Positions 1 through 64,000 of a stretch of 64,000 bases of DNA are shown piece after piece. Below the pieces are notes generated by a model, which did not search any database, had not been told where the DNA came from, and saw nothing but the letters and a program-made list of their open reading frames with translations. A program made the translations under genes and the position numbers. Every line of letters begins with the position of its first letter. Positions within the stretch are counted from its first letter, which is position 1. Origin of the DNA: Comamonadaceae bacterium OS-4. GTDB lineage: Bacteria; Pseudomonadota; Gammaproteobacteria; Burkholderiales; Burkholderiaceae_C. Location of the stretch: positions 248,001 through 312,000 of the forward strand of contig AP026970.1 in assembly GCA_027924025.1 (NCBI GenBank). The letters are read 5' to 3'.

Positions 1-1226
1 GCCGCAAGCGCTGGCACCTCGACATGCAGGTCAATCCGGTCCATCAATGGCCCGCTGAGCTTGCCTTGGTAGCGGCTCACTTGGTCCGGCGTGCACCGGC
101 AAGGGCGTGCCGCTGCCCCGAGGTAACCGCAGGGGCAGGGGTTCATGGCGGCAATCAGCTGGAAGCGCGCCGGGAACTCAGCGCGTCGCGCCGCCCTAGC
201 GATGGTGATGCTGCCGGTCTCCAGCGGTTCACGCAGGGCTTCAAGGGCCTGGCGCGGAAACTCGGGCAGCTCGTCCAAAAACAACACCCCATGGTGGGCC
301 AATGAAATTTCTCCGGGCCGGGGTGGCGAGCCACCGCCCACCAGCGCGACAGCGCTCGCGGAATGGTGGGGGCTGCAGGTGGGGCGCTGTCCCCAGCGCT
401 GCAAGTCAAAGCGCCCGCACAGGCTGCCGATGGCGGCGCTCTCCAGCGCTTCGTCGGTGTTCAGGTCCGGCAGCAAGGCTGCAAAACGCTGGGCCAGCAT
501 GGATTTGCCAGAGCCCGGCGGGCCTACCAAGAGCAAGCTGTGTCCGCCTGCGGCTGCAATTTCGAGGGCGCGTTTGGCGGCCACTTGGCCTTTGACATCG
601 GCCATGTCCAGCCCGGGGGCAGACGCTTGCAAGGGGGCGGGCTCCACCCGGACCCAACCGTCCGGGTCTTGCTCCAGGGGAATGCCTTCCGCATCTTTGG
701 CCTGGCCGCCCGGCGCAAAGTGGTGCACCACATCCAGCAGCCGCCGGGCACGGATCACCCGGGAGTCGGGCACCAAGGCGGCCTCTTCGGCATTGCCGGG
801 TGGGAGCACCAGTTGGGGGCGGCTGGCTGTTTTCCGCAGTGCCAACGCCATGGCCAAGGCGCCGCGCACTGCGCGCAATTCTCCGGACAAGGACAATTCA
901 CCCGCGAACTCAAAGCCTGCCAGTGCCTGTGCGTCCACCTGTCCGCTGGCCGCCAGAATGCCCAGGGCGATCGGCAAATCCAGCCGGCCGGAGTCTTTGG
1001 GCAGGTCGGCCGGTGCCAGGTTGACGGTGATGCGTTTGTTGTTAGGAAACTCGAGGCCACTGTTTTGAATGGCGCAGCGCACCCGTTCACGGGCCTCTTT
1101 GACCTCCACATCAGCCAAACCGACCAACGTAAAGCTCGGGAGTCCGTTGGCCAAGTGCACCTCCACGGTTACTTGAACCGCTTCGAGCCCCAATAACGCG
1201 CGACTTTGCACCAAAGACAAGCTCAT
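1..1226 (-). CDS. comM: ComM/YifB-type Mg-chelatase-like AAA+ ATPase (3' end outside window)
   Basis: Reading the minus strand from an ATG at 1226 gives an uninterrupted frame of about 408 codons that runs off the left edge; the family is about 510 residues, so roughly 100 C-terminal residues are missing. The N-terminal Lon-like domain starts [16 protein letters not shown] and contains [20 protein letters not shown] Walker A motif GPPGSGKS lies at about residues 235-242, Walker B is seen as [11 protein letters not shown], and a Cys-rich NPCPCGYLG...CRC stretch follows. Family knowledge: ComM is a hexameric helicase that drives branch migration during integration of DNA in natural transformation. 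It diverges from glnK, and a LexA-type box lies about 70 bp upstream of its start. Identity is secure; regulation by LexA is inferred. Confidence 0.93.
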
Positions 1227-1277
1227 TTCCCTGATTTCCCAAAAAGGTGCGCAATATCTCGGTGCATTGCGCTGTGG

Positions 1278-1294
1278 TGCACCATTGCCGTGCA
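1278..1294 (+). promoter_or_regulatory. NtrC-type enhancer site upstream of glnK
   Basis: The 17-bp dyad TGCACCATTGCCGTGCA has two perfect half sites, TGCAC and GTGCA, separated by 7 bp, matching the architecture of NtrC sites. It lies about 98 bp upstream of the sigma-54 -24 element, a usual enhancer distance. Its function is inferred from the motif and position. Confidence 0.7.
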
Positions 1295-1296
1295 AA

Positions 1297-1312
1297 CTGT
1301 TGTTTTGTACAG
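1297..1312. promoter_or_regulatory. LexA-type box between comM and glnK
   Basis: CTGT-TGTTTTGT-ACAG matches the CTGT-N8-ACAG LexA operator used in beta- and gammaproteobacteria. It is 71 bp upstream of the comM start codon and almost identical to the box before radA (one mismatch in the spacer). It could also touch glnK control because it lies between the NtrC-type site and the sigma-54 promoter. Confidence 0.6.
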
Positions 1313-1375
1313 TGATGTTAGCGGAATCTGCAGAAACTGTGGAGCTTTTTTGCAGAACACCACCGGCGCGCAACT

Positions 1376-1391
1376 TGGCACGGCTTCTGCT
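1376..1391 (+). promoter_or_regulatory. Sigma-54 promoter of glnK-amtB
   Basis: TGGCACGGCTTCTGCT matches the sigma-54 consensus TGGCACG-N4-TTGCW with one mismatch, and the GG and GC dinucleotides have the correct spacing. Transcription would start near 1403, about 70 nt before the glnK start codon. Confidence 0.8.
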
Positions 1392-1466
1392 TTATGCCTC
1401 TTAGCTCCCGAAAACCTGGCGCGGCAAGCCACCAGGCCCGGACTCTGTCATTAACTATCAAGCTGA

Positions 1467-1814
<348 letters not shown>

Positions 1815-1832
1815 CTAGAAAGAGAGCACGAC

Positions 1833-3347
1833 ATGAAAAAACTTTTCGCCACGCTGGCTCTGGGCTTGAGCCTGATGACAGCCGGTTCTTTTGCGCTGGC
1901 CCAAACCGCCGCGCCGGCGGCGGATGCGCCTGCCGCAACCGCCTCTGCCCCTGAAGCTGCCGCGCCTGCCGCTGCGCCCGCACCGGCTGCAGCCCCTGCT
2001 GCCGCGGAGGCAGCCCCAGCCGCTGCACCTGCACCGGTTCCCAACAAGGGCGACACCGCCTGGATGACGATCTCGACGGCCTTGGTTCTGTTCATGACCG
2101 TGCCCGGCCTGGCTTTGTTCTACGGCGGTCTGGTCCGCAGCAAGAACATGTTGTCGGTGCTGATGCAAGTGTTCGTGGTCACTGCACTGATCTACGTGTT
2201 GTGGGCCATCTACGGCTACACCTTGGCCTTCGGCGGTGATGGTGCCTTCTTCGGCACTTTCGACAAGCTGTTCCTGAAGGGCGTCACCGTGGACTCGGTG
2301 GCCGCTACCTTCAGCAAGGGTGTCGTGATTCCTGAATTGACCTTCATTGCTTTCCAAGCCACTTTCGCGGCCATCACCTGCGCCCTGATCGTGGGTGCCT
2401 TCGCTGAGCGCATCAAGTTCTCTGCGGTATTGGCTTTCTGCGTGATCTGGTTCACCTTCAGCTACCTGCCCATGGCACACATGGTCTGGTACTGGGCCGG
2501 CCCTGACGCCATCTCCGACGCTGCCTCCCTGGAAAAAGTCGTAGCTGCTGCCGGTTACCTGTGGGGCAAGGGTGCCTTGGACTTCGCTGGCGGCACCGTG
2601 GTGCACATCAATGCAGCGGTTGCTGGTTTGGTGGGTGCCTACGTGGTGGGCAAGCGTATCGGTTACGGCAAAGAGCCCATGGCTCCTCACAGCCTGACCT
2701 TGACCATGGTGGGCGCTGCCATGCTGTGGTTCGGCTGGTTCGGCTTCAACGCCGGCTCCAACCTGGAAGCCAACGGCCTGACTGCTTTGGCCTTCATCAA
2801 CACCATGTTGGCAACGGCTGCCGCTACTTTGGCCTGGATTACCGGTGAAGCGCTGTCCCGCGGCAAGGCGTCCATGTTGGGTGCGGCCTCCGGTGCGGTG
2901 GCTGGTTTGGTGGCGATCACTCCCGCTTGCGGTTTCGTGGGTCCCATGGGCTCCATCGCCATCGGCTTGATCGGCGGCTTTGCAGGCCTGTGGGGTGTGA
3001 ATGGCCTGAAGCGTCTCTTGGGCGCAGACGACTCCCTGGACGTGTTCGGTGTGCACGGTGTCTGCGGTATCGTGGGCGCTTTGTTGACCGGCGTGTTTGC
3101 AGCGCCTTCCTTGGGTGGCACTGGCGTGTATGACTATGTGGCCAACGCTGTGGGTGCTGAGTACTCCATCGCCAACCAGGTGTTGATTCAAGCCGAAGGC
3201 GTGCTGATCACCATCGTGTGGTCGGGTGTGGTGTCCTTCATCGCCTTCAAGTTGGTGGACTTGGTGATCGGTCTGCGCGTCTCTGAAGAAGAAGAGCGCG
3301 AAGGTCTGGACATCTCCAGCCACGGCGAAACCGCTTACAACCGCTAA
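1833..3347 (+). CDS. amtB: Ammonium transporter AmtB
   Basis: The 504-residue protein has a signal peptide ending near ALAQ, then an unusual linker of about 45 residues made almost only of Ala and Pro, then the channel beginning KGDTAWMTISTALVLFMT. Conserved Amt segments include PGLALFYGGLVRSKN, FAERIKFSAVL, FAGGTVVHINAAVAGLVGA (first pore His), LWFGWFGFNAGSNL and VFGVHGVCGIVGALLTG (second pore His). It conducts ammonium across the inner membrane as a trimer and is gated by GlnK, encoded just upstream. A terminator follows. The Ala/Pro linker, probably in the periplasm, is longer than in the E. coli protein and has no obvious function. Confidence 0.96.
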   Translation: MKKLFATLALGLSLMTAGSFALAQTAAPAADAPAATASAPEAAAPAAAPAPAAAPAAAEAAPAAAPAPVPNKGDTAWMTISTALVLFMTVPGLALFYGGLVRSKNMLSVLMQVFVVTALIYVLWAIYGYTLAFGGDGAFFGTFDKLFLKGVTVDSVAATFSKGVVIPELTFIAFQATFAAITCALIVGAFAERIKFSAVLAFCVIWFTFSYLPMAHMVWYWAGPDAISDAASLEKVVAAAGYLWGKGALDFAGGTVVHINAAVAGLVGAYVVGKRIGYGKEPMAPHSLTLTMVGAAMLWFGWFGFNAGSNLEANGLTALAFINTMLATAAATLAWITGEALSRGKASMLGAASGAVAGLVAITPACGFVGPMGSIAIGLIGGFAGLWGVNGLKRLLGADDSLDVFGVHGVCGIVGALLTGVFAAPSLGGTGVYDYVANAVGAEYSIANQVLIQAEGVLITIVWSGVVSFIAFKLVDLVIGLRVSEEEEREGLDISSHGETAYNR

Positions 3348-3403
3348 ACCCTGAATGCGGCGCAGCGCGCCGCAGTTTCAGACGGGTTTCGAAACCCGCC
3401 CCC

Positions 3404-3436
3404 AACCCGGCCACCGCAAGGTGAGCCGGGTTTTTT
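3404..3436 (+). terminator. Rho-independent terminator after amtB
   Basis: Inverted repeat AACCCGGC / GCCGGGTT (3404-3411 and 3425-3432) is followed by a T run. A separate perfect palindrome, CGGGTTTCGAAACCCG, lies just upstream at 3383-3398. Confidence 0.8.
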
Positions 3437-3493
3437 GATGGGCGCAGGTGCACAATCCAGCGCAGTTGCAAACAACCCAAGGATTGATTCCTC

Positions 3494-4360
3494 ATGAGTA
3501 CCCCTTTGACCTTGCGCCATGGCGCTTTGCGCTGCGATCTGTGCCCCGCATTGGGCGGTGCGATCGCCGGTTTGTGGTGGCGCGACCTGCCCGTCATGCG
3601 CTCCACACCGGGCGCAGAGTTGACCAGCGTGCGCCAGTCCGCGAGTTTTCCTTTGGTACCGTTTTCTAACCGCATTGGCCACGGGCAATTGCAGTGGGAC
3701 GGAACCAGCCACCCCCTGATCCGGAACTTCGACCCGGAGCCCCACACGATCCACGGCATCGGATGGGAGCGCCCCTGGACTGTGCTCGAGAGCACCGACA
3801 ACTCGGCCTTGCTCTCCATGGAGCACCACGCCGATGCGGCCTGGCCCTTTGACTTTGATTGCTCGCAAACCTTTCGCCTCGGAGACGGCACCCTCGATCT
3901 CGGCCTGAGCGTGACCAACCAGGGCTCAGGCCCCGCGCCAGTGGGGTTGGGTTGGCACCCTTACTTTGTCAAGCGCGCCGGTGCCACGGTGCAATTTGCC
4001 GCCACCGGCCGCTGGGAAATGGCCGAGGACAAACTGCCGACCCACCGTGCGCCCCATGCCGGGCTGGATCAATCGACCGACACCCTGACGGTCGACCACT
4101 GTTTTGATGGCTGGGGCGGTGCGCTGCATTTGCGCGATGCCCTGATGCATATCACCGTCCGCTCTGCACTCAGCCGCCTGGTGGTCTTCACCACCCCCGA
4201 GCGCGACAACATCGCGGTCGAGCCGGTCAGCCACGTTAACAATGCGCTGAACCTGATGGCCACAACCGGCGCCAGCGCCGACAGTCTGGGTGTGCGGGTG
4301 CTACAGCCGGGCGAGAGCTGGAGCTGCAGTATGCAAGTCACCGTGGAGGAACAGGTATGA
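3494..4360 (+). CDS. Aldose 1-epimerase (galactose mutarotase-like)
   Basis: The 288-residue protein belongs to the aldose epimerase beta-sandwich family. Conserved features are FPLVPFSNRIGHGQL near residues 52-66, the His-containing IHGIGWERPW, and GLGWHPYF in the centre, the region that carries the second catalytic His. A Glu in IAVEPVSHVNNALN near the C-terminus fits the catalytic base. It interconverts alpha and beta anomers of a sugar. The stop codon overlaps the start of the next gene (ATGA), so the two are translationally coupled and probably act on the same sugar or its lactone. The sugar is not shown by the sequence. Confidence 0.85.
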   Translation: MSTPLTLRHGALRCDLCPALGGAIAGLWWRDLPVMRSTPGAELTSVRQSASFPLVPFSNRIGHGQLQWDGTSHPLIRNFDPEPHTIHGIGWERPWTVLESTDNSALLSMEHHADAAWPFDFDCSQTFRLGDGTLDLGLSVTNQGSGPAPVGLGWHPYFVKRAGATVQFAATGRWEMAEDKLPTHRAPHAGLDQSTDTLTVDHCFDGWGGALHLRDALMHITVRSALSRLVVFTTPERDNIAVEPVSHVNNALNLMATTGASADSLGVRVLQPGESWSCSMQVTVEEQV

Positions 4361-5268
4361 GCTGGCACGCATTGAGTGAAGACGTTTTCGAACTGGGTGA
4401 GTCCCCGTTCTGGCACCCCGCCGAGCAGCAGCTGTACTGGGTGGATATTCCCGGCAAAGCCATTTTGCGGGCCAATATTTACATGGGCACCGTGCAGCGC
4501 TGGGACATGCCCAGCGAACCCGGTTGCATTGCCCCCGCAGCCAAAGGTGGACTGGTGATCGCCCTGCGCGATGGCGTTTTCCGTGCCCACTCGTGGGGCG
4601 GAGAGCTGGAGCGTATTGCTACCTTGCCGTATGACACCGCAGTCATCCGCGCCAACGATGGCAAGTGCGATGCCTTGGGCCGCTTCTGGGTGGGCACGAT
4701 CGATGAGCCCAAGGCCGGACGGGCTGCGGAGCTGTTTTCCATCGATTGCCGCTCCGGCGCTGCCGTGGTGCAAAAGCATGCGGGCGATGCGCTGACCGCC
4801 AACGGCTTGGCCTGGAGCCCTGACCAGCACACCGTCTACTGGTCGGACACCCCGAACCATGTGACCCACGCGTGGGACTTTGACCTTCAGGCCAACGCCC
4901 TGAGCGCCCACCGCGTCTGGCGCCAGTACGAGCCCAAACCCGCCGGCTGGACCTTCGAGAACACCCACTATGCCGGTCGCCCGGATGGCGCTGCGGTGGA
5001 TGTCGAGGGCAATTACTACGCGGCCATGTTTGAAGGGCGCCGCATCTGCAAATTTGCACCCGACGGCCGCCTGTTGGCCAGCTTGGAGACGCCGGCCCAG
5101 TGCCCGACCATGCCCTGTTTTGGCGGAGAGGACCTCAAAACCCTCTACATCACCACGGCCCGGCACGGACGCAGTGCTGCGGAGCTGGCGCAGTTTCCTT
5201 TGTCGGGCGCGGTGTTCTTCATGCGTGTGGACGTGGCGGGTCTGCCGGTGCAGGCCTTCGCGGACTGA
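4357..5268 (+). CDS. SMP-30/gluconolactonase family sugar lactonase
   Basis: The 303-residue beta-propeller protein starts MSWHALSEDVFELGESPFWHP; the Glu in GESPFW is the typical first metal ligand. Later motifs NDGKCDALGRFWVGTIDE and NGLAWSPDQHTVYWSDT carry the Asn and Asp ligands of the catalytic divalent metal. Family knowledge: these enzymes hydrolyse aldono-lactones such as gluconolactone, arabinolactone or galactonolactone. The 4-bp overlap with the aldose epimerase suggests an oxidative sugar-degradation step in which the epimerase supplies the right anomer. No sugar dehydrogenase is next to it, so the substrate is open. Confidence 0.87.
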   Translation: MSWHALSEDVFELGESPFWHPAEQQLYWVDIPGKAILRANIYMGTVQRWDMPSEPGCIAPAAKGGLVIALRDGVFRAHSWGGELERIATLPYDTAVIRANDGKCDALGRFWVGTIDEPKAGRAAELFSIDCRSGAAVVQKHAGDALTANGLAWSPDQHTVYWSDTPNHVTHAWDFDLQANALSAHRVWRQYEPKPAGWTFENTHYAGRPDGAAVDVEGNYYAAMFEGRRICKFAPDGRLLASLETPAQCPTMPCFGGEDLKTLYITTARHGRSAAELAQFPLSGAVFFMRVDVAGLPVQAFAD

Positions 5269-5342
5269 GCCTCAAATTTCCGGCGTTTGGCTGTTCAAAA
5301 AATTCACGCCGAAGGGCCGGGGGGCCGCTTACCATTGCCGCC

Positions 5343-6512
5343 ATGTTGCCCCTGCCCGCCGCCATCCAGCCCTTTGTTGACCAGATCCGTGCCGCCGCTG
5401 CGGACCAGACGCCTCTGCAGATTCGCGGTGGAGGCAGCAAAGACTTTTACGGTTGCCTCCAGCCCGCAGGCCTGCTGGACACCCGCAGCCTGAGCGGCGT
5501 GGTCGATTACGCGCCCAGCGAGCTGGTGGTCACGGTGGCCACAGGAACACCGCTCTCCACCCTCGAGGCCCTGCTGGCCGAGCAAGGCCAGTGTCTGCCC
5601 TTCGAGCCGCCGCACTACCAGTGGTCTACCCGCAGTGCCGGCGCCCCGGCGAGCACCGCCACCGTGGGTGGTTTGGTCGCCAGTGGTTTGGCCGGCCCCG
5701 CCCGTGCCAGCGTTGGCAGCGTGCGCGACTATGTGCTGGGCGTGAAACTCATCAACGGCCGCGGGGAGTACCTGACCTTCGGCGGCCAGGTTATGAAAAA
5801 CGTGGCCGGTTACGACGTGTCGCGCCTGATGGCAGGGGCCATGGGCACCCTGGGCCTGATGACCGAGGTCTCGCTCAAGGTGCTGCCCTTTGCTCCCGCC
5901 GAGGCCACGCTGGTGTTCCCGCTAGGGCAAGCCGCCGCCCTCGAGCAACTCCACCGCTGGGCCGGCGAACCCCTGCCCCTGAATGCCAGCTGTTGGGTGC
6001 ACGACGCGAGCGCGGGTGTGTCGGGGCAAGATTTGCTGTTTGTGCGACTGCGCGGAGCCGTGGCCGCCGTGGAAGCGGCCTGCCAGCGCATGTTGCGCGA
6101 GTTACCGGGCGAGCGCATGGACCCGGCGCAAGCCGCCGCCGATTGGGACCGTTGCCGCGACCAAACGCTGCCCTTCTTTACCGACGGTGCGGCCACCGGT
6201 CACGCCTTGTGGCGCTTGTCGGTGGCGCAAACCGCGCCAATGCTGGACTTGCCTTGGGCGCAGCTAATCGAGTGGCATGGCGGTGTGCGTTGGCTCTGGG
6301 CGCCGCTGCAAGCCGGGCCCCAATTGCAGACCGTGGCTCGCGCAGCCGGTGGTAATGCTATGGTTTTTGTAGCTGGAGGCGCAGACATTACCGGCGCCAA
6401 GTGCCAATTCCGCTCGGATGTTGCGGGGCAGGCCGCTTTGCTCAAACGCCTCAAGGCCGCGTTCGATCCGGCCGGTATCTTCAACGCTGGCAGGCTCTAC
6501 CCCGATTTCTGA
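5343..6512 (+). CDS. glcE: Glycolate oxidase FAD-binding subunit GlcE
   Basis: The 389-residue protein starts MLPLPAAIQPFVDQIRAAAA at 5343. The reading frame is open further upstream to 5100, but that part overlaps the lactonase and does not look like GlcE. PLQIRGGGSKDFYG and the GGLVASGLAGPARASVGSVRD region are the FAD-binding (PCMH-type) fold, and the C-terminus PAGIFNAGRLYPDF is typical of GlcD/GlcE. It forms the membrane-associated glycolate oxidase with GlcD and GlcF, oxidising glycolate to glyoxylate. glcF follows after 25 bp. glcD is not in this window. A copy of the 28-bp dispersed repeat lies inside the gene and encodes about AMVFVAGGA. Confidence 0.93.
   Translation: MLPLPAAIQPFVDQIRAAAADQTPLQIRGGGSKDFYGCLQPAGLLDTRSLSGVVDYAPSELVVTVATGTPLSTLEALLAEQGQCLPFEPPHYQWSTRSAGAPASTATVGGLVASGLAGPARASVGSVRDYVLGVKLINGRGEYLTFGGQVMKNVAGYDVSRLMAGAMGTLGLMTEVSLKVLPFAPAEATLVFPLGQAAALEQLHRWAGEPLPLNASCWVHDASAGVSGQDLLFVRLRGAVAAVEAACQRMLRELPGERMDPAQAAADWDRCRDQTLPFFTDGAATGHALWRLSVAQTAPMLDLPWAQLIEWHGGVRWLWAPLQAGPQLQTVARAAGGNAMVFVAGGADITGAKCQFRSDVAGQAALLKRLKAAFDPAGIFNAGRLYPDF
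6356..6383 (+). repeat. 28-bp dispersed repeat, copy 1 (inside glcE)
   Basis: TGCTAT-N7-GTAGCT-N4-GCGCA, in frame within glcE near its 3' end. It fits the fixed 6-7-6-4-5 layout seen in the other copies. Confidence 0.7.
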
Positions 6513-6537
6513 CGCCGGGCGCCACTCACCACCTCTT

Positions 6538-7779
6538 ATGCAGACCCAACTCGCCCCCGAATACCAAAACACCCCGGACGGTCAAGCCGCCGAGGCCATT
6601 CTGCGCAAATGTGTCCATTGCGGTTTTTGCACCGCGACGTGCCCGACCTACCAGCTGCTCGGTGATGAGCTCGATGGCCCGCGCGGCCGCATTTACCTGA
6701 TGAAGCAAGTGCTCGAAGGCCAGGAGCCCACGCGCGCCACCCAGATGCACCTCGACCGTTGTCTGACCTGCCGCAACTGCGAAAGCACCTGCCCCAGCGG
6801 GGTGGACTACGGCCATCTGGTCGACATTGGGCGCAAGCTGGTTGATGCCAAAGTGCCCCGGCCCGCGGGCGAAAAGGCCCTGCGCTGGGCGCTGAAAGAG
6901 GGGCTGCCTTCCCCCCTGTTTGCCCCCGCCATGAAGCTGGGCCAACTGGTGCGCCCGCTGCTGCCCCAAAGCCTGAAAAACAAAGTGCCCGCGCCGCAGG
7001 ATGCCGGCCAATGGCCCGACCGAGAGCACCCGCGCCAGGTGTTGATGCTGGCCGGTTGCGTGCAGCCCAGCATGTCGCCCAACATCAACAGCGCCACGGC
7101 CCGGGTGCTGGATGCGGCCGGGATCCAGCCCTTGCTGGCACCCGCTGCAGGGTGCTGCGGCGCAGTCAAATTCCACCTCAACGATCAAGACGGCGGCAAG
7201 GCGCAGATGCGCGCCAACATCGACGCCTGGTGGCCCTATGTGCTGGACGGCGTCGAGGCGCTGGTGATGAATGCTTCGGGTTGCGGTGTGACGGTCAAAG
7301 AGTACGGCCATATCCTGCGCGATGACCCTGCCTATGCCGCCAAGGCGGCGCGCATCAGCGCCCTCACACGCGACCTGAGCGAGCTGTTGCCCGAGTGCCT
7401 GCCGCGACTTCAACCCCTGGTCCGGCTGGATGCCAGCACCCCGGCGCTGGTGTTTCACCCGCCCTGCACCCTGCAGCACGGCCAGAAACTCAAAGGCGGG
7501 GTGGAGTCGCAGATGGCAGCGCTCGGGTTCTCAGTGCGGGTTGCCAGTAACGAGTCGCACCTGTGCTGTGGCTCGGCCGGCACCTACTCGGTGCTGAACC
7601 CCGAGATCTCTTACCAGCTGCGCGACCGCAAGCTGGGCCATCTGGCGCCGACCGACAACGAGGTCATCATCAGCGCCAACATCGGGTGCATCACCCATCT
7701 GCAAAGCGGCACCACCACCGCCGTGCGCCACTGGATCGAGGTTTTGGACGCCGCTTTGGCGCCTGCCAACCGGTCTTGA
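6538..7779 (+). CDS. glcF: Glycolate oxidase iron-sulfur subunit GlcF
   Basis: The 413-residue protein starts MQTQLAPEYQNTPDG at 6538, the usual GlcF N-terminus. Two 4Fe-4S motifs are visible: CVHCGFCTATCP (about residues 24-35) and CLTCRNCESTCP (about 75-86). Two CCG-type cysteine-rich domains follow (GCCGAVKFHLND and CCGSAGTYSVL), as in the LutA/GlcF family. It passes electrons from the GlcD/GlcE flavins to the quinone pool. It is cotranscribed with glcE. It ends 15 bp from the convergent peroxidase gene with no visible terminator between them. Confidence 0.94.
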   Translation: MQTQLAPEYQNTPDGQAAEAILRKCVHCGFCTATCPTYQLLGDELDGPRGRIYLMKQVLEGQEPTRATQMHLDRCLTCRNCESTCPSGVDYGHLVDIGRKLVDAKVPRPAGEKALRWALKEGLPSPLFAPAMKLGQLVRPLLPQSLKNKVPAPQDAGQWPDREHPRQVLMLAGCVQPSMSPNINSATARVLDAAGIQPLLAPAAGCCGAVKFHLNDQDGGKAQMRANIDAWWPYVLDGVEALVMNASGCGVTVKEYGHILRDDPAYAAKAARISALTRDLSELLPECLPRLQPLVRLDASTPALVFHPPCTLQHGQKLKGGVESQMAALGFSVRVASNESHLCCGSAGTYSVLNPEISYQLRDRKLGHLAPTDNEVIISANIGCITHLQSGTTTAVRHWIEVLDAALAPANRS

Positions 7780-7794
7780 GCCGACCCCGCTCCC

Positions 7795-8280
7795 TCAGGC
7801 TGCCAGTGCAGCCTCGATATCTTTGGCGAGGCTGGCAGGCGTGTCGGTCGGCGCATAGCGCTTGAGCACTTTGCCGTCTTTGCCCACCAGAAATTTGGTG
7901 AAGTTCCATTTGATGGCCTTGGTGCCCAGCAGGCCCGGTGCTTCTCCGGCCAGCCACTGGTACAGCGGGTGGGCGCCGCCCCCGTTGACCTCAATCTTGG
8001 CCATCATCGGGAAGCTCACGCCGTAGTTGAGTTGGCAAAAAGAAGAAATCTCGTCATTGCTGCCCTTGTCCTGTGCGCCGAATTGGTTGCACGGGAAACC
8101 CAGCACCACCAGTCCCTTGCCGCCGTACTCCTGGTGCAAAGCCTCCAGCCCGGCGAACTGCGGTGTGAAGCCGCAGGCACTGGCGGTGTTGACGATCAAT
8201 AGCGCTTTGCCTTTGAAATCGCCCAAGCCGATCAGCTGACCCTGGATGTTCAAGGCCTCGAAGTCATACACACTGCTCAT
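7795..8280 (-). CDS. Glutathione peroxidase (BtuE/GpxA type)
   Basis: The 161-residue protein starts MSSVYDFEALNIQGQ. The active-site motif NTASACGFT carries the peroxidatic Cys36 (cysteine, not selenocysteine), GFPCNQFG supplies the family signature and resolving region, and IKWNFTKFLV carries the conserved Trp and Asn. It reduces hydrogen or lipid peroxides in the cytosol, probably with thioredoxin as the reductant, as for most bacterial Cys-GPx. It stands alone, convergent with glcF; glycolate oxidation generates reactive oxygen, but a functional link is only suggestive. Confidence 0.93.
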   Translation of the reverse strand: MSSVYDFEALNIQGQLIGLGDFKGKALLIVNTASACGFTPQFAGLEALHQEYGGKGLVVLGFPCNQFGAQDKGSNDEISSFCQLNYGVSFPMMAKIEVNGGGAHPLYQWLAGEAPGLLGTKAIKWNFTKFLVGKDGKVLKRYAPTDTPASLAKDIEAALAA

Positions 8281-8380
8281 TCGCGTCTCCCAAGAAAGTG
8301 GGCTTCACCATAGCATTCCTTGCAAAAGCTTGTGTTGAGCGGGCATTGCTGGGAAGATTTGCAAAACGAGGAGTTCAGGA

Positions 8381-9607
8381 TTGTTTTTCTCCCCTTGGTA
8401 TCAGCGCTGTCGTGCGCGCTTCATCGCGAGCAAGCTTGAGAATGACCGGGTGCAGGGCGAGGCCACCATCGAGTCCTTGAAGCGCTACCGGCGCCTCGCC
8501 TTTTTTCTGGTGCCTCTGCATGCGGCATTGGCCTGGTTTTTTGCGCATTTCACGCCCCCGGAATTCAGGCCTGAGCTGGCGCAGTGGGCCCATGACTTGA
8601 CCTACGCCCATGCGTTGGCTTGCGTGGGCGTGCTGGTCACAGCGCTGGCAGCCCATAGGTTTTTGCAGCGCCACACGCGGGCGACAGCCGGTGCGATTGC
8701 CCTACAAATTTTCATTGCGGCGGCATATTTGAGTTACGGGGCGTACATCACGCTGTTGGACCTGGAGTACAACGCGGGTGCCGGCATGGCGAGTTTCCTG
8801 CTGATCTGTGTCACGTTCGGCGTGCTGGCGCTGATGCGTCCTGCGATATCGGTGCCGGTCTTTTCCTTGAGCTATGTAGTGTTTGCGGTATTGCTGGAGA
8901 ACGCATTCATCAATTCCTCTCAGATCGCGAGCCTGCGCATCGTGGCTATCATCACTCCGGCGCTGGCGCTCATGGCCTCGATCATGAATTGGAACCAATA
9001 CGCCAAAGCCGTGGTGCTGCGCCGCCAGCTCAGCAAAAGCAATGCAGACCTGGTGGCCCAGCAAGCGGAGCTGGCTTTTCTGGCCGATCACGACGCGCTC
9101 ACCGGCCTCTATAACCGCCGCGAGTTCATGCGCCTGGCGCAAATGGAGCTGCTGCGCGCTACGCGGGTGCCGTGCCACACCGCCGTCATCATGGTGGATC
9201 TGGACTTCTTTAAAAGTGTGAACGATCGCTATGGCCACCCCGGGGGCGATGCGGTGCTCAAAGCTACCGCACAGTGCCTGAGCTACTCGCTGCGCATCAC
9301 CGATACATTGGCACGCATGGGCGGCGAAGAGTTCATCGTGTTGTTACCGGACACCGGGCGCGAAGGGGCCATGCAAGTCGCCAGCAAATTGCGTGATGCG
9401 ATCCGCGCCATGGACGTGGATTTTGAGGGCCAGCCCATCCGGGTGACTGCCAGCTTCGGGGTCAGCACGCTGCCACCCACTGTGCGGGGTACGGCCGATG
9501 CCATTTATGCCGCGGCCGACCGCGCGCTGTATGTGGCCAAACAAACCGGCCGTGACAAAGTGGAATACGCGGCGCCTGAGGCGTCAGAGCTCAAGCACAA
9601 AGCCTAG
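8381..9607 (+). CDS. Membrane-bound diguanylate cyclase (GGDEF)
   Basis: The 408-residue protein starts at a TTG (8381) preceded by GAGGAGTTCAGGA; a GTG at 8450 is an alternative start. About six hydrophobic segments fill residues 37-205. A short coiled linker (RRQLSKSNADLVAQQAELAFL) leads into a complete GGDEF domain: DALTGLYNRREF, then GGEEF at 314-318. RITD at 305-308 lies exactly five residues before GGEEF and is a product-inhibition I-site. It is therefore predicted to make cyclic di-GMP and to be feedback controlled. The membrane sensor part has no recognised named domain. A degenerate HD-GYP protein lies 2.5 kb downstream. Confidence 0.9.
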   Translation: MFFSPWYQRCRARFIASKLENDRVQGEATIESLKRYRRLAFFLVPLHAALAWFFAHFTPPEFRPELAQWAHDLTYAHALACVGVLVTALAAHRFLQRHTRATAGAIALQIFIAAAYLSYGAYITLLDLEYNAGAGMASFLLICVTFGVLALMRPAISVPVFSLSYVVFAVLLENAFINSSQIASLRIVAIITPALALMASIMNWNQYAKAVVLRRQLSKSNADLVAQQAELAFLADHDALTGLYNRREFMRLAQMELLRATRVPCHTAVIMVDLDFFKSVNDRYGHPGGDAVLKATAQCLSYSLRITDTLARMGGEEFIVLLPDTGREGAMQVASKLRDAIRAMDVDFEGQPIRVTASFGVSTLPPTVRGTADAIYAAADRALYVAKQTGRDKVEYAAPEASELKHKA

Positions 9608-9631
9608 CGGCTGCCGCCAGAGGGGCTGGGT

Positions 9632-10915
9632 TCAGCCGTGCAGGTTGTCGTTGCGGGCCACGTCCAGCAAGTGGTTGACCTCGTCGGCATGGTCGCGGAC
9701 GTTGCGTTCATGCCAGCGCTTGATGACCCACATAAAGCCCGCCACCACAATACCGAATGCGCTGATGGCGCCGAAGGCAGAGAGCCCCATGCTGGTGGAC
9801 AGCGCGTACATTCCGCCCAAGCCCAGAATACAGGCCTGCTCATTGAAGTTTTGCACCGCAATTGAGCGGCCGGCGCCCATCAGGTTGTGCCCACGGTGTT
9901 GGAGTAGCGCATTCATTGGCACCACCAAGAAGCCGCCCAGCCCGCCCAGCAGAATCAGGAAAGGTGCGGCCACCCACACGTTGTCGATGAAGTTCAGCAG
10001 AATGACCAACAGGCCCATGCCGATACCCAAGGGCATCACATTGACCGCATGTTCCAGCCGCATGCGCAGTGAGGCTGCCACCGCACCGACGGCGGTGCCG
10101 ATGGCCACCACGCCCACCAGGGCCGAGGCTTGGGTGACGCTGTAGCCCAAAGCCGCGGCTGCCCACGCCAGCACGATGTAACGCAAATTGCCGCTCACGC
10201 CCCAGAACAGGGTGGTGGTGCTCAGCGAGATCTGGCCCAGCTTGTCGTTCCACAGCTTGGTGTTGCAAGTCCAGAAATCGGGCAGCAGGCTCAAGAGATT
10301 TTTGGGCATGGGCCGCATGCTCACGCCCGTCTCGGGAATGCGGGTGTTGAACCAGGCGGCTGCCAGGTACACAAAAATCAGGATGCCAATGGCGGCTTCC
10401 GGCGCGGTATCAATGCTGGTGGTGATGAAGGGGAAATCAAACGACAGCAGCGCGCTGGAGATCATCGGGCTCACCAATTGGCCACCCAGCAACACACCCA
10501 GAATGATGGAGGCAATCGTCAAGCCTTCAATCCAGCCGTTGGCTTTGACCAATTGGGAGGCCGGCAGCAGCTCGGTCAGGATGCCGTACTTGGCGGGCGA
10601 GTAGGCGGCAGCCCCCAGCCCCACGATGGCGTACGCCATGAGCGGATGCGTGCCGAACAGCATCAACAGGCAGCCCACCACCTTGATGGTGTTGCTGATG
10701 AACATGACCTTGCCTTTGGGCAGGGCGTCTGCAAATGCGCCCACAAAGGGCGCCAGCACCACGTAAAACAAGGCGAACATGGGAACCAGTGCGGCTTGCT
10801 GCCATTCCGGTGCGCCGGAGCTGCGCAGTAACTGAACGGCACCCACAAACAAGGCGTTGTCGGCCAGCGAGCTGAAGAACTGCGCTGACATGATGGTGTA
10901 GAAGCCGCGTTTCAT
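9632..10915 (-). CDS. lplT: Lysophospholipid transporter LplT (MFS)
   Basis: The 427-residue major facilitator protein has about 12 membrane segments and starts MKRGFYTIMSAQFFSSLADNAL, the LplT signature (SLADNA). The stretch AAAYSPAKYGILTELLPASQLVKANG is characteristic of LplT/YgeD. Family role: it flips lysophospholipids across the inner membrane for reacylation. In enterobacteria lplT is next to aas; here no acyltransferase is adjacent, and it diverges from alr. It is convergent with the diguanylate cyclase gene. Confidence 0.9.
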   Translation of the reverse strand: MKRGFYTIMSAQFFSSLADNALFVGAVQLLRSSGAPEWQQAALVPMFALFYVVLAPFVGAFADALPKGKVMFISNTIKVVGCLLMLFGTHPLMAYAIVGLGAAAYSPAKYGILTELLPASQLVKANGWIEGLTIASIILGVLLGGQLVSPMISSALLSFDFPFITTSIDTAPEAAIGILIFVYLAAAWFNTRIPETGVSMRPMPKNLLSLLPDFWTCNTKLWNDKLGQISLSTTTLFWGVSGNLRYIVLAWAAAALGYSVTQASALVGVVAIGTAVGAVAASLRMRLEHAVNVMPLGIGMGLLVILLNFIDNVWVAAPFLILLGGLGGFLVVPMNALLQHRGHNLMGAGRSIAVQNFNEQACILGLGGMYALSTSMGLSAFGAISAFGIVVAGFMWVIKRWHERNVRDHADEVNHLLDVARNDNLHG

Positions 10916-10932
10916 GGGTAGGTTCTGGGCAC

Positions 10933-10947
10933 ATTAGCGGGGCTAAT
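10933..10947. promoter_or_regulatory. Perfect inverted repeat in the lplT/alr divergent gap
   Basis: ATTAGC-GGG-GCTAAT is a perfect 6-3-6 palindrome 18 bp upstream of the lplT start codon. It could be an operator controlling lplT or the divergent pair. No regulator is identified. Confidence 0.35.
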
Positions 10948-11041
10948 GCGCGGAATATTGTTGTGGGTCTCCAAGCGTGCGACGGTTATAGCACGGCGTG
11001 GAATGTCAAAATCATTGCGGTCCCTTGTTGTTACCCACTCT

Positions 11042-12136
11042 ATGCCACGTCCTATCCAAGCCACCATTCATGTTCAGGCCCTGCGTCATAACTTGGAGGT
11101 GTGCCGCCGCGCGGCGCCGGATGCCCGCATCTGGGCAGTGGTCAAGGCCAACGCGTACGGGCACGGCATTGAACGCGCTTTTGACGGTTTGCGCGGCGCA
11201 GACGGCATTGCACTCCTGGACCTGGACGAGGCCCAGCGGGTACGCAGCTTGGGCTGGCGCGGACCTATCCTGTTGCTGGAGGGCGTGTTTGAGCAGCGCG
11301 ACCTGGAGCTGTGCTCCCGCCTCGGCCTGTGGCACACGGTGCACTGCCAGGAGCAGATCGACATGCTGGCCATCCACAAAACCAACGAGCCGCACCGGGT
11401 GTTTCTCAAGGTCAACTCCGGCATGAACCGCTTGGGCTTTCAGCCCGAACAGGTGCGGTCTGCGTGGACCCGCCTGAATGCCTTGCCGCAGGTGGACGAG
11501 ATTTCGCTCATGACCCACTTCAGCGACGCTGACGGTCCCAAGGGCATTGCCGGTCAGATGGCGGTGTTTAAACAAGCCACCGATGACCTGCCTGGCGAGC
11601 GCACGGTCAGCAACAGTGCGGCCACCTTGCGGCATTCGGGCTCCGGCCTGGTATCCGACTGGGTGCGCGCCGGCATTGCCACCTACGGCAGCGCGCCGGA
11701 CTACCCCGAGCACGACATCGCCCACTGGGGCTTGCAGCCCACCATGACGCTTGCTGCAAAAATCATAGCTACTCGCGCACTATCGGCGGGCGATACGGTC
11801 GGATACGGCTCTCATTTCACCGCAGACAAGCCGATGCGCATCGGCGTGGTGGCTTGCGGCTATGCCGACGGCTACCCCCGCATCTGCCCCACCGGCACTC
11901 CGGTGCTGATCAACGGGGTGCGCAGCCGTGTCGTGGGCCGGGTCAGCATGGACATGATCACCGTCGACCTTGACCCGGTGCCCCAGGCTGGCATGGGTTC
12001 CGAGGTCACCCTGTGGGGGCGCGCAGCCAACGGCGCGGTGCTGCCGATTGACGAAATTGCGGCCGCTGCCGGCACCGTGGGCTATGAATTGATGTGCGCG
12101 CTCGCGCAGCGGGTACCGGTCGTCGTGGCAGACTAG
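11042..12136 (+). CDS. alr: Alanine racemase
   Basis: The 364-residue protein starts [17 protein letters not shown] at 11042; the frame is open upstream to 10946 but that part is not Alr-like. The PLP-binding lysine is Lys35 in [12 protein letters not shown], and the second catalytic base is Tyr255 in [18 protein letters not shown] is a conserved substrate-site motif. It interconverts L- and D-alanine for peptidoglycan synthesis in the cytosol. A 28-bp dispersed repeat lies inside the gene and encodes about AAKIIATRA, directly before the Tyr255 motif, without disturbing the fold length. The next gene begins 6 bp after the stop. Confidence 0.95.
11752..11779 (+). repeat. 28-bp dispersed repeat, copy 2 (inside alr)
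   Basis: TGCTGC-N7-ATAGCT-N4-GCGCA. It is in frame within alr about 25 bases before the codon for catalytic Tyr255. One half of the palindrome has two mismatches. Confidence 0.7.
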
Positions 12137-12141
12137 CCTCC

Positions 12142-13353
12142 ATGAAATATGTGCCCATTCCGATTGCCATGCTGGAAGTGGGCCGGCCTTTGCCGATCGA
12201 CATCTGGAGCGATACCGGCCAGCTGCTGTTGAAGAAGGGGCAGCCGGTCGTCTCCGAGCAGCACCGCGACAAGCTCCACGCCTTTAATGCCAGCTCCACG
12301 CCGGGCGATGCCATGGCCTGGCAGCGCGCCTACGAGCGCATGGTGCACGAGATGCTGCGCGACGGCGTGGATGTGCAAACCATTGCCCAAGCGCCTATGC
12401 CATCCCGCATCCGCGAGGTGGACTATGTGGCCGGTACCGCACTGAGCGGCGGCTGGCCCGATTTGCAGGATGTGCTGCGCGGCATCTTGTACCAGGGCGG
12501 CTTGGCCATCAACCCGCTCTCCCGGCTGGACGGCATGGCCCGCACCGTGCTCAAGTTGTTGGAAGCGGACCCGGACGACGCGCTCTTTCGCCTGTTCCAA
12601 ATGCTGGGTGACAACAGCTTGGGTTACTGCTCCACCCACGCGCTGCTGACCGGCACCATCAGCCTGCTCACCGCTGACAAGTTGGGCCTGGACCCCAGTG
12701 TGCGCCGCAGCCTGCTGGACGCCGCCCTGACCCAGAACATCGGCATGGCCCGCGACCAGGACAGCCTTTCCCGCCAGAACGCTGCACCCACCGAGTGGCA
12801 GCGCCAGCTGATTGCCGACCATGCGGGCCGGAGTGCCGACACCCTGCACAAGCTCGGGCTGGAAGACGAAGACACCCTGGACCTGGTGCGCTGGCACCAC
12901 AAGCCGTTGCACCCCGAGGCCCTGCCGCGTAACCGCATGGCACGCCGGGTGCTGGCGACGGCCGACGGTTTCGTGGCCAAAATGGCCGCCCGCAAATCCC
13001 GCACGCCCATGCCCGCCATCAGCGCCGCCAAATCCATATTCGCCGCGGCCGAGGGCGAAGCTGCCACCGTGGGCGGCGCCATGGCGACCAGCACCGGCTT
13101 TTACCCGCCGGGCACCTATGTGTTGCTGGTCAATGGCGACACTGCGGTCGTGGCCCAGCGGGGTGCACGCGCCAATGCGCCCTGGGTGATCCCGGTGATG
13201 GACAAAAACAGCATGCCGGTCGCGGTCTACACCTGCCGGGACACCCATGACCCGGCCTGGGCGCTGGTGACGCCCTTGAACTTCCAGTCGGTGAAGGTCT
13301 CGGTCAGCGCCGACCGGGTGCAGCGGGCCCGCACCCGCATACCCAAGGCCTAG
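12142..13353 (+). CDS. Degenerate HD-GYP domain protein
   Basis: The 403-residue protein starts MKYVPIPIAMLEVGRPLPID, like the N-terminal domain found before HD-GYP phosphodiesterases, followed by an HD-like helical region (about residues 145-300) and a C-terminal STGFYPPGTYVLLVNGD strand region typical of HD-GYP proteins. The metal-binding HD dyad expected in LLHDIGK is replaced by TQNIGM (197-202) and no GYP motif follows WHHKP (251-255). I infer that it no longer hydrolyses cyclic di-GMP and may bind it or act as a scaffold. It is cotranscribed with alr and ends exactly where the convergent P-type ATPase gene ends. Confidence 0.75.
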   Translation: MKYVPIPIAMLEVGRPLPIDIWSDTGQLLLKKGQPVVSEQHRDKLHAFNASSTPGDAMAWQRAYERMVHEMLRDGVDVQTIAQAPMPSRIREVDYVAGTALSGGWPDLQDVLRGILYQGGLAINPLSRLDGMARTVLKLLEADPDDALFRLFQMLGDNSLGYCSTHALLTGTISLLTADKLGLDPSVRRSLLDAALTQNIGMARDQDSLSRQNAAPTEWQRQLIADHAGRSADTLHKLGLEDEDTLDLVRWHHKPLHPEALPRNRMARRVLATADGFVAKMAARKSRTPMPAISAAKSIFAAAEGEAATVGGAMATSTGFYPPGTYVLLVNGDTAVVAQRGARANAPWVIPVMDKNSMPVAVYTCRDTHDPAWALVTPLNFQSVKVSVSADRVQRARTRIPKA

Positions 13354-15954
13354 TCACCCGGCCAGGGCCGCCGGGTGCTGCCGGCCGGCCCACTTCAGGC
13401 CGGCGCAGGCCAGCAGGGTGAGCCCCACCAAACCTGCGCACACCGCCCATTGCTCGGCATTCAGGGCGGCAAATGCGGCCAGCTTCTGTATCCACGGCAC
13501 ATACACCATGGCCAGCAGCACGCCCAGTGCTACCGCGCACACGCCCCACAACACTCCATTGGGCCGCAGCAGCCAGGCGCGCGGGTTCAGCTGGGTGCTG
13601 CGGTTCATAAAGATCAGGCTCAGGTTGACCAGCAGCAGGGTGGCAAACGCCAGCGTGCGCGCATGCTCGGGGCTGGCGTGGGCCAAGCCCCAAGCCATGG
13701 CACCCATGACCGCCATCAGGCCGACCACGCCCTGGGCCAGTGCCTGCCAGAGCGTGCCACGGTTCAGCAAAGCCGCCTTCACATCGCGCGGGGGCTGTTG
13801 CATCCCGTTTTTCTCGGCGGGTTCGTTTTCAAACACCATGGAGCAAGCCGGGTCGATCACCAGTTCCAGAAAGGCAATGTGCAACGGGAACAAGGCTGTC
13901 GGCCAACCCAGCAGCACCGGCAGCAGCGCCATGCCGGCAATCGGCACATGCACCGCCAGCACATAGGCCATGGACTTGCGCACATTGTCGAAAATGCGCC
14001 GGCCCAGCCGCACCGCTGCAGTGATAGACGCAAAGTTGTCGTCCAGCAGCACCAGCGCGGCAGACTCGCGGGCCACATCGGTGCCGCGTTGACCCATGGC
14101 AATGCCCACGTGAGCCGCTTTGAGGGCAGGGGCGTCGTTCACACCGTCGCCGGTCATGGCCACGATCTGCCCTTCGGCCTGCAAGGCCTGCACGATGCGC
14201 AGCTTTTGCACCGGCGCTACCCGGGCGCACACCCGGGTGTGGCGCATGCGCTCGCGCAAGGCTGCGTCGTCCAGGGTGTCGATGTCGTCGCCACTGAGCA
14301 CTTCATCGGCCGCCGAGTTACCCGGCCCTGTGGCTGCGGTGAGGATGCCCGCGTGTTTTGCGATGGCAGTGGCCGTGCCCGGGTGGTCGCCGGTGATCAT
14401 CACCACCCGGATACCTGCCTGCAAACACTCCGCCACCGAGTCGGCAATACCAAGGCGCAGCGGGTCTTCCAGCCCGATGAGGCCGAGCAAGGTGAAGTCG
14501 AAATCGTGCTCCTGCCCCGGCAGGGTGATGGTGCCCGCCGCACCCGGCACTCGGCTGGAGGCCACGCCCAGCACCCGCAGTCCCTGGTCGGCCAGAAAAG
14601 TGGCCGCCGCTTGGGCACGGGCCAACTCGGCAGGCGGCAGGTGGCACAGGTCGAACACCGCTTCGGGCGCGCCCTTGGCGGCCACGATGTGGGCATCGCC
14701 GTCATCGGCCGTCCACACATGCGACATGGCGCGCAGCTGGGGGCTCAGGCCGTATTCGCGCACCAGGGTCCAGTCGCGGTGCAGGTGCTCGGTGTCTTGC
14801 AAGGTCTGGGCGCCCAGCCGGTGAAAGGCTTGTTCCATCGGGTCAAACGGCTCCTCCACACTGGCCAGAATGGCGTACTCGGCCACGCGGTGAAACGCCT
14901 CCGGCAGCGCGTGGGGTTCGCCGTCAGGAAGGGCCAGTGTTTGATCTGCTGCCGTGCCACCATAGGCAAACAAGGCGGCCACCCGCATGCGGTTTTCGGT
15001 CAGGGTGCCCGTCTTGTCGACACACAGCACCGAGGTCGCCCCCAGGGTTTCAATCGCGGCCAGGCGGCGGGTCAGCACCTGCTGCTTGGCGAGCCGCCAG
15101 GCGCCCAATGCTGGCAGTACCGTGAGGATGACGGTGAACTCCTGCGGCAGCAAGGCCATGGCCAGCGCGATGCCTGAGAGCAGGGCGGCGGTCCAGTTGC
15201 CGTGCATCAGTCCACTGGCCAATATCAGCAGCAAGCTGGCAGCAAACGCCAACACCGCCAGGCGTTTGACCAGCACGGTTGTTTGTTGCTTGAGCGGCGA
15301 GTCTTCCGGGCCCAGCCCGTCCAATGCGCTGCCGATGCGCCCCATGGCCGACGCCGCGCCGGTGTGCTCCACCCGCGCCAGCCCGTGGCCGCGCACCAGC
15401 AGGGTGCCGCCGAAGAGCGCGGCGTCGCCCCCGCTGGCGGCCTTTTCAACGGGCACCGATTCGCCGCTGAGCATGGATTCGTCCGCCATCACATCGCTGC
15501 CGTTCAAGAGCGTCGCATCCGCGGCCACCCGGTCGCCCTCGGCCAGCACCAGCACATCGCCGGGCACCACGGTGCTGCCCGGCACGGCTTGGGCCTTGCC
15601 GTCGCGCAGCACCTGGGCTTGCGGGCTGGCGAGTTGGCGCAGGGCCTGCATGGCGTGTTCGGTTTTGCCCTCCTGGTAGAGCGTGAGCGCCACGACCATG
15701 ACCACCAAGCCCAGCAGAATGCCGCCCTCCTGCCAGTCGCCCAGCAGTCCGTAGAGCACGGCAGCACCCAGCAGCAGCAAAAACATGGGCTCGGTCAGCG
15801 TCTCGCGGGCGATGGCGGTCCAGCGCCGTGAGCCGGCGCCGGGCAGTGCGTTGGAGCCGTGGGTGGCCAGCAACTGGGCGGCTTGCGCGCTGCTTAGGCC
15901 TTGGGGGGCAGTGCTGTCGGCAACAGATGCCGTTGTTTCAGGTGAAATTGGCAT
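13354..15954 (-). CDS. P-type cation-transporting ATPase, substrate unknown
   Basis: The 866-residue protein starts MPISPETTASVADS at 15954; the frame is open 59 codons further upstream, but that part contains a copy of the dispersed repeat and is not ATPase-like. Visible motifs are MLSGES (161-166, actuator), DKTGTLTE with phosphorylated Asp313, MITGDHPGT, and TGDGVNDAPALKAAHVGIAMG. The M4 ion-binding region reads LLPQEFTV instead of the PEGLP of Ca-ATPases. The C-terminal region has FLELVIDPACSMVFENEP. The layout is P2-like (Ca/Mg-type, no heavy-metal domain). The unusual M4 motif prevents a confident ion assignment. No regulator or partner is adjacent. Confidence 0.88.
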   Translation of the reverse strand: MPISPETTASVADSTAPQGLSSAQAAQLLATHGSNALPGAGSRRWTAIARETLTEPMFLLLLGAAVLYGLLGDWQEGGILLGLVVMVVALTLYQEGKTEHAMQALRQLASPQAQVLRDGKAQAVPGSTVVPGDVLVLAEGDRVAADATLLNGSDVMADESMLSGESVPVEKAASGGDAALFGGTLLVRGHGLARVEHTGAASAMGRIGSALDGLGPEDSPLKQQTTVLVKRLAVLAFAASLLLILASGLMHGNWTAALLSGIALAMALLPQEFTVILTVLPALGAWRLAKQQVLTRRLAAIETLGATSVLCVDKTGTLTENRMRVAALFAYGGTAADQTLALPDGEPHALPEAFHRVAEYAILASVEEPFDPMEQAFHRLGAQTLQDTEHLHRDWTLVREYGLSPQLRAMSHVWTADDGDAHIVAAKGAPEAVFDLCHLPPAELARAQAAATFLADQGLRVLGVASSRVPGAAGTITLPGQEHDFDFTLLGLIGLEDPLRLGIADSVAECLQAGIRVVMITGDHPGTATAIAKHAGILTAATGPGNSAADEVLSGDDIDTLDDAALRERMRHTRVCARVAPVQKLRIVQALQAEGQIVAMTGDGVNDAPALKAAHVGIAMGQRGTDVARESAALVLLDDNFASITAAVRLGRRIFDNVRKSMAYVLAVHVPIAGMALLPVLLGWPTALFPLHIAFLELVIDPACSMVFENEPAEKNGMQQPPRDVKAALLNRGTLWQALAQGVVGLMAVMGAMAWGLAHASPEHARTLAFATLLLVNLSLIFMNRSTQLNPRAWLLRPNGVLWGVCAVALGVLLAMVYVPWIQKLAAFAALNAEQWAVCAGLVGLTLLACAGLKWAGRQHPAALAG

Positions 15955-15971
15955 GTAGCCCTTGTGAAATA

Positions 15972-15999
15972 TGCGTGAGCAGCTCCTGATTTGGTAGCA
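15972..15999 (-). repeat. 28-bp dispersed repeat, copy 3
   Basis: On the minus strand TGCTAC-N7-GGAGCT-N4-ACGCA, a slightly decayed copy just upstream of the P-type ATPase start codon. Confidence 0.6.
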
Positions 16000-16075
16000 A
16001 GCTCTTGGGGCACTTCTCACCATGCTAGAGATGCAGGGCGTTGCCGTCTGTGATCTGGCGCATGGTCTGCGCAGT

Positions 16076-16104
16076 TTGTTATCTGTGGTTTTGTACAGTA
16101 TTAT
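16076..16104 (+). promoter_or_regulatory. radA promoter with embedded LexA-type box
   Basis: A -35 element TTGTTA (16076-16081) and a -10 element TATTAT (16099-16104) are 17 bp apart. CTGT-GGTTTTGT-ACAG (16083-16098) fills the spacer and matches CTGT-N8-ACAG. Transcription would start at about 16110-16112, at the ATG, giving a leaderless or nearly leaderless mRNA. Confidence 0.68.
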
Positions 16105-16111
16105 TCCCGCC

Positions 16112-17479
16112 ATGGCCAAAGACAAAACCATCTACACCTGCAACGAGTGCGGCGGCACCAGCCCCAAATGGCTGGGCAAGTGCCCGCACTGCAACGCCTG
16201 GAACACGCTGATCGAATCCGTGGCCAGCAGCGACGGCCCAGCCAAAAACCGCTTTGCCTCGCTGGCCAAGACGGCCGAGGTCACGGTGCTCTCCGACATC
16301 GAAGCGCAGGACGTGGACCGCACCCCCACCGGCCACGAGGAGCTGGACCGTGTGTTGGGCGGCGGCATGGTCGAAGGCGGCGTGGTGTTGATCGGCGGCG
16401 ACCCCGGCATCGGCAAGTCCACACTCTTGTTGCAGGCACTCGATTCGCTGCAGCGCTCCGGCAAGAACACCCTCTACGTCACCGGCGAAGAGAGCGGGGC
16501 GCAAGTCGCGTTGCGCTCGCGCCGCTTGGGGCTGGACCACTCGCAGGTGAAAGTGCTGGCCGAGATTCAGCTCGAAAAAATCCTCGCCACCCTGGAGGCC
16601 AACCGCCCGGACGTGGCGGTGATCGATTCCATCCAGACCGTGTACTCCGAGCAGCTCACCAGCGCGCCGGGCTCGGTCGCCCAGGTCCGCGAATGCGCAG
16701 CCCACCTGACCCGCGCGGCCAAGGCCAGTGGCACCGCCATCGTGCTCGTGGGCCATGTGACCAAAGAGGGCGCGCTGGCCGGGCCGCGCGTGCTGGAGCA
16801 CATGGTGGACACGGTGCTGTACTTTGAGGGCGACACGCACAGCCAGTTCAGGCTGGTGCGCGCCATCAAAAACCGCTTTGGCGCGGTCAACGAAATTGGC
16901 GTCTTCGCCATGACCGAAAAAGGCCTCAAGGGCGTGAGCAATCCGAGTGCCATTTTTTTGAGCCAACACGCCGAGCCGGTGCCCGGCAGTTGCGTGATGG
17001 TGACGCTGGAAGGCACCCGCCCGTTGCTGGTGGAAATCCAAGCGCTCGTGGACATGGGCGGCCCGTCGCCCCGCCGCTTGAGTGTGGGTTTGGACAAAGA
17101 CCGTCTGGCCATGTTGCTGGCCGTGTTGCACCGCCATGCGGGCGTGGCGTGTATGGACCAGGATGTGTTCATCAACGCGGTGGGCGGTGTGCGCATCGGC
17201 GAGCCGGCGGCGGACTTGGCGGTGATGCTGTCCATCACCTCCAGCCTGCGTGGCAAGCCCTTGCCCAAAGGCTTTATCGCGTTTGGCGAAGTGGGGCTGG
17301 CCGGCGAGGTGCGCCCTGCACCCCGTGGCCAGGAGCGCCTGAAGGAAGCCGCCAAGCTGGGCTTCACCATCGCGGTGGTGCCCAAGGCGAATGCGCCCAA
17401 AAAGCCGATTGAGGGCATGACCATCCACGCAGTGGAGCGGGTGGAAGAAGCCATGAATGTGGTGCGCGGCTTGACCTGA
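16112..17479 (+). CDS. radA: DNA repair protein RadA
   Basis: The 455-residue protein starts MAKDKTIYTCNECGG at 16112. A C4 zinc finger uses Cys10, Cys13, Cys24 and Cys27. The RecA-like core has Walker A GGDPGIGKST (95-104) and the RadA-specific KNRFG motif at 253-257; a Lon-like domain fills the C-terminus (GGVRIGEPAADLAVMLS, then FGEVGLAGEVRP). Family role: a hexameric helicase that extends D-loops by branch migration in recombination and repair. Its promoter contains a LexA-type box and the predicted mRNA has almost no leader, so SOS control is inferred. It appears to be monocistronic or coupled to the small membrane protein downstream. Confidence 0.96.
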   Translation: MAKDKTIYTCNECGGTSPKWLGKCPHCNAWNTLIESVASSDGPAKNRFASLAKTAEVTVLSDIEAQDVDRTPTGHEELDRVLGGGMVEGGVVLIGGDPGIGKSTLLLQALDSLQRSGKNTLYVTGEESGAQVALRSRRLGLDHSQVKVLAEIQLEKILATLEANRPDVAVIDSIQTVYSEQLTSAPGSVAQVRECAAHLTRAAKASGTAIVLVGHVTKEGALAGPRVLEHMVDTVLYFEGDTHSQFRLVRAIKNRFGAVNEIGVFAMTEKGLKGVSNPSAIFLSQHAEPVPGSCVMVTLEGTRPLLVEIQALVDMGGPSPRRLSVGLDKDRLAMLLAVLHRHAGVACMDQDVFINAVGGVRIGEPAADLAVMLSITSSLRGKPLPKGFIAFGEVGLAGEVRPAPRGQERLKEAAKLGFTIAVVPKANAPKKPIEGMTIHAVERVEEAMNVVRGLT

Positions 17480-17518
17480 GGCAATACGCTCCGGCCTGTA
17501 AATGCCTACACTGCAGGC

Positions 17519-17854
17519 ATGCGTTGGCTGACCAAACTGCCCCATTCGATCCGCTCGGCCTCCGGGCTGGAGTGGGCGTTGTGGCGCAAGCTCCCCCTGA
17601 TTGCTTTGGTGGGCACCGTACTGCCTTTGCTGGGGCTGGCGCTCTACCATGCGTTCGCAGAGGCTGCTAGCCCTGCAGAGGCGCGGGTGCTGCAGCTGGC
17701 GGAGTACATTGTGTTCGGGGTCATCGTGTTCCACTGGACGCTGGTGATCACCGCGGCCATTGGCTGCGTAGTGGTCATGGTGATGAAGGGCCCCGCCTAT
17801 GTGGCTGACGGGCTGGAAGTCAGCCATAGCGATCAGCCTCGCGCCGACCTGTAG
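17519..17854 (+). CDS. Small membrane protein of unknown function
   Basis: The 111-residue protein starts MRWLTKLPHSIRSASGLEW. Two clear membrane segments are visible, at about residues 27-47 (IALVGTVLPLLGLALYHAF) and 65-88 (YIVFGVIVFHWTLVITAAIG). The C-terminus is polar. The family is not recognised by eye. It lies 39 bp after radA and 69 bp before the cytochrome set. A role in the downstream electron-transfer cluster is possible because it is a small integral membrane protein in the same direction, but nothing in the sequence demands it. Confidence 0.65.
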   Translation: MRWLTKLPHSIRSASGLEWALWRKLPLIALVGTVLPLLGLALYHAFAEAASPAEARVLQLAEYIVFGVIVFHWTLVITAAIGCVVVMVMKGPAYVADGLEVSHSDQPRADL

Positions 17855-17923
17855 CGCACTGCGGCGTACCCCTTAAGACCGGCTTAATCTTGGCGGGCCA
17901 CCATGCAGGGCATGGAGGTCACT

Positions 17924-18322
17924 ATGTCATGTATCCGCACCGCAGTCCGCGCACTCACGCTGGCTGCCGCATTGGCCGGCACTGCCTGGGCTGGTACCCC
18001 GCAAGAGCAGCTGGGCGCCTTGAGCGCCCAAGCCGGCCGCAGCCCGAACGCGGCGCAGGGCCAGCAGTTTTTCAATGCCAAACATGGTCGCGAATGGAGC
18101 TGCGCCTCCTGCCACAACGCCCAGCCCACGGGCGAGGGCAAGCACGCGAATACGGGTAAATCCATCTCCGCGCTGGCCCCGGCTTTTAACCCCGAGCGCT
18201 TTACCGACCCCGCCAAAAGCGAGAAGTGGTTCCGCCGCAACTGCAATGACGTGCTCGCCCGCGAATGCACCCCCGCCGAAAAAGCCGATGTGCTGGCCTG
18301 GCTGATGAGCCTAAAGCGTTGA
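17924..18322 (+). CDS. SHP-type monoheme cytochrome c (DUF1924)
   Basis: The 132-residue protein starts MSCIRTAVRALTLAAALAG at 17924, preceded by a good GGAGG; an upstream ATG at 17903 is less likely. A signal peptide ends near AWAG. One heme c motif, CASCH, lies at 60-64. The pattern of length, single central heme site and C-terminal Cys pair (RRNCNDVLARECTP) fits the sphaeroides heme protein family. Family knowledge: SHP binds oxygen, nitric oxide and other small ligands and receives electrons from the diheme cytochrome DHC. The next two genes are DHC and a cytochrome b561, the standard partners, so this is a periplasmic terminal electron carrier or oxidase-like component. Confidence 0.85.
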   Translation: MSCIRTAVRALTLAAALAGTAWAGTPQEQLGALSAQAGRSPNAAQGQQFFNAKHGREWSCASCHNAQPTGEGKHANTGKSISALAPAFNPERFTDPAKSEKWFRRNCNDVLARECTPAEKADVLAWLMSLKR

Positions 18323-18349
18323 GTTGTGCCCCTTCGCAAAGGAAGAACT

Positions 18350-18877
18350 ATGAAAAACAAGCCCCTGGTGCCCGTCCTATATGCGCGAGCAGCTATGAAA
18401 TGGATAGCAATTGTGCTGCTGGCTGGCGCTGGCCTGGCGCGCGCAGACAGCCTGCAGCGGGTCCCTCCGCTGCCGAAATACCAGCAGGAGTGCGCCGCCT
18501 GCCACTTGGCGTATCCGCCCGGCCTGTTGCCCGCTGCGTATTGGAAGCGACTCATGGGCTCGCTGGATAAACACTACGGCACCGATGCGTCGCTCGATGA
18601 AGCCAGTGTGCGCGAGATCAGTGGCTGGCTGCAAACCCATGCGGGTACCTACAAGCGGGTGTCCGAAGAGCCACCGCAAGACCGCATCACCCGCTCGCAG
18701 TGGTTTGTGCGCAAGCACAGCGAGGTGGATCCGCAAATCTGGAAGCAGGCGGCCGTCAAAAGTGCCGCCAATTGCGCGGCGTGCCACACCGCGGCCGACA
18801 AAGGCAGCTTCCGCGAATCTGAAATCCAATTTCCCAAAGGCCTGGACGCGCGCTTTCGCCGCAACTGGTCCGATTGA
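18350..18877 (+). CDS. Diheme cytochrome c (DHC)
   Basis: The 175-residue protein starts at 18350 after a good AGGAAG site. Two heme motifs CAACH are at about 48-52 and 142-146, the first in ECAACHLAYPPGLLP, which is typical of DHC. The export signal ends near LARAD. A 28-bp dispersed repeat in the minus orientation encodes part of the signal peptide, around YARAAMKWIA; a secondary ATG inside it (18395) would still give an exported protein. DHC transfers electrons between the membrane cytochrome b encoded next and SHP encoded before it. Confidence 0.88.
   Translation: MKNKPLVPVLYARAAMKWIAIVLLAGAGLARADSLQRVPPLPKYQQECAACHLAYPPGLLPAAYWKRLMGSLDKHYGTDASLDEASVREISGWLQTHAGTYKRVSEEPPQDRITRSQWFVRKHSEVDPQIWKQAAVKSAANCAACHTAADKGSFRESEIQFPKGLDARFRRNWSD
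18382..18409 (-). repeat. 28-bp dispersed repeat, copy 4 (in DHC signal sequence)
   Basis: On the minus strand TGCTAT-N7-ATAGCT-N4-GCGCA, a perfect match to the consensus. It lies inside the 5' end of the diheme cytochrome gene. Confidence 0.8.
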
Positions 18878-18892
18878 TTGAAAGGCAGCCCC

Positions 18893-19654
18893 ATGGTCAC
18901 GACCTCCATTCCCGGCTCTGCCGGAGCCGGCAAGCCCGTCACCCCCGCTTTGCCGGTGCGCAGCCGCCGTATGGTGGATGCGCCTACCCGCATGTTCCAT
19001 GCCTTGTTTGCGCTGTGTTTTCTGGGCGCCTATGTCACCTCTGAGGGGGAGTCCATGCGCTTGCTGCATGTGACGCTGGGGTACAGCATGGCGGGCTTGC
19101 TGGTATTCCGGGTGGTCTATGGCGTGGTCGGTCCGCGCCATGCCCGGCTGTCCCTCTTGTGGCGCAAGCTGCAGTCGGCACCGCAGTGGCTGGGCTCCGT
19201 CCGGCAGTCGCTGTCCGGCACGGCCGGCGTGGCGGTGAACTGGCGCCAGGGGCAGAACTTGGCGCTGGCTTTGGCGGTGGTGGCCCTCCTGCTGATGGTG
19301 GTGCCCCTCACGCTCAGCGGCTATGGCAGTTACAACGAATGGGGCGACTGGCTGGAAGAGGTGCATGGGGTTATCGGCGATGCCTTTTTGGTGCTGGTGC
19401 TGGCCCACATTGCGCTGATCGCGGTCATGAGCGTGTTGCGCCACAAAAACATGGCGATGCCCATGGTGCACGGCCGCACCGAGGGCCCCGGCCCGGACCT
19501 GGTCACGCGCAACCACGGGTGGTTGGCCGTCTTGGTCCTGGTGGCGGTGCTGGGCTATTGGAGCTGGGAGTGGCAGCAGTCTCCCAAGGGCTTGGTCTCT
19601 GCGCAGGCGGTGAGCGACTTGCTGAGCGGGCGCGAATCTGACGATTCTGATTGA
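18893..19654 (+). CDS. Cytochrome b561-type membrane protein
   Basis: The 253-residue protein starts MVTTSIPGSAGAGKP at 18893 after AAAGG. Four or five membrane helices follow. Heme-ligand histidines fit MFHALFALCFLGAYV, RLLHVTLGYSM, EVHGVIGDAFLVLVLAHIALI. The architecture is the Ni/Fe-hydrogenase-type or b561 cytochrome found with DHC and SHP. It probably oxidises quinol in the inner membrane and reduces periplasmic DHC. It is 15 bp from the DHC gene, in one operon. A C-terminal anchor helix (GWLAVLVLVAVLGYWSW) precedes an acidic tail. Confidence 0.85.
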   Translation: MVTTSIPGSAGAGKPVTPALPVRSRRMVDAPTRMFHALFALCFLGAYVTSEGESMRLLHVTLGYSMAGLLVFRVVYGVVGPRHARLSLLWRKLQSAPQWLGSVRQSLSGTAGVAVNWRQGQNLALALAVVALLLMVVPLTLSGYGSYNEWGDWLEEVHGVIGDAFLVLVLAHIALIAVMSVLRHKNMAMPMVHGRTEGPGPDLVTRNHGWLAVLVLVAVLGYWSWEWQQSPKGLVSAQAVSDLLSGRESDDSD

Positions 19655-19741
19655 GTGGCGCGCGAGAGATGCGCGCACAGCGCGGGTGCAAAATGAGATG
19701 GCACGCCCACTGCGCGCCCCGAGTTTTTGATGGAATAACCC

Positions 19742-20410
19742 ATGCGTATCCTGTTGGCTGAAGACGACTCCATGCTGGGCGACGGCCTGCGTGCCGGCCT
19801 GCGGCAGGCAGGCTTTCAGGTGGACTGGGTGCGCGATGGTGTGGCTGCCGAGCGCGAGCTGCGCGCCGTGGACTACGCCGCCGCCGTGCTCGACCTCGGC
19901 CTGCCCGGCAAAGACGGCATGGAGGTGCTGCAGGCCCTGCGCGCCGCCCGCAACACCACCCCGGTGTTGGTGCTGACTGCCCGGGACGCGGTGCCCGACC
20001 GCATCCGCGGGCTGGACGCCGGGGCTGACGACTATGTGCTCAAACCCGTAGACCTGCACGAGCTGGCCGCGCGGCTGCGCTCGCTGGTGCGCCGCTCGCA
20101 CGGGGTGGCGCAAGACATCTTGCAGGCCGGCGCGCTGCGGCTGGACCCCTCTGCCCGGCAAGTCACTTGGCAGGAGGCGGTGGTGCCTTTGTCGACCCGG
20201 GAGTTTGATTTGCTGCACGCCTTGATGCGCAGCGCCGGCCGGGTGCTGTCACGCGAACAGCTGGAGCAGCAGATGTACAGCTGGGGGCTGGAGGTGGAGA
20301 GCAACACCATTGAGGTGCATATCCACCACCTGCGCCGCAAGTTGCAGGCCGATGTGATCCAGACCGTGCGGGGCGTGGGTTACATCCTTAACCCGAAGGC
20401 GGGCTTGTGA
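19742..20410 (+). CDS. OmpR-family response regulator (QseB-like)
   Basis: The 222-residue protein has a receiver domain starting MRILLAEDDSMLGDGLRAGL with phospho-acceptor Asp51 in AAVLDLGLPGKDG and the conserved Lys in DDYVLKPVDLHEL. A winged-helix DNA-binding domain follows (STREFDLLHALMRSAGRVLSR, then VRGVGYILNPK). It is QmrB/QseB/PmrA-like in length and sequence. The gene overlaps the kinase gene by 4 bp. It sits 87 bp after the SHP-DHC-b561 operon in the same direction, the arrangement known in other proteobacteria, so it probably controls that operon. Confidence 0.9.
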   Translation: MRILLAEDDSMLGDGLRAGLRQAGFQVDWVRDGVAAERELRAVDYAAAVLDLGLPGKDGMEVLQALRAARNTTPVLVLTARDAVPDRIRGLDAGADDYVLKPVDLHELAARLRSLVRRSHGVAQDILQAGALRLDPSARQVTWQEAVVPLSTREFDLLHALMRSAGRVLSREQLEQQMYSWGLEVESNTIEVHIHHLRRKLQADVIQTVRGVGYILNPKAGL

Positions 20411-21762
20411 GGCTGCCTGCACTCCACTCGATGCAGCTGCGCCTGCTGGCCTATTTGTCGGCCGGTGTGGCACTGGTGTGGTTGGCTGCCGCCGCCTGGA
20501 CCTGGGTGGATGCCCGCCACGAGCTCGACGAGCTGCTGGACAGCCATCTCGCCCAGGCGGCCGCCTTACTGGTGGTGCAGCAAAGCCATGTGGATGACGA
20601 TGAGGACGACGAGGAAGCGCCGGTGCTGCACAAATACGCGCCGCGGGTGGCATTTCAGGTGTTCCACGATGGGTTGCTGGTCGCCCGTTCGGGCAACGCG
20701 GGCATGACGCCCATGACCCGGGAGACCCGCGGTTTTGACACGGTGACCCTGGACAACGGTGACCGCTGGCGCGTGTTTGCCACCCGGGGCAGCAAGCGCG
20801 ATATTCAGGTGTATGTGGGCGAGCAGCTTGATTCGCGCGATGGCATTTTGCGGGCGGTGTTGCGCGGCATGTTGCTGCCCTCGATGTTGGCCTTGCCCCT
20901 CTTGGCCGCCCTGATGTGGTGGGCGGTGCGCAAGGCGATGGCCCCTCTGGACGCCCTGGGCCACAGCCTGCGCAGCCGCGCACCAGACAGCACCGTGCCG
21001 CTGCCCCGCGACAGCCTGCCCACAGAAATGCGCCCCATGGTCGATGAGCTCAATGCCCTGTTGCGGCGCATCGAGGGCATGGTGGCCTCCGAGCGGCGCT
21101 TTACCGCCGATGCCGCCCACGAGTTGCGCACCCCGATTGCCGCGATCCGCACCCAGGCCCAGGTCGCCATGGGCGCGGTGGACGATGCGGATGAGCGTCG
21201 CCATGCCTTGCAGAACACGCTGGCCGGTTGTGACCGTGCGGCGCGTTTGGTGGATCAGCTGCTCACGCTGGCCCGCTTGGACGCACCGGCCAGTGCAGCC
21301 GCTTCGGGGCGCACAGACCTGAGTGCGTTGGCGCGCAGCGTCTCCGCAGACATGGCGCCACAGGCCTTGGCGCGTGGGCAAGACCTCGAGCTGCAAGCGC
21401 CGCAGCCCTGCCCGGTCCCCATCGACGAGGTGTTGCCACGGGTCCTGCTGCGCAATCTGCTGGACAACGCCTCGCGCTACGCGGGGGACGGTGCGCGTAT
21501 TGCGGTGTCGGTGGCCGTGGTGCGGGGCTGGGTGCAGCTCACGGTGGAAGACAGTGGGCCGGGCTTGTCGCCGGCCGAGATGGCCAGGCTGGGTGAGCGC
21601 TTTTTCCGGGTGTTGGGCACGGCGCAGACCGGCAGCGGGCTGGGCTGGTCCATCGTCCGGCGTATTGCGCAGGCCACGGGGGCGCAGGTGGAGGTGATGC
21701 GCTCGGCAAGCTTGGGCGGCTTGCAGGTGCAGGTGTCCTGGCCGATGGCCGAGCCGGCCTAG
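20407..21762 (+). CDS. Sensor histidine kinase (QseC-like)
   Basis: The 451-residue protein starts at a GTG (20407) overlapping the regulator stop. Two membrane segments (about residues 13-33 and 155-175) enclose a periplasmic loop of about 120 residues with a run of acids (HVDDDEDDEEAP, about 61-72) that may bind a cation. The HisKA motif AAHELRTPIAAIRT places the phospho-accepting His at about 238. N-box LRNLLDNASRYAGDG and G-boxes VEDSGPGLS and GSGLGWSIVRRI are present. It is the cognate kinase of the upstream regulator. The ligand is unknown; the acidic patch resembles metal- or polyamine-sensing loops. Confidence 0.9.
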   Translation: MRLPALHSMQLRLLAYLSAGVALVWLAAAAWTWVDARHELDELLDSHLAQAAALLVVQQSHVDDDEDDEEAPVLHKYAPRVAFQVFHDGLLVARSGNAGMTPMTRETRGFDTVTLDNGDRWRVFATRGSKRDIQVYVGEQLDSRDGILRAVLRGMLLPSMLALPLLAALMWWAVRKAMAPLDALGHSLRSRAPDSTVPLPRDSLPTEMRPMVDELNALLRRIEGMVASERRFTADAAHELRTPIAAIRTQAQVAMGAVDDADERRHALQNTLAGCDRAARLVDQLLTLARLDAPASAAASGRTDLSALARSVSADMAPQALARGQDLELQAPQPCPVPIDEVLPRVLLRNLLDNASRYAGDGARIAVSVAVVRGWVQLTVEDSGPGLSPAEMARLGERFFRVLGTAQTGSGLGWSIVRRIAQATGAQVEVMRSASLGGLQVQVSWPMAEPA

Positions 21763-21823
21763 TGGCAGTGCGGCGCGTAGGGCGTTTGATTGCAGCGGCG
21801 CCGGAGCCTGCGAAAATCGCTCG

Positions 21824-22276
21824 ATGATGTTTCAAAAAATCCAACGAATCGTGATTCCGCTGGCCGCCCTGGCGGCCTTGATCCTCGGCTACCGGCACTA
21901 TGGCTGGCCCGGCGTGGCTTTGGTGGGCGGTGGCCTGATCATGTGGCAGCTGCTGCACTTCACCCGCATGTTGCAAGTGCTCAAGCGGGCGGCCAACCGG
22001 CCTATCGGCCATGTGGACAGCGCCGTCATGCTGCACGCCAAGCTGCGAGCCGGCTTGCCCTTGCTGCATGTGGTGGCCATGACCCGCTCGCTGGGGCAGC
22101 TCGAATCCCCCAAAGACACCCAACCTGAGCGCTACCGCTGGACTGATACTTCGGGCAGCACGGTGCTGTGTGTGTTTAATGGCGGCAAGCTCCAAAGCTG
22201 GGACTTGCAGCGTCCCTCGCAAGACGAAGCGCTGCCAGAGCCCGCGCACGCCGCTGCGGTGGAATCGGCCTCGTAA
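21824..22276 (+). CDS. Conserved hypothetical membrane protein
   Basis: The 150-residue protein starts MMFQKIQRIVIPLAALAAL. Two hydrophobic segments lie at about residues 10-22 and 28-46 (GVALVGGGLIMWQLLHFT), followed by a soluble domain with DTSGSTVLCVFNGGKLQSWDLQRPS. I do not recognise the family. The soluble part faces the cytosol if the hairpin topology is right. It precedes ilvE by 50 bp in the same direction and could be cotranscribed, but no functional link is evident. Confidence 0.65.
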   Translation: MMFQKIQRIVIPLAALAALILGYRHYGWPGVALVGGGLIMWQLLHFTRMLQVLKRAANRPIGHVDSAVMLHAKLRAGLPLLHVVAMTRSLGQLESPKDTQPERYRWTDTSGSTVLCVFNGGKLQSWDLQRPSQDEALPEPAHAAAVESAS

Positions 22277-22326
22277 AATCCCCCTTTTTGCAAATTCCTG
22301 CAAATCCCTCTCTTCAAGGACACCCG

Positions 22327-23277
22327 ATGAGCGTACTCCCACCTTCTATGTCTGATCGCGACGGCAAAATCTGGATGGATGGCCAGATGGTCGAATGGCG
22401 CGATGCCAAGATCCACGTGCTGAGCCATACGCTGCACTACGGGTGCGGTGCCTTTGAAGGCGTGCGGGCCTACAACACGGTGAATGGCCCCGCCATCTTC
22501 CGCCTGCAGGAGCACACCGAGCGCCTGTTCAACAGCGCCAAGATCCTGCGGATGACGATCCCCTTCACCCAGGAGCAAGTCAACGAAGCCCAGTGCGCCG
22601 TGATCCGCGAAAACAAACTCGAATCCGGCTACCTGCGCCCCTTGACCTGGATCGGCGACAAAAAGCTGGGTGTGTCCCCCAAGGGCAACACCATCCACTT
22701 GATGGTCGCTGCATGGCCATGGGGTGCGTACCTGGGCGAAGAAGGCATGAAGCGCGGCATCCGCGTCAAAACCAGCAGCTATACCCGCCACCACGTCAAC
22801 ATCACCATGACGCAAGCCAAGGCGGTGAGTAACTACACCAACTCGATCCTGGCCAACATGGAAGCCACCGATGACGGTTACGACGAAGCCCTGCTGCTCG
22901 ACAGCTCCGGTTTCGTGTCTGAAGGCGCGGGCGAAAACATTTTCGTCATCAAGAACGGCGTGATCTACACCCCCGACTTGTCTGCCGGCGCCCTGAACGG
23001 CATCACCCGCAACACCGTGTTCCACATCGCCAAAGATCTGGGCCTGGAAATCGTGCAAAAGCGCATCACCCGCGACGAGGTGTACATCGCCGACGAAGCC
23101 TTCTTCACCGGCACCGCCGCGGAAGTGACCCCGATCCGCGAACTCGACCGCATTGCCATGGGCAAGGGCGACTACGTGGGCAGCCGTGGCCCGATCACAG
23201 AAAAAATCCAATCTGCGTTCTTTGACATCGTCAACGGCCGCAACCCTAAATACGCCCACTGGCTCACGAAAGTCTGA
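22327..23277 (+). CDS. ilvE: Branched-chain amino acid aminotransferase
   Basis: The 316-residue protein starts MSVLPPSMSDRDGKIWMDG. Fold-type IV PLP enzyme: the cofactor lysine is about Lys165 in MTQAKAVSNYTNS, and EGAGENIFVIKNGVIYTP and TGTAAEVTPIRELD are the class signature regions. It carries out the last step of leucine, isoleucine and valine synthesis with glutamate as amino donor. The small zinc-finger gene starts 2 bp after its stop, so the two are cotranscribed. Confidence 0.95.
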   Translation: MSVLPPSMSDRDGKIWMDGQMVEWRDAKIHVLSHTLHYGCGAFEGVRAYNTVNGPAIFRLQEHTERLFNSAKILRMTIPFTQEQVNEAQCAVIRENKLESGYLRPLTWIGDKKLGVSPKGNTIHLMVAAWPWGAYLGEEGMKRGIRVKTSSYTRHHVNITMTQAKAVSNYTNSILANMEATDDGYDEALLLDSSGFVSEGAGENIFVIKNGVIYTPDLSAGALNGITRNTVFHIAKDLGLEIVQKRITRDEVYIADEAFFTGTAAEVTPIRELDRIAMGKGDYVGSRGPITEKIQSAFFDIVNGRNPKYAHWLTKV

Positions 23278-23279
23278 AT

Positions 23280-23486
23280 ATGTCCCAAGCAGTAGTTGAA
23301 CTCCTGGCCAGCGATTTGAACCACCAAGGTGGCGTGTTTTGCCCCAGCCCGGTGGCAGGCATGCAAACCTGGAACACCCACCCCAAGGTGTACCTGGATG
23401 TGGGCCGCTCCGGCGAAGCCAAGTGCGCGTATTGCGGCACCGTGTACAAGCTGAAAGACGGCGAGCACTTCGCAGCAGGTCACTGA
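23280..23486 (+). CDS. Small zinc-finger domain protein
   Basis: The 68-residue protein starts MSQAVVELLASDLNHQGGV. Its C-terminal half holds a zinc-ribbon-like arrangement: a Cys-Pro in GGVFCPSP, a His in NTHPKVYLD, and CAYCGTVYKL. The pattern matches the zf-CHCC family, whose mitochondrial relative is a complex I subunit. It is widely found after ilvE in betaproteobacteria, next to LPS genes. The function in bacteria is not established. Confidence 0.85.
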   Translation: MSQAVVELLASDLNHQGGVFCPSPVAGMQTWNTHPKVYLDVGRSGEAKCAYCGTVYKLKDGEHFAAGH

Positions 23487-23488
23487 GC

Positions 23489-24529
23489 GTGCAGATGGCC
23501 CCAAGCCAGGCGGCCACCGGCCGCTTCGGTGGGGAGTCATTGATCATCGCTCCCCAATGGATCGGGGATGCGGTGATGACCGAGCCCTTGCTGCGCCGGT
23601 TGGCGGCGCGGGGTGAGCGCATCACGGTGGCTGCGGTGCCGTGGGTGGCACCGGTGTACCGCGCTATGCCCCAGGTGGCAGAGGTGCTGGTCTTGCCCTT
23701 CGCGCGTGGCGGCGTCCAGTGGACTGCGCGCCGTGCCTATGCGGCCGGTTTGCGGGGGCGATTCAAACGGGCCTATGTGTGCCCCAACTCCCTCAAAAGT
23801 GCGCTGATCCCTTTCTGGGCCGGCATCCCTGCGCGCGTGGGCTACTCGGGTGAGCTGCGTTTCGGGCTGCTGAACCGCCGCCTGCCCAATCCTCCCCAAA
23901 ACAGCCGCCCGCCCATGGTGGCGTTTTACTCTGCCTTGAGTGGCGAAACCGGCGTGGACCACGACCGGCCGGCCCTGCAGGTCGCACTTGACGCGATTGC
24001 GGCGGTGCTCGCGCCGCGCGGCTTGCACGCGCAAGGTTTTTATGTGGTGGCACCGGGCGCAGAGTACGGCCCGGCCAAGCGCTGGCCGGCAGCCCATTTC
24101 GCTGCCATGGCCGCGGGGCTGGCGCAGCCGGTGTTGTTGCTGGGCTCGGCCAAGGATGATGCGGTGTGCACTGAGATTGCAGAGGCGGTCAATGCCCTGC
24201 GCCCGGGCCATTGTGTGAATCTGGCCGGGCGCACCAGCCTGGACGAAGCGGTGGCGCTGATTGCCGGCGCGCACGCCATGGTGAGCAACGACTCGGGCCT
24301 CATGCATGTGGCGGCTGCATTCGGGGTGCCGCAGGTGGCGATCTTCGGATCGTCCAGTCCGCTGCACACGCCGCCGCTGAATCCGGCGGCCACGGTCCTG
24401 TGGCTGAAGAACGACCCCGCCTACCAACCGCCGCTGGATTGCGCGCCGTGCTTCAAGCGGGAGTGTCCGCTGGGGCACACACGCTGCCTGAACGACATCA
24501 CTCCGGATAAGGTGCTATCGATTTTGTAG
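23489..24529 (+). CDS. waaF: Lipopolysaccharide heptosyltransferase II
   Basis: The 346-residue protein begins at GTG 23489 (AGG 9 bp upstream), with ATG 23495 as the alternative. Glycosyltransferase family 9 motifs: SLIIAPQWIGDAVMTEPLL near the N-terminus, VVAPGAEYGPAKRWPAAHFA, and MVSNDSGLMHVAAAFGVPQV with the conserved SNDSGLMH. The closing LDCAPCFKRECPLGHTRCL is typical of WaaF. It adds the second heptose to the inner core of LPS. The last codons and the stop codon are provided by a copy of the 28-bp repeat. Confidence 0.92.
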   Translation: MQMAPSQAATGRFGGESLIIAPQWIGDAVMTEPLLRRLAARGERITVAAVPWVAPVYRAMPQVAEVLVLPFARGGVQWTARRAYAAGLRGRFKRAYVCPNSLKSALIPFWAGIPARVGYSGELRFGLLNRRLPNPPQNSRPPMVAFYSALSGETGVDHDRPALQVALDAIAAVLAPRGLHAQGFYVVAPGAEYGPAKRWPAAHFAAMAAGLAQPVLLLGSAKDDAVCTEIAEAVNALRPGHCVNLAGRTSLDEAVALIAGAHAMVSNDSGLMHVAAAFGVPQVAIFGSSSPLHTPPLNPAATVLWLKNDPAYQPPLDCAPCFKRECPLGHTRCLNDITPDKVLSIL

Positions 24530-24540
24530 CTGCCTGCGCA
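24513..24540 (+). repeat. 28-bp dispersed repeat, copy 5 (contains waaF stop)
   Basis: TGCTAT-N7-GTAGCT-N4-GCGCA. The TAG inside the second palindrome arm is the waaF stop codon. Confidence 0.75.
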
Positions 24541-24577
24541 TATTCTGCGAGGGATATCGCTTGATTTGGCACAAAAA

Positions 24578-24599
24578 AAAGCCACCCGAGGGTGGCTTT
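24578..24599. terminator. Bidirectional terminator between waaF and frcK
   Basis: AAAGCCACC / GGTGGCTTT with a 4-nt loop. Eight A residues flank the left side, giving a strong U run for minus-strand transcripts and a weaker one for waaF. Confidence 0.8.
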
Positions 24600-24814
24600 A
24601 TAAAGTCCCCGGAGGGACGTCGTTGGAACCTGTTGAAGGAGGCCTATTGATTGGCCTTCTCTTCTATCCTTGTGAACTGTGACAGCAGCTGGGATGAATT
24701 TTCTCGCGCATGTGGAGAGAGCGGTATCCCCCATTCGGGTGAATTTGCACTCTTTTTTCACATTTTTTTGTGCAGTGCAGCGTTTTCTCATGCGGGCGGT
24801 CGGGATTGAAGTCG
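24600..24814 (-). other. Long 3' untranslated region of frcK with structured, anti-SD-like segments
   Basis: No convincing gene lies in this 215-bp stretch. On the minus strand it reads as the 3' UTR of frcK up to the shared terminator. It contains CCTCCTTC (complementary to a Shine-Dalgarno sequence) beside a GGCC-N8-GGCC stem, then a hairpin GTCCC-TCCG-GGGAC directly before the terminator. It may be a 3'-derived small RNA; this is inference. Confidence 0.35.
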
Positions 24815-25477
24815 CTACCAGCTTTGCAGCACCCAGTCCGCACGATGGCGGGTGGCTGCGATCCGGACGGCATTGGGTTCGTCCGTGCTGTCTATCCATG
24901 CCCGGGCCTCTGATTCGCTGCGTCCGAACCGCATGTGTCGGGCCAGCAAGCGGGCATGGCGCAGGGCCGGGTCCAGGTCCAGGTACCAGGCTTCGTCCAG
25001 CAAACCCCGCACCCGTGTCCAGGCGCCGTCTTCGAGCAGCAGGTAATTTCCCTCGGTGATGATCAGCGGCTTGTCCGCATGGAGGGGGATCGCCCCGGCG
25101 ATGGGCTCTTCGAGCTGGCGGTCAAAGTCGGGGGCGTAAATGGTTTCGCCCTCAGGCTGGCGGCGCACACGCTCTAACAGGTGCACATAGCCTGCGCTGT
25201 CAAAGGTGTGGGGTGCGCCCTTGCAGTGGCCTTGTTGCAGGCGGGCAAGCTCCCGGTTGGCGAGGTGGAATCCGTCCATCGGCAGGTACTGGCTCTGCGA
25301 ACTGAACCGGGCATGGAGGGCCTGTGCCAGGGTGGATTTGCCGGCACCTGGGCCTGCGGCAATGCCCAGAATGGTCCGGCGCCCGCTGGACAAAAGCGCT
25401 TCGATGCGGGCGATGGCCTCTGGGGGCAGGGCGCTCTGAGGGGGCGCAGTATTTGGCGTCAAATAAGGGTTTTCCAT
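24815..25477 (-). CDS. frcK: Nucleoside/sugar kinase-like protein of the frc cluster (FrcK-like)
   Basis: The 220-residue P-loop protein starts MENPYLTPNTAPPQ at 25477; an ATG nine codons upstream is possible. Walker A GPGAGKST is at 42-49, and YLPMDGFHLANREL and ITEGNYLLLEDGAW are hallmarks of the uridine kinase/pantothenate kinase-like family found beside fructose ABC transporters (frcK in Sinorhizobium). It probably phosphorylates the imported sugar or a related compound; the family's true substrate is not settled. It diverges from frcBCA, unlike the rhizobial order where frcK follows frcA, and shares the control region at 25482-25519. Confidence 0.8.
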   Translation of the reverse strand: MENPYLTPNTAPPQSALPPEAIARIEALLSSGRRTILGIAAGPGAGKSTLAQALHARFSSQSQYLPMDGFHLANRELARLQQGHCKGAPHTFDSAGYVHLLERVRRQPEGETIYAPDFDRQLEEPIAGAIPLHADKPLIITEGNYLLLEDGAWTRVRGLLDEAWYLDLDPALRHARLLARHMRFGRSESEARAWIDSTDEPNAVRIAATRHRADWVLQSW

Positions 25478-25481
25478 AATT

Positions 25482-25519
25482 AAAGTAACTTGATTTACTA
25501 ACATCGATGAGTCTATAGT
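25482..25519 (+). promoter_or_regulatory. frcB promoter with overlapping palindromic operator
   Basis: A -35 element TTGATT (25490-25495) and a -10 element TATAGT (25514-25519) are 18 bp apart. AGTAA-N6-TTACT (25484-25499) overlaps the -35 and is a candidate site for the ROK regulator encoded downstream. The operator is also only a few bases upstream of the divergent frcK start. Confidence 0.55.
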
Positions 25520-25606
25520 CTCACCACGCCAAAACCTGAGCGTAGTTCCCCGGGGTCCTTCTCGGGGGTCCGAACCATAAGTGTCATATTGACCGAGGAG
25601 ACCTGA

Positions 25607-26593
25607 ATGAAGAAATCTGCCCCCCTGATCTTGTCCGCATTGGCTTTGGCCGCTTCCGGCGCTTTTGCTGCCAACGAACCGGTGATCGGCCTGATCACCA
25701 AGACCGAAACCAACCCCTTCTTCGTCAAGATGAAAGAAGGCGCGACCGCTGAAGCGAAAAAGATGGGAGCCAAGTTGCTGACCGCGTCCGGCAAAAAAGA
25801 CGGTGACACCGCATCCCAGATCGCCGCCATTGAAAACATGACCGCTCGCGGTGCGAAAACCATTCTGATCACCTCTTCCGGCGATGCGATCCTGCCCGCG
25901 GTGAAAAAGGCCCAGGAAAAAGGCGTGCAAGTCATCGCCCTGGACAGCCCGTTTGATGGCGCTGACGCTCTGTTCGCGACCGACAACTACAAAGCCGGCG
26001 AGTTGATTGGCCAATACGCCAAGGCCGCCCTCGGTGGCAAGCCTGCCAAGATCGCCATGTTGGACCTGTTCCCCGGCCACCCTGTGGGCGCACAGCGCCA
26101 CAACGGCTTCATGAAGGGTTTCGGCTTGCAAGCCAACGACGCGAAGTCCAACGAACTCTCCAAAACCGCAGAAACCGTTTGCGCTGCCGACACCGATGGC
26201 AACCAGGCCAAGGGCCAGACCGCCATGGAAACCTGCTTGCAAAAGGACCCGGCCATCAACGTGGTGTACACCATCAATGAGCCAGCTGCTGCAGGTGCCT
26301 ACAACGCACTGAAAAAAGCCGGCAAGGAAAAAGGCGTGCTGATCGTCTCGGTGGACGGCGGCTGTGCCGGTGTGGCCGATGTGGGCAAGGGCGTGATCGC
26401 AGCGACCTCGCAGCAATACCCCCTGAAGATGGCCGCGATGGGTGTGGCTGCCGGCGTGGAATATGCCAAGGGTGGCAAAAAAGCCTCCGGCTATGTGGAC
26501 ACGGGCGTGACTTTGATCGCTGGCAAGCCGGTGGCAGGCGTTGACAGCAAAGACGTCAAGGTCGGCACCGACCTGTGCTGGGGCAAGAAGTAA
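25607..26593 (+). CDS. frcB: Sugar ABC transporter substrate-binding protein (fructose type)
   Basis: The 328-residue protein has a signal peptide (MKKSAPLILSALALAASGAFA) and a periplasmic-binding fold of the ribose/fructose family: PVIGLITKTETNPFFVKMKEG, then AAIENMTARGAKTILITSS, VIALDSPFDGADALFATDN and IVSVDGGCAGVADVGKG. It captures the sugar for FrcC/FrcA. The binding protein is the first gene of the operon, and a strong hairpin separates it from frcC. The family match to FrcB is good, but ribose or another pentose cannot be excluded by eye. Confidence 0.88.
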   Translation: MKKSAPLILSALALAASGAFAANEPVIGLITKTETNPFFVKMKEGATAEAKKMGAKLLTASGKKDGDTASQIAAIENMTARGAKTILITSSGDAILPAVKKAQEKGVQVIALDSPFDGADALFATDNYKAGELIGQYAKAALGGKPAKIAMLDLFPGHPVGAQRHNGFMKGFGLQANDAKSNELSKTAETVCAADTDGNQAKGQTAMETCLQKDPAINVVYTINEPAAAGAYNALKKAGKEKGVLIVSVDGGCAGVADVGKGVIAATSQQYPLKMAAMGVAAGVEYAKGGKKASGYVDTGVTLIAGKPVAGVDSKDVKVGTDLCWGKK

Positions 26594-26601
26594 GTTGAAT
26601 C

Positions 26602-26636
26602 GGGCCCGGCGGTTTGCACACGCACCTGCCGGGCCC
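26602..26636 (+). promoter_or_regulatory. Intra-operon hairpin between frcB and frcC
   Basis: GGGCCCGGC / GCCGGGCCC, a perfect 9-bp GC stem with a 17-nt loop just after the frcB stop. No U run follows, so it is more likely an mRNA-stabilising or processing element that raises binding-protein expression over the membrane parts than a full terminator. Confidence 0.6.
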
Positions 26637-26706
26637 CGTGTTTCCCTGAGTCGGCGCCACGCGCCTCCTGTTTTCAAGCGAATCCGGCGCTATTCCGGAC
26701 CACACC

Positions 26707-27666
26707 ATGGCTACAACCAATACCAAACAAATCCCATGGGCCATGCTCGGCCCGTGGCTCGCCTTGTTGGCTGCGTGCACCTTCTTTGCCACCCAGTCCG
26801 ACCGCTTTCTGACGGGTGAGAACCTGTCCCTCGTATTGCAGCAGGTCATGGTGGTGGGTTTGCTCGCGATCGGGCAAACACTCATTATTTTGACCGCCGG
26901 TATCGATCTGTCCTGCGGCATGGTCATGGCGCTGGGCGGCATCGTGATGACCAAGTTCACCATGGACCTGGGCATTCCCCCGTTCTGGGCGGTGCTGTGC
27001 GGGATCTTGGTGACCGCTTCGTTCGGCTTGCTCAACGGCTTGCTGGTGACCCGTGTGAAGTTGCCCTCGTTCATCGTGACCTTGGGCACCATGAATATCG
27101 CCTTCGCGATCACCCAAATTTATTCGGAAGCGCAAACCGTGGGTAACCTGCCGGAATCCATGACCGCGCTGGGTAACACCTTCAGCCTCGGTGGCACCTC
27201 AGTGGCCTGGGGCACAGTGGTCATGCTGGGCATGTATTTGCTGGCCTGGCACCTGCTGCGGGATACCGCCGCCGGCCGCCACGTCTATGCCGTGGGTAAC
27301 AACCCAGAAGCCGTCCGCTTGACCGGTATTTCTGTCGACCGGGTGCTGCTCGGTGTGTATGTGTTGGCCGGCGTTTTGTATGGCGTGGCCGCGCTCTTGT
27401 CGGTGGCACGCACCGGTGTGGGTGACCCGCAAGCGGGCCAAACCGAGAATCTGGACGCGATTACCGCGGTGGTCCTGGGCGGCACCTCGCTGTTCGGCGG
27501 CCGGGGTGTGATCTTGGGCTCGCTGGTGGGTGCTGTCATCGTGGGTGTGTTCCGCAATGGACTCACGCTGATGGATGTGGCGTCGGTGTACCAAACCCTG
27601 ATTACCGGCATTCTGGTCATTCTGGCGGTTGCGGCCGACCAACTTTCACGCAAGGGAGCACGCTAA
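26707..27666 (+). CDS. frcC: Sugar ABC transporter permease (fructose type)
   Basis: The 319-residue protein has 8-10 hydrophobic segments and the RbsC/FrcC-type motif ILTAGIDLSCGMVMALGG near residues 60-77. GLLNGLLVTRVKLPSFIVTLGTM is the coupling region to the ATPase, and DAITAVVLGGTSLFGGRG is also typical. It forms the inner-membrane channel. Its stop overlaps the frcA start by one base (TAATG), so the two are coupled. Confidence 0.88.
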   Translation: MATTNTKQIPWAMLGPWLALLAACTFFATQSDRFLTGENLSLVLQQVMVVGLLAIGQTLIILTAGIDLSCGMVMALGGIVMTKFTMDLGIPPFWAVLCGILVTASFGLLNGLLVTRVKLPSFIVTLGTMNIAFAITQIYSEAQTVGNLPESMTALGNTFSLGGTSVAWGTVVMLGMYLLAWHLLRDTAAGRHVYAVGNNPEAVRLTGISVDRVLLGVYVLAGVLYGVAALLSVARTGVGDPQAGQTENLDAITAVVLGGTSLFGGRGVILGSLVGAVIVGVFRNGLTLMDVASVYQTLITGILVILAVAADQLSRKGAR

Positions 27667-28454
27667 TGAGCAGCCCGCAAATCGTTTTGAAGGCCAGTGG
27701 ACTGGTCAAGCGCTACGGTGGTGTCACCGCCCTCGATGGTGTGGATTTTGAATTGCGAGCCGGAGAAATTCTGGCGGTCATCGGCGACAACGGTGCCGGC
27801 AAGTCCAGCCTGATCAAGGCCTTGTCGGGTGCCGTGGTGCCGGATGAAGGCCGCATGGAGCTCGATGGCAAGCCGGTACTGTTCCGCTCGCCCATTGATG
27901 CGCGCCGCCACGGCATCGAAACCGTGTACCAGGACCTCGCAGTGGCGCCCGCGATGTCAATTGCTGAAAACCTGTTTCTGGGCCGCGAGCTCCGCCGCCC
28001 CGGCGTGTTGGGCAGTGTGTTCCGGTCGCTGGATAAGAAACGCATGCTCGAAGAGGCGGTCTCGCGCATGAATGACCTGAAAGTTGGCATTCGCTCCATG
28101 ACCCAGGCAGTGGAAACCCTGTCCGGCGGGCAACGCCAGTGCGTGGCGGTGGCCCGTGCGGCTGCATTTGCCCAGCATGTGGTCATCATGGACGAGCCGA
28201 CTGCGGCTCTGGGCGTGAAAGAGGGCAACATGGTGCTCGAGTTGATCCGCCGGGTGCGCGACAAGGGGCTGCCAGTGATTCTGATCAGCCACAACATGCC
28301 CCATGTGTTTGAAATCGCCGACCGGATTCATATCCAGCGCCTCGGCAAACGGGCCTGCGTGGTGAATCCGAAGGCGATCAGCATGAGCGACACCGTCGCC
28401 GTCATGACCGGCGCCAAAGCGGTTGAAGACATTCCGGCCTCTGCGCTGGCGTGA
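27666..28454 (+). CDS. frcA: Sugar ABC transporter ATP-binding protein (fructose type)
   Basis: The 262-residue protein contains a single ABC domain: Walker A GDNGAGKSS (40-48), signature LSGGQRQCVAVARAA, Walker B VVIMDEPTAALG, and H-loop ISHNMPHVFEIADRIHI. Like rhizobial FrcA it is a single-domain protein, not the duplicated RbsA/XylG form of about 500 residues; this supports the frc assignment. It powers uptake through FrcC. The ROK regulator gene follows after 91 bp. Confidence 0.88.
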   Translation: MSSPQIVLKASGLVKRYGGVTALDGVDFELRAGEILAVIGDNGAGKSSLIKALSGAVVPDEGRMELDGKPVLFRSPIDARRHGIETVYQDLAVAPAMSIAENLFLGRELRRPGVLGSVFRSLDKKRMLEEAVSRMNDLKVGIRSMTQAVETLSGGQRQCVAVARAAAFAQHVVIMDEPTAALGVKEGNMVLELIRRVRDKGLPVILISHNMPHVFEIADRIHIQRLGKRACVVNPKAISMSDTVAVMTGAKAVEDIPASALA

Positions 28455-28545
28455 GGCCAGGGGCGTGCCGCAAGGCGAAAGGGCGGGGAAATCCCCTAAA
28501 ACTAATCTGGCTCGTACAGGCTTCATCGGTGAAAATCTGAAGACC

Positions 28546-29805
28546 ATGAATTTTGAAGCCACCCTGCCCAATGCCTTGCCCGAAGCCCCGGCTTCGACAG
28601 CAGCCCATGCTCCCTCGGTATTGCGGCCCCGGGGCTCCAACCACGTGGGCATGCGCCAGTTCAATGAGCGGGTGGTACTGCAGGCCATTCGGCTGAACGG
28701 CAGCCTGCCCAAGGCAGATTTGGCGCGCTTGACCGGTTTGACGGCGCAAACCATCGGACTGATCACTACCCGCCTGGAGGACGACGGTTTGCTGCTCCGC
28801 CAGGACCGCGTGCGCGGCCGCATCGGACAGCCCTCGGTACCGATGGCTTTGAACCCCGACGGCGCCTTCTCGATGGGCATCAAGATCGGCCGTCGCAGTG
28901 CCGACTGGTTGTTGGTCGATTTCACCGGCGTGGTCAGGGCGCGTGAAACCTTGTCCTACAGCTTCCCCGATGCCGATACCTTGCTCCCCCAAGTGCACAG
29001 CCGCATGCGCAGCCTTCAGGATGGCTTGGGCGCCTTGGCGTCGCGCATCGTGGGTGTGGGGGTAGCGGCCCCCTTTAATTTGGGTGGCTGGCACAAGATG
29101 CTGGGCCTGTCGGCCTCGGTGTCGGACCAATGGAACCATATTGACCTGGCAGCGCAAGTCCAAGCAATGACCGATGTACCGGTGAGCTTTGCCAAGGACA
29201 CCCAAGCGGCGTGTGTGGCAGAGCTGGTCTCCGGGCGCGGGCGCGATTTGAAGAGCTTTTTGTACCTGTTTGTCGACACGTTTGTCGGCGGTGGATTGGT
29301 GCTGAACTCGCACCTGCACGGCGGCATTCATGGCAACGCGGGCGCTGTTGCTTCGTTGCCTCTGCAGGTGGCCAGCGGTGGTGCGGTGCCGGAGCAGCTA
29401 TTGGCCCACGCTTCTTTGTGGGAGCTGGAGCAGCATTTCAAGGCCAGTGGCCTCGACCCCGCCGCCGCCTACGACGACCGTGCGCTGGAGGGCGCTTATG
29501 CACCCCTTACCGAGGCTTGGATTGCCAGTGCCGCCCAAGGCCTGGCGCAGTGTGTGGTGAGTGGTACGGCATTTCTGGATCTGGACGCGGTGGTGATCGA
29601 CGGATCATTCACCCGCGCCATGCTCAAGCGCCTGATCGACCAGACCACCTCAGCCCTGCGCAACTACGACTGGGAAGGCCTGTGGCCAGCCAAAGTGATT
29701 GCCGGCAGCATCGGGTCAGATGCGCGGGCCCTAGGGGGTGCCTTGCTGCCCCTGCATGAAAACTTTGCCCCCGACCGCGACCTTTTTCTCAAGGTCACCG
29801 CCTGA
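28546..29805 (+). CDS. frcR: ROK-family transcriptional regulator
   Basis: The 419-residue protein starts MNFEATLPNALPEAP at 28546. A winged helix fills about residues 30-95 (NGSLPKADLARLTGLTAQTI), followed by a ROK sugar-binding core with VGVGVAAPFNLGG, VSFAKDTQAACVAEL and FLYLFVDTFVGGGLVLN. The zinc-binding GHxxL..CxCGxxGC motif of many ROK proteins is not obvious. It probably represses frcBCA and frcK in the absence of the sugar, acting at the AGTAA-N6-TTACT palindrome. It ends 4 bp from the convergent kinase gene. Confidence 0.82.
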   Translation: MNFEATLPNALPEAPASTAAHAPSVLRPRGSNHVGMRQFNERVVLQAIRLNGSLPKADLARLTGLTAQTIGLITTRLEDDGLLLRQDRVRGRIGQPSVPMALNPDGAFSMGIKIGRRSADWLLVDFTGVVRARETLSYSFPDADTLLPQVHSRMRSLQDGLGALASRIVGVGVAAPFNLGGWHKMLGLSASVSDQWNHIDLAAQVQAMTDVPVSFAKDTQAACVAELVSGRGRDLKSFLYLFVDTFVGGGLVLNSHLHGGIHGNAGAVASLPLQVASGGAVPEQLLAHASLWELEQHFKASGLDPAAAYDDRALEGAYAPLTEAWIASAAQGLAQCVVSGTAFLDLDAVVIDGSFTRAMLKRLIDQTTSALRNYDWEGLWPAKVIAGSIGSDARALGGALLPLHENFAPDRDLFLKVTA

Positions 29806-29809
29806 GGCC

Positions 29810-31060
29810 TTACGTGCCTTTGAGCGGCAAGCGGATCTCGAAGCAAGCGCCGCCTTCCGGCCGGTTGGTGCACCGCACGGTGCCACCGTGTCGCTCGGCG
29901 ATGGATTTCACCAAAGCCAAGCCCAGCCCGACGCCGCCCTCGCGCTCAGATGCGCCCGGTAGCCGGTAAAAAGGCTCAAAAATCCGCTGTTGTTGCTCCG
30001 GGGGCACGCCAGGGCCGCTGTCGCACACCTGAATCAGGGCCCACTCGGCCTCTTCGCGTACCACTAGACGCACGTCGCCCGCACCGTAACGGCGCGCGTT
30101 CTCCAGCAGGTTGCGTACTGCGCGCCGCAGCAGTTTGGCGACACCGGGAACCTCCAAAGCCTGTAGCTCTACATCCAGCAGCGCCTGGTTGCGCGCGCAC
30201 TCTTCGGCGGCCAGCCCGACAAGATCTACCGACTCCACCGTGCCGAGGTCAGCTTCTTTCGCATCCAGCCGACTGGCCAGCAGGATCTCTTCAATCAGTT
30301 GGTCCAGCTCGGCAATGTTGCGGGCCACCTCTTGCTTGAACACCGCGCTGGGCGTGCTGCCCATCAATTCCAGTCCCATGCGGATGCGAGCCAGCGGGGA
30401 GCGTAGCTCGTGCGACGCATTGGCTAGTAGTGATTTTTGGGAGGCCAGCAGGGTGTCGCGCGCCTGCACCAGGGTTTCGATCTGCTCCGCGGCGTGGTTG
30501 AAGCGCGCGGCCAGAAAGCCGACTTCATCATCGCCCTGCATGCGCACCCGGGCACCCAGATCTCCGTTGCCCCAGCGCTCAACCCCGTTTTGCAGTGTTT
30601 CCAATCTGCGGGTCAAACGGCGGATGATGGGGTAAGTACCCAGCGCCACCGCAACCGCGACCAGCGCAAGCGTCCAAGCAAAGCCGAAGGGGGCCTTGAA
30701 ATTGTTGTTTGGCGGGCGGGGTAGGTGGAGGTGAATGGTTTGTCCATCGGCCATGCGCACCAGAAACTCCGGGCCCCGGCCGAAGCGGCCCGGGCGCTCG
30801 CTATCGCGGTCATCGCTGGCGTCGTCTTTGGTGTCGGGTGGGGGCGGATGGTCTCCCAAGCTGAGTCCGGGTACCGGTGGCGGGCGGCTCAGCCGGGCCC
30901 GGCCGTTGCCGATGACCTCGCCAAATTCATTGCGCACCACGACTTCCCGCAGAGGCGGCTCGCTGGTCATGCGCCACACCCATCCGACCAGCAAGGTCAG
31001 CACCACGACCGTGAGCACCACGGCCAGCCAGATGCGGACATACAGCTTGTGCAGCATCAC
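29810..31060 (-). CDS. Sensor histidine kinase of a two-component system
   Basis: The 416-residue protein has a membrane segment at about 10-28 and a second at about 125-145, enclosing a periplasmic loop of about 95 residues rich in Pro, Asp and Arg. A HAMP linker (RRLETLQNGVERWGNGDLGARV) leads to HisKA (LLANASHELRSPLARIR) and HATPase_c (RNLLENARRYG, DSGPGVPPEQQ, GVGLGLALVKSIAERHGG). It resembles RstB/CpxA kinases. It lies 3 bp downstream of its regulator gene, so they form one operon. The signal is unknown; the proline-rich loop has no recognised sensor domain. Confidence 0.88.
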   Translation of the reverse strand: MMLHKLYVRIWLAVVLTVVVLTLLVGWVWRMTSEPPLREVVVRNEFGEVIGNGRARLSRPPPVPGLSLGDHPPPPDTKDDASDDRDSERPGRFGRGPEFLVRMADGQTIHLHLPRPPNNNFKAPFGFAWTLALVAVAVALGTYPIIRRLTRRLETLQNGVERWGNGDLGARVRMQGDDEVGFLAARFNHAAEQIETLVQARDTLLASQKSLLANASHELRSPLARIRMGLELMGSTPSAVFKQEVARNIAELDQLIEEILLASRLDAKEADLGTVESVDLVGLAAEECARNQALLDVELQALEVPGVAKLLRRAVRNLLENARRYGAGDVRLVVREEAEWALIQVCDSGPGVPPEQQQRIFEPFYRLPGASEREGGVGLGLALVKSIAERHGGTVRCTNRPEGGACFEIRLPLKGT

Positions 31061-31063
31061 CGG

Positions 31064-31780
31064 TTAGTCCTGCTGCCGGGCAAACACATAACCCACGCCA
31101 CGGACCGTCAGGATGCGTTTGGGCTCCTTGGCGTCTGCTTCGATGGCTGCGCGAATGCGGCCCATGTGCACATCGATGGAGCGGTCAAAGGCCTCCAACT
31201 CGCGGCCCCGCACCGCTTCCATGATCTGGTCGCGGGTCAGCACCCGGCCGGCCCGCTCTGCCAGCGCGACCAGCAGGTCGAATTGGTAGGAGGTGAGCTC
31301 GCAGGCAGTGCCGGCCACCGTGACGGTGCGGGCATCGCGGTCGATTTCGAGGGTGCCGAAGCGCAGGGCTTTGGCGTTGGTGGCGGGTGTCTCCCCCTTG
31401 CGCCGCAGTATTGCGCGAATCCGTGCCAGCAGTTCCCGGGGTTCAAAGGGCTTGGGCAGGTAGTCGTCGGCGCCGATTTCCAGCCCGATGATGCGGTCCA
31501 TCGCATCCCCTTTGGCGGTCAGCATCAGCACCGGAACTTGCCCCATCGCGCCGGGCAGGGCGCGGATGCGGCGGCAAATCTCGAGGCCGTCCATGTCCGG
31601 GAGCATCAAGTCGAGGATCACCAAGTCCGGCGGCGGGGCTCCGCTGTCGGCAGCGAGCCGGGCGAGACCGCTATGCCCATCGCCCGCGTGGGCCACGGAG
31701 AATCCGGATTGTTCGAGGTACTCGGCGACCATGGAGGCAAGCCGGGCATCGTCTTCGATCATGAGCAGGTTTTGGCGCAT
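31064..31780 (-). CDS. OmpR-family response regulator (RstA-like)
   Basis: The 238-residue protein has a receiver domain MRQNLLMIEDDARLASMVAEYL with the phospho-acceptor Asp in LVILDLMLPDMDGLE and the Lys in DDYLPKPFEPREL. Its winged-helix DNA-binding domain contains SYQFDLLVALAERAGRVLTR and ends ILTVRGVGYVFARQQD. RstA/OmpR-like; it is the partner of the kinase encoded next. Target genes are not evident; the adjacent frc cluster and ampG point away from it and have their own control region or promoter gap. Confidence 0.9.
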   Translation of the reverse strand: MRQNLLMIEDDARLASMVAEYLEQSGFSVAHAGDGHSGLARLAADSGAPPPDLVILDLMLPDMDGLEICRRIRALPGAMGQVPVLMLTAKGDAMDRIIGLEIGADDYLPKPFEPRELLARIRAILRRKGETPATNAKALRFGTLEIDRDARTVTVAGTACELTSYQFDLLVALAERAGRVLTRDQIMEAVRGRELEAFDRSIDVHMGRIRAAIEADAKEPKRILTVRGVGYVFARQQD

Positions 31781-31853
31781 GCCCGCAGTCTAGCGGTGAC
31801 CATCCCTGCCCAGATGCGGCTGGCTTGAAGATTCCGTAAAGTTGGGTAAATTT

Positions 31854-31881
31854 TGCTATTAAATATATAGCATCAGGCGCT
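31854..31881 (+). repeat. 28-bp dispersed repeat, copy 6
   Basis: TGCTAT-N7-ATAGCA-N4-GCGCT. It lies between the response regulator and ampG genes; the two arms are a perfect palindrome. Confidence 0.75.
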
Positions 31882-31884
31882 TGT

Positions 31885-33228
31885 CTAATGGGGGCTAGGG
31901 GTCGATTGGATGCGTGATGCCAAGGCGATCAGCACCAGCACTGGCAGCCCGATGCAGGCAGTACCCACGAAAAACGGGGTGTACCCGATCGCATTGACCA
32001 CATCGCCCGAGAAGCCGGCCAGAAACTTGGGCAGCAACACCATCATGGAGCTGAACAGCGCATATTGGGTTGCCGAGTATTGGATGTTGGTGAGTGAGGA
32101 CAGGTAGGCCACAAACGCCGCAGTCGCAATGCCGCTGGAGAAGTTGTCGGCCGAGATCACCGCCATCAAGGCGTGCAGGTCGTGCCCGCGGGTGCCCAGC
32201 CAGGCAAACAGCAGGTTGCTACCGGCGCTCAGCACCGCGCCCAGCATCAAGACTTTGAGCACGCCCATGCGCAGCGCCAGCGCACCGCCGACAAAGGCGC
32301 CGACCAGCGTCATGATGACGCCATAGACCTTGGTGATCGCCGCAACCTCGCCCTTGGTGTAGCCCATGTCCACGTAAAACGGGTTGGCCATGATGCCCAT
32401 GACCACATCGCTGATGCGGTAGGTAGCAATCAAGGACAAGATCAACACTGCATGCCAGCGGTGGCGCCGCACAAACTCGGCGAAGGGTTCCATCAGCGCA
32501 CTTTGCAGCCATTCACCGGCGTTGCGGGCCGGACGCAGAGGCGCGGGTGCGGGTTCTTTGGACAAGAGCACCACCAACATGCCCGGCAGCATGCTCATGG
32601 CCATGACCAGGTAAGCGGTGCGCCAGGCCGCATATTGATAGAGGTCGGCGCTGGGGGTTTCGTTGGCCGCTGCAATCCAGAGGGCACCTGCGCCCGCCCA
32701 GATCATGGCCAGGCGGTAACCCGCCATGTAGGTGGCAGAAAGTGCGGCTTGGTGCTGGCTGTCGCCGGATTCGATGCGAAAGGCATCCAGCGCAATATCC
32801 TGGGTTGCCGAGGCAAAAGCCAAGGCAATCGCGCACCACACCACCGGGGTCAAGGCGTTGCGCGGGTCGGTCAGGGCCATGGTGCAGAGTGCCGCCATGA
32901 TGGCAGTTTGCGCCACGAGCAGCCAGCTGCGACGGCGGCCGAGTGCAGCGGTGAGCAGAGGAATCGGCAAGCGGTCCACCAAGGGAGCCCACGCCCACTT
33001 GAAGCCGAAGGCGATGCCGACCCAGCTCATGTGGCCAATGGTGCTGCGGTCGACGCCAGCTTCGCGCAACCAGAAGCTCAAGGTCCCGAATACCAGCAAG
33101 AAGGGCAGTCCCGCCGAAAAGCCCAGCGCTAGCATGCGCAGCGAGGCGGGTTCTGCATAGACTTTGAGCATGTCCCGCCAATGGGATTTGTCGGCGGTAG
33201 CGGGGGTGTCGGGCGTTAGGGAACTCAT
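31885..33228 (-). CDS. ampG: AmpG-type muropeptide permease (MFS)
   Basis: The 447-residue protein starts MSSLTPDTPATADKSHW at 33228; 63 further upstream in-frame codons overlap the divergent protease gene and are ignored. Twelve to fourteen membrane segments are present with AmpG-family motifs: GFSAGLPFLLVFGTLSFWLREAG split by the first helix turn, GFKWAWAPLVDRLP, and ASATQDIALDAFRIE. It imports GlcNAc-anhydroMurNAc peptides for cell-wall recycling. It is divergent from the M48 peptidase gene with only about 40 bp between the start codons. Confidence 0.88.
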   Translation of the reverse strand: MSSLTPDTPATADKSHWRDMLKVYAEPASLRMLALGFSAGLPFLLVFGTLSFWLREAGVDRSTIGHMSWVGIAFGFKWAWAPLVDRLPIPLLTAALGRRRSWLLVAQTAIMAALCTMALTDPRNALTPVVWCAIALAFASATQDIALDAFRIESGDSQHQAALSATYMAGYRLAMIWAGAGALWIAAANETPSADLYQYAAWRTAYLVMAMSMLPGMLVVLLSKEPAPAPLRPARNAGEWLQSALMEPFAEFVRRHRWHAVLILSLIATYRISDVVMGIMANPFYVDMGYTKGEVAAITKVYGVIMTLVGAFVGGALALRMGVLKVLMLGAVLSAGSNLLFAWLGTRGHDLHALMAVISADNFSSGIATAAFVAYLSSLTNIQYSATQYALFSSMMVLLPKFLAGFSGDVVNAIGYTPFFVGTACIGLPVLVLIALASRIQSTPSPH

Positions 33229-33268
33229 CGGGGAATAATACCTGTCCACTTTGGAGTCAAACGCTGCC

Positions 33269-34138
33269 ATGTTGAGTGATCTTTGTCCTGTGAATCGCCT
33301 CCGCCAATCCCTGATCCGCTGGGTTGGCGGCTTGTTGATGGTGGGTGGCACCGTGTTCACCCCGGCCGTGTGGGCGAGGGAGGGCGTGGAGGTGGGGGGC
33401 AACTCCGCCTTCAGCAAACTAGTGTCTGCGAGCGATGTTGAGCAGTCCGCAGCGCAGCAATACGCCCAGATGCTGGCCCAGGCGCAGCAGCAACGGGCGT
33501 TGGCCGGGAACGAGCATCCTCAAGTCCAGCGTTTGAGGGCGATCGCGCAGCGCATCATCCCTTACGCCAATGAATGGAATCCCCGCGCACAAGACTGGCG
33601 GTGGGAGATCAACCTGATCGGATCCAAGCAGATCAATGCTTTTTGCATGCCGGGAGGCAAGATCGCTTTCTACACCGGCATTCTCGATACGCTCAAACTC
33701 ACAGATGACGAAGTCGCCATGGTCATGGGCCACGAAATCGCCCACGCCTTGCGGGAGCATGCCCGCGAGCGGATGGGTAAAACCGCAGCGACCGGGCTGG
33801 GTGCGAACTTGCTGTCGCAGGTGCTCGGGCTTGGGCAGATCGGGCAAACGGTCACCCAATACGGGGTCCAGCTCCTGACCTTGAAGTTCAGCCGTGAAGA
33901 TGAGTCCGAGGCCGATCTGGTCGGGCTGGAGCTTGCCGCCCGCGCAGGTTACGACCCGCGCGCGGGGATCACCCTGTGGCGAAAGATGTCGGCCGCCAAC
34001 AAGAATGCGCCGCCGCAATGGCTGTCGACCCACCCTGCCGGAGATACCCGGATTGCCGACATGGAAGCGGCCATGGCGCAGGTAGTGCCCTTGTATGCGA
34101 AGGCGCAAAAGCCCGAGAAATCCAAAAAAGTGCCTTGA
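33269..34138 (+). CDS. Periplasmic M48-family metallopeptidase
   Basis: The 289-residue protein starts MLSDLCPVNRLRQSL at 33269 with an export signal ending near VWARE. The zinc motif GHEIAHALREH puts HExxH at 155-159, and the third ligand Glu is in REDESEADLVGLELAARAGYD. STHPAGDTRIADM is a late family motif. It resembles the BepA/LoiP/YcaL group that removes misassembled outer-membrane proteins or stalled LptD. No TPR domain follows, so it is of the LoiP/YcaL-like short type. A lipobox is not evident. Confidence 0.88.
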   Translation: MLSDLCPVNRLRQSLIRWVGGLLMVGGTVFTPAVWAREGVEVGGNSAFSKLVSASDVEQSAAQQYAQMLAQAQQQRALAGNEHPQVQRLRAIAQRIIPYANEWNPRAQDWRWEINLIGSKQINAFCMPGGKIAFYTGILDTLKLTDDEVAMVMGHEIAHALREHARERMGKTAATGLGANLLSQVLGLGQIGQTVTQYGVQLLTLKFSREDESEADLVGLELAARAGYDPRAGITLWRKMSAANKNAPPQWLSTHPAGDTRIADMEAAMAQVVPLYAKAQKPEKSKKVP

Positions 34139-34245
34139 AGCTGGCCAGAGAGGCGCCGTTTGCACTCGCGCTAGTCCACGCGGACTATTGTTGCGAGTCC
34201 GCAATAAAACCACAATTACATCTACTTACATACAAGGGAGTAACT

Positions 34246-34884
34246 GTGAAAACATGGCTGAAAAAACTGGCGATAGGGCTGGCGTTGGGCTGGTCCATGG
34301 CGGGCGCCGCGGTGGCAACCGTTGTGACTTCCCCCACCTTTTCCTTGACGGGTGGGAGCCACCTTACCCTCAACACCAATCTTGCGAATGTTTTTGATGT
34401 CGCTGTGCCTGGCTTCAATCTGTCGAATGCGCGCTACGGCAGTTTTCTGAAATTGAGTGGTGTCGCTGACCTGACCTTTACATTCGTGGGCAAAGAGGCG
34501 GCTTACAACAACGTATTCAGTTCGATCAGCTTCCGCCCTTTCGATGTGGAGTCTTTCTCGAATGCCACGTCGGTCCCCGGCGTGAGCGCTTTCAGTTTTT
34601 CTGATGTGAGCCCTGGAAAACTGAATTTCAGTTTCTTCTCGCAAGGCAACTTGCACACTGCGTTTGCCAATGGCGACTCTCGTGTAGGTATGGTCTTGAG
34701 CAGCGACAAGCAAAGTGCATTGCTGATGTTCAACGACAAAGCCAAAGACAAGGACTACGACGATATGGTCATCAAGGTCTCCATCATGACGCCGGTACCC
34801 GAGCCAGAGACCTATGCCCTGATGTTGGGCGGACTGGCCGTTTTGGGTGCAGTGGCCCGACGTCGCAAAGCGCAAAAACCATAA
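34246..34884 (+). CDS. PEP-CTERM sorting-domain protein
   Basis: The 212-residue protein starts at a GTG (34246) after AAGGGAG and has a signal peptide (KKLAIGLALGWSMAGAAVA). The body is beta-rich and Ser/Phe/Asn-rich. The C-terminus has the sorting signal VPEPETYALMLGGLAVL, a hydrophobic helix and a basic ARRRK tail. Family knowledge: exosortase (EpsH/XrtA) cleaves at PEP and the protein is exported, often with exopolysaccharide. The exosortase is not in this window. Its exact role is unknown. Base use is less GC-biased than neighbours, which may reflect the composition of an exported protein. Confidence 0.88.
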   Translation: MKTWLKKLAIGLALGWSMAGAAVATVVTSPTFSLTGGSHLTLNTNLANVFDVAVPGFNLSNARYGSFLKLSGVADLTFTFVGKEAAYNNVFSSISFRPFDVESFSNATSVPGVSAFSFSDVSPGKLNFSFFSQGNLHTAFANGDSRVGMVLSSDKQSALLMFNDKAKDKDYDDMVIKVSIMTPVPEPETYALMLGGLAVLGAVARRRKAQKP

Positions 34885-34885
34885 A

Positions 34886-34912
34886 AAAAGAGCCCTTCAG
34901 GGGCTCTTTTTG
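34886..34912. terminator. Bidirectional terminator between PEP-CTERM gene and xth
   Basis: AAAAGAGCCC / GGGCTCTTTT with a 5-nt loop. A and T runs on the two sides let it serve both convergent genes. Confidence 0.85.
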
Positions 34913-34949
34913 ATGGGGATCACCGTCTCGCCGCCTGCTTGGCAAACGG

Positions 34950-35741
34950 TCAAAAAGTCCAGTCGTAGGCGACGGTGACGGGTGCATGGTCGGAAAACTT
35001 CTCGGCCTTGTAAATGGCGACTTCCTTGGCTGTGGCGGCGAAAGCAGGGGTGGCCAGGTGGTAGTCGAGTCGCCAGCCCACGTTCTTAGCGTAGGCCTGC
35101 CCGCGATTGCTCCACCATGTGTAGCTTTCTTCGGTGGCCGTGGGGTGTAGCGTGCGGTGCACATCTACCAGCCCTCCTTCGCTGAGCGCCTTGGTCATCC
35201 ACGCCCGCTCTTCGGGCAAAAAGCCGGAGTTCTTTTTGTTGCCTTTCCAGTTTTTCAGGTCAATCTCTTGGTGCGCAATATTGAGGTCGCCACACAGCAC
35301 CAACTCACGCCCTGACCGGAGGTCCTGGAGATGGGGGTAAAACTCTTCCAGGAATCGGAACTTGGCGGCTTGCCGGTCTTCCCCGGAGGAGCCGCTCGGG
35401 AAGTACGCGCTGATGATGGAGAACTTGCGCCTGGGCGTGTCAAAACGCAGCTCCACATAGCGACCTTCCGCGTCAAACTCTTGGGAGCCGTATCCCACCC
35501 GGACGTCGGTCGGCACGGCCCTTGTGTAGATGCCCACACCGGAATAGCCCTTCTTCTCCGCAAAATGGAAATGTCCTTTCAGATCGCCAAAGGACTCAAA
35601 CTTGCCCGCAACGTCCGTGGCTTGGGCTTTGACTTCCTGGACGCAAATACAATCGGGCTGCGCTTGGGCAAGCCAGGCTTCAAGGCCTTTGCTGGTGGCG
35701 GAACGGATGCCGTTCAGGTTCAGGCTGGTTAATTTAAACAA
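34950..35741 (-). CDS. xth: Exodeoxyribonuclease III
   Basis: The protein has 263 residues from the TTG at 35741, which gives the usual N-terminus (M)FKLTSLNLNGIRSA and has GGGGA 6 bp upstream; the ATG at 35753 adds four residues. Endonuclease/exonuclease/phosphatase family motifs: LNLNGIRSA, CVQEVKA, GYSGVGIY, LVLCGDLNIAHQEIDL, WRLDYHLAT and FSDHAPVTVAYDW with the catalytic His. It cuts at abasic sites and removes 3' blocks in base excision repair. It is head-to-head with pyrE: both initiation regions share the same bases. Confidence 0.93.
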   Translation of the reverse strand: MFKLTSLNLNGIRSATSKGLEAWLAQAQPDCICVQEVKAQATDVAGKFESFGDLKGHFHFAEKKGYSGVGIYTRAVPTDVRVGYGSQEFDAEGRYVELRFDTPRRKFSIISAYFPSGSSGEDRQAAKFRFLEEFYPHLQDLRSGRELVLCGDLNIAHQEIDLKNWKGNKKNSGFLPEERAWMTKALSEGGLVDVHRTLHPTATEESYTWWSNRGQAYAKNVGWRLDYHLATPAFAATAKEVAIYKAEKFSDHAPVTVAYDWTF

Positions 35742-35751
35742 GGATTTCCCC

Positions 35752-36426
35752 ATGTCGGACAAAGACCCGTTGGCACAAGAGTTTGTACAGTTTGCTGTGG
35801 CATGTGGCGTGCTGCGATTCGGCGAATTCAAGACCAAAGCCGGTCGCATGAGCCCCTACTTTTTCAATGCCGGCCTGTTTGACGACGGTGCCAAACTGGG
35901 GCGGCTCGCGGGATTTTATGCGGAGCGCTTGATCGACAGCGGCATCGAGTTCGATATGGTGTTCGGGCCTGCTTACAAGGGTATTCCGCTGGGAGCAGCC
36001 GTGGCGATTGAGCTGGCCCGCCGGGGCCGCAACGTGCCTTTTGCCTACAACCGCAAAGAGGCCAAAGACCATGGTGAAGGTGGCACATTGGTCGGTGCGC
36101 CCCTCAAGGGTCGCGTATTGATTGTGGATGACGTCATGTCTGCTGGTACCGCAGCCCGCGAGTCGATCGCCATCATTCAAGCCGCCGGTGCGATTCCGCA
36201 TGCCGTATGCATTGCACTGGATCGGCAGGAGATGGCAACGGAGAACGGCAAAGATGTGCCTTACAGCGCCGTGCAATACGTGCGTGGGCAGCTGGGCTTG
36301 AAGGTCTGCGCAATTGCGAAGCTGGGCGATTTGATGCAGTATTTGCAAGAGACCGATGGGTCCGCAGCAGACGCCGAGCGTGTGCTGGCTTACCGTCAGC
36401 GTTACGGTGTCGATGAAAGTGAATAA
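35752..36426 (+). CDS. pyrE: Orotate phosphoribosyltransferase
   Basis: The 224-residue protein starts MSDKDPLAQEFVQFAV at 35752, preceded by AAGGA. FGPAYKGIPLGAA and the PRPP-binding motif VLIVDDVMSAGTAARES identify it; RKEAKDHGEGG is the mobile catalytic loop. It converts orotate and PRPP to orotidine 5'-phosphate in pyrimidine synthesis. Its ATG overlaps the minus-strand ATG of xth (CATG). The next gene starts directly after its stop codon (TAAATG). Confidence 0.96.
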   Translation: MSDKDPLAQEFVQFAVACGVLRFGEFKTKAGRMSPYFFNAGLFDDGAKLGRLAGFYAERLIDSGIEFDMVFGPAYKGIPLGAAVAIELARRGRNVPFAYNRKEAKDHGEGGTLVGAPLKGRVLIVDDVMSAGTAARESIAIIQAAGAIPHAVCIALDRQEMATENGKDVPYSAVQYVRGQLGLKVCAIAKLGDLMQYLQETDGSAADAERVLAYRQRYGVDESE

Positions 36427-37089
36427 ATGAAGCAGTCCGCCTTGGTGGCAACGATGGTGTGGGGAGGGCTTTGCCTGGGTGTCGTACCCATTGCGAGCGC
36501 CCAGAGTTCAGCGCCTGCTGCCGGGGGCATCTACACCTGTGTGGATGCAAAGGGCCGCAAACTCACCGCTGATCGACCGATTCAGGAATGTATTGATCGC
36601 GAGCAACGGATCTTGAATCCCAGCGGGACCACCCGCGCCAAGGTCGGCCCCAGTTTGACGTCCAAAGAACTGGCGGAACTGGAGGCGCGCGAGAAGCGCG
36701 AACAAGAGGACCGCAATCGGATCGCGGAAGAAAAGCGCCGGGACCGTGCCCTGTTGGTGCGCTACCCGAGCAAAGTTGTGCACGACCAGGAGCGGTCAGA
36801 TGCACTGGCTCAAATTGCAGTCGTCGTGAAGGCTGCCACCAACCGCGTGGATGAGCTCGCCAAGCAGCGCCTCGCCATTGATGCGGAGATGGAGTTCTAC
36901 AAAAAGGACCCCACCAATGCCCCTGCATATCTGCGCCGACAGCTCGAAGAAAACGAGCAGAGCAAGGCGGTGCAAGAGCGGTTCATCAGCGAGCAGGACG
37001 CTGAGGCCAAACGCGTCAATGCCCGCTTTGACGATGAACTGGTTCGGCTGCGGCAACTCTGGGCCGCCGCAGCCGCTATCAACCGGTAA
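36427..37089 (+). CDS. DUF4124-type exported coiled-coil protein
   Basis: The 220-residue protein starts MKQSALVATMVWGGLCLG with a signal peptide ending near ASAQ. A short domain with GGIYTCVDAKGRKLTADRPIQECIDREQRI matches the DUF4124 pattern (Tyr-Thr-Cys, lysine-rich turn, Cys). The remainder, about residues 75-215, is a charged helical and probably coiled-coil region rich in Glu, Arg and Ala. It starts immediately at the pyrE stop, so it is translationally coupled. The function of this family is unknown; a periplasmic structural or chaperone-like role is a guess. Confidence 0.75.
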   Translation: MKQSALVATMVWGGLCLGVVPIASAQSSAPAAGGIYTCVDAKGRKLTADRPIQECIDREQRILNPSGTTRAKVGPSLTSKELAELEAREKREQEDRNRIAEEKRRDRALLVRYPSKVVHDQERSDALAQIAVVVKAATNRVDELAKQRLAIDAEMEFYKKDPTNAPAYLRRQLEENEQSKAVQERFISEQDAEAKRVNARFDDELVRLRQLWAAAAAINR

Positions 37090-37092
37090 CGG

Positions 37093-38634
37093 TTAGTCCG
37101 CGAGTTTGCTGCGCAGCAAGTCGTTGACCTGTTGCGGGTTTGCCTTGCCTTTGCTGGCTTTCATGATCTGACCGACCAAGCCGTTCAGAGCTTTCTCGTT
37201 ACCCGCCTTGAATTCGGCCACGTTCTTGGCATTGGCTTCAATCACTTGGACGACGATCGCTTCGAGCGCGCCGGTGTCGTTCATCTGCTTGAGATCGCGG
37301 TCTATGATGATCTTGTCAACAAATCCCGCCAGATCACTGATGTCGTTATGGCGTTCGGTGCAGAGTGCTTGGAACGCAGTCTTCGCGCCACCACCGTTGA
37401 TCTCTCCGGACGCAATACGCTTCACGATTTCGCCAACCGCAATCGGATTTGGGACCTCTGGATCGTCGATGGAAATGCCTTGCTTGTTTGTAAATGCTGA
37501 CACCTCACCCAAGACCCAGTTGGCTGCTAACTTAGGCTGGCCGCTGGTCTTTGCCGTGGATTCAAAATACTTTGCGATGGATTGGCTTTGCGTGAGCTGC
37601 GTCGCGTCGTACTCACTCAGACCGTAATCCGCTTGGAAACGCGCTGCCATGTTACGAGGCAATTCAGCCATTTGCCCGCGAACTGTCTCGATCCACTGCT
37701 CTGAAATACATAGCGGCGGTAGATCCGGATCCGGGAAATAACGGTAGTCGGCTGCGTCTTCCTTGGTGCGCATGGCGCGGGTTTCGCCGGTGTCGGGGTT
37801 GAAAAGCACGGTGGCTTGCTGGATTTCCAACCCGTCTTCGATCTGCTCGATCTGCCAGCGCACCTCGTAGTCGATAGCCTGCTGCATGAACTTGAAGCTG
37901 TTCAGGTTCTTGATCTCGCGGCGCGTGCCCAGCGGCTGGCCGGGTTTGCGCACCGACACGTTGGCGTCGCAGCGGAACGAGCCTTCTTGCATGTTGCCGT
38001 CGCAGATGCCAATCCAAGTCACGATCTTGTGCAGTTCTTTGGCGTAGGCCACGGCCTCAGCGCTGGAGCGCATGTCGGGCTCCGTCACGATCTCCAACAG
38101 GGGTGTGCCAGCGCGGTTCAGGTCAATGCCGCTTTGCCCGATGAAGTCTTCGTGCAGAGACTTGCCCGCATCTTCTTCGAGGTGCGCACGCACCAAGCGC
38201 ACGGTTTTCTTTTCCCGTACCAAGTCGGCGCCTTTGCCTGTCTCGAGAAAAAATTCCACCGCGCCGCCTTGCACTACCGGAATCTCAAACTGGCTGATCT
38301 GGTAACCCTTGGGAAGATCCGGGTAGAAGTAATTTTTACGGGCAAAAATGCTGCGCGGCGCGATGTGGGAGCCGATGGCGAGTCCGAACTGGATGGCGCG
38401 TTCTACCGCGCCCTTGTTCATCACCGGCAGGGTGCCCGGCAAGGCCAGGTCCACCGCGCAGGCCTGGGTGTTGGGCTCAGCGCCAAAGGCGGTACTGGCG
38501 CGGGAGAAAATCTTCGACAGGGTCGAGAGCTGGGCGTGGGTCTCAAAGCCAATGATGACTTCGTAGCCATGCACCAGCGGGCCTGTGGGGCGGCCCTGTT
38601 GTTGTGCTTCGAATGTGTTCACGGTCTCACTCAT
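37093..38634 (-). CDS. gatB: Asp-tRNA(Asn)/Glu-tRNA(Gln) amidotransferase subunit B
   Basis: The 513-residue protein starts [18 protein letters not shown]. It contains the GatB signature [27 protein letters not shown], and [25 protein letters not shown] split around the catalytic pocket; a YqeY-like tail ends [15 protein letters not shown]. It phosphorylates and amidates misacylated tRNA using ammonia from GatA. It is the third gene of gatC-gatA-gatB, with only 2 bp after gatA. Confidence 0.96.
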
Positions 38635-38636
38635 AG

Positions 38637-40154
38637 TCAGAATCCTGCAGGCTTGGCCAAGTGGTAGTCAGTCGCTTGTTGGAAGCGGTGCGCCGCGTTG
38701 AGCAGGCGGGCTTCGTCGAGGTAGTTGCCCAACAACTGCATGCCGATGGGCAAGCCCTTGTCCGCCTCCGCTTTGGCAAAGCCGACAGGAATGCTCATGC
38801 CCGGCAGACCGGCCAAAGAGCCGGACAGGGTGAAGATGTCAGCCAGATAGTTGGCAACCGGATCATCCGATTTTTCGCCGATCTTCCATGCCACGGTGGG
38901 TGCCACAGGGCCGGCGATCACGTCACATTCCTTGAAAGCATTCTGGAAATCGTCCGCAATCATGCGGCGGATTTTTTGGGCTTGCAGGTAATAGGCGTCG
39001 TAGTAGCCATGGCTCAGCACATAGGTGCCGATCATGATGCGGCGTTTGACTTCGTCGCCAAAGCCTTCGGCGCGGGTCTTTTTGTACATGTCGGCCAAGT
39101 CGCCGTAGTCTTTGGCGCGGTGGCCGAACTTCACGCCGTCAAAACGGCTCAGGTTGCTCGACGCTTCAGCGGGCGCAATGATGTAGTACACCGGGATAGA
39201 CAGCTCGGTGCGTGGCAATGCAATAGGCACCAGTTTGGCGCCGAGTTGTTCGTATTGCTGGAGCGCTGCATCGACCGACGCGCGCACATCGTCAGACAAA
39301 CCTTCGCCGAAAAATTCTTTCGGTACGCCGATGCGCAGGCCTTCGATGCTGTCGTTCAGTTTGCGCGAAAAGTTCTCGGCAGGTGTGTCGAGCGATGTAG
39401 AGTCGCGGTCCGGGTCCGGGCCGCAGATGGCAGATAGCAACAACGCGCAGTCTTCTGCACTGCGGGCCATGGGGCCGGCTTGGTCCAGGCTCGATGCAAA
39501 CGCCACCATGCCGTAGCGCGACGCACGGCCGTAGGTCGGCTTGATGCCGGTGATGCCGCAAAATGCGGCCGGTTGGCGGATGGAGCCGCCGGTGTCGGTG
39601 CCGGTCGCAGCAGGCGCCAAGCGGGCGGCCACTACGGCTGCACTGCCGCCAGAGGAGCCGCCGGGGATGCGGGTGGTATCCCACGGATTGCGCACCGGTT
39701 CTACGGTGTCGCTGCCCACGGGTGCAACCGCCGTGTTTTCGTTGCTGGAGCCCATGGCGAACTCGTCGCAGTTCACTTTGCCCAAAGTAACCGCGCCTGC
39801 GTCGGCCAGTTTGCTCACCACGGTGGCATCAAACGGTGAGCGGTAGCCCTTGAGCATGCGGGAGCCGGCGGTGGTGGCGAAATCACGGGTCACAAAAATG
39901 TCTTTGTGTGCCAGCGGCAAGCCGTCCAGGGGGCGGGCCTTGCCTGCCGCAATGCGGGCGTCCGACGCGCGGGCCTGGGCCAGGGTGGCTTCGGGGTTGC
40001 TGTCGACATAGACGCCGAGGGCGCTGTGCGCGTGGCCCCGGTCCAGAAAATGCTGGGCGAGTTCGGTGGCAGACACGTGTTTGTCGGCGAGCGCGGTCAC
40101 CAGTTCCTGAACACTGAGGTCATGGGGCGCGCGGGTGGAGAGGGGAGTCGTCAT
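38637..40154 (-). CDS. gatA: Asp-tRNA(Asn)/Glu-tRNA(Gln) amidotransferase subunit A
   Basis: The 505-residue amidase-signature protein starts [16 protein letters not shown]. The Ser-Ser-Lys catalytic region is visible as [17 protein letters not shown] and [16 protein letters not shown], with the catalytic Lys in [12 protein letters not shown]. It hydrolyses glutamine to supply ammonia to GatB through an internal channel. It lies 14 bp after gatC and 2 bp before gatB. Confidence 0.96.
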
Positions 40155-40168
40155 AAATTTACGTAGCT

Positions 40169-40468
40169 TTACTCAATGACCTTGGGCACCAAAAAGAGTC
40201 CGCGTTCGACGGCCGGCGCGCTGCGCTGGTTGGCCTCGCGCTGGTTCGTCTCAGTGGCAAGGTCATCCCGCAAGCGCAGGGTGATGTCTTGAATGGTCGC
40301 CACCGGGTGTGCCAAGGGCTGGATGCCCGTCGTGTCGACTGCGCGCATGGTCTCCACGATTCCAAAAAAACCGTTCAATTGGGTCAGCATGCGCTCACTT
40401 TCCTCCGGTTGGAGTTCGAGGCGCGCGAGATTGGCGATACGAGCGATGTCGGCAGATGTCAAGGACAT
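40169..40468 (-). CDS. gatC: Asp-tRNA(Asn)/Glu-tRNA(Gln) amidotransferase subunit C
   Basis: The 99-residue protein starts [19 protein letters not shown] at 40468 (the open frame extends 13 codons upstream). The standard GatC length and [18 protein letters not shown] and RLRDD motifs identify it. It stabilises the GatA-GatB contact. First gene of gatCAB, divergent from mreB over a 200-bp gap. Confidence 0.94.
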
Positions 40469-40612
40469 GGGTGTAGAAGGGTTGAAACCGGCGGTAAATC
40501 GTGTCAAACCACGCTTTCCGTCCGGAGTTATTCACAGGGGATAGGTTATTATCCTGCCTTTGGCCAGAGGCTCGGAAACCCGCGGTCTTTGACGCCAAAC
40601 TTACGAATTTAA

Positions 40613-41713
<1,101 letters not shown>

Positions 41714-41737
41714 TCTCCACTTATCCCGGACACAGCG

Positions 41738-42655
41738 ATGCCACTCGGTACGCTGGACAGAGATCCTCCCCCCTTCTTCCGTCAGGGCCCTTCGGCCCTG
41801 ACCAAGCTGGCTGTCTGCAGCGCATTCGCGCTGTTGTTGATGGTGTCAGATGCGCGCTTTAAGGTGATGCAACCCCTGCGCACCGCGCTCGCAGCTGTGC
41901 TCTACCCGGTGCAGTGGCTGGCTTTGCAGCCTTTGGCCGCTGCTGGGCAGCTGTCGGGGTACTTCTCGACGCTCGCAACCGCAGAGACCGTGCAGGAAGA
42001 GGCGCGGCGTAAATTGAGTACCCAGTCCCTGCGTGCCAATCAGGTCGAACAACTCGAGCTGGAAAACCAGCGCTTGCGCAAGCTGCTGGACCTCTCGGCC
42101 CGCTTGGACACCAATTTCCGTGCTGCCCAAGTCATCTACGACGCTGCCGACCCCTACACCCGCAAAGTGATCATCGACCGGGGCCAATTGCACCGGGTGA
42201 ACTTGGGGTCTCCGGTGCTGGATGAGTCGGGTGTCATCGGGCAAGTGACCCGTGTCTATCCGCTCACGAGTGAAGTGACCTTGGTTACCGACCGGGACCA
42301 TGCGATTCCGGTGCTCAATGCACGCACCGGAGCGCGCGGTGTGGCGTTTGGAGATACCTCTTCTTATGCGGATGCTCTCGAGTTGCGCTACATGGCGGCC
42401 AATGCAGACGTGGCCGTGGGCGACTTGTTGACCACCAGCGGTGTAGATGGCATTTATCCGCCCGGCCTGCCTGTGGCCCGGGTGGAAAAAGTGGAGCGCA
42501 AAGTGGATGCGGTTTTTGCGCGCATTTACTGTGTGCCGCTGGCGCTGGTTTCCGGTGCCGGGCATGTGATCGTTCTTGATCCACTGGGCGACAAGATACC
42601 GGCACGCCCCCAACCCGAGCCCTCCACCCCGAAAGCCAAAGGGGCTAAACCATGA
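41738..42655 (+). CDS. mreC: Rod-shape-determining protein MreC
   Basis: The 305-residue protein starts MPLGTLDRDPPPFFRQG. A membrane anchor (KLAVCSAFALLLMVSD) is followed by a coiled coil (about residues 80-115) and the beta-domain with YDAADPYTRKVIIDRG and LTTSGVDGIYPPGLPVARV. It links MreB to PBP2 and RodA in the periplasm. A strong hairpin lies in the first 20 codons. It overlaps mreD by 4 bp. Confidence 0.94.
   Translation: MPLGTLDRDPPPFFRQGPSALTKLAVCSAFALLLMVSDARFKVMQPLRTALAAVLYPVQWLALQPLAAAGQLSGYFSTLATAETVQEEARRKLSTQSLRANQVEQLELENQRLRKLLDLSARLDTNFRAAQVIYDAADPYTRKVIIDRGQLHRVNLGSPVLDESGVIGQVTRVYPLTSEVTLVTDRDHAIPVLNARTGARGVAFGDTSSYADALELRYMAANADVAVGDLLTTSGVDGIYPPGLPVARVEKVERKVDAVFARIYCVPLALVSGAGHVIVLDPLGDKIPARPQPEPSTPKAKGAKP
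41781..41802 (+). promoter_or_regulatory. Strong hairpin in the 5' end of mreC
   Basis: GTCAGGGCC / GGCCCTGAC with loop CTTC, a perfect 9-bp stem within codons 15-22. It could slow ribosomes or protect the mreB message end, lowering mreC relative to mreB; the role is inferred. Confidence 0.4.
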
Positions 42656-43182
42656 TCATGCGACCCGGGCAGCAATTGCTGTTGCCGGCCAAACCCCTTT
42701 TCATATGGGGAAGCCTGTTGAGCGCGCTGTTGCTGAACATGCTGTTCAACATGGGATGGTGGGGACGCTCCGCCTGGACGCCTGACATGCTGGCGCTGGT
42801 GCTGGTGTTTTGGACGGTGCACCAACCCCTGCGCGTGGGGATTGGCGCTGCCTTTTTCATGGGCTTGTTGATGGACGTCCATCAAGGGGGGCTGCTGGGG
42901 CAACACGCCATGTCGTACACGGTGCTGAGCTTTCTGGCGATAGCGGTGCACCGGCGTTTGCTTTGGTTTTCGGTCCCTTCCCAAGCTGCCCAGGTGTTTC
43001 CCTTGTTCGCGGCTGCGCATGGGTTGGAATTGTTCTTGCGCATGGTCGGTGGCGGCGCGTTTCCAGGCTGGCTATTGATGCTGGCGCCCATTTTGGAGGC
43101 TGCGTTGTGGCCGGTTGCGAGTATTGTGCTGCTTGCTCCGCAGCGGCGTGCGCCGGACCCTGATGCCAACCGACCCCTGTAA
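42652..43182 (+). CDS. mreD: Rod-shape-determining protein MreD
   Basis: The 176-residue protein starts MIMRPGQQLLLPAKPLF at the ATG that overlaps the mreC stop. Five or six membrane segments cover the length, with the family pattern ALVLVFWTVHQPLRVGIG and GLLMDVHQGGLLGQHAMSY. It is an inner-membrane elongasome part. Confidence 0.9.
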   Translation: MIMRPGQQLLLPAKPLFIWGSLLSALLLNMLFNMGWWGRSAWTPDMLALVLVFWTVHQPLRVGIGAAFFMGLLMDVHQGGLLGQHAMSYTVLSFLAIAVHRRLLWFSVPSQAAQVFPLFAAAHGLELFLRMVGGGAFPGWLLMLAPILEAALWPVASIVLLAPQRRAPDPDANRPL

Positions 43183-43193
43183 GGTGCGCTCTG

Positions 43194-45140
43194 ATGACTG
43201 AGTTGCGCAATGTACAAGCCGACCTGGCGCGCTTTCGCACCCGCATCTTTGCGGTCAGCGTATTGGTCTTGGTGTGCTTTGTGTTGCTTTTTGCGCGCTT
43301 GGTGTATCTCCAGATATTCCGTCATGATGACTTGCGGGCTCAGGCGGAGAGCAACCGCACCTCCATCGTTCCGATCGTGCCCAATCGTGGCCTGATCATG
43401 GACCGCAACGGGGTCGTGTTGGCTAGCAACTATTCGGCCTACACCCTCGAGATAACGCCCTCCAAAAGCGGCGGCGTTGAGGACACCTTGGACGAGCTTG
43501 CGCAAGTGGTGGACATCACGCCGCGCGACCGGCGGCGTTTCAAGAAACTGATGGAAGAGTCCAAGAGCTTTGAGTCTTTGCCTATCCGCACCCGACTGAC
43601 CGATGCCGAGGTCGCCCGGTTTGCGGCGCAACGGTTTCGTTTTCCCGGTGTCGAAATCAAGGCACGCTTGTTCCGCAACTACCCCTACGGTGAGTTGGCA
43701 AGCCATGTCATTGGCTACATCGGTCGTATCAACCGGGCAGAAAAAGAAAAAATCGACGACAGCGAAGACCAGGCCAATTACCGCGGCACCGAGTACATCG
43801 GCAAACTCGGGGTAGAGCAGAGCTTTGAGTCGGTGTTGCACGGCACGACGGGCGTGGAGCGGATCGAAACCTCGGCCGGAGGCCGGGCGGTGCGCAAGCT
43901 CGCCAGCAATCCGTCAACGCCGGGCAATGTGGTGATGCTGTCGATCGACATCAAGCTTCAAAAGCTGATTGAAGACATGTTTGGTAGCCGTCGCGGGGCC
44001 TTGGTGGCCTTAGACCCCAAGACGGGTGAGGTGCTGGCTTTTGTGAGCAAGCCGACCTTTGATTCCAATTTGTTTGTGGAGGGTATTGACCAGGAAAACT
44101 GGCAAATGCTCAACGAGTCCATCGACAAACCGTTGCTCAACCGGGCCTTGCGGGGAACGTATCCGCCGGGGTCGACGTACAAGCCCTTCATGGCTTTGGC
44201 CGCGCTGGAGACCGGCACCCGCACGCCCCAAACCCTGATCAACGATACCGGCACCTACACATTTGGCGGTAACCGGTTTGGCAGCCCTGCCAACGAAAAG
44301 GGCGGCATCATGGATATGCGCCGCGCGATCGTGGAGTCGAGCAATGTGTACTTTTACTCGTTGGCCAATGAGCTCGGTGTAGACACGATGCACGACTTCA
44401 TGGCGCCATTGGGCTTCGGGCAGTTGACCGGCATCGATGTCAATGGCGAAGTTCGTGGTGTACTGCCCAGCCAGGCGTGGAAACGCAAATACTACAAGCG
44501 GCCCGAGCACCAAAAATGGTACGCCGGTGAAACCATCTCTCTGGGCATTGGGCAGGGCTACAACAGTTTTACGATGCTGCAGTTGGCGCAGGCGGTGGCG
44601 GTGATCGCCAACAACGGCGTCAAGCACAAGCCCCAACTTGTAATTGCCACACAAGATGCTACGACCCGGGTGCGTACCCCGGTTGCGCCTGAACCGCCGA
44701 TCGATCTGGCCTACAAGCCTGAAAATTTGAAGGTGATCCGTGACGCCATGGTCGGCGTGACCCAAGGGGGCACCGGCACGCGGGTGTTTGCCGGGGCCGG
44801 CTATGTCAGTGGCGGTAAAACCGGGACGGCACAGGCGGTGAGCCTGGGAAAAAACCAGAAATACAACGCCTCCACCATGGAGGAGCATCAGCGCGATCAC
44901 TCGCTGTATGTGGCGTTTGCGCCGGCCGATGACCCGAAGATCGCTTTGGCGGTGATTGTTGAGAACGCCGGCTTCGGAGCCGCCTCTGCGGCGCCTATCG
45001 CCCGGCGTACCTTTGACTACTGGCTCCTGGGCCAATACCCCAGTGAGGAAGACTTGGCCTCTGTCAGCCAAGGCAAGGCCACGGCCCCCCTTGGAAAACC
45101 GCGTATGGCGGCTGACCTGCCCTGGCCCACGGTCCGCTGA
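43194..45140 (+). CDS. mrdA: Penicillin-binding protein 2 (elongation transpeptidase)
   Basis: The 648-residue protein has an N-terminal membrane anchor (about residues 18-40), a dimerisation/pedestal domain with IVPNRGLIMDRNGVVLASN, and a transpeptidase domain. Catalytic motifs: SxxK as PPGSTYKPF with Ser327, SSN in VESSNVYFYS, and KTGTAQ. It cross-links peptidoglycan during rod elongation and is a beta-lactam (mecillinam) target. It starts 11 bp after mreD. rodA, which often follows directly, is not next here. Confidence 0.96.
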   Translation: MTELRNVQADLARFRTRIFAVSVLVLVCFVLLFARLVYLQIFRHDDLRAQAESNRTSIVPIVPNRGLIMDRNGVVLASNYSAYTLEITPSKSGGVEDTLDELAQVVDITPRDRRRFKKLMEESKSFESLPIRTRLTDAEVARFAAQRFRFPGVEIKARLFRNYPYGELASHVIGYIGRINRAEKEKIDDSEDQANYRGTEYIGKLGVEQSFESVLHGTTGVERIETSAGGRAVRKLASNPSTPGNVVMLSIDIKLQKLIEDMFGSRRGALVALDPKTGEVLAFVSKPTFDSNLFVEGIDQENWQMLNESIDKPLLNRALRGTYPPGSTYKPFMALAALETGTRTPQTLINDTGTYTFGGNRFGSPANEKGGIMDMRRAIVESSNVYFYSLANELGVDTMHDFMAPLGFGQLTGIDVNGEVRGVLPSQAWKRKYYKRPEHQKWYAGETISLGIGQGYNSFTMLQLAQAVAVIANNGVKHKPQLVIATQDATTRVRTPVAPEPPIDLAYKPENLKVIRDAMVGVTQGGTGTRVFAGAGYVSGGKTGTAQAVSLGKNQKYNASTMEEHQRDHSLYVAFAPADDPKIALAVIVENAGFGAASAAPIARRTFDYWLLGQYPSEEDLASVSQGKATAPLGKPRMAADLPWPTVR

Positions 45141-45145
45141 GCGGG

Positions 45146-45910
45146 TCAGAGGCCACGCAAAAAGGCGTCGTAAGCGGTCTTCAAGATCAGTGCCGAAACC
45201 ACTGCAATAAACACCGAGCGCACAAAGCCGGTGCCGTGCTTGAGCGCTAGGTGGGTGCCGGCCAAGCTACCCGCCACATTGGCCAAAGCCATGAACACCA
45301 CATAGTGCCACCAGACATGGCCGGTAAAGCTGAACAACAGCAAAGCGGCCGCGTTGGAGGAGGTGTTCAGTAACTTGGCGCCAGCGGAAGCGTGCAAAAA
45401 ATCGTATCCCAAGAGTCGCACCAGCAAAAACACAAAGAAGCTGCCGGTGCCGGGGCCGAAGAATCCATCGTAAAAGCCAATGATGCCTCCGACGCTGCAG
45501 GCGACCAGCACTTCGTGCCTGCCGCTGAAACGCGGCGCATGGTGCCGGCCCAGCTCCTTCTTGGCGAGTGTGTAGCCCAGCACCAGCACCAAGATGAAGG
45601 GAAGCGCCTTGCGCAGGTATTCGGGCGAGACCTGGGTCACCACCCATGCGCCCGTCAGCGCGGCAGAAAAACACACCGCGGTAGCCGGCAGCAAAGCCTT
45701 CCAGGGCAAAGAAACCTTGCGGTTGTATTGAACCGCAGCAAATGCTGTGCCGGCCACTGCTGCGCCCTTGTTGGTACCGAACAGGGTAGCCGGCGCTGTG
45801 TGTGGAAACAGGGCGAACAGGGCGGGTGTGAGGATGAGTCCGCCGCCACCCACGATCGAATCAATAAACCCGGCCAGACCGGAGGCGAGCGACGCAATAA
45901 GCAATTCCAT
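45146..45910 (-). CDS. TauE/SafE-family sulfite exporter-like permease
   Basis: The 254-residue protein starts MELLIASLASGLAGFIDSIVGGGGLI at 45910; an upstream in-frame extension contains a dispersed repeat and is not used. Eight hydrophobic segments and the repeated motifs GFIDSIVGGGGLILTP and GFYDGFFGPGTGSFFVF are diagnostic of TauE/SafE (formerly DUF81). It likely exports sulfite, sulfoacetate or another small organic anion. It is convergent with mrdA with a 5-bp gap and no visible terminator. Confidence 0.87.
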   Translation of the reverse strand: MELLIASLASGLAGFIDSIVGGGGLILTPALFALFPHTAPATLFGTNKGAAVAGTAFAAVQYNRKVSLPWKALLPATAVCFSAALTGAWVVTQVSPEYLRKALPFILVLVLGYTLAKKELGRHHAPRFSGRHEVLVACSVGGIIGFYDGFFGPGTGSFFVFLLVRLLGYDFLHASAGAKLLNTSSNAAALLLFSFTGHVWWHYVVFMALANVAGSLAGTHLALKHGTGFVRSVFIAVVSALILKTAYDAFLRGL

Positions 45911-45945
45911 GCGGGGGATTGTCGCATTCGCAGATGGGTGGCTTC

Positions 45946-45973
45946 TGCTATAAAAGTAATAGCAATATGCGCA
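45946..45973 (+). repeat. 28-bp dispersed repeat, copy 7
   Basis: TGCTAT-N7-ATAGCA-N4-GCGCA. It lies in the 5' leader of the TauE-type permease gene; the arms are a perfect palindrome. Confidence 0.78.
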
Positions 45974-46012
45974 GGTTCCACCTGCGCCATAGGCTAATTG
46001 GGGTGCAAATAA

Positions 46013-46039
46013 AAAAGCACCGGGGTTGCCGGTGCTTTT
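46013..46039. terminator. Terminator-like hairpin downstream of the GMC oxidoreductase operon
   Basis: AAAAGCACCGG / CCGGTGCTTTT with a 5-nt loop and A/T flanks. On the minus strand it ends transcription coming from the hydratase/antiporter/oxidoreductase unit before the permease gene. The 160 bp between it and the oxidoreductase stop shows no gene. Confidence 0.75.
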
Positions 46040-46200
46040 GTGAGGCTGCATCGCTATGTGCAGAATTATTGGATGTGTTCTTAGCCGTCTCCTCGGCGTC
46101 GTTTCATGCCCGGCCTTGTGGGCCTCGCAGTTGCTGTTTGGTTCAGCGTTGACATGAAATGTAGCTGCCCCTGCGGGGTCACTGCATCAGGACAAACCCT

Positions 46201-47940
46201 TCATTCGCTCACTGCAGCATCTTCCGCGATCCACTGCGCTGCCTTCTCGGCAATCATCAGGGTGGGCGAGTTGGTATTGCCACTGGTGATCAGCGGCATC
46301 ACCCCGGCATCCACCACCCGCAAGCCGGCTACGCCGCGCACCTTCAGGCGGCTATCGACCACGGCCATCGGGTCCTGGTCAGGTCCGTCGATCCGGCCCA
46401 TTTTGGTGGTGCCCACGGGGTGGAAGATGGTGGTGGCAATGTCACCGGCGAGCTGCGCCAATTCGGCATCGCTCTGGAACTGCACGCCGGGTTTGTACTC
46501 TTCCGGCTCAAATTTTTGCAAGGCAGGTTGCGCCACGATGCGGCGTGTGACGCGCAAGGAGTCGGCCGCGACTTTGCGGTCTTCGTCGGTGCTGAGGTAA
46601 TTTGGGGCAATACGCGGCGCCGCATTGAAGTCCGGAGACTGGATCTGTACCGTCCCCCGGCTGGTGGGGTTCAGGTTGCACACACTGGCAGTGAACGCAT
46701 TGAAGGTGTGCAGGGGCTCGCCGAAAGCTTCCAGGCTCAGGGGTTGTACGTGGTACTGGATGTTGGGGTACTTTTGGTCGGGGCTGCTGCGGGTGAAGGC
46801 TCCTAACTGGCTGGGCGCCATGCTCATGGGGCCGCTGCGCTTGAGGGCGTATTCGAGCCCGATTTTGGCTTTGCCCCACAGGCTGTTGGCCTGGGTGTTG
46901 AGCGTGGTCGTGTTCTTGACCTTGAATACCGCGCGGATCTGCAGGTGGTCTTGCAGGTTGGCACCCACGCCGGGGGTGTCTTGTAGCACCTTGACGCCGT
47001 ATTGTTGCAAAAGCCCAGCGGGGCCGATGCCGGAGTGCTGGAGTATTTGGGGGGATCCCACCGCACCCGCGCAGAGCAAAACTTCCGCACGCGCAGTCGC
47101 TGTCACCATTTCACTACCGGTCCAGACCTCCACCCCTGTGCAGCGCAGCGGGGTCGCCCCGGAGGCGTCTTCTGCCGCCGGCTCGATCACCAGGCGGGCC
47201 ACTTGGGCCGAGTTCCAGAGTTCGAAATTTGGGCGCCCGTAGCACATGGGGCGCAAAAACGCCTTAGCCGTGTTCCAGCGCCAGCCGTCTTTCTGATTGA
47301 CTTCAAAATAGCCCACGCCTTCGTTATTACCGCGGTTGAAGTCCTCGGTGGCCGGAACCCCCGCCTGTTGCGCCGCCTGCGCAAACGCATCCAGCACATC
47401 CCACCGCAGGCGTTGTTTCTCTACGCGCCACTCCCCGCCCGCGCGGTGGTGCCGCAGCACCTCGCCGTACACCGTGGCGTTGTTCTTAATGATCGGTGAG
47501 GCCGTGCCCTTGGCGCCATGGAGGGGCGTCGCACCGAGGTGGTGGTCTTCATGCAGCTTGAAATAGGGCAGGCTGTTGTCCCAGTTCCAATGGGCGTCGG
47601 CGGTGAGTTGAGCCCATTGGTCGTAATCGCGGGCTTGGCCCCGCATGTAAATCATGCCGTTGATGCTGCTGCAGCCACCCAGGGTCTTACCTCGCGGGTA
47701 GCGCAGGCTGCGCCCATTCAGCCCGGCTTCGGGGGCTGTGTGAAACAACCAGTCGGTGCGCGGGTTGCCGATGCAGTACAGGTAACCCACGGGAATGTGG
47801 ATCCAGTGGTAATCGTCCTTGCGGCCCGCTTCGATCAGCAGCACCCGCTTGGAGGCATTGGCACTCAGCCGGTTAGCGAGCAGGCAGCCGGCGGTTCCTG
47901 CGCCGATGATGATGTAGTCGAAAGTAGTGTCGTTGTTCAT
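46201..47940 (-). CDS. GMC-family FAD-dependent oxidoreductase
   Basis: The 579-residue protein starts MNNDTTFDYIIIGAGTAGC at 47940. The dinucleotide motif IIIGAGTAGCLLANRLS, the GMC signature RGKTLGGCSSINGMIYMRG and the C-terminal TTIFHPVGTTKMG with the catalytic His are present; SGNTNSPTLMIAEKAA closes the FAD site. It resembles choline/alcohol dehydrogenases such as BetA and AlkJ. No betaine genes are nearby, so a long-chain or polyol alcohol is as likely as choline. Its ATG overlaps the stop of the antiporter gene. Confidence 0.9.
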   Translation of the reverse strand: MNNDTTFDYIIIGAGTAGCLLANRLSANASKRVLLIEAGRKDDYHWIHIPVGYLYCIGNPRTDWLFHTAPEAGLNGRSLRYPRGKTLGGCSSINGMIYMRGQARDYDQWAQLTADAHWNWDNSLPYFKLHEDHHLGATPLHGAKGTASPIIKNNATVYGEVLRHHRAGGEWRVEKQRLRWDVLDAFAQAAQQAGVPATEDFNRGNNEGVGYFEVNQKDGWRWNTAKAFLRPMCYGRPNFELWNSAQVARLVIEPAAEDASGATPLRCTGVEVWTGSEMVTATARAEVLLCAGAVGSPQILQHSGIGPAGLLQQYGVKVLQDTPGVGANLQDHLQIRAVFKVKNTTTLNTQANSLWGKAKIGLEYALKRSGPMSMAPSQLGAFTRSSPDQKYPNIQYHVQPLSLEAFGEPLHTFNAFTASVCNLNPTSRGTVQIQSPDFNAAPRIAPNYLSTDEDRKVAADSLRVTRRIVAQPALQKFEPEEYKPGVQFQSDAELAQLAGDIATTIFHPVGTTKMGRIDGPDQDPMAVVDSRLKVRGVAGLRVVDAGVMPLITSGNTNSPTLMIAEKAAQWIAEDAAVSE

Positions 47941-49211
47941 AGCAGCAAAAAGCACGCTGCCGCAACGGCAGTCGGGAGAAGGGCGCCAAGCAGCAAGCTG
48001 CCGGCACCGATGGATTGGTCTTCAAAACCGTGGCGCAGCAGCGCAACGCCCGCCGGGTTGGGGGCATTGGCGATCACCGTCAGCCCCCCACCCGCAACGG
48101 CACCCGCCACCAGCATGTACTGCGAGGCCGGTGAAATACCCTGAATCAACGAGCCCAAGTAGGTCAGCGCCGCGTTATCGGTAAAAGCCGTCAGTACCAA
48201 GGCCCCGAAAAACAGCGCCGTGGGCTCGAGGCCGGACACGATCGGTTGGAGCCACCACTGCTGCATGCCCCCCAGAACCACCAGGCCCGCCAGAAAGAAT
48301 CCGACCAGCAAACCCTCCTTGAGGATCAAGGGCGACTGGAATCGCGCATAGGCCTGGGTGTAGCCCAGAAAGAACAAAAACAAGCCCAGAAACAGCACCG
48401 GGTGGTGCGCAAGAACCACCACGCCTGCCAGAAACCCGAGGTGCACCAAGCTCACCAAGGCGGGCACGGGCACCTCCCCCGGTGTGCCGGTGTGAGCGGG
48501 CGTAGCCGGCAAATGGCGCCGCAAGAACCAGGTCATGGCACTCGCGTTCACCAGCACGGCGATGGTGGCTTTCCAGCCGAATTGAGTGGCCATGAAGGCC
48601 GTATCCCAATTCCAGGTGGCGGCCACCATCAGCACCGGCGGCGCGGCGTACGACGTGAGCGTGCCGCCTATGGAAATATTGACAAACAGCACGCCCAGCG
48701 CCGCATACTTCAGCCGCTCGGGCATCTCGGCGCGGAAGATCTGCGGCGCGAGCATCAGGGCCGCCAGTGTCATGGCAGCAGGCTCCGTGATCAGGGAGCC
48801 CAACAGCGGCACTGCAGCCAGGCCCAACCAGGCCAACACCAGGGAAGAGGGCAGCGGCACGATCCGGCTGATGCCACTCAGGGCCGCGCGCACGGCCTCC
48901 AGCACCGGACGTGAAGCGGCCACCACCATCACCACGCACACAAACAAGGGCTCGGTGTAGTGGCGAGATTCGGCATAGGCAATGGCCTCGCTGCCACCGG
49001 CGATCAGGGCGATCGCGGCAACCAGCACAAAAGCCCAAAAGCCGAACACCACCTCCACTTCGCCCAGCAGATGAAACAAACCGGCATGGGCCGGGTGGCG
49101 GTGGGCCAGCGACTCCAGATACTTGGCGCAAAAAGTGTGGATGAGTGCAATACCGAACAGGACGGCGCCCACCATATGCAGCAGGCTTGCCGTATCTAGC
49201 GAACCACTCAT
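47937..49211 (-). CDS. Putative Na+/H+ antiporter (Na_H_antiport_3-like)
   Basis: The 424-residue protein has about 11 membrane segments and starts MSGSLDTASLLHMVGAVLFG. EVEVVFGFWAFVLVA and ITEPAAMTLAALMLAPQIF, then NISIGGTLTSYAAPPVLMVA, and FTDNAALTYLGSLI and VIANAPNPAGVALL in the C-terminal half, match the ion-transporter pattern of the putative antiporter family (PF07399-like). Substrate untested. It overlaps both neighbours by 4 bp, which is unusual for an ion transporter between two metabolic enzymes. Confidence 0.8.
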   Translation of the reverse strand: MSGSLDTASLLHMVGAVLFGIALIHTFCAKYLESLAHRHPAHAGLFHLLGEVEVVFGFWAFVLVAAIALIAGGSEAIAYAESRHYTEPLFVCVVMVVAASRPVLEAVRAALSGISRIVPLPSSLVLAWLGLAAVPLLGSLITEPAAMTLAALMLAPQIFRAEMPERLKYAALGVLFVNISIGGTLTSYAAPPVLMVAATWNWDTAFMATQFGWKATIAVLVNASAMTWFLRRHLPATPAHTGTPGEVPVPALVSLVHLGFLAGVVVLAHHPVLFLGLFLFFLGYTQAYARFQSPLILKEGLLVGFFLAGLVVLGGMQQWWLQPIVSGLEPTALFFGALVLTAFTDNAALTYLGSLIQGISPASQYMLVAGAVAGGGLTVIANAPNPAGVALLRHGFEDQSIGAGSLLLGALLPTAVAAACFLLL

Positions 49212-49993
49212 GTGCCTGTCCAGAGCGGCTTGCGCTTTTCCTGAAAGGCTTTTTGGCCCTCGCGGGCGTCATCGGTGAGGGTGAAGAGTGCGATCTGGCT
49301 CTCGGTGAACGCCATGGACTCTTCGAATGCCATGGTCTCTACCGATTTCATGGTGTACAGCCCCCGGCGAATGGCTGCGGGGGACTTGTCCATAATCCGT
49401 TCCAGCAGCCATTGCAATTTGGCATCCACATCGTCGTCCACATGGTTGACCAACCCATAGGCCAGTGCCTGCGCGCTCGTGATCGGCTCGCCGGTGATGC
49501 ACATCTCGGCAAGCACCCGGCGCGGCACCAGGTGCTGCAGCACCGTGAGTACCTGCGCCGGAAACACGCCGACCTTGACTTCCGGCAGGCCGAAAGTGGC
49601 GTGGCTCGCCGCCACGGCCATGTCGCACATCGACAGCAGGCCCATGCCACCGGCCAGACAAAAGCCGTTGACCCGTGCGATCAGCGGAATATGGCTGGCC
49701 CGGGCCGCGCGCAGGAGCTGGGCTAGATGGGCGTGGGGTTGCGAATAGTCGCCGGTAAAAACTTTGGAGGCCTGCAAATCAGCGCCTGAGCAAAACGCCT
49801 TGGGGCCTGCGCCGGTGATCACGATCGCGCGGATATCCGGTTGGTGCTGAGCCGCGCGAATCGCATCGGCCATGCCTGCAATCACGCCGTGGCTCATGGC
49901 ATTGCGGCGCTCTTCGCGCTGGATGGTGAGCCACAGCACAGGGCCGCGTTGTTCGATTCCCAGTTCTTCGGTCGGGCCTACGTTTTCTTGCAT
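49208..49993 (-). CDS. Enoyl-CoA hydratase/isomerase family protein
   Basis: The 261-residue crotonase-fold protein starts MQENVGPTEELGIEQRG. Oxyanion-hole segments are AFCSGADLQASKVF and NGFCLAGGMGLLSMCD. At the first catalytic Glu position (usually GGGCEL) it has Gly (GGMGL), whereas the second, in FGLPEVKVGVFP, is kept. It may therefore be an isomerase or a hydratase with altered chemistry acting on acyl-CoA. First gene of the coupled three-gene unit. Confidence 0.85.
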   Translation of the reverse strand: MQENVGPTEELGIEQRGPVLWLTIQREERRNAMSHGVIAGMADAIRAAQHQPDIRAIVITGAGPKAFCSGADLQASKVFTGDYSQPHAHLAQLLRAARASHIPLIARVNGFCLAGGMGLLSMCDMAVAASHATFGLPEVKVGVFPAQVLTVLQHLVPRRVLAEMCITGEPITSAQALAYGLVNHVDDDVDAKLQWLLERIMDKSPAAIRRGLYTMKSVETMAFEESMAFTESQIALFTLTDDAREGQKAFQEKRKPLWTGT

Positions 49994-50043
49994 GGTCGGT
50001 TTGTCTCCTGTCGATATTTTGCTTGCAATTGTGAGCAGTTACC

Positions 50044-51213
50044 ATGCGCACCTTAGCCACTCACACTACCAGACCCGTGGAGGACACCCAGCCCGCACTC
50101 AGCTTCACCCAGGACCCCGAAGGTCTGCGGGTCACTCTGCGCGGGACATGGACGGCCGATGCACTCTCCGCGCCCGCCGTTTGGCCCGGCGTCGAGGCCC
50201 AATGGCGCGCTGTCGCGGCGGCGGTGCAGGCCGCTCCAGCGGTGGTGTGGGACGCGCAACCGGTGCAGCGCATGGACCACACCGGCGCCCAGGCGCTCTG
50301 GAACTTCTGGAGTCGCCACTGGCCGGAGCAACTGCTGGCCGAGCCGATCCACAAAGCCCTGCTGGAACGGGTGGCGCGCTTCTCGGTGCCGCCGCCGCCC
50401 GCCGACCCTATGGACTGGCATGTGTTGCTGACAGCCTTGGGCCGCAAACTCGCCGGTGTGCAGGCGCACCTGGTTGGGTTGCTGCGCATGACAGGGCAGT
50501 TGCTGTTGGACTGCGTGCAACTCGCCCGCCACCCCCTGCAGGGCCCTTGGCGGGATGTGTCGGGGCACCTCTACCGCATCGGGGCTACTGCGCTGCCGAT
50601 TACCGCGCTCGTGGGCTTTTTGATCGGTGTGGTGTTGGCGTACCTGATGTCCAAGCAGCTGCGCCAATACGGCGCGGACAGCTTCATCGTCAATATTCTC
50701 GGCATGTCGCTGATCCGCGAGCTCGGGCCGGTGCTGGCAGCGATTTTGGTGGCCGGGCGCTCGGGCTCGGCGATTACCGCGCAAATCGGCGTCATGCGGG
50801 TGACGGAAGAGCTCGATGCGATGCGCGTCATGGGCATTCCCAAAGGATTCCGGCTCGTCATGCCCCGCACCTTGGCCATGGCGGTGGCCATGCCCTTGGT
50901 CGCGGTGTGGACCACGCTGGCGGCTTTGCTGGGTGGCATGCTGGCCGCAGACCTCAGCATGGGCCTCACGCCGGCGTATTTTGTGTCTGCCTTGCCCAAA
51001 ACCGTAGAGATTGCCAACCTGTGGCTGGCCGTGGGCAAGTCCTGTGTGTTTGGCGTCTTGATCGCGCTGATTGCCTGCCACCACGGCCTTCGGGTCAAGC
51101 CGGACACCCAGAGTCTGGGCCAAGGCACCACCGCGTCGGTGGTGAGCTCCATCACCATGGTGATCTTGGTCGATGCGCTCTTTGCAGTCCTCTTTAAATC
51201 GGTGGGCCTATGA
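50044..51213 (+). CDS. mlaE: MlaE-type ABC permease with N-terminal STAS-like domain
   Basis: The 389-residue protein is about 130 residues longer than E. coli MlaE. Residues 1-125 resemble a STAS (MlaB-like) domain: ALSFTQDPEGLRVTLRGTW, and VVWDAQPVQRMDHTGAQALW, the usual place of the conserved loop. The permease part has LYRIGATALPITALVGFLIG, ELGPVLAAILVAGRSGSAI and GVMRVTEELDAMRVMGI. It is a natural fusion of the MlaB and MlaE roles for retrograde or anterograde lipid transport. ATPase gene overlaps by 4 bp. Confidence 0.88.
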   Translation: MRTLATHTTRPVEDTQPALSFTQDPEGLRVTLRGTWTADALSAPAVWPGVEAQWRAVAAAVQAAPAVVWDAQPVQRMDHTGAQALWNFWSRHWPEQLLAEPIHKALLERVARFSVPPPPADPMDWHVLLTALGRKLAGVQAHLVGLLRMTGQLLLDCVQLARHPLQGPWRDVSGHLYRIGATALPITALVGFLIGVVLAYLMSKQLRQYGADSFIVNILGMSLIRELGPVLAAILVAGRSGSAITAQIGVMRVTEELDAMRVMGIPKGFRLVMPRTLAMAVAMPLVAVWTTLAALLGGMLAADLSMGLTPAYFVSALPKTVEIANLWLAVGKSCVFGVLIALIACHHGLRVKPDTQSLGQGTTASVVSSITMVILVDALFAVLFKSVGL

Positions 51214-52007
51214 GCGACGCTGCCAAGGCCATGGTGCAGATCGACAAGCTGTGGTCGGTGTTCAAGACCGGCGGCGTCGCCACCGTGATCCACCAAGACC
51301 TCGACCTCACAGTCGCTCAAGGGGAGTTGCTCTCGATTGTGGGCGGCTCCGGCAGCGGCAAAACCGTACTGCTGCGCCAGATGCTCGGGCTGGAAACGCC
51401 GACCCGTGGCACCGTGACCGTGCAAGGACGGCCTGCCGCAGAGCTGGGGCGCGCCGGAGCGTCCAGCCGGGTGGGCATGTTGTTTCAGCACGGGGCTTTG
51501 TTTTCTGCATTCACGGTGCTGGAGAACATTGCATTTCCGTTGCGCGAGCGCGGTACCCTGCCGCCCGCCTTGGTGCGCGATGTGGCCATGGTCAAATTGC
51601 AGATGGTGGGGCTGGATTCCAAGCACGCCCACAAAATGCCCTCGGACTTGTCCGGCGGCATGATCAAGCGGGTGGCGCTGGCGCGCGCTCTCGCCATGGA
51701 CCCGCCCTTGCTGCTGCTGGACGAGCCCACCGCAGGCCTGGACCCCGATAGCGCCGATGCCTTTTGTGCCCTCTTGCAAAGCCTGCACCGGGAGCTGGAC
51801 TTGACGGTCGTGATGGTGACCCACGACCTCGATACCATTTTCGAACTCAGCACCCGGATTGCGGTCGTCGCCGACAAGCGGGTGGTGCTGGATGCGGCAC
51901 CAGAGGCAGTGGTGGCTTTTGAGCATCCGTTTGTGCAAGACTTTTTCAGGGGTGGACGAGGGCGCCGTGCGCAAGCGCTCTTGCATTCACCCCCCAATGC
52001 AGGTTAG
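51210..52007 (+). CDS. mlaF: MlaF-type ABC ATPase
   Basis: The 265-residue ABC protein has Walker A GGSGSGKT (45-52), signature LSGGMIKRVALARAL, Walker B LLLLDEPTAGLDPDS and H-loop MVTHDLDTIFEL. The FQHGALFSAFTVLENI Q-loop region is typical of MlaF/Ttg2A. It drives the MCE lipid transporter with the upstream permease. The C-terminal tail RGGRGRRAQALLHSPP extends beyond the ATPase and could contact MlaE-STAS, as MlaF tails do. Confidence 0.9.
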   Translation: MSDAAKAMVQIDKLWSVFKTGGVATVIHQDLDLTVAQGELLSIVGGSGSGKTVLLRQMLGLETPTRGTVTVQGRPAAELGRAGASSRVGMLFQHGALFSAFTVLENIAFPLRERGTLPPALVRDVAMVKLQMVGLDSKHAHKMPSDLSGGMIKRVALARALAMDPPLLLLDEPTAGLDPDSADAFCALLQSLHRELDLTVVMVTHDLDTIFELSTRIAVVADKRVVLDAAPEAVVAFEHPFVQDFFRGGRGRRAQALLHSPPNAG

Positions 52008-52018
52008 ATCGACACGGT

Positions 52019-53023
52019 ATGGAAAACAAATCTCACGCCCTGGCCGCCGGGGCCTTTGTGGTGGCACTGTTGGCATTGCTGACGGCACTGGCAGTGTGGC
52101 TGACCCGGGACACCACTGAGCAGCGCCTGTTCGAGATATCGAGCGCCGAGGGCGTGACCGGCTTGCAGCCCCAAGCCGCAGTCCGCTACAAAGGGGTGCT
52201 GGTCGGCCGGGTGACCGGTATCGCGCTCGACCCCCTGCAGCGGGGCAATGTGCTGCTGCGCATTGCGGTCAATGAAGCTGCCCCGATCACCCGCACCACC
52301 TATGCCTCGCTGGGTTTTCAGGGTGTGACCGGCTTGGCCTTTGTGCAGCTCGACGACAAAGACGAAGGCAGTCCCGCGCTGGTGGCTGAGGGCGACGCGG
52401 CCCCCCGCATTCCGATGCGGGCCGGCATGGTGTCGCGCTTGTCGGAGCAGGGCGGCAACCTGCTCACCCAGCTCGAGCAAGCCAGCATCCGGATGAACGG
52501 CTTGCTGGCCAACGACAACCAGAAGCAATTGATGGGCGCGATCAGCAACCTGAGCGATGCCGCCGCCAACATCAGCTCCCTGACCAAACGGGCGGACCAG
52601 GTGTTGGGAGCCGACGGCAACCCGGTGGCAATGAACCTGCCCCACATGGTGGCCCAGGCAGACGCCACCCTGAAAACGATTCAGATCACCACCGAGCGCT
52701 TGGGTGCCAGTGCCGATGCGGTGCGCAACTCGGCCACCGAGTTTCAGCGGACCTCCAAGCGCATGAGCGACCCGGGAGGGACCCTCGACAAGATCGGCCA
52801 GAGCACCGATGCGCTGGTGACGACCAGCCGCCAGATCCAGATCCAGTTGCTGCCCCGCCTCCAGCGCACGGTCGAAGACACCGGCCGCACGGCCCGCCAA
52901 GTGGGCCGCGCGGTGGAGAGCCTGAATGACAACCCCCAGAGTGTGCTGTTCGGGCGCACAACCGGTCTGCCCGGCCCCGGCGAGCCCGGCTTTGTGGCGC
53001 CTGCGCCGGGGGCAGCACCATGA
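52019..53023 (+). CDS. MCE-domain lipid transport protein (MlaD-like)
   Basis: The 334-residue protein starts MENKSHALAAGAFVVALLAL. One membrane anchor (about 10-30) is followed by a single MCE domain (about 38-115): EGVTGLQPQAAVRYKGVLVGRVTGI and TGLAFVQLDDK. The long helical tail (to about residue 310) is of the kind that forms a tube in the periplasm; it ends Pro/Gly-rich. It bridges inner-membrane permease and outer membrane. Longer than E. coli MlaD (183), closer to the tail-bearing MCE proteins next to PqiC-like lipoproteins. Confidence 0.88.
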   Translation: MENKSHALAAGAFVVALLALLTALAVWLTRDTTEQRLFEISSAEGVTGLQPQAAVRYKGVLVGRVTGIALDPLQRGNVLLRIAVNEAAPITRTTYASLGFQGVTGLAFVQLDDKDEGSPALVAEGDAAPRIPMRAGMVSRLSEQGGNLLTQLEQASIRMNGLLANDNQKQLMGAISNLSDAAANISSLTKRADQVLGADGNPVAMNLPHMVAQADATLKTIQITTERLGASADAVRNSATEFQRTSKRMSDPGGTLDKIGQSTDALVTTSRQIQIQLLPRLQRTVEDTGRTARQVGRAVESLNDNPQSVLFGRTTGLPGPGEPGFVAPAPGAAP

Positions 53024-53718
53024 GGGTTCTGAATAATGAGAATGGTTTTGCTATGAAAAAAATAGCTGCTCGCGCAGGTATTGATTGGGCTAGAGCCTCA
53101 TTGGGCTTGATTGTTGTTGTGGCGCTGGGCGCCTGCTCTGCGCCGCGTGGGGTGACCACGGCGGTGTATGACTTCGGCCCGGGCGTGGTGGAGCCGCAGC
53201 CGCAGAACCGCATGGCGCCCTTGCCCTTGTTGGTGATGGCCGATGTGCAGGCCCCGCTGGCCCTGGAGGGCGCAGCGGTGCTCTACCGGCTCAACTACAC
53301 CGATGGCCAGCTGTTGCGCCCCTATGCCCAAGCCCGCTGGAGCATGCCGCCGGCGCAGCTACTGCGCCAGCAACTGCGGGCTGCCCTGAGCGCACAGCGC
53401 CCGGTCCTGAATGCGAACGAAGGCGGCCCCAGCCCAGCCGGGGCGCTGGTGTTGCGCATGGAGCTCGAAGAGTTCAGCCAGTTGTTTGACAGTCCGCAGG
53501 CCAGCCGCGGCGTGCTGCGGATGCGGGCGACCCTGCTGCGGGCCAGTCCAGGTGGCGAAAGCCTGGTGGCCCAGCGCACCGTGGTTGCCAGCAGCCCCGC
53601 GCCCACCCCCGATGCGGCCGGTGGCGTGCGCGCCTTGACCGTGGCGGCCCAGTCCGCGATCACTCAGCTCGACGACTGGGTGCAGCAAACCCAGGCCGCC
53701 TTGCCCACCACCCCCTGA
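53020..53718 (+). CDS. ABC-type transport auxiliary lipoprotein
   Basis: Up to 232 residues. The ATG at 53020 overlaps the MCE gene stop; a second ATG at 53053 gives 221 residues. The lipoprotein signal ends at VVVALGAC, with lipidated Cys. The rest (PLLVMADVQAPLALEGAAVLYRLNY and a Ser/Thr-rich core) matches the PqiC/ABC_trans_aux family. It is an outer- or inner-membrane lipoprotein that supports the MCE system. A 28-bp repeat encodes most of the n-region (KIAARAG...) of the signal peptide. Confidence 0.83.
   Translation: MRVLNNENGFAMKKIAARAGIDWARASLGLIVVVALGACSAPRGVTTAVYDFGPGVVEPQPQNRMAPLPLLVMADVQAPLALEGAAVLYRLNYTDGQLLRPYAQARWSMPPAQLLRQQLRAALSAQRPVLNANEGGPSPAGALVLRMELEEFSQLFDSPQASRGVLRMRATLLRASPGGESLVAQRTVVASSPAPTPDAAGGVRALTVAAQSAITQLDDWVQQTQAALPTTP
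53049..53076 (+). repeat. 28-bp dispersed repeat, copy 8 (in lipoprotein signal sequence)
   Basis: TGCTAT-N7-ATAGCT-N4-GCGCA, a perfect consensus match that contains the in-frame ATG at 53053 and encodes the start of the signal peptide. Confidence 0.82.
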
Positions 53719-53734
53719 ACCCCCGGGCGATGCC

Positions 53735-54385
53735 ATGGCTGAACTTCTGACCTTGCAATCCCTGCCGCTGTTTCCGCTCAACACGGTGCTGTACCCCGGT
53801 GGCAGTTTGCAGCTGCAGATCTTCGAGGTCCGCTATCTGGACCTCATTGGCCGGTGCCACAAAACCGGAGCCCCTTTCGGCGTGGTCTCGCTGACCCAAG
53901 GGCAAGAGGTGCGGCGCCCCGAGGCTTCCGGCGACGGGTTTGCGAACGAAGCGTTTGTAGATATCGGGACCCTGGCGACGGTGACCGAGTTTTCGGCACC
54001 GCAAGCGGGCTTGATGCTGGTGCGCTGCACGGCGGGCGAGCGCTTTCGGATCACGCGGCGCGAGCGCCTCAAGCACGGTTTGTGGGTAGCGGATGTGCAA
54101 GGCCTGCCGCCTGATCGCACCATGCCGGTACCGGACGATCTGAAAGTGGTGGCCAAGGCGCTGGAGTCGCTGCTGGAGAACCTGAGCCTGCGCAACGAGG
54201 CGGCGGAGCTGCCGGTGCAGCCCCCTTATCAGTTTGACGACTGTGCCTGGGTCGCCAACCGGTGGTGTGAGTTACTGCAACTCCCGCCGGAGCTGCGCCA
54301 AGGGCTGATGCAGCTCGACAACCCCTTGCTCCGCCTGGAGCTGGTGGGCGACTTTTTAAACCGCCACGGCATCGCAGACACCTGA
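53735..54385 (+). CDS. LON peptidase substrate-binding-domain protein
   Basis: The 216-residue protein starts [37 protein letters not shown] and [12 protein letters not shown] are the typical N-domain of Lon. There is no AAA+ or protease domain, so it is the stand-alone form. These proteins are of unknown role, perhaps binding unfolded substrates. It follows the MCE operon after 16 bp. Confidence 0.88.
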
Positions 54386-54401
54386 GCTTGCCAGATGCCG
54401 C

Positions 54402-55037
54402 TCAACGACCTGTGAGCACCGGGAAGAGCTTGGTCAGCCCGTCGCTCATCACCTCGACGGCCAGGGCCGCCAAAATCAGTCCCATCAGCCGGGTCATTAC
54501 ATTGATGCCGGTTTTGCCCAGAAAACGGGCAATCGGTTGTGCCAGCGAAAAGCACAGGGCCGTAGCCAGCGCGATCACCACGCCGTACCCGACCAGGGTG
54601 CTGAGTTGGAAAAACGTTTTGGCCTTGTCGGCGTAAATCACCACGGTGGACATGGTGGCCGGGCCGGTCAGCAGCGGAATAGTGAGGGGCACCACCGCAA
54701 TGCTGGCACCCATGGCGGCCTTTTCTGCGCCATCCTGGAGTTCGTGGCTGCTGGGTTTGGCTTCGGCGGGTTGCGCGTTCAGCATGTTCAGGGCGCTGGT
54801 CAGCAGCAACATGCCGCCGCCCACCTGGAAGCTGGCCAGCGAAATGCCGAAAAACTCCAGAATCTGCAAGCCCAGCAATGCGCTGACCGCAATCACCACA
54901 AAGGCGCTGAACGAGGACACCCAGATGGTGTTGCGCCGTTGGGCCCCCGAGAATCCTTGGGTGTAGTGGATGAAAAATGGCACGATGGCCAGCGGGTTCA
55001 CGATGGCCAGCAGGGTCACCAGAGGTTTAAGGTCCAT
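54402..55037 (-). CDS. MarC-family integral membrane protein
   Basis: The 211-residue protein starts [20 protein letters not shown] at 55037; the open frame continues upstream but lacks similarity. Six membrane segments, with [29 protein letters not shown] and [22 protein letters not shown], match MarC/UPF0056. Function is unknown; the old antibiotic-resistance association is not supported by experiments. Convergent with the LON-domain gene. Confidence 0.88.
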
Positions 55038-55157
55038 AGCTCGGTCCGGTTGGTGCTGCCGGGAGCGGCAGAGGCACGGATAGTAATGCACCCGGGCGGT
55101 GCGCGCATCGGTAAAACCTGCTACACCTGTAATCCATTCTTTGGGGGACCGCGCACG

Positions 55158-56066
55158 ATGCAACACACGTTTTTGACCTGGCTGTTCACCGGAATGGCAT
55201 GGGCGGCCGGCGCGCAAGCCGCCGACTATGCCGGCCCTATTTTTGATGCCCATCTGCACTACAACGTGGAGGCACAGCAAGCCCACCCCTTGGATGACGT
55301 GCTGGGCCGGATGCAGCGCAGTGGGGTTCGGGCGGTGCTGGCCAATTCCCGCCCCAATGACGGCACCCGCACCCTGGCGTCAGCCAGTGCTTTGACGCAG
55401 GCGGCCGGCGTCACCGTGGTTCCGCTGGTTCGCCTCTACCGGGACCGGGCCGATTACGACAACTGGTTTCGCGACCCGACGATTGCCACCATGGTGGATA
55501 TGGAGTTGGCGCGGGGCACGGCGGCCGGCCCTTACCGGGGGCTGGGCGAGTTTCACCTTTATGACAGCGCCAACGCCAACGCCAGCGGCCCGGTGGCGGT
55601 GCAGTTGATGGCGCGGGCGGAGCGCGAGGGGCTGGTGGTGCTGGCGCATGTGGATGACATCGCCATCGATGGCCTGTTGGGGGCGACCCCGTCCGGCGGC
55701 GTGCGCAGCCGGCTTATCTGGGCGCACACCGGTATAGGCGGTGTCCCGGTAGAGAGGGTGCGCGCCTTGCTGCGCAAGTACCCGGGTTTGATGGGGGAGT
55801 TGTCTTACCGCCCGGGGCTGACCTGCACTACAGGCGCGACCCCTGTGCTATGCCCCGAGTGGCGGGCTTTGTTGCTGGAGTTTCCGGCCCGGTTCGTGAT
55901 CGGCTCCGACACCTGGGTCAACCAGCGCTGGCAGTATTACGAAGCGCTGATGTCCGAGTACCGCGCCTGGCTGGGCGGCTTGCCGCCTGCTGTGGCCCGC
56001 AAGATTGCATGGGGCAATGCGGCGGCGCTCTGCGGCTTGCCGCCCGACCCCGCAGCACGGCCGTAA
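55158..56066 (+). CDS. Exported amidohydrolase-family protein
   Basis: The 302-residue protein starts [21 protein letters not shown] at 55158, which is a signal peptide. A TIM-barrel metal-dependent hydrolase pattern follows: IFDAHLHYN (His32, His34), [19 protein letters not shown], and [13 protein letters not shown] with the late Asp. It resembles amidohydrolase_2 enzymes acting outside the cytoplasm. Substrate unknown. The start was chosen because the upstream in-frame extension overlaps marC and is not protein-like. Confidence 0.78.
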
Positions 56067-56077
56067 GACAGGTGCAG

Positions 56078-56824
56078 TCAGCGCCCGCCGGCTACATCCA
56101 GCAGCGCGCCGGTGGTGTAGCTGGACTGCGCGCCCAAGAGCCACACGATGCTGGCGGCCACCTCCTCGGCGCGGCCGGGGCGCTGCATGGGCACCTGGGG
56201 CGCTAGGCGCTGGGCCCGGTCTGGTTGTCCGCCTGAGGCGTGGATGTCGGTGTCAATGATGCCGGGGCGCACCGCATTCACCCGGATGCCTTCAGTCGCC
56301 ACTTCCCGCGCCAGACCCACGGTGAAGCTGTCGATCGCGCCCTTGCTGGCCGCATAGTCCACATACTGCCCGGGCGAGCCCAGGGTAGCGGCCACGCTGG
56401 AGAGGTTCACGATGCTGCCGCCCTCACCCCCACAGCGGGTGCTCATGCGGCGCACGGCTTCGCGGGCACACAGCATGCTGCCCAACACGTTGGTGTTGAG
56501 CATGCGGCGCATGCGCTCTGCACTCATGTCGGCCACACGGCAGGCATGGTCTACCACCCCGGCGTTGTTGACCAGCCCGGTGATGCGGCCGAGTTTGGCA
56601 TCGACCTTGTCAAACATGGCAAGCACCTGGGCCTCTTCGGCCACGTCGGCCTGTACCGTGATCGCGGTCCCGCCCTGCTGGCGGATCTGGCGCACCACCT
56701 CGTCGGCGGCCAGTGAGTTGTGTGCGTAGTTGACGGCGACGGCATAGCCGGCATGCGCTGCCGCCAAAGCCGTGGCGGCACCGATACCGCGGGAGCCGCC
56801 GGTGATGAGAACAATAGATCGCAT
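56078..56824 (-). CDS. SDR-family NAD(P)-dependent oxidoreductase
   Basis: The 248-residue protein starts MRSIVLITGGSRGIGAATAL at 56824; an ATG three codons upstream is possible. Glycine-rich TGGSRGIG binds the cofactor; NNAG, the Ser in NLSSVAA and YAASK make the catalytic set; NAVRPGIIDTDI follows. FabG-like; the exact substrate is unknown. Convergent with the amidohydrolase gene. Confidence 0.88.
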   Translation of the reverse strand: MRSIVLITGGSRGIGAATALAAAHAGYAVAVNYAHNSLAADEVVRQIRQQGGTAITVQADVAEEAQVLAMFDKVDAKLGRITGLVNNAGVVDHACRVADMSAERMRRMLNTNVLGSMLCAREAVRRMSTRCGGEGGSIVNLSSVAATLGSPGQYVDYAASKGAIDSFTVGLAREVATEGIRVNAVRPGIIDTDIHASGGQPDRAQRLAPQVPMQRPGRAEEVAASIVWLLGAQSSYTTGALLDVAGGR

Positions 56825-56916
56825 GGGGCCCATGGTAAAGCGCGAGCCGTTTTTTGGCTTACGCTAGTGGCTTACTGCCGCAACGACGGTATTCAATGGT
56901 CAGCCCAGAGGACTTT

Positions 56917-57903
56917 ATGGCAAATTGGATCGCAGGAATGCGCCGCGCAGCGGCATGGGGTGTGCGTATGGCCGTGGCATCGGCTTTCATGGTCACGGCA
57001 GCACAGGCCCAGACCGGGCCGGTGCGGATTCTGGTCGGCTTTCCTGCTGGCGGGGGGACTGACGCGATCGCCCGCACCCTAGCAGACAAACTCAAAGACC
57101 AGCTGGGTGTGCCGGTGGTGGTGGAGAACAAGGCCGGTGCAGGCGGCCAGATTGCGGCCCAAAGCCTTAAAGCAGCAGCGCCCGATGGCAACACCCTGTT
57201 TTTGACCCACGACCACACGATCTCCATCTTGCCGCAGGTGGTCAAGAACCCCGGCTTTGACCCGGCCAAAGACTTTGTTCCGGTGGCTGGTTTCGCCACC
57301 TTTGTGAATGCTTTGGCAGTGTCTGGCGGCACCCCTGCCAAATCGACGGCCGAGTACGTGGCCTGGGTGCGCACCCAGGGCGGCAAGGGCACGCTAGGGG
57401 TGCCGGCGCCGGCCTCCACACCGGAGTTTCTGGTCAAGGTGTTGGGCGAGAAATACAAGCTGGACCTGGTGGCCGCTCCGTACCGCGGCAGCGCACCGAT
57501 GATGGCAGATATGCTGGGCAACCAAATCGCCGCGGGCGTGGGCTCGGTGCCGGACTTTATTGAAAACCACAAGGTCGGCAAAATCCGCATCGTGGCGGTG
57601 CTCGGTGGCAGCCGCCAGGCGATCCTGCCGGATGTGCCCACATTCAGTGAGCTCGGGTTAGGCGGTTTGGAAGACATGCCGTACTACGGGCTGTTTGCTC
57701 CGGCCGGCACACCCAAAGTGGCCATCGACAAGGTGTCGGACGCGCTGGCCAAAGTGCTTGCACAACCCGATGTAAAAGACCACCTCACTGCCATGGGCCT
57801 GACGGTGGGCTTCATGAACGCGCAGCAACTCACCAAGCGTGAGCAGGCGTACACCCAGGTCTGGGCGAAGCTGATCAAAGCCAGCGGCTTTCAGGCGCAG
57901 TGA
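56917..57903 (+). CDS. Bug-family tripartite tricarboxylate transporter binding protein
   Basis: The 328-residue protein starts MANWIAGMRRAAAWGVRMAV at 56917 after a good GAGGA. Signal peptide ends at AQAQ. The TctC/Bug pattern is clear: VRILVGFPAGGGTDAIAR, VVVENKAGAGGQIAAQ, YRGSAPMMADMLG, and YGLFAPAGTP. It binds a small carboxylate for a tripartite tricarboxylate transporter, or acts as an orphan sensor; the TctA/TctB membrane parts are not in the window, as for most of the many Bug proteins of this lineage. Confidence 0.9.
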   Translation: MANWIAGMRRAAAWGVRMAVASAFMVTAAQAQTGPVRILVGFPAGGGTDAIARTLADKLKDQLGVPVVVENKAGAGGQIAAQSLKAAAPDGNTLFLTHDHTISILPQVVKNPGFDPAKDFVPVAGFATFVNALAVSGGTPAKSTAEYVAWVRTQGGKGTLGVPAPASTPEFLVKVLGEKYKLDLVAAPYRGSAPMMADMLGNQIAAGVGSVPDFIENHKVGKIRIVAVLGGSRQAILPDVPTFSELGLGGLEDMPYYGLFAPAGTPKVAIDKVSDALAKVLAQPDVKDHLTAMGLTVGFMNAQQLTKREQAYTQVWAKLIKASGFQAQ

Positions 57904-57915
57904 ACAGAGCACGCC

Positions 57916-58614
57916 ATGTCAGGACACCCCATGGGCAGCACCATCACTCTCACCTGTGCCGACGGCACTTCCATTCCCGCCTATGTGGCCACGCCTGTCG
58001 CGACCCCGCGTGGGGGCTTGGTCTTGTTGCAAGAAATCTTCGGCGTGAACACCCACATCCGGGCAGTGGCAGACAGCTACGCCGCCGATGGCTACTTGGT
58101 GGTGGCGCCTGCCATGTTTCACCGGGTGCAAGCCGGCGTCGAGCTGGGCTACAGCCCGGATGATGTGGCCGCCGGTGTCGCGTTCAAGGCGCGCACCGAG
58201 GCGTTGCCGCCTCCCGGCCCCCTGCAAGAGGTGCAGGCCGCGGTAGACGCTGCGCGCAGTGCCGGCAAGGTGGCGGTGATGGGTTACTGCTGGGGCGGCT
58301 GGCTGGCTTGGCGTGCAGCCGAACAGGTGCCGGGCTTGGCCGGGGCGGTGCCCTATTACGGGGGCGGCATGACAACACCGGTCGAGGCCGCGCGCACGCC
58401 CGCGTGCCCGGTGCTGGCGCATTTCGGCGAGCAGGACCACGCCATTCCCTTGGCCACAGTGCAGGCGTTCGCTCTGGCGCAGCCGGGGGTGGAGGTGCAT
58501 CTCTATCCGGCTCAGCACGGCTTTAACTGCGACCAGCGCGGCGCGTACCAGGTCGAGGCCGCTGCGCTCGCGCGGCAGCGCACGCTGGCTTTTTTGCGCA
58601 CCCACGTCGGTTGA
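57916..58614 (+). CDS. Dienelactone hydrolase family protein
   Basis: The 232-residue protein starts MSGHPMGSTITLTCADG; ATG 57931 is an alternative start. The alpha/beta hydrolase has the nucleophile Cys at about 125 in GYCWGGW (the family's GxCxGG), the Asp in FGEQDHAIPL and the His in YPAQHGFNCD. It probably opens a lactone or ester. It is 12 bp after the Bug gene, so the two may form a degradative unit. Confidence 0.87.
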   Translation: MSGHPMGSTITLTCADGTSIPAYVATPVATPRGGLVLLQEIFGVNTHIRAVADSYAADGYLVVAPAMFHRVQAGVELGYSPDDVAAGVAFKARTEALPPPGPLQEVQAAVDAARSAGKVAVMGYCWGGWLAWRAAEQVPGLAGAVPYYGGGMTTPVEAARTPACPVLAHFGEQDHAIPLATVQAFALAQPGVEVHLYPAQHGFNCDQRGAYQVEAAALARQRTLAFLRTHVG

Positions 58615-58643
58615 CGAGTGGGGCGCCGGTGCCCTAAACCAGG

Positions 58644-59768
58644 CTACCGGTTGGTGCGCGCGAGGTAGCGTTTGCGCCAGAAGACGAGGGCCAATGCAGC
58701 CGCCGTCAGGCCCATCGCCCCCAAAATCCACCAGAAGCCACCTTGCTGGTGGAGCAGGGGGATGAAGTCGAAGTTCATCCCGAAAATACCTGCCATCAAA
58801 TTCAGCGGCAAAAAGATAGCGGTCAGCACCGTGAGCGTGCGCATGATGTCGTTGGTGCGGCTGCCTTGCACACTGAAGTGCATCTGCACGGCAGTCTCCA
58901 CGCTTTGCTCCAAGCGGCGCACATGGTGGACTACCCGCTCAATGTGCTCCAGCACATCGCGGCTGCGCACCTCCAGCAGCTCGCGCTCGCGGGCATCGGC
59001 GGGGCCCGTAGTCTCCGGCCAGGTCTTGATGGCCTCTATCCAATCCTGAATGCTGGAGCGCTGCTCTTCGCACACATCATCGAGCTGGTGCAAAGCCATG
59101 CGGGCCTCCAGCAGGGAGGTCCAGTTGGTGAAGCGGGTGCGGGGGCTCAAGAGCTCGTTTTGCCAGTGGTCGAGCTGTTGTGTGAGTTCGCGGCGCAGCG
59201 CGAGGTAGCCATCCACCATCGAGTTCACGATGCGCAGCATCAAGTCGGCGGGGCTGGTGGGCTGGCGGGCCCCTGCGGCGCGCGGCTCGGCGGCGGCAGC
59301 GGTCTGCAGCAGTTTGTCGGCATAGGCATCGCGCACGGTGCAGTCGTCGGGGTGCACAGAGAGCAGCACGTTGTCAAACACCGCAAACCCGACCGGGCTG
59401 GTGTCGATGCGTCGCAAGATGGGCGGGCCGCTCAAGCGCGGCGGGGTGCCTTCTGCCTTGGGCGCATTCAGGGGCAGGGTGCCGGTGCTGCCGGCGACCA
59501 GGCGCCTGAACACCAGCAGGTCGTATTGGGAGGTGTAGTCGTAGTGCGACGGCAGCTGCTTGTTGATCAGGTCGGAGATGTGCAGATCGACCAGCTGCTC
59601 GCCGCACAGGTGTTGCAGGGCGGCTTGGACGCGCGCCTGCTCTGCTTCAAATTCGGGGCGGCTGCAGGCAATCCACACATAGCCCGAGCCTTTCAGGTCA
59701 GCGGCATAGAGCTGCCCTAAATCTGCGCTTTCACGGACATGGCCGGGCTCAATGTGGAAGATGCGCAT
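58644..59768 (-). CDS. zntB: CorA-family cation transporter (ZntB-like)
   Basis: The 374-residue protein starts MRIFHIEPGHVRESADLGQ. A cytosolic funnel with coiled helices (to about residue 300) is followed by two membrane helices and the pore motif GMNFDFIP, the family's GMN signature; the loop LLHQQGGFWW and a basic tail (FWRKRYLAR) follow. ZntB-like by its length and divergent N-terminus; transport of zinc (or Mg/Co) is family knowledge. The N-terminal part is about 45 residues longer than E. coli ZntB. Confidence 0.83.
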   Translation of the reverse strand: MRIFHIEPGHVRESADLGQLYAADLKGSGYVWIACSRPEFEAEQARVQAALQHLCGEQLVDLHISDLINKQLPSHYDYTSQYDLLVFRRLVAGSTGTLPLNAPKAEGTPPRLSGPPILRRIDTSPVGFAVFDNVLLSVHPDDCTVRDAYADKLLQTAAAAEPRAAGARQPTSPADLMLRIVNSMVDGYLALRRELTQQLDHWQNELLSPRTRFTNWTSLLEARMALHQLDDVCEEQRSSIQDWIEAIKTWPETTGPADARERELLEVRSRDVLEHIERVVHHVRRLEQSVETAVQMHFSVQGSRTNDIMRTLTVLTAIFLPLNLMAGIFGMNFDFIPLLHQQGGFWWILGAMGLTAAALALVFWRKRYLARTNR

Positions 59769-59812
59769 GGCTTCAGTATGAATTAAAAAGTGCCGCTGGC
59801 GCAGATAGGTTG

Positions 59813-59840
59813 TGCGCCAGCAGCTCTTATTTTTATAGCA
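59813..59840 (-). repeat. 28-bp dispersed repeat, copy 9 (abuts hemB stop)
   Basis: On the minus strand TGCTAT-N7-AGAGCT-N4-GCGCA. It begins immediately after the hemB TAA stop codon. Confidence 0.75.
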
Positions 59841-60920
<1,080 letters not shown>

Positions 60921-60953
60921 TCAGCGAATTGGAGGGGTATTGCCCGAAATTGC

Positions 60954-60982
60954 TTGTCACACCACCGCAACATTGCTAAATT
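60954..60982 (+). promoter_or_regulatory. Promoter of the candidate small RNA
   Basis: A -35 element TTGTCA (60954-60959) and a -10 element TAAATT (60977-60982) are 17 bp apart. Transcription would start at about 60989. Confidence 0.5.
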
Positions 60983-60988
60983 CAACCC

Positions 60989-61088
60989 CGGGTAGCTTGC
61001 TATCCCCCGCTTTTCCTCCCTGAGCGGGGCCTTGATGTGTGACAGCAAAAAAGGCTTACCACCCCAGCCGTGTGCTGGGGTTTTTTTT
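60989..61088 (+). ncRNA. Candidate three-stem small RNA with CCUCC loop
   Basis: Three consecutive hairpins: GGGTAG/CTATCC with loop CTTG (60990-61005), CCCCGCT/AGCGGGG (61005-61029) whose 11-nt loop displays CCTCC, and the terminator CCCCAGC/GCTGGGG (61062-61080) with eight Ts. A promoter precedes it. CCUCC in a loop can pair with Shine-Dalgarno sequences, as in known anti-SD riboregulators of other proteobacteria. It matches no family I recognise (not 6S, 4.5S, tmRNA or RNase P). It could alternatively be only the hemJ leader ending in a terminator. Confidence 0.5.
61062..61088 (+). terminator. Rho-independent terminator before hemJ
   Basis: CCCCAGC-CGTGT-GCTGGGG followed by a run of eight T. 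It ends the candidate small RNA 39 bp before the hemJ start. Confidence 0.88.
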
Positions 61089-61126
61089 GCCCGTAGCAAA
61101 CGCAACCGTCCCGCTACACTTTGGTC

Positions 61127-61555
61127 ATGCTCTGGATCAAAGCCTTTCACATTGTTTTCATCGCCAGCTGGTTTGCCGGCCTGTTTTATCTTCCCCGCAT
61201 CTTTGTGAACTTGGCCATGGTGCCAGCCGGCTCAGATGCCGAGCGAGCCCGTCTGTTGCTGATGGCACGCAAATTGTTGCGGTTCACCACCCTGTTGGCT
61301 GTGCCAGCCTTGGGGCTGGGCCTGTATCTTTGGTTGGGTTATGGCATCGGGCGTGGGCCGGGCAATGGCTGGATGCACGCCAAGCTGGCCTTGGTGCTGC
61401 TGGCCATCGGCTACCACCACGGATGTGCGGTGATGTTGCGCAAGTTGGAAGCCGGCCTGAGCCAGCGCAGCCATGTGTTTTTCCGGTGGTTCAACGAGAT
61501 CCCGGTGTTGTTGCTGACCGCAATTGTTGTTTTGGTGGTGGTCAAGCCGTTCTGA
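61127..61555 (+). CDS. hemJ: HemJ-type protoporphyrinogen IX oxidase
   Basis: The 142-residue membrane protein starts MLWIKAFHIVFIASWFAGLF at 61127. Four helices; the conserved heme-binding His in KAFHIVFIASW and Lys/His in HAKLALVLLAIGYHHG match HemJ (UPF0093). It oxidises protoporphyrinogen IX, the step after those fed by HemB; placement beside hemB supports the call. VanZ-like gene follows after 12 bp. Confidence 0.9.
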   Translation: MLWIKAFHIVFIASWFAGLFYLPRIFVNLAMVPAGSDAERARLLLMARKLLRFTTLLAVPALGLGLYLWLGYGIGRGPGNGWMHAKLALVLLAIGYHHGCAVMLRKLEAGLSQRSHVFFRWFNEIPVLLLTAIVVLVVVKPF

Positions 61556-61567
61556 CGGTATCGAACC

Positions 61568-62662
61568 GTGCACAAATCCACCGCATGGCCACTTGCCGCT
61601 CTGTACGCGGCACTGGTCGCGTATGCGAGTTTGTTTCCCTTTGTAGAGTGGCGCGACCAGGGGATTGCCAGCTGGGAGTTTTTGCTGGCTCCCCTGCCCC
61701 GGTATTGGACCGGTTTTGATGTCGCCATCAACATTGCAGGCTATGTGCCCTTAGGGGGGCTGGTCGTTCTTGGCGCTTTGCGCTCGGGGTGGCCCCGTAT
61801 CTCCGTGTGGCTGGCGCCGCTGGGGGTCATGCTGCTGTCGCTGCTGATGGAGGCCTTGCAGAGCTATTTGCCTTTGCGGGTGCCCTCTCGGGAAGACTTC
61901 CTGTTGAATTCACTGGGTGCTGCCTGCGGCGCCGCCATCGCTTTTGTGTTGCAAAGGGCCGGTGCCATCGATCGGTGGAACCAAGTGCGCAGCCGCTGGT
62001 TTGTGTCGCATTCCCGCGGCGGAATTGTGCTGCTCTCGACATGGCCCCTGGGTCTGTTGTTCCCGTCCTCGGTGCCTTTGGGCTTGGGTCAGGTGGTGAC
62101 CCGGGTAGAGGAGATGCTGCGCAGTGCGCTACTGGACTCTGAGTTTGAACGCTGGTTGCCCGAGGGGCCTACGGAATGGCCTGCCTTGGCTCCGAGTACA
62201 GAGTTGCTATGCGTTGCGTTGGGTTTGCTAATTCCTTGCCTGTTGGGTTTTTGTATTGTGCGGGCCCGGTGGCGACGCGTAGTGGTGGTGGTGGTGACAG
62301 CTACGTCGGCCGTGTTGGCCACCGCTTTGTCGGCCGCCTTGAGCTGGGGCCCCGGCCATGCCTGGGCTTGGCTGGATTTGCCGACGCAAATCGGCATGCT
62401 GGCGGGGGCTGGCTTGGCGTTGTTGCTGGTACTGGTGTCATGGCGCGTCAGTGCGGCCGTGGCACTGTTGGCGCTGGGGGTCTATTTAAGTCTGTTGAAT
62501 CAAGCGCCAGAAAGTCCGTACTTCGCACAGACCCTCCAGTTGTGGGAGCAGGGGCGGTTTATCCGGTTCAATGGTCTGGCGCAATGGGTGGGGTGGCTCT
62601 GGCCTTATGCGGCGTCCTTGTATCTTCTGGGGCAAATCGCGCGCAGAGATACTAAAACCTAA
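61568..62662 (+). CDS. VanZ-like family membrane protein
   Basis: The 364-residue protein starts at a GTG (61568) with MHKSTAWPLAALYAAL. The first half is VanZ-like: LVAYASLFPFVEWRD, DVAINIAGYVPLGGLVV, LMEALQSYLPLRVPSREDFLLNS with the Glu and acidic/Arg cluster. The rest adds four or more membrane helices. VanZ-family function is unclear (teicoplanin-related in enterococci; otherwise cell-envelope). It sits between hemJ and a ferredoxin gene. Confidence 0.83.
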   Translation: MHKSTAWPLAALYAALVAYASLFPFVEWRDQGIASWEFLLAPLPRYWTGFDVAINIAGYVPLGGLVVLGALRSGWPRISVWLAPLGVMLLSLLMEALQSYLPLRVPSREDFLLNSLGAACGAAIAFVLQRAGAIDRWNQVRSRWFVSHSRGGIVLLSTWPLGLLFPSSVPLGLGQVVTRVEEMLRSALLDSEFERWLPEGPTEWPALAPSTELLCVALGLLIPCLLGFCIVRARWRRVVVVVVTATSAVLATALSAALSWGPGHAWAWLDLPTQIGMLAGAGLALLLVLVSWRVSAAVALLALGVYLSLLNQAPESPYFAQTLQLWEQGRFIRFNGLAQWVGWLWPYAASLYLLGQIARRDTKT

Positions 62663-62671
62663 AATCAGCGC

Positions 62672-63022
62672 ATGACTGATTCCACCACTCCCGCCCCCTC
62701 CTATTACGAACGCCATATTTTCTTTTGCCTGAACGAGCGAAAGAACGGCGAAGACTGTTGTGTGCACCACAACGCCCAAGAGGGTTTTGACAAGTGCAAG
62801 CAACTTGTCAAAGAAGCTGGACTGGCGGGCCCCGGCAAAGTCCGTGTCAACAAAGCGGGCTGCTTGGACCGCTGTGCCGGTGGCCCGGTGGCGGTGGTGT
62901 ATCCCGAAGCGGTTTGGTACTCGTTTGTGGACGGGCAGGATATCGAAGAGATTGTGGAGTCGCACCTTAAGAACGGCAAAGTCGTTGAGCGACTGCTGAC
63001 ACCCGCCCACTTGGGCCGCTGA
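62672..63022 (+). CDS. Thioredoxin-like [2Fe-2S] ferredoxin
   Basis: The 116-residue protein starts MTDSTTPAPSYYERHIFFC. Four Cys are placed as in shethna/Aquifex-type 2Fe-2S ferredoxins: FFCLNERKNGEDCC early and GCLDRCAGGPVAVVYP later, with the C-x-D-x-C-x-GP loop. WYSFVDGQDIEEIVESHL ends the fold. A soluble electron carrier of unknown partner; the short gap to the VanZ gene suggests one transcript with hemJ. Confidence 0.9.
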   Translation: MTDSTTPAPSYYERHIFFCLNERKNGEDCCVHHNAQEGFDKCKQLVKEAGLAGPGKVRVNKAGCLDRCAGGPVAVVYPEAVWYSFVDGQDIEEIVESHLKNGKVVERLLTPAHLGR

Positions 63023-63066
63023 TTGTCGCGTATTCGCTAGTTGGCGCTCTCATCTCTTGCGGGTGC

Positions 63067-63085
63067 CGCTATAAAAATAATAGCA
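63067..63085 (+). repeat. 28-bp dispersed repeat, partial copy 10
   Basis: CGCTAT-N7-ATAGCA, the palindromic half only; the N4-GCGCA tail is absent. It forms the leader directly in front of the alpha/beta hydrolase ATG (63088). Confidence 0.55.
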
Positions 63086-63087
63086 AA

Positions 63088-63720
63088 ATGAATTCTTCTA
63101 CCCAAAAGTTCCAGATGGCGGGTCCGGCCGGTTTGCTGGAGGGGCTGATTGATGAACCCACGAGCCCACCCTTTGATGCCGTGCGCGGCACGGTGGTGAT
63201 CGCTCACCCTCATCCCTTGTTCGGCGGCACCATGGACAACAAAGTGGTCCAGACGCTGGCCCGGGCGTTTGTTCAGGCCGGATGGCGTGCGGTCCGGTTC
63301 AATTTTCGGGGTGTCGGTGCCAGCGAAGGCGTCTACGACCACGGCAACGGGGAGTTGCAAGATTTCCTGGCAGTGGTGCAGCACATGGCGCCCGAGGGGA
63401 GGCTCTCGCTGGCCGGTTTTTCATTTGGCGCATTTGTGACCAGCCATGCGCTGTTGGCATTAGCCGCGCGTGAGCCCGAGCAGGTGGTGCTGGTCGGTAC
63501 GGCGGCGAGTCGCTTTGCTGTGGCCCCCGTGGCCCCCGACTTTCATGACCGCACTTTGGTGCTGCATGGCGAGCAAGACGACACCGTTCCGCTTGCGGAT
63601 GTGATGAATTGGGCCCGGCCGCAGAGCCTGCCGGTGACGGTGGTGCCGGGGGGCGGACACTTCTTTCATGGACAATTGCCCTTACTACGCAACATTGTGG
63701 CGCGCCATTTGCGTGGCTGA
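63088..63720 (+). CDS. Alpha/beta hydrolase (CocE/YsgA-like small hydrolase)
   Basis: The 210-residue protein starts MNSSTQKFQMAGPAGLLEG. Visible parts of the fold: VIAHPHPLFGGTMDNKVVQT (oxyanion loop), FNFRGVGASEG, the nucleophile elbow GFSFGAF, the Asp of LHGEQDDTVPL and the His in GGGHFFHG. The type is widespread in proteobacteria and often annotated as esterase or peptidase-like; substrate unknown. Confidence 0.86.
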   Translation: MNSSTQKFQMAGPAGLLEGLIDEPTSPPFDAVRGTVVIAHPHPLFGGTMDNKVVQTLARAFVQAGWRAVRFNFRGVGASEGVYDHGNGELQDFLAVVQHMAPEGRLSLAGFSFGAFVTSHALLALAAREPEQVVLVGTAASRFAVAPVAPDFHDRTLVLHGEQDDTVPLADVMNWARPQSLPVTVVPGGGHFFHGQLPLLRNIVARHLRG

Positions 63721-63786
63721 CGCTGCGCCAGCGCTCTCGGGTGACTCCCGGCGCTTTCTCGACATCTTTTCTCCAACCTGACTGAA

Positions 63787-64000
63787 CTATGAAACTATTG
63801 ATTGCCTCCGTTTTGGCGGCTTTGAGCTTTGCGGTGGCCGCTGAAGCCCCACGCCCACCGGAAGTGGCTGCGCGCTCCTATTTGTTGATGGACGTCACTG
63901 CGAATCAAATCCTGGCATCCAAAGATCTGGACATGCCGGTGGAGCCAGCCTCGCTCACCAAGCTGATGACAGCGTATCTGGTGTTCGACGCATTGCGATC
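63787..64000 (+). CDS. dacC: D-alanyl-D-alanine carboxypeptidase, 5' part (cut by window end)
   Basis: 71 residues are visible from the ATG at 63787: a signal peptide (MKLLIASVLAALSFAVAAEA), then PPEVAARSYLLMDVTANQILASKD and PVEPASLTKLMTAYLVFDAL. SLTK (Ser55-Lys58) is the catalytic SxxK of PBP5/6-type carboxypeptidases, which trim the terminal D-Ala from peptidoglycan. The choice between dacA and dacC cannot be made; the rest lies beyond the window. Confidence 0.9.

Follow-up and report, generated by a model that had tools for sequence, protein, structure and literature searches.

Why bacteria keep single-copy RAYT genes and the accompanying repeats is an open question, on which a family of short repeats from a Rhodoferax-like bacterium bears. 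A preliminary description of a 64,000-nucleotide stretch of its DNA (the window) had reported ten dispersed copies of an element with a palindromic core and fixed internal spacing, had likened them to REP or MITE elements and had predicted hundreds in the genome. What are these repeats, how did they spread and do they still move? The answer we consider probable is that they are REP-type repeats which were formerly spread by a RAYT (REP-associated tyrosine transposase) whose gene is linked to gltB, are now immobile here and have had their core kept for a role in the host.

Architecture, abundance and context of the element

All ten copies exist (Table 1), with the spacing claimed. Nine match the original pattern at three mismatches or fewer, where 0.11 matches are expected and 0 of 100 shuffles reached nine; the copy at 15972 (minus strand), which has four, was missed at this threshold and proved real with a weight matrix derived from 74 further copies in its own genome. 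The copy at 63067, described as partial, is in fact a full minus-strand copy (63058-63085, two mismatches).

Table 1. Copies of the element in the window, with the compared genomes (G numbers) that carry a copy at the same site
Feature	Position	Strand	Score (bits)	Same site in	Context and remarks
Element copy	6353..6418	+	48	G019, G006, G033	In frame within an ORF that we take from its translation to be glcE-like
Element copy	11749..11814	+	38	G019, G029, G006, G033	In frame within an ORF presumed from its translation to be alr-like
Element copy	15937..16002	-	55	G019, G029	GGAG tetranucleotide; 4 mismatches to the earlier pattern
Element copy	18347..18412	-	59	G019, G006, G033	Complement presumably provides signal-peptide-like codons
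Element copy	24510..24575	+	58	G019, G029, G006	
Element copy	31851..31916	+	53	G019, G029	
Element copy	45943..46008	+	58	G019, G029, G006, G033	None of 200 shuffles folds as well
Element copy	53046..53111	+	67	G019, G006, G033	A lipoprotein-like ORF presumably takes its start codon and the codons of its signal peptide from this copy
Element copy	59778..59843	-	63	G006, G033	Between minus-strand ORFs 59841-60899 (taken to be hemB-like) and 58644-59768 (taken to be corA-like); none of 200 shuffles folds as well
Element copy	63023..63088	-	42	G019, G006, G033	Abuts an opposite-strand ATG

The element is about 60 bp long and consists of CTAT-N7-ATAG, a GC-rich hairpin and a final ATTT tail. The bases following GCGCA had been suspected of being part of it, and some 30 of them are, ending in the consensus GCGCTAGAGGCC-NN-ATTT. 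Two palindromes are present in the consensus: the proposed core, in which GCTAT pairs with ATAGC, is not the whole palindrome but is followed by the second, GC-rich hairpin, and its arms are of 5 bp rather than the 6 bp first given, since the outer T has a T opposite it. Written generally, the element comprises a CTAY arm, an N7 with the palindromic consensus NAAWTTN, an RKAG tetranucleotide and the GC-rich hairpin. The commonest tetranucleotide in 66 sampled copies is ATAG (36), followed by GTAG (11), GGAG (8) and AGAG (6), with five others.

A chromosome sample of 444 kb (19 stretches of 20 kb and the window) includes about 66 copies, or one per 6.7 kb, which extrapolates to approximately 560 on the chromosome. 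The weight matrix returned between 60 and 67 matches in this sample as the cut-off was dropped from 28 to 8 bits, and none in the reversed sequence. Over the whole genome the pattern with at most one mismatch has 162 matches and the reversed control pattern none; the predicted hundreds are borne out by extrapolation. No copy was found in the 100 kb searched of the second replicon. The exact core also occurs in eight stretches of a viral collection. Two further candidate repeats were dismissed, both lying within ordinary ORFs.

An RNA-level element, such as a terminator or a processing or stability hairpin, could be read from the hairpin consensus and from an enrichment outside genes. Based on our own simple gene calls, 42 of 81 copies are intergenic, 11 overlap gene ends and 28 lie inside predicted genes; 53 are therefore at least partly extragenic, where non-coding DNA amounts to 11%, and the contexts include 14 convergent and 6 divergent gene pairs. 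We nevertheless regard such a role as very improbable: many copies are inside genes, orientation relative to co-directional genes is even (16:16), a T-run is absent after the stem, and the stem, clear in the consensus, is decayed in most window copies, eight of the ten folding not clearly better than shuffles. Stem covariation was not found inside the genome (89 copies). Between lineages, the hairpin arms change together, with 78 of 100 core cells paired over 25 genomes against a shuffle mean of 70.3, a value matched by 16 of 5000 shuffles, although covariation per column is modest.

Element sites common to several species

In 184 kb, the mappable element sites are shared with two other species in 24 of 24 and 24 of 25 cases (26 of 26 and 26 of 27 if two weak matches that echo other copies on the opposite strand are counted), and RAYT synonymous divergence between the site-sharing species is about 1.4-2.0. 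Core columns of orthologous copies are identical at 0.88-0.93, compared with 0.73-0.82 for the flanks. N7 identity is 0.71-0.73 between orthologous copies and 0.41-0.43 between non-orthologous copies (0 of 2000 permutations). Rewriting of the copies from a master was rejected for G000, G006 and G033 because orthologues keep their own N7. Together this suggests ancient copies, held at the same places with their key bases kept and now useful to the host. Movement of the element in this lineage appears to have stopped.

That a REP or MITE-like element is still inserting and excising today is improbable. Its high copy number would fit, as would a 68-bp absence and an inversion. At copy 59778..59843, both G019 and G029 lack 68 bp, with CT at both junctions; at copy 45943..46008, G006 and G033 carry the inner palindrome in opposite orientations (17 positions, of which 16 agree when reversed and 8 when forward). 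Against present mobility stand the sharing of nearly all mappable sites, the N7 that orthologues keep, the lack of any strong G019, G029, G006 or G033 copy outside the window sites in the compared stretches, and the loss of the catalytic tyrosine from the RAYT of several relatives. The inversion at site 45946 is the one clear case among 27 G006-G033 orthologous pairs, a second being weak (14/17 versus 11/17), and the same test gave none in 20 G000-G006 and 20 G000-G033 pairs. General inversion of the loop was rejected: the N7 is alike on both strands, but this fits its palindromic consensus. A strand bias of the G006 copies, suggested by the matches listed, is absent from 187 kb of sequence (15:15).

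The preliminary description had proposed looking for target-site duplications and for presence or absence at orthologous sites. Two distinct absences were read base by base, the 68-bp gap with only CT at its junctions and a wider intergenic loss, and no target-site duplication is definable at either. The MITE part of the initial comparison is unsupported because of this and because nearly all mappable sites are common between species. The REP part is supported by the extrapolated copy number, by a consensus that is palindromic and by a RAYT gene whose 3′ end adjoins a degenerate element.

The gltB-linked RAYT and its adjacent half-copy

A RAYT gene, which had been suggested as a target for searches, is indeed present in the genome. 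It adjoins gltB and is usually single-copy and syntenic. The protein of about 230 aa has a C-terminal extension, for which the predicted structure shows three helices (166-179, 183-195 and 202-210), and its closest solved fold is TnpAREP 4er8; Pfam gave no match to an HTH domain in eight RAYT proteins. Its dN/dS of 0.035-0.22 indicates purifying selection. G006 represents a lineage with a natural Phe in place of the catalytic tyrosine, and lineages such as those of G008, G298 and G091 are intact. GGGGWSAS-type motifs (GGGGACAG, GGGGTCAG) lie beside the gene. In element-poor relatives, for example at L062, inverted GGGGACAG/CTGTCCCC are found on both sides of the gene, and in the genome studied here on the 3′ side only. 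The G298 RAYT carries one overlapping inverted pair of elements.

After the RAYT stop codon lies a half-site, GCTMY-N5..9-ATRTG-nCCC, joined to the RAYT terminal repeat at a fixed place across genera. Within the genus, a half-copy abuts the RAYT in 13 of 13 genomes with at least three element matches and in 0 of 17 with two or fewer, a cut chosen after the table was seen. Among 299 genomes of the family, 37 carry the strict half-site, and 30 of these have three or more element matches, compared with 44 of the remaining 262 (p 9e-15, without phylogenetic correction); the association of the strict pattern is weaker in the named loci (18/25 versus 17/45, p 0.012, uncorrected for ancestry). In G008 (0.81) and G298 (0.80) the copy beside the RAYT is most similar to the dispersed variant of its own genome; in G091 (0.72) own and sister genome tie; in G000 and G006 it is no nearer its own genome than others.

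These data bear on another explanation, that the repeat is a host DNA site, for instance of a chromosome-organising protein, and never depended on the RAYT, the RAYT-side copy and the correlation reflecting shared ancestry. Core conservation at fixed sites, the even orientation relative to co-directional genes and the occurrence of copies on the chromosome but not in 100 kb of the second replicon are consistent with it. So are element-bearing genomes lacking the RAYT or its adjacent copy: the draft G030 (69 element matches) has no RAYT match and the draft G002 (38) only weak ones, and the RAYTs of G267 (153 core matches) and G346 (25) have no adjacent copy. In G321 and G145 nothing beside the RAYT resembles the dispersed copies above 0.42. 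We judge this explanation unlikely because in different genera the half-site is attached to the RAYT terminal repeat at one fixed place and in three genomes carries the local hairpin variant, because an RKAG tetranucleotide beside a palindrome is the REP plan, and because some one third of copies lie within genes.

According to the reading we favour, the gltB-linked RAYT would have recognised the element and spread it in the past. The mobile form would probably have been single-stranded DNA, cleaved at CTAY under the guidance of RKAG, along the lines proposed for REP and IS200/IS605. Detectable movement would have ceased in this lineage, with the copies left at fixed sites. Selection may now keep their core bases for a function in the host, the simplest being to bind a protein, whether the RAYT or a different one. 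Against this reading stand the genomes in which the RAYT or its adjacent copy is missing, the RAYT-adjacent copies of G000 and G006, the predominance of ATAG over GTAG, the absence of stem covariation inside the genome and its modest extent per column between lineages, the decayed folding of most window copies, and an association uncorrected for ancestry. More tentatively, it is possible that the RAYT has turned into a DNA-binding protein in this lineage, selected with its active site lost or crippled. Its fixed copies, several hundred in number, would then be under selection as sites across the whole chromosome that act in organisation, replication or repair, and some would also have been co-opted as codons of signal peptides and proteins.

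Species can be compared site by site, movement has apparently stopped with core bases still kept, and the transposase gene is under purifying selection even where the catalytic tyrosine is missing. A non-transposition role is therefore directly testable.

Comparison with known systems

BRE, the betaproteobacterial repeat element of Bordetella, is also dispersed in related bacteria and partly within genes, and its published description (PMC3110155) includes several Comamonadaceae. That the present element is a form of BRE is extremely improbable: by that description BRE is longer (~90 bp), GC-rich in Bordetella (69%), in tandem at some loci and limited to at most 29 copies per genome (4 in Rhodoferax ferrireducens), compared with 162 near-exact matches here.

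With IS200/IS605 the system shares the Y1 transposase fold, and a guide-tetranucleotide/cleavage-site pairing would parallel CTAY/RKAG; in contrast, no autonomous transposon was seen here, and the RAYT gene usually occurs once, in conserved synteny. As with the REPINs of Pseudomonas, a single RAYT is credited with numerous short repeats, but the element is not normally an inverted pair; one overlapping pair of this kind lies at the G298 RAYT. With the REPtrons, REP sequences together with their RAYT/TnpAREP, it shares a short palindrome by a conserved tetranucleotide, hundreds of dispersed copies (here extrapolated) and a usually single-copy RAYT flanked by a copy and with an HUH fold nearest TnpAREP 4er8. 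Here, however, the tetranucleotide is mostly ATAG instead of GTAG, an extra complementary CTAY arm lies at a fixed 7 bases, the RAYT is of another subclass, sites are common between species and some relatives have lost the catalytic tyrosine.

The RAYT here resembles those of TIRYT, or TnpAREP subclass 2.1, in being about 230 aa long, in its C-terminal extension and in the GGGGWSAS-type motifs beside its gene. The part of the published survey concerned with subclass 2.1 (PMC6006769) reports no REP-like sequence near its genes, whereas here, with no Pfam HTH match, a REP-like copy is both joined to the terminal repeat and dispersed. In our reading the element represents a REP-type family not described before, linked to a RAYT that belongs to the TIR-flanked class. 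A subclass without REP-like repeats in that part of the survey thus gains them, and the fusion between copy and terminal repeat suggests a route by which a REP could originate.

Copy number, anatomy and setting of the element

The preliminary description had proposed a dispersed, REP/MITE-like 28-bp element, TGCTAT-N7-ATAGCT-N4-GCGCA, and this pattern lies far above chance: the window holds nine matches with at most 3 mismatches, against 0.11 expected, and the tenth named copy, 15972 on the minus strand, has 4 mismatches yet scores 55 bits with a weight matrix trained on 74 copies from which it was itself excluded. Across the genome (4,068,203 bases, two contigs) the pattern has 162 matches with at most one mismatch and the reversed control pattern none. 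At cut-offs from 28 to 8 bits the matrix yields 60–67 matches in a 444-kb sample (19 stretches of 20 kb and the window) and none in the reversed sequence. The 66 copies passing 12 bits represent one per 6.7 kb, or by extrapolation about 560 on the 3.76-Mb chromosome, in line with the hundreds of copies predicted. The second contig (305 kb) gave no copy in five sampled stretches (100 kb), where about 15 are expected at the sampled chromosomal density. No prior description of the element was found in the literature searched, which took in few subscription papers.

Conservation of the aligned copies spans about −3 to +54, so that the bases after GCGCA, suspected at first of being part of the element, do belong to it. 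The consensus, TGCTAY-N7-RKAGCTGCTNGCGCA-N10-GCGCTAGAGGCC-NN-ATTT, includes two palindromic segments, GCTAT...ATAGC and CTNGCGCA...TGCGCYAG. Among 66 sampled copies the commonest tetranucleotide is ATAG (36), followed by GTAG (11), GGAG (8) and AGAG (6).

No covariation of stem pairs was detected across 89 copies of the own genome, and on DNA folding two of the ten window copies beat all 200 shuffles. Between lineages the arms tend to co-vary: 78 of 100 core cells are paired (shuffle mean 70.3), a value reached by 16 of 5000 shuffles, while slid versions yield 13–49; no single column is strong among the 25 genomes. This sample comprises one copy per genome, from the own genome and 24 hand-picked from 33 with matches, those omitted having matches unlike elements or located at the RAYT gene. 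Examples of arm pairs are GCGC/GCGC, CAGC/GCTG (related genome G346) and GCCC/GGGC (locus L137). At column 39 the own genome has two subfamilies, GCGCTAG and GGGCTAG, the latter with a stem mismatch (53 G-C and 33 G-G combinations in 89 copies).

In 544 kb, with a coding share of 89% by our own simple gene calls, 42 of 81 copies fall between genes, 11 overlap a gene end and 28 are contained in predicted genes. Contexts are convergent (14), divergent (6) or co-directional (32, orientation 16:16). In-frame copies in alr-like and glcE-like ORFs, named from translation, are kept in the relatives G006 and G033.

Individual copies and neighbouring features (window coordinates unless a locus is named)
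Feature	Coordinates	Strand	Observation
Element copy	18347-18412		Supplies signal-peptide codons of an ORF; start codon arises inside or beside inner palindrome; kept in G006, G033
Element copy	45943-46008		17-bp inner palindrome inverted in place, G006 vs G033 (16/17 reversed, 8/17 forward)
Element copy	53046-53111		As for 18347-18412, in a second ORF; kept in G006, G033
hemB-like ORF	59841-60899	−	Named from translation
anti-hemB (Burkholderia RNA 7), Rfam RF02837	61003-61088	+	57.9 bits (gathering score 49.5); immediately upstream of hemB-like ORF
Two elements at RAYT	L179 (G298), 1358-1470		Overlap head to head, inner palindrome in common; REPIN-like

Occupancy and conservation of orthologous sites

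Presence and absence were compared at orthologous sites, as had been proposed, and nearly all mappable sites are occupied across the species compared. Window copies are common to G019 in 9 of 10 covered cases and to G029 in 5 of 6; the copy at 59813 is missing from both as a clean 68-bp absence. No strong copy outside the window sites was seen in the fetched stretches of G019, G029, G006 and G033. In a syntenic comparison of 184 kb of the own genome (G000), 187 kb of G006 and 180 kb of G033, G000 has 29 distinct copies that score above 10 bits, and their sites are occupied in 24/24 mappable cases in G006 and 24/25 in G033. For copies above 25 bits the figures are 20/20 and 19/20, and 26/27, 29/29, 23/24 and 24/25 in the other four directions. 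The one site unoccupied in G033 falls in a wider stretch of intergenic sequence that is lost there. RAYT dS between these three genomes is 1.4–2.0, a rough value at saturation.

Orthologous copies share 0.71–0.73 of their N7 bases, against 0.41–0.43 for non-orthologous copies (20, 20 and 27 pairs, both copies above 25 bits; 0/2000 permutations). They thus keep their own N7, and are therefore old copies that have not been rewritten. The core (the 20 most conserved columns) is 0.88–0.93 identical and the flanks, 60 bases each side, 0.73–0.82, with N7 at 0.70–0.76 and remaining positions at 0.64–0.70. The core exceeds the flanks in 18/20, 17/19, 24/26, 28/29, 20/23 and 21/24 elements; target copies were not selected by score, and a residual pull to consensus in core identity remains because query copies were. 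GCTA, AGC, GCGC, G-GC and TT stand out as conserved (67 pairs). In its own lineage the element behaves like a set of long-established, fixed positions at which the core bases continue to be kept.

The RAYT gene and its association with the element

A search for a transposase gene had been advised, and one gene in the genome matches Y1_Tnp. Its product, 230 aa long, scores 40.5 bits against NF047646 (REP-associated tyrosine transposase), below the cut-off of 80. The modelled L098 orthologue (pLDDT 88), 94% identical to this protein, has TnpAREP 4er8 as its best solved-structure match. The closest records with a name come from a Comamonadaceae MAG (94%) and, next, a Rhodoferax MAG (74%); we infer the genome to be 'Rhodoferax-like'. 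Among 37 same-genus genomes, 34 have a RAYT match at E ≤ 1.3e-59, G002 has weak matches only and G010 and G030 none; G002, G007, G011 and G014 have two each. Within 1.5 kb downstream of RAYT lies a gltB-type motif (29/30 same-genus and 54/80 named loci), and the flanks bear GGGGACAG or GGGGTCAG motifs. A second conserved block, GGAATCTGACCCCAATTA, precedes gltB in L062, L073 and other flanks.

In element-rich genomes a reverse-oriented element follows the RAYT stop codon, its outer arm running into the terminal-repeat motif. This half-site (GCTMY-N5..9-ATRTG-nCCC) occurs in 13/13 same-genus flanks from genomes with at least 3 element matches vs 0/17 with 2 or fewer, a count that omits four further element-bearing genomes of the genus, G002, G024, G030 and G032, for which no flank was available. 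In L073 it is duplicated in tandem together with GGAATCTGACCCCAATTA. At least one core match occurs in 93 of 299 family genomes (141 genera), and the strict half-site with AT-rich spacer in 37. Three or more element matches were counted in 30 of these 37 vs 44 of the 262 others (Fisher p 9e-15, uncorrected for ancestry). Among named loci 8 kb or longer, elements occur in 18/25 with the strict half-site vs 17/45 without (p 0.012). The strict half-site adjoins RAYT in all six genomes with both positions known (G000, G006, G075, G124, G180, G321). When 18 element-bearing genomes were examined at RAYT, several lacking the strict half-site carried a variant copy there and G267 and G346 had none. 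The element-bearing G030 and G002 have no clear RAYT, which counts against a strict requirement for the gene unless the drafts miss it.

Eight genomes were compared for resemblance of the RAYT-adjacent copy to dispersed copies, with 2–4 of the latter per genome outside the own clade. It most resembles the dispersed copies of the same genome in G008 (0.81) and G298 (0.80), does so weakly in G033 (0.63), and is tied with a sister genome in G091 (0.72); the degenerate RAYT-adjacent copies of G000 and G006 are not closest to those of their own genomes, and G321 and G145 gave nothing above 0.42.

In 128 aligned RAYTs, not all from distinct genomes (the L053 and L098 genes are identical), column 119, aligned to TnpAREP Tyr115, carries Tyr (Y) in 115 sequences, Phe (F) in 6, Ser (S) in 5 and Ala (A) in 2; the HuH motif is altered in 3. 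The 13 otherwise open genes with F, S or A are at L054, L055, L056, L069, L078, L079, L099, L113, L158, L159, L175, L192 and L195. Phe occurs in G006, G033, G028 and the Rhodoferax locus L099; in PMC8266576, Y115F is the catalytic mutant used. RAYTs of G000, G019 and G029 retain Tyr, with HA in place of the NP of the class, and Tyr-less RAYTs are found also in the element-poor G005, G013 and G017. With dN/dS at 0.035–0.22 (0.11–0.21 between F-bearing genes), the gene is kept with or without its nucleophile.

Relation to REP and TIRYT systems

The element functions in the manner of a REP, and its dispersal is most likely due to the gltB-linked RAYT, the first candidate as putative reader of its sites. 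Strict REP membership is held back because ATAG replaces GTAG, the stems are decayed and RAYT recognition is putative. PMC6006769 equates 'TIRYT' genes with its subclass 2.1, near which it reports finding no REP-like sequence. The GGGGACAG and GGGGTCAG motifs flanking RAYT are compatible with the GGGGWSAS terminal repeats of these 'TIRYT' genes, as given in PMC3733652.
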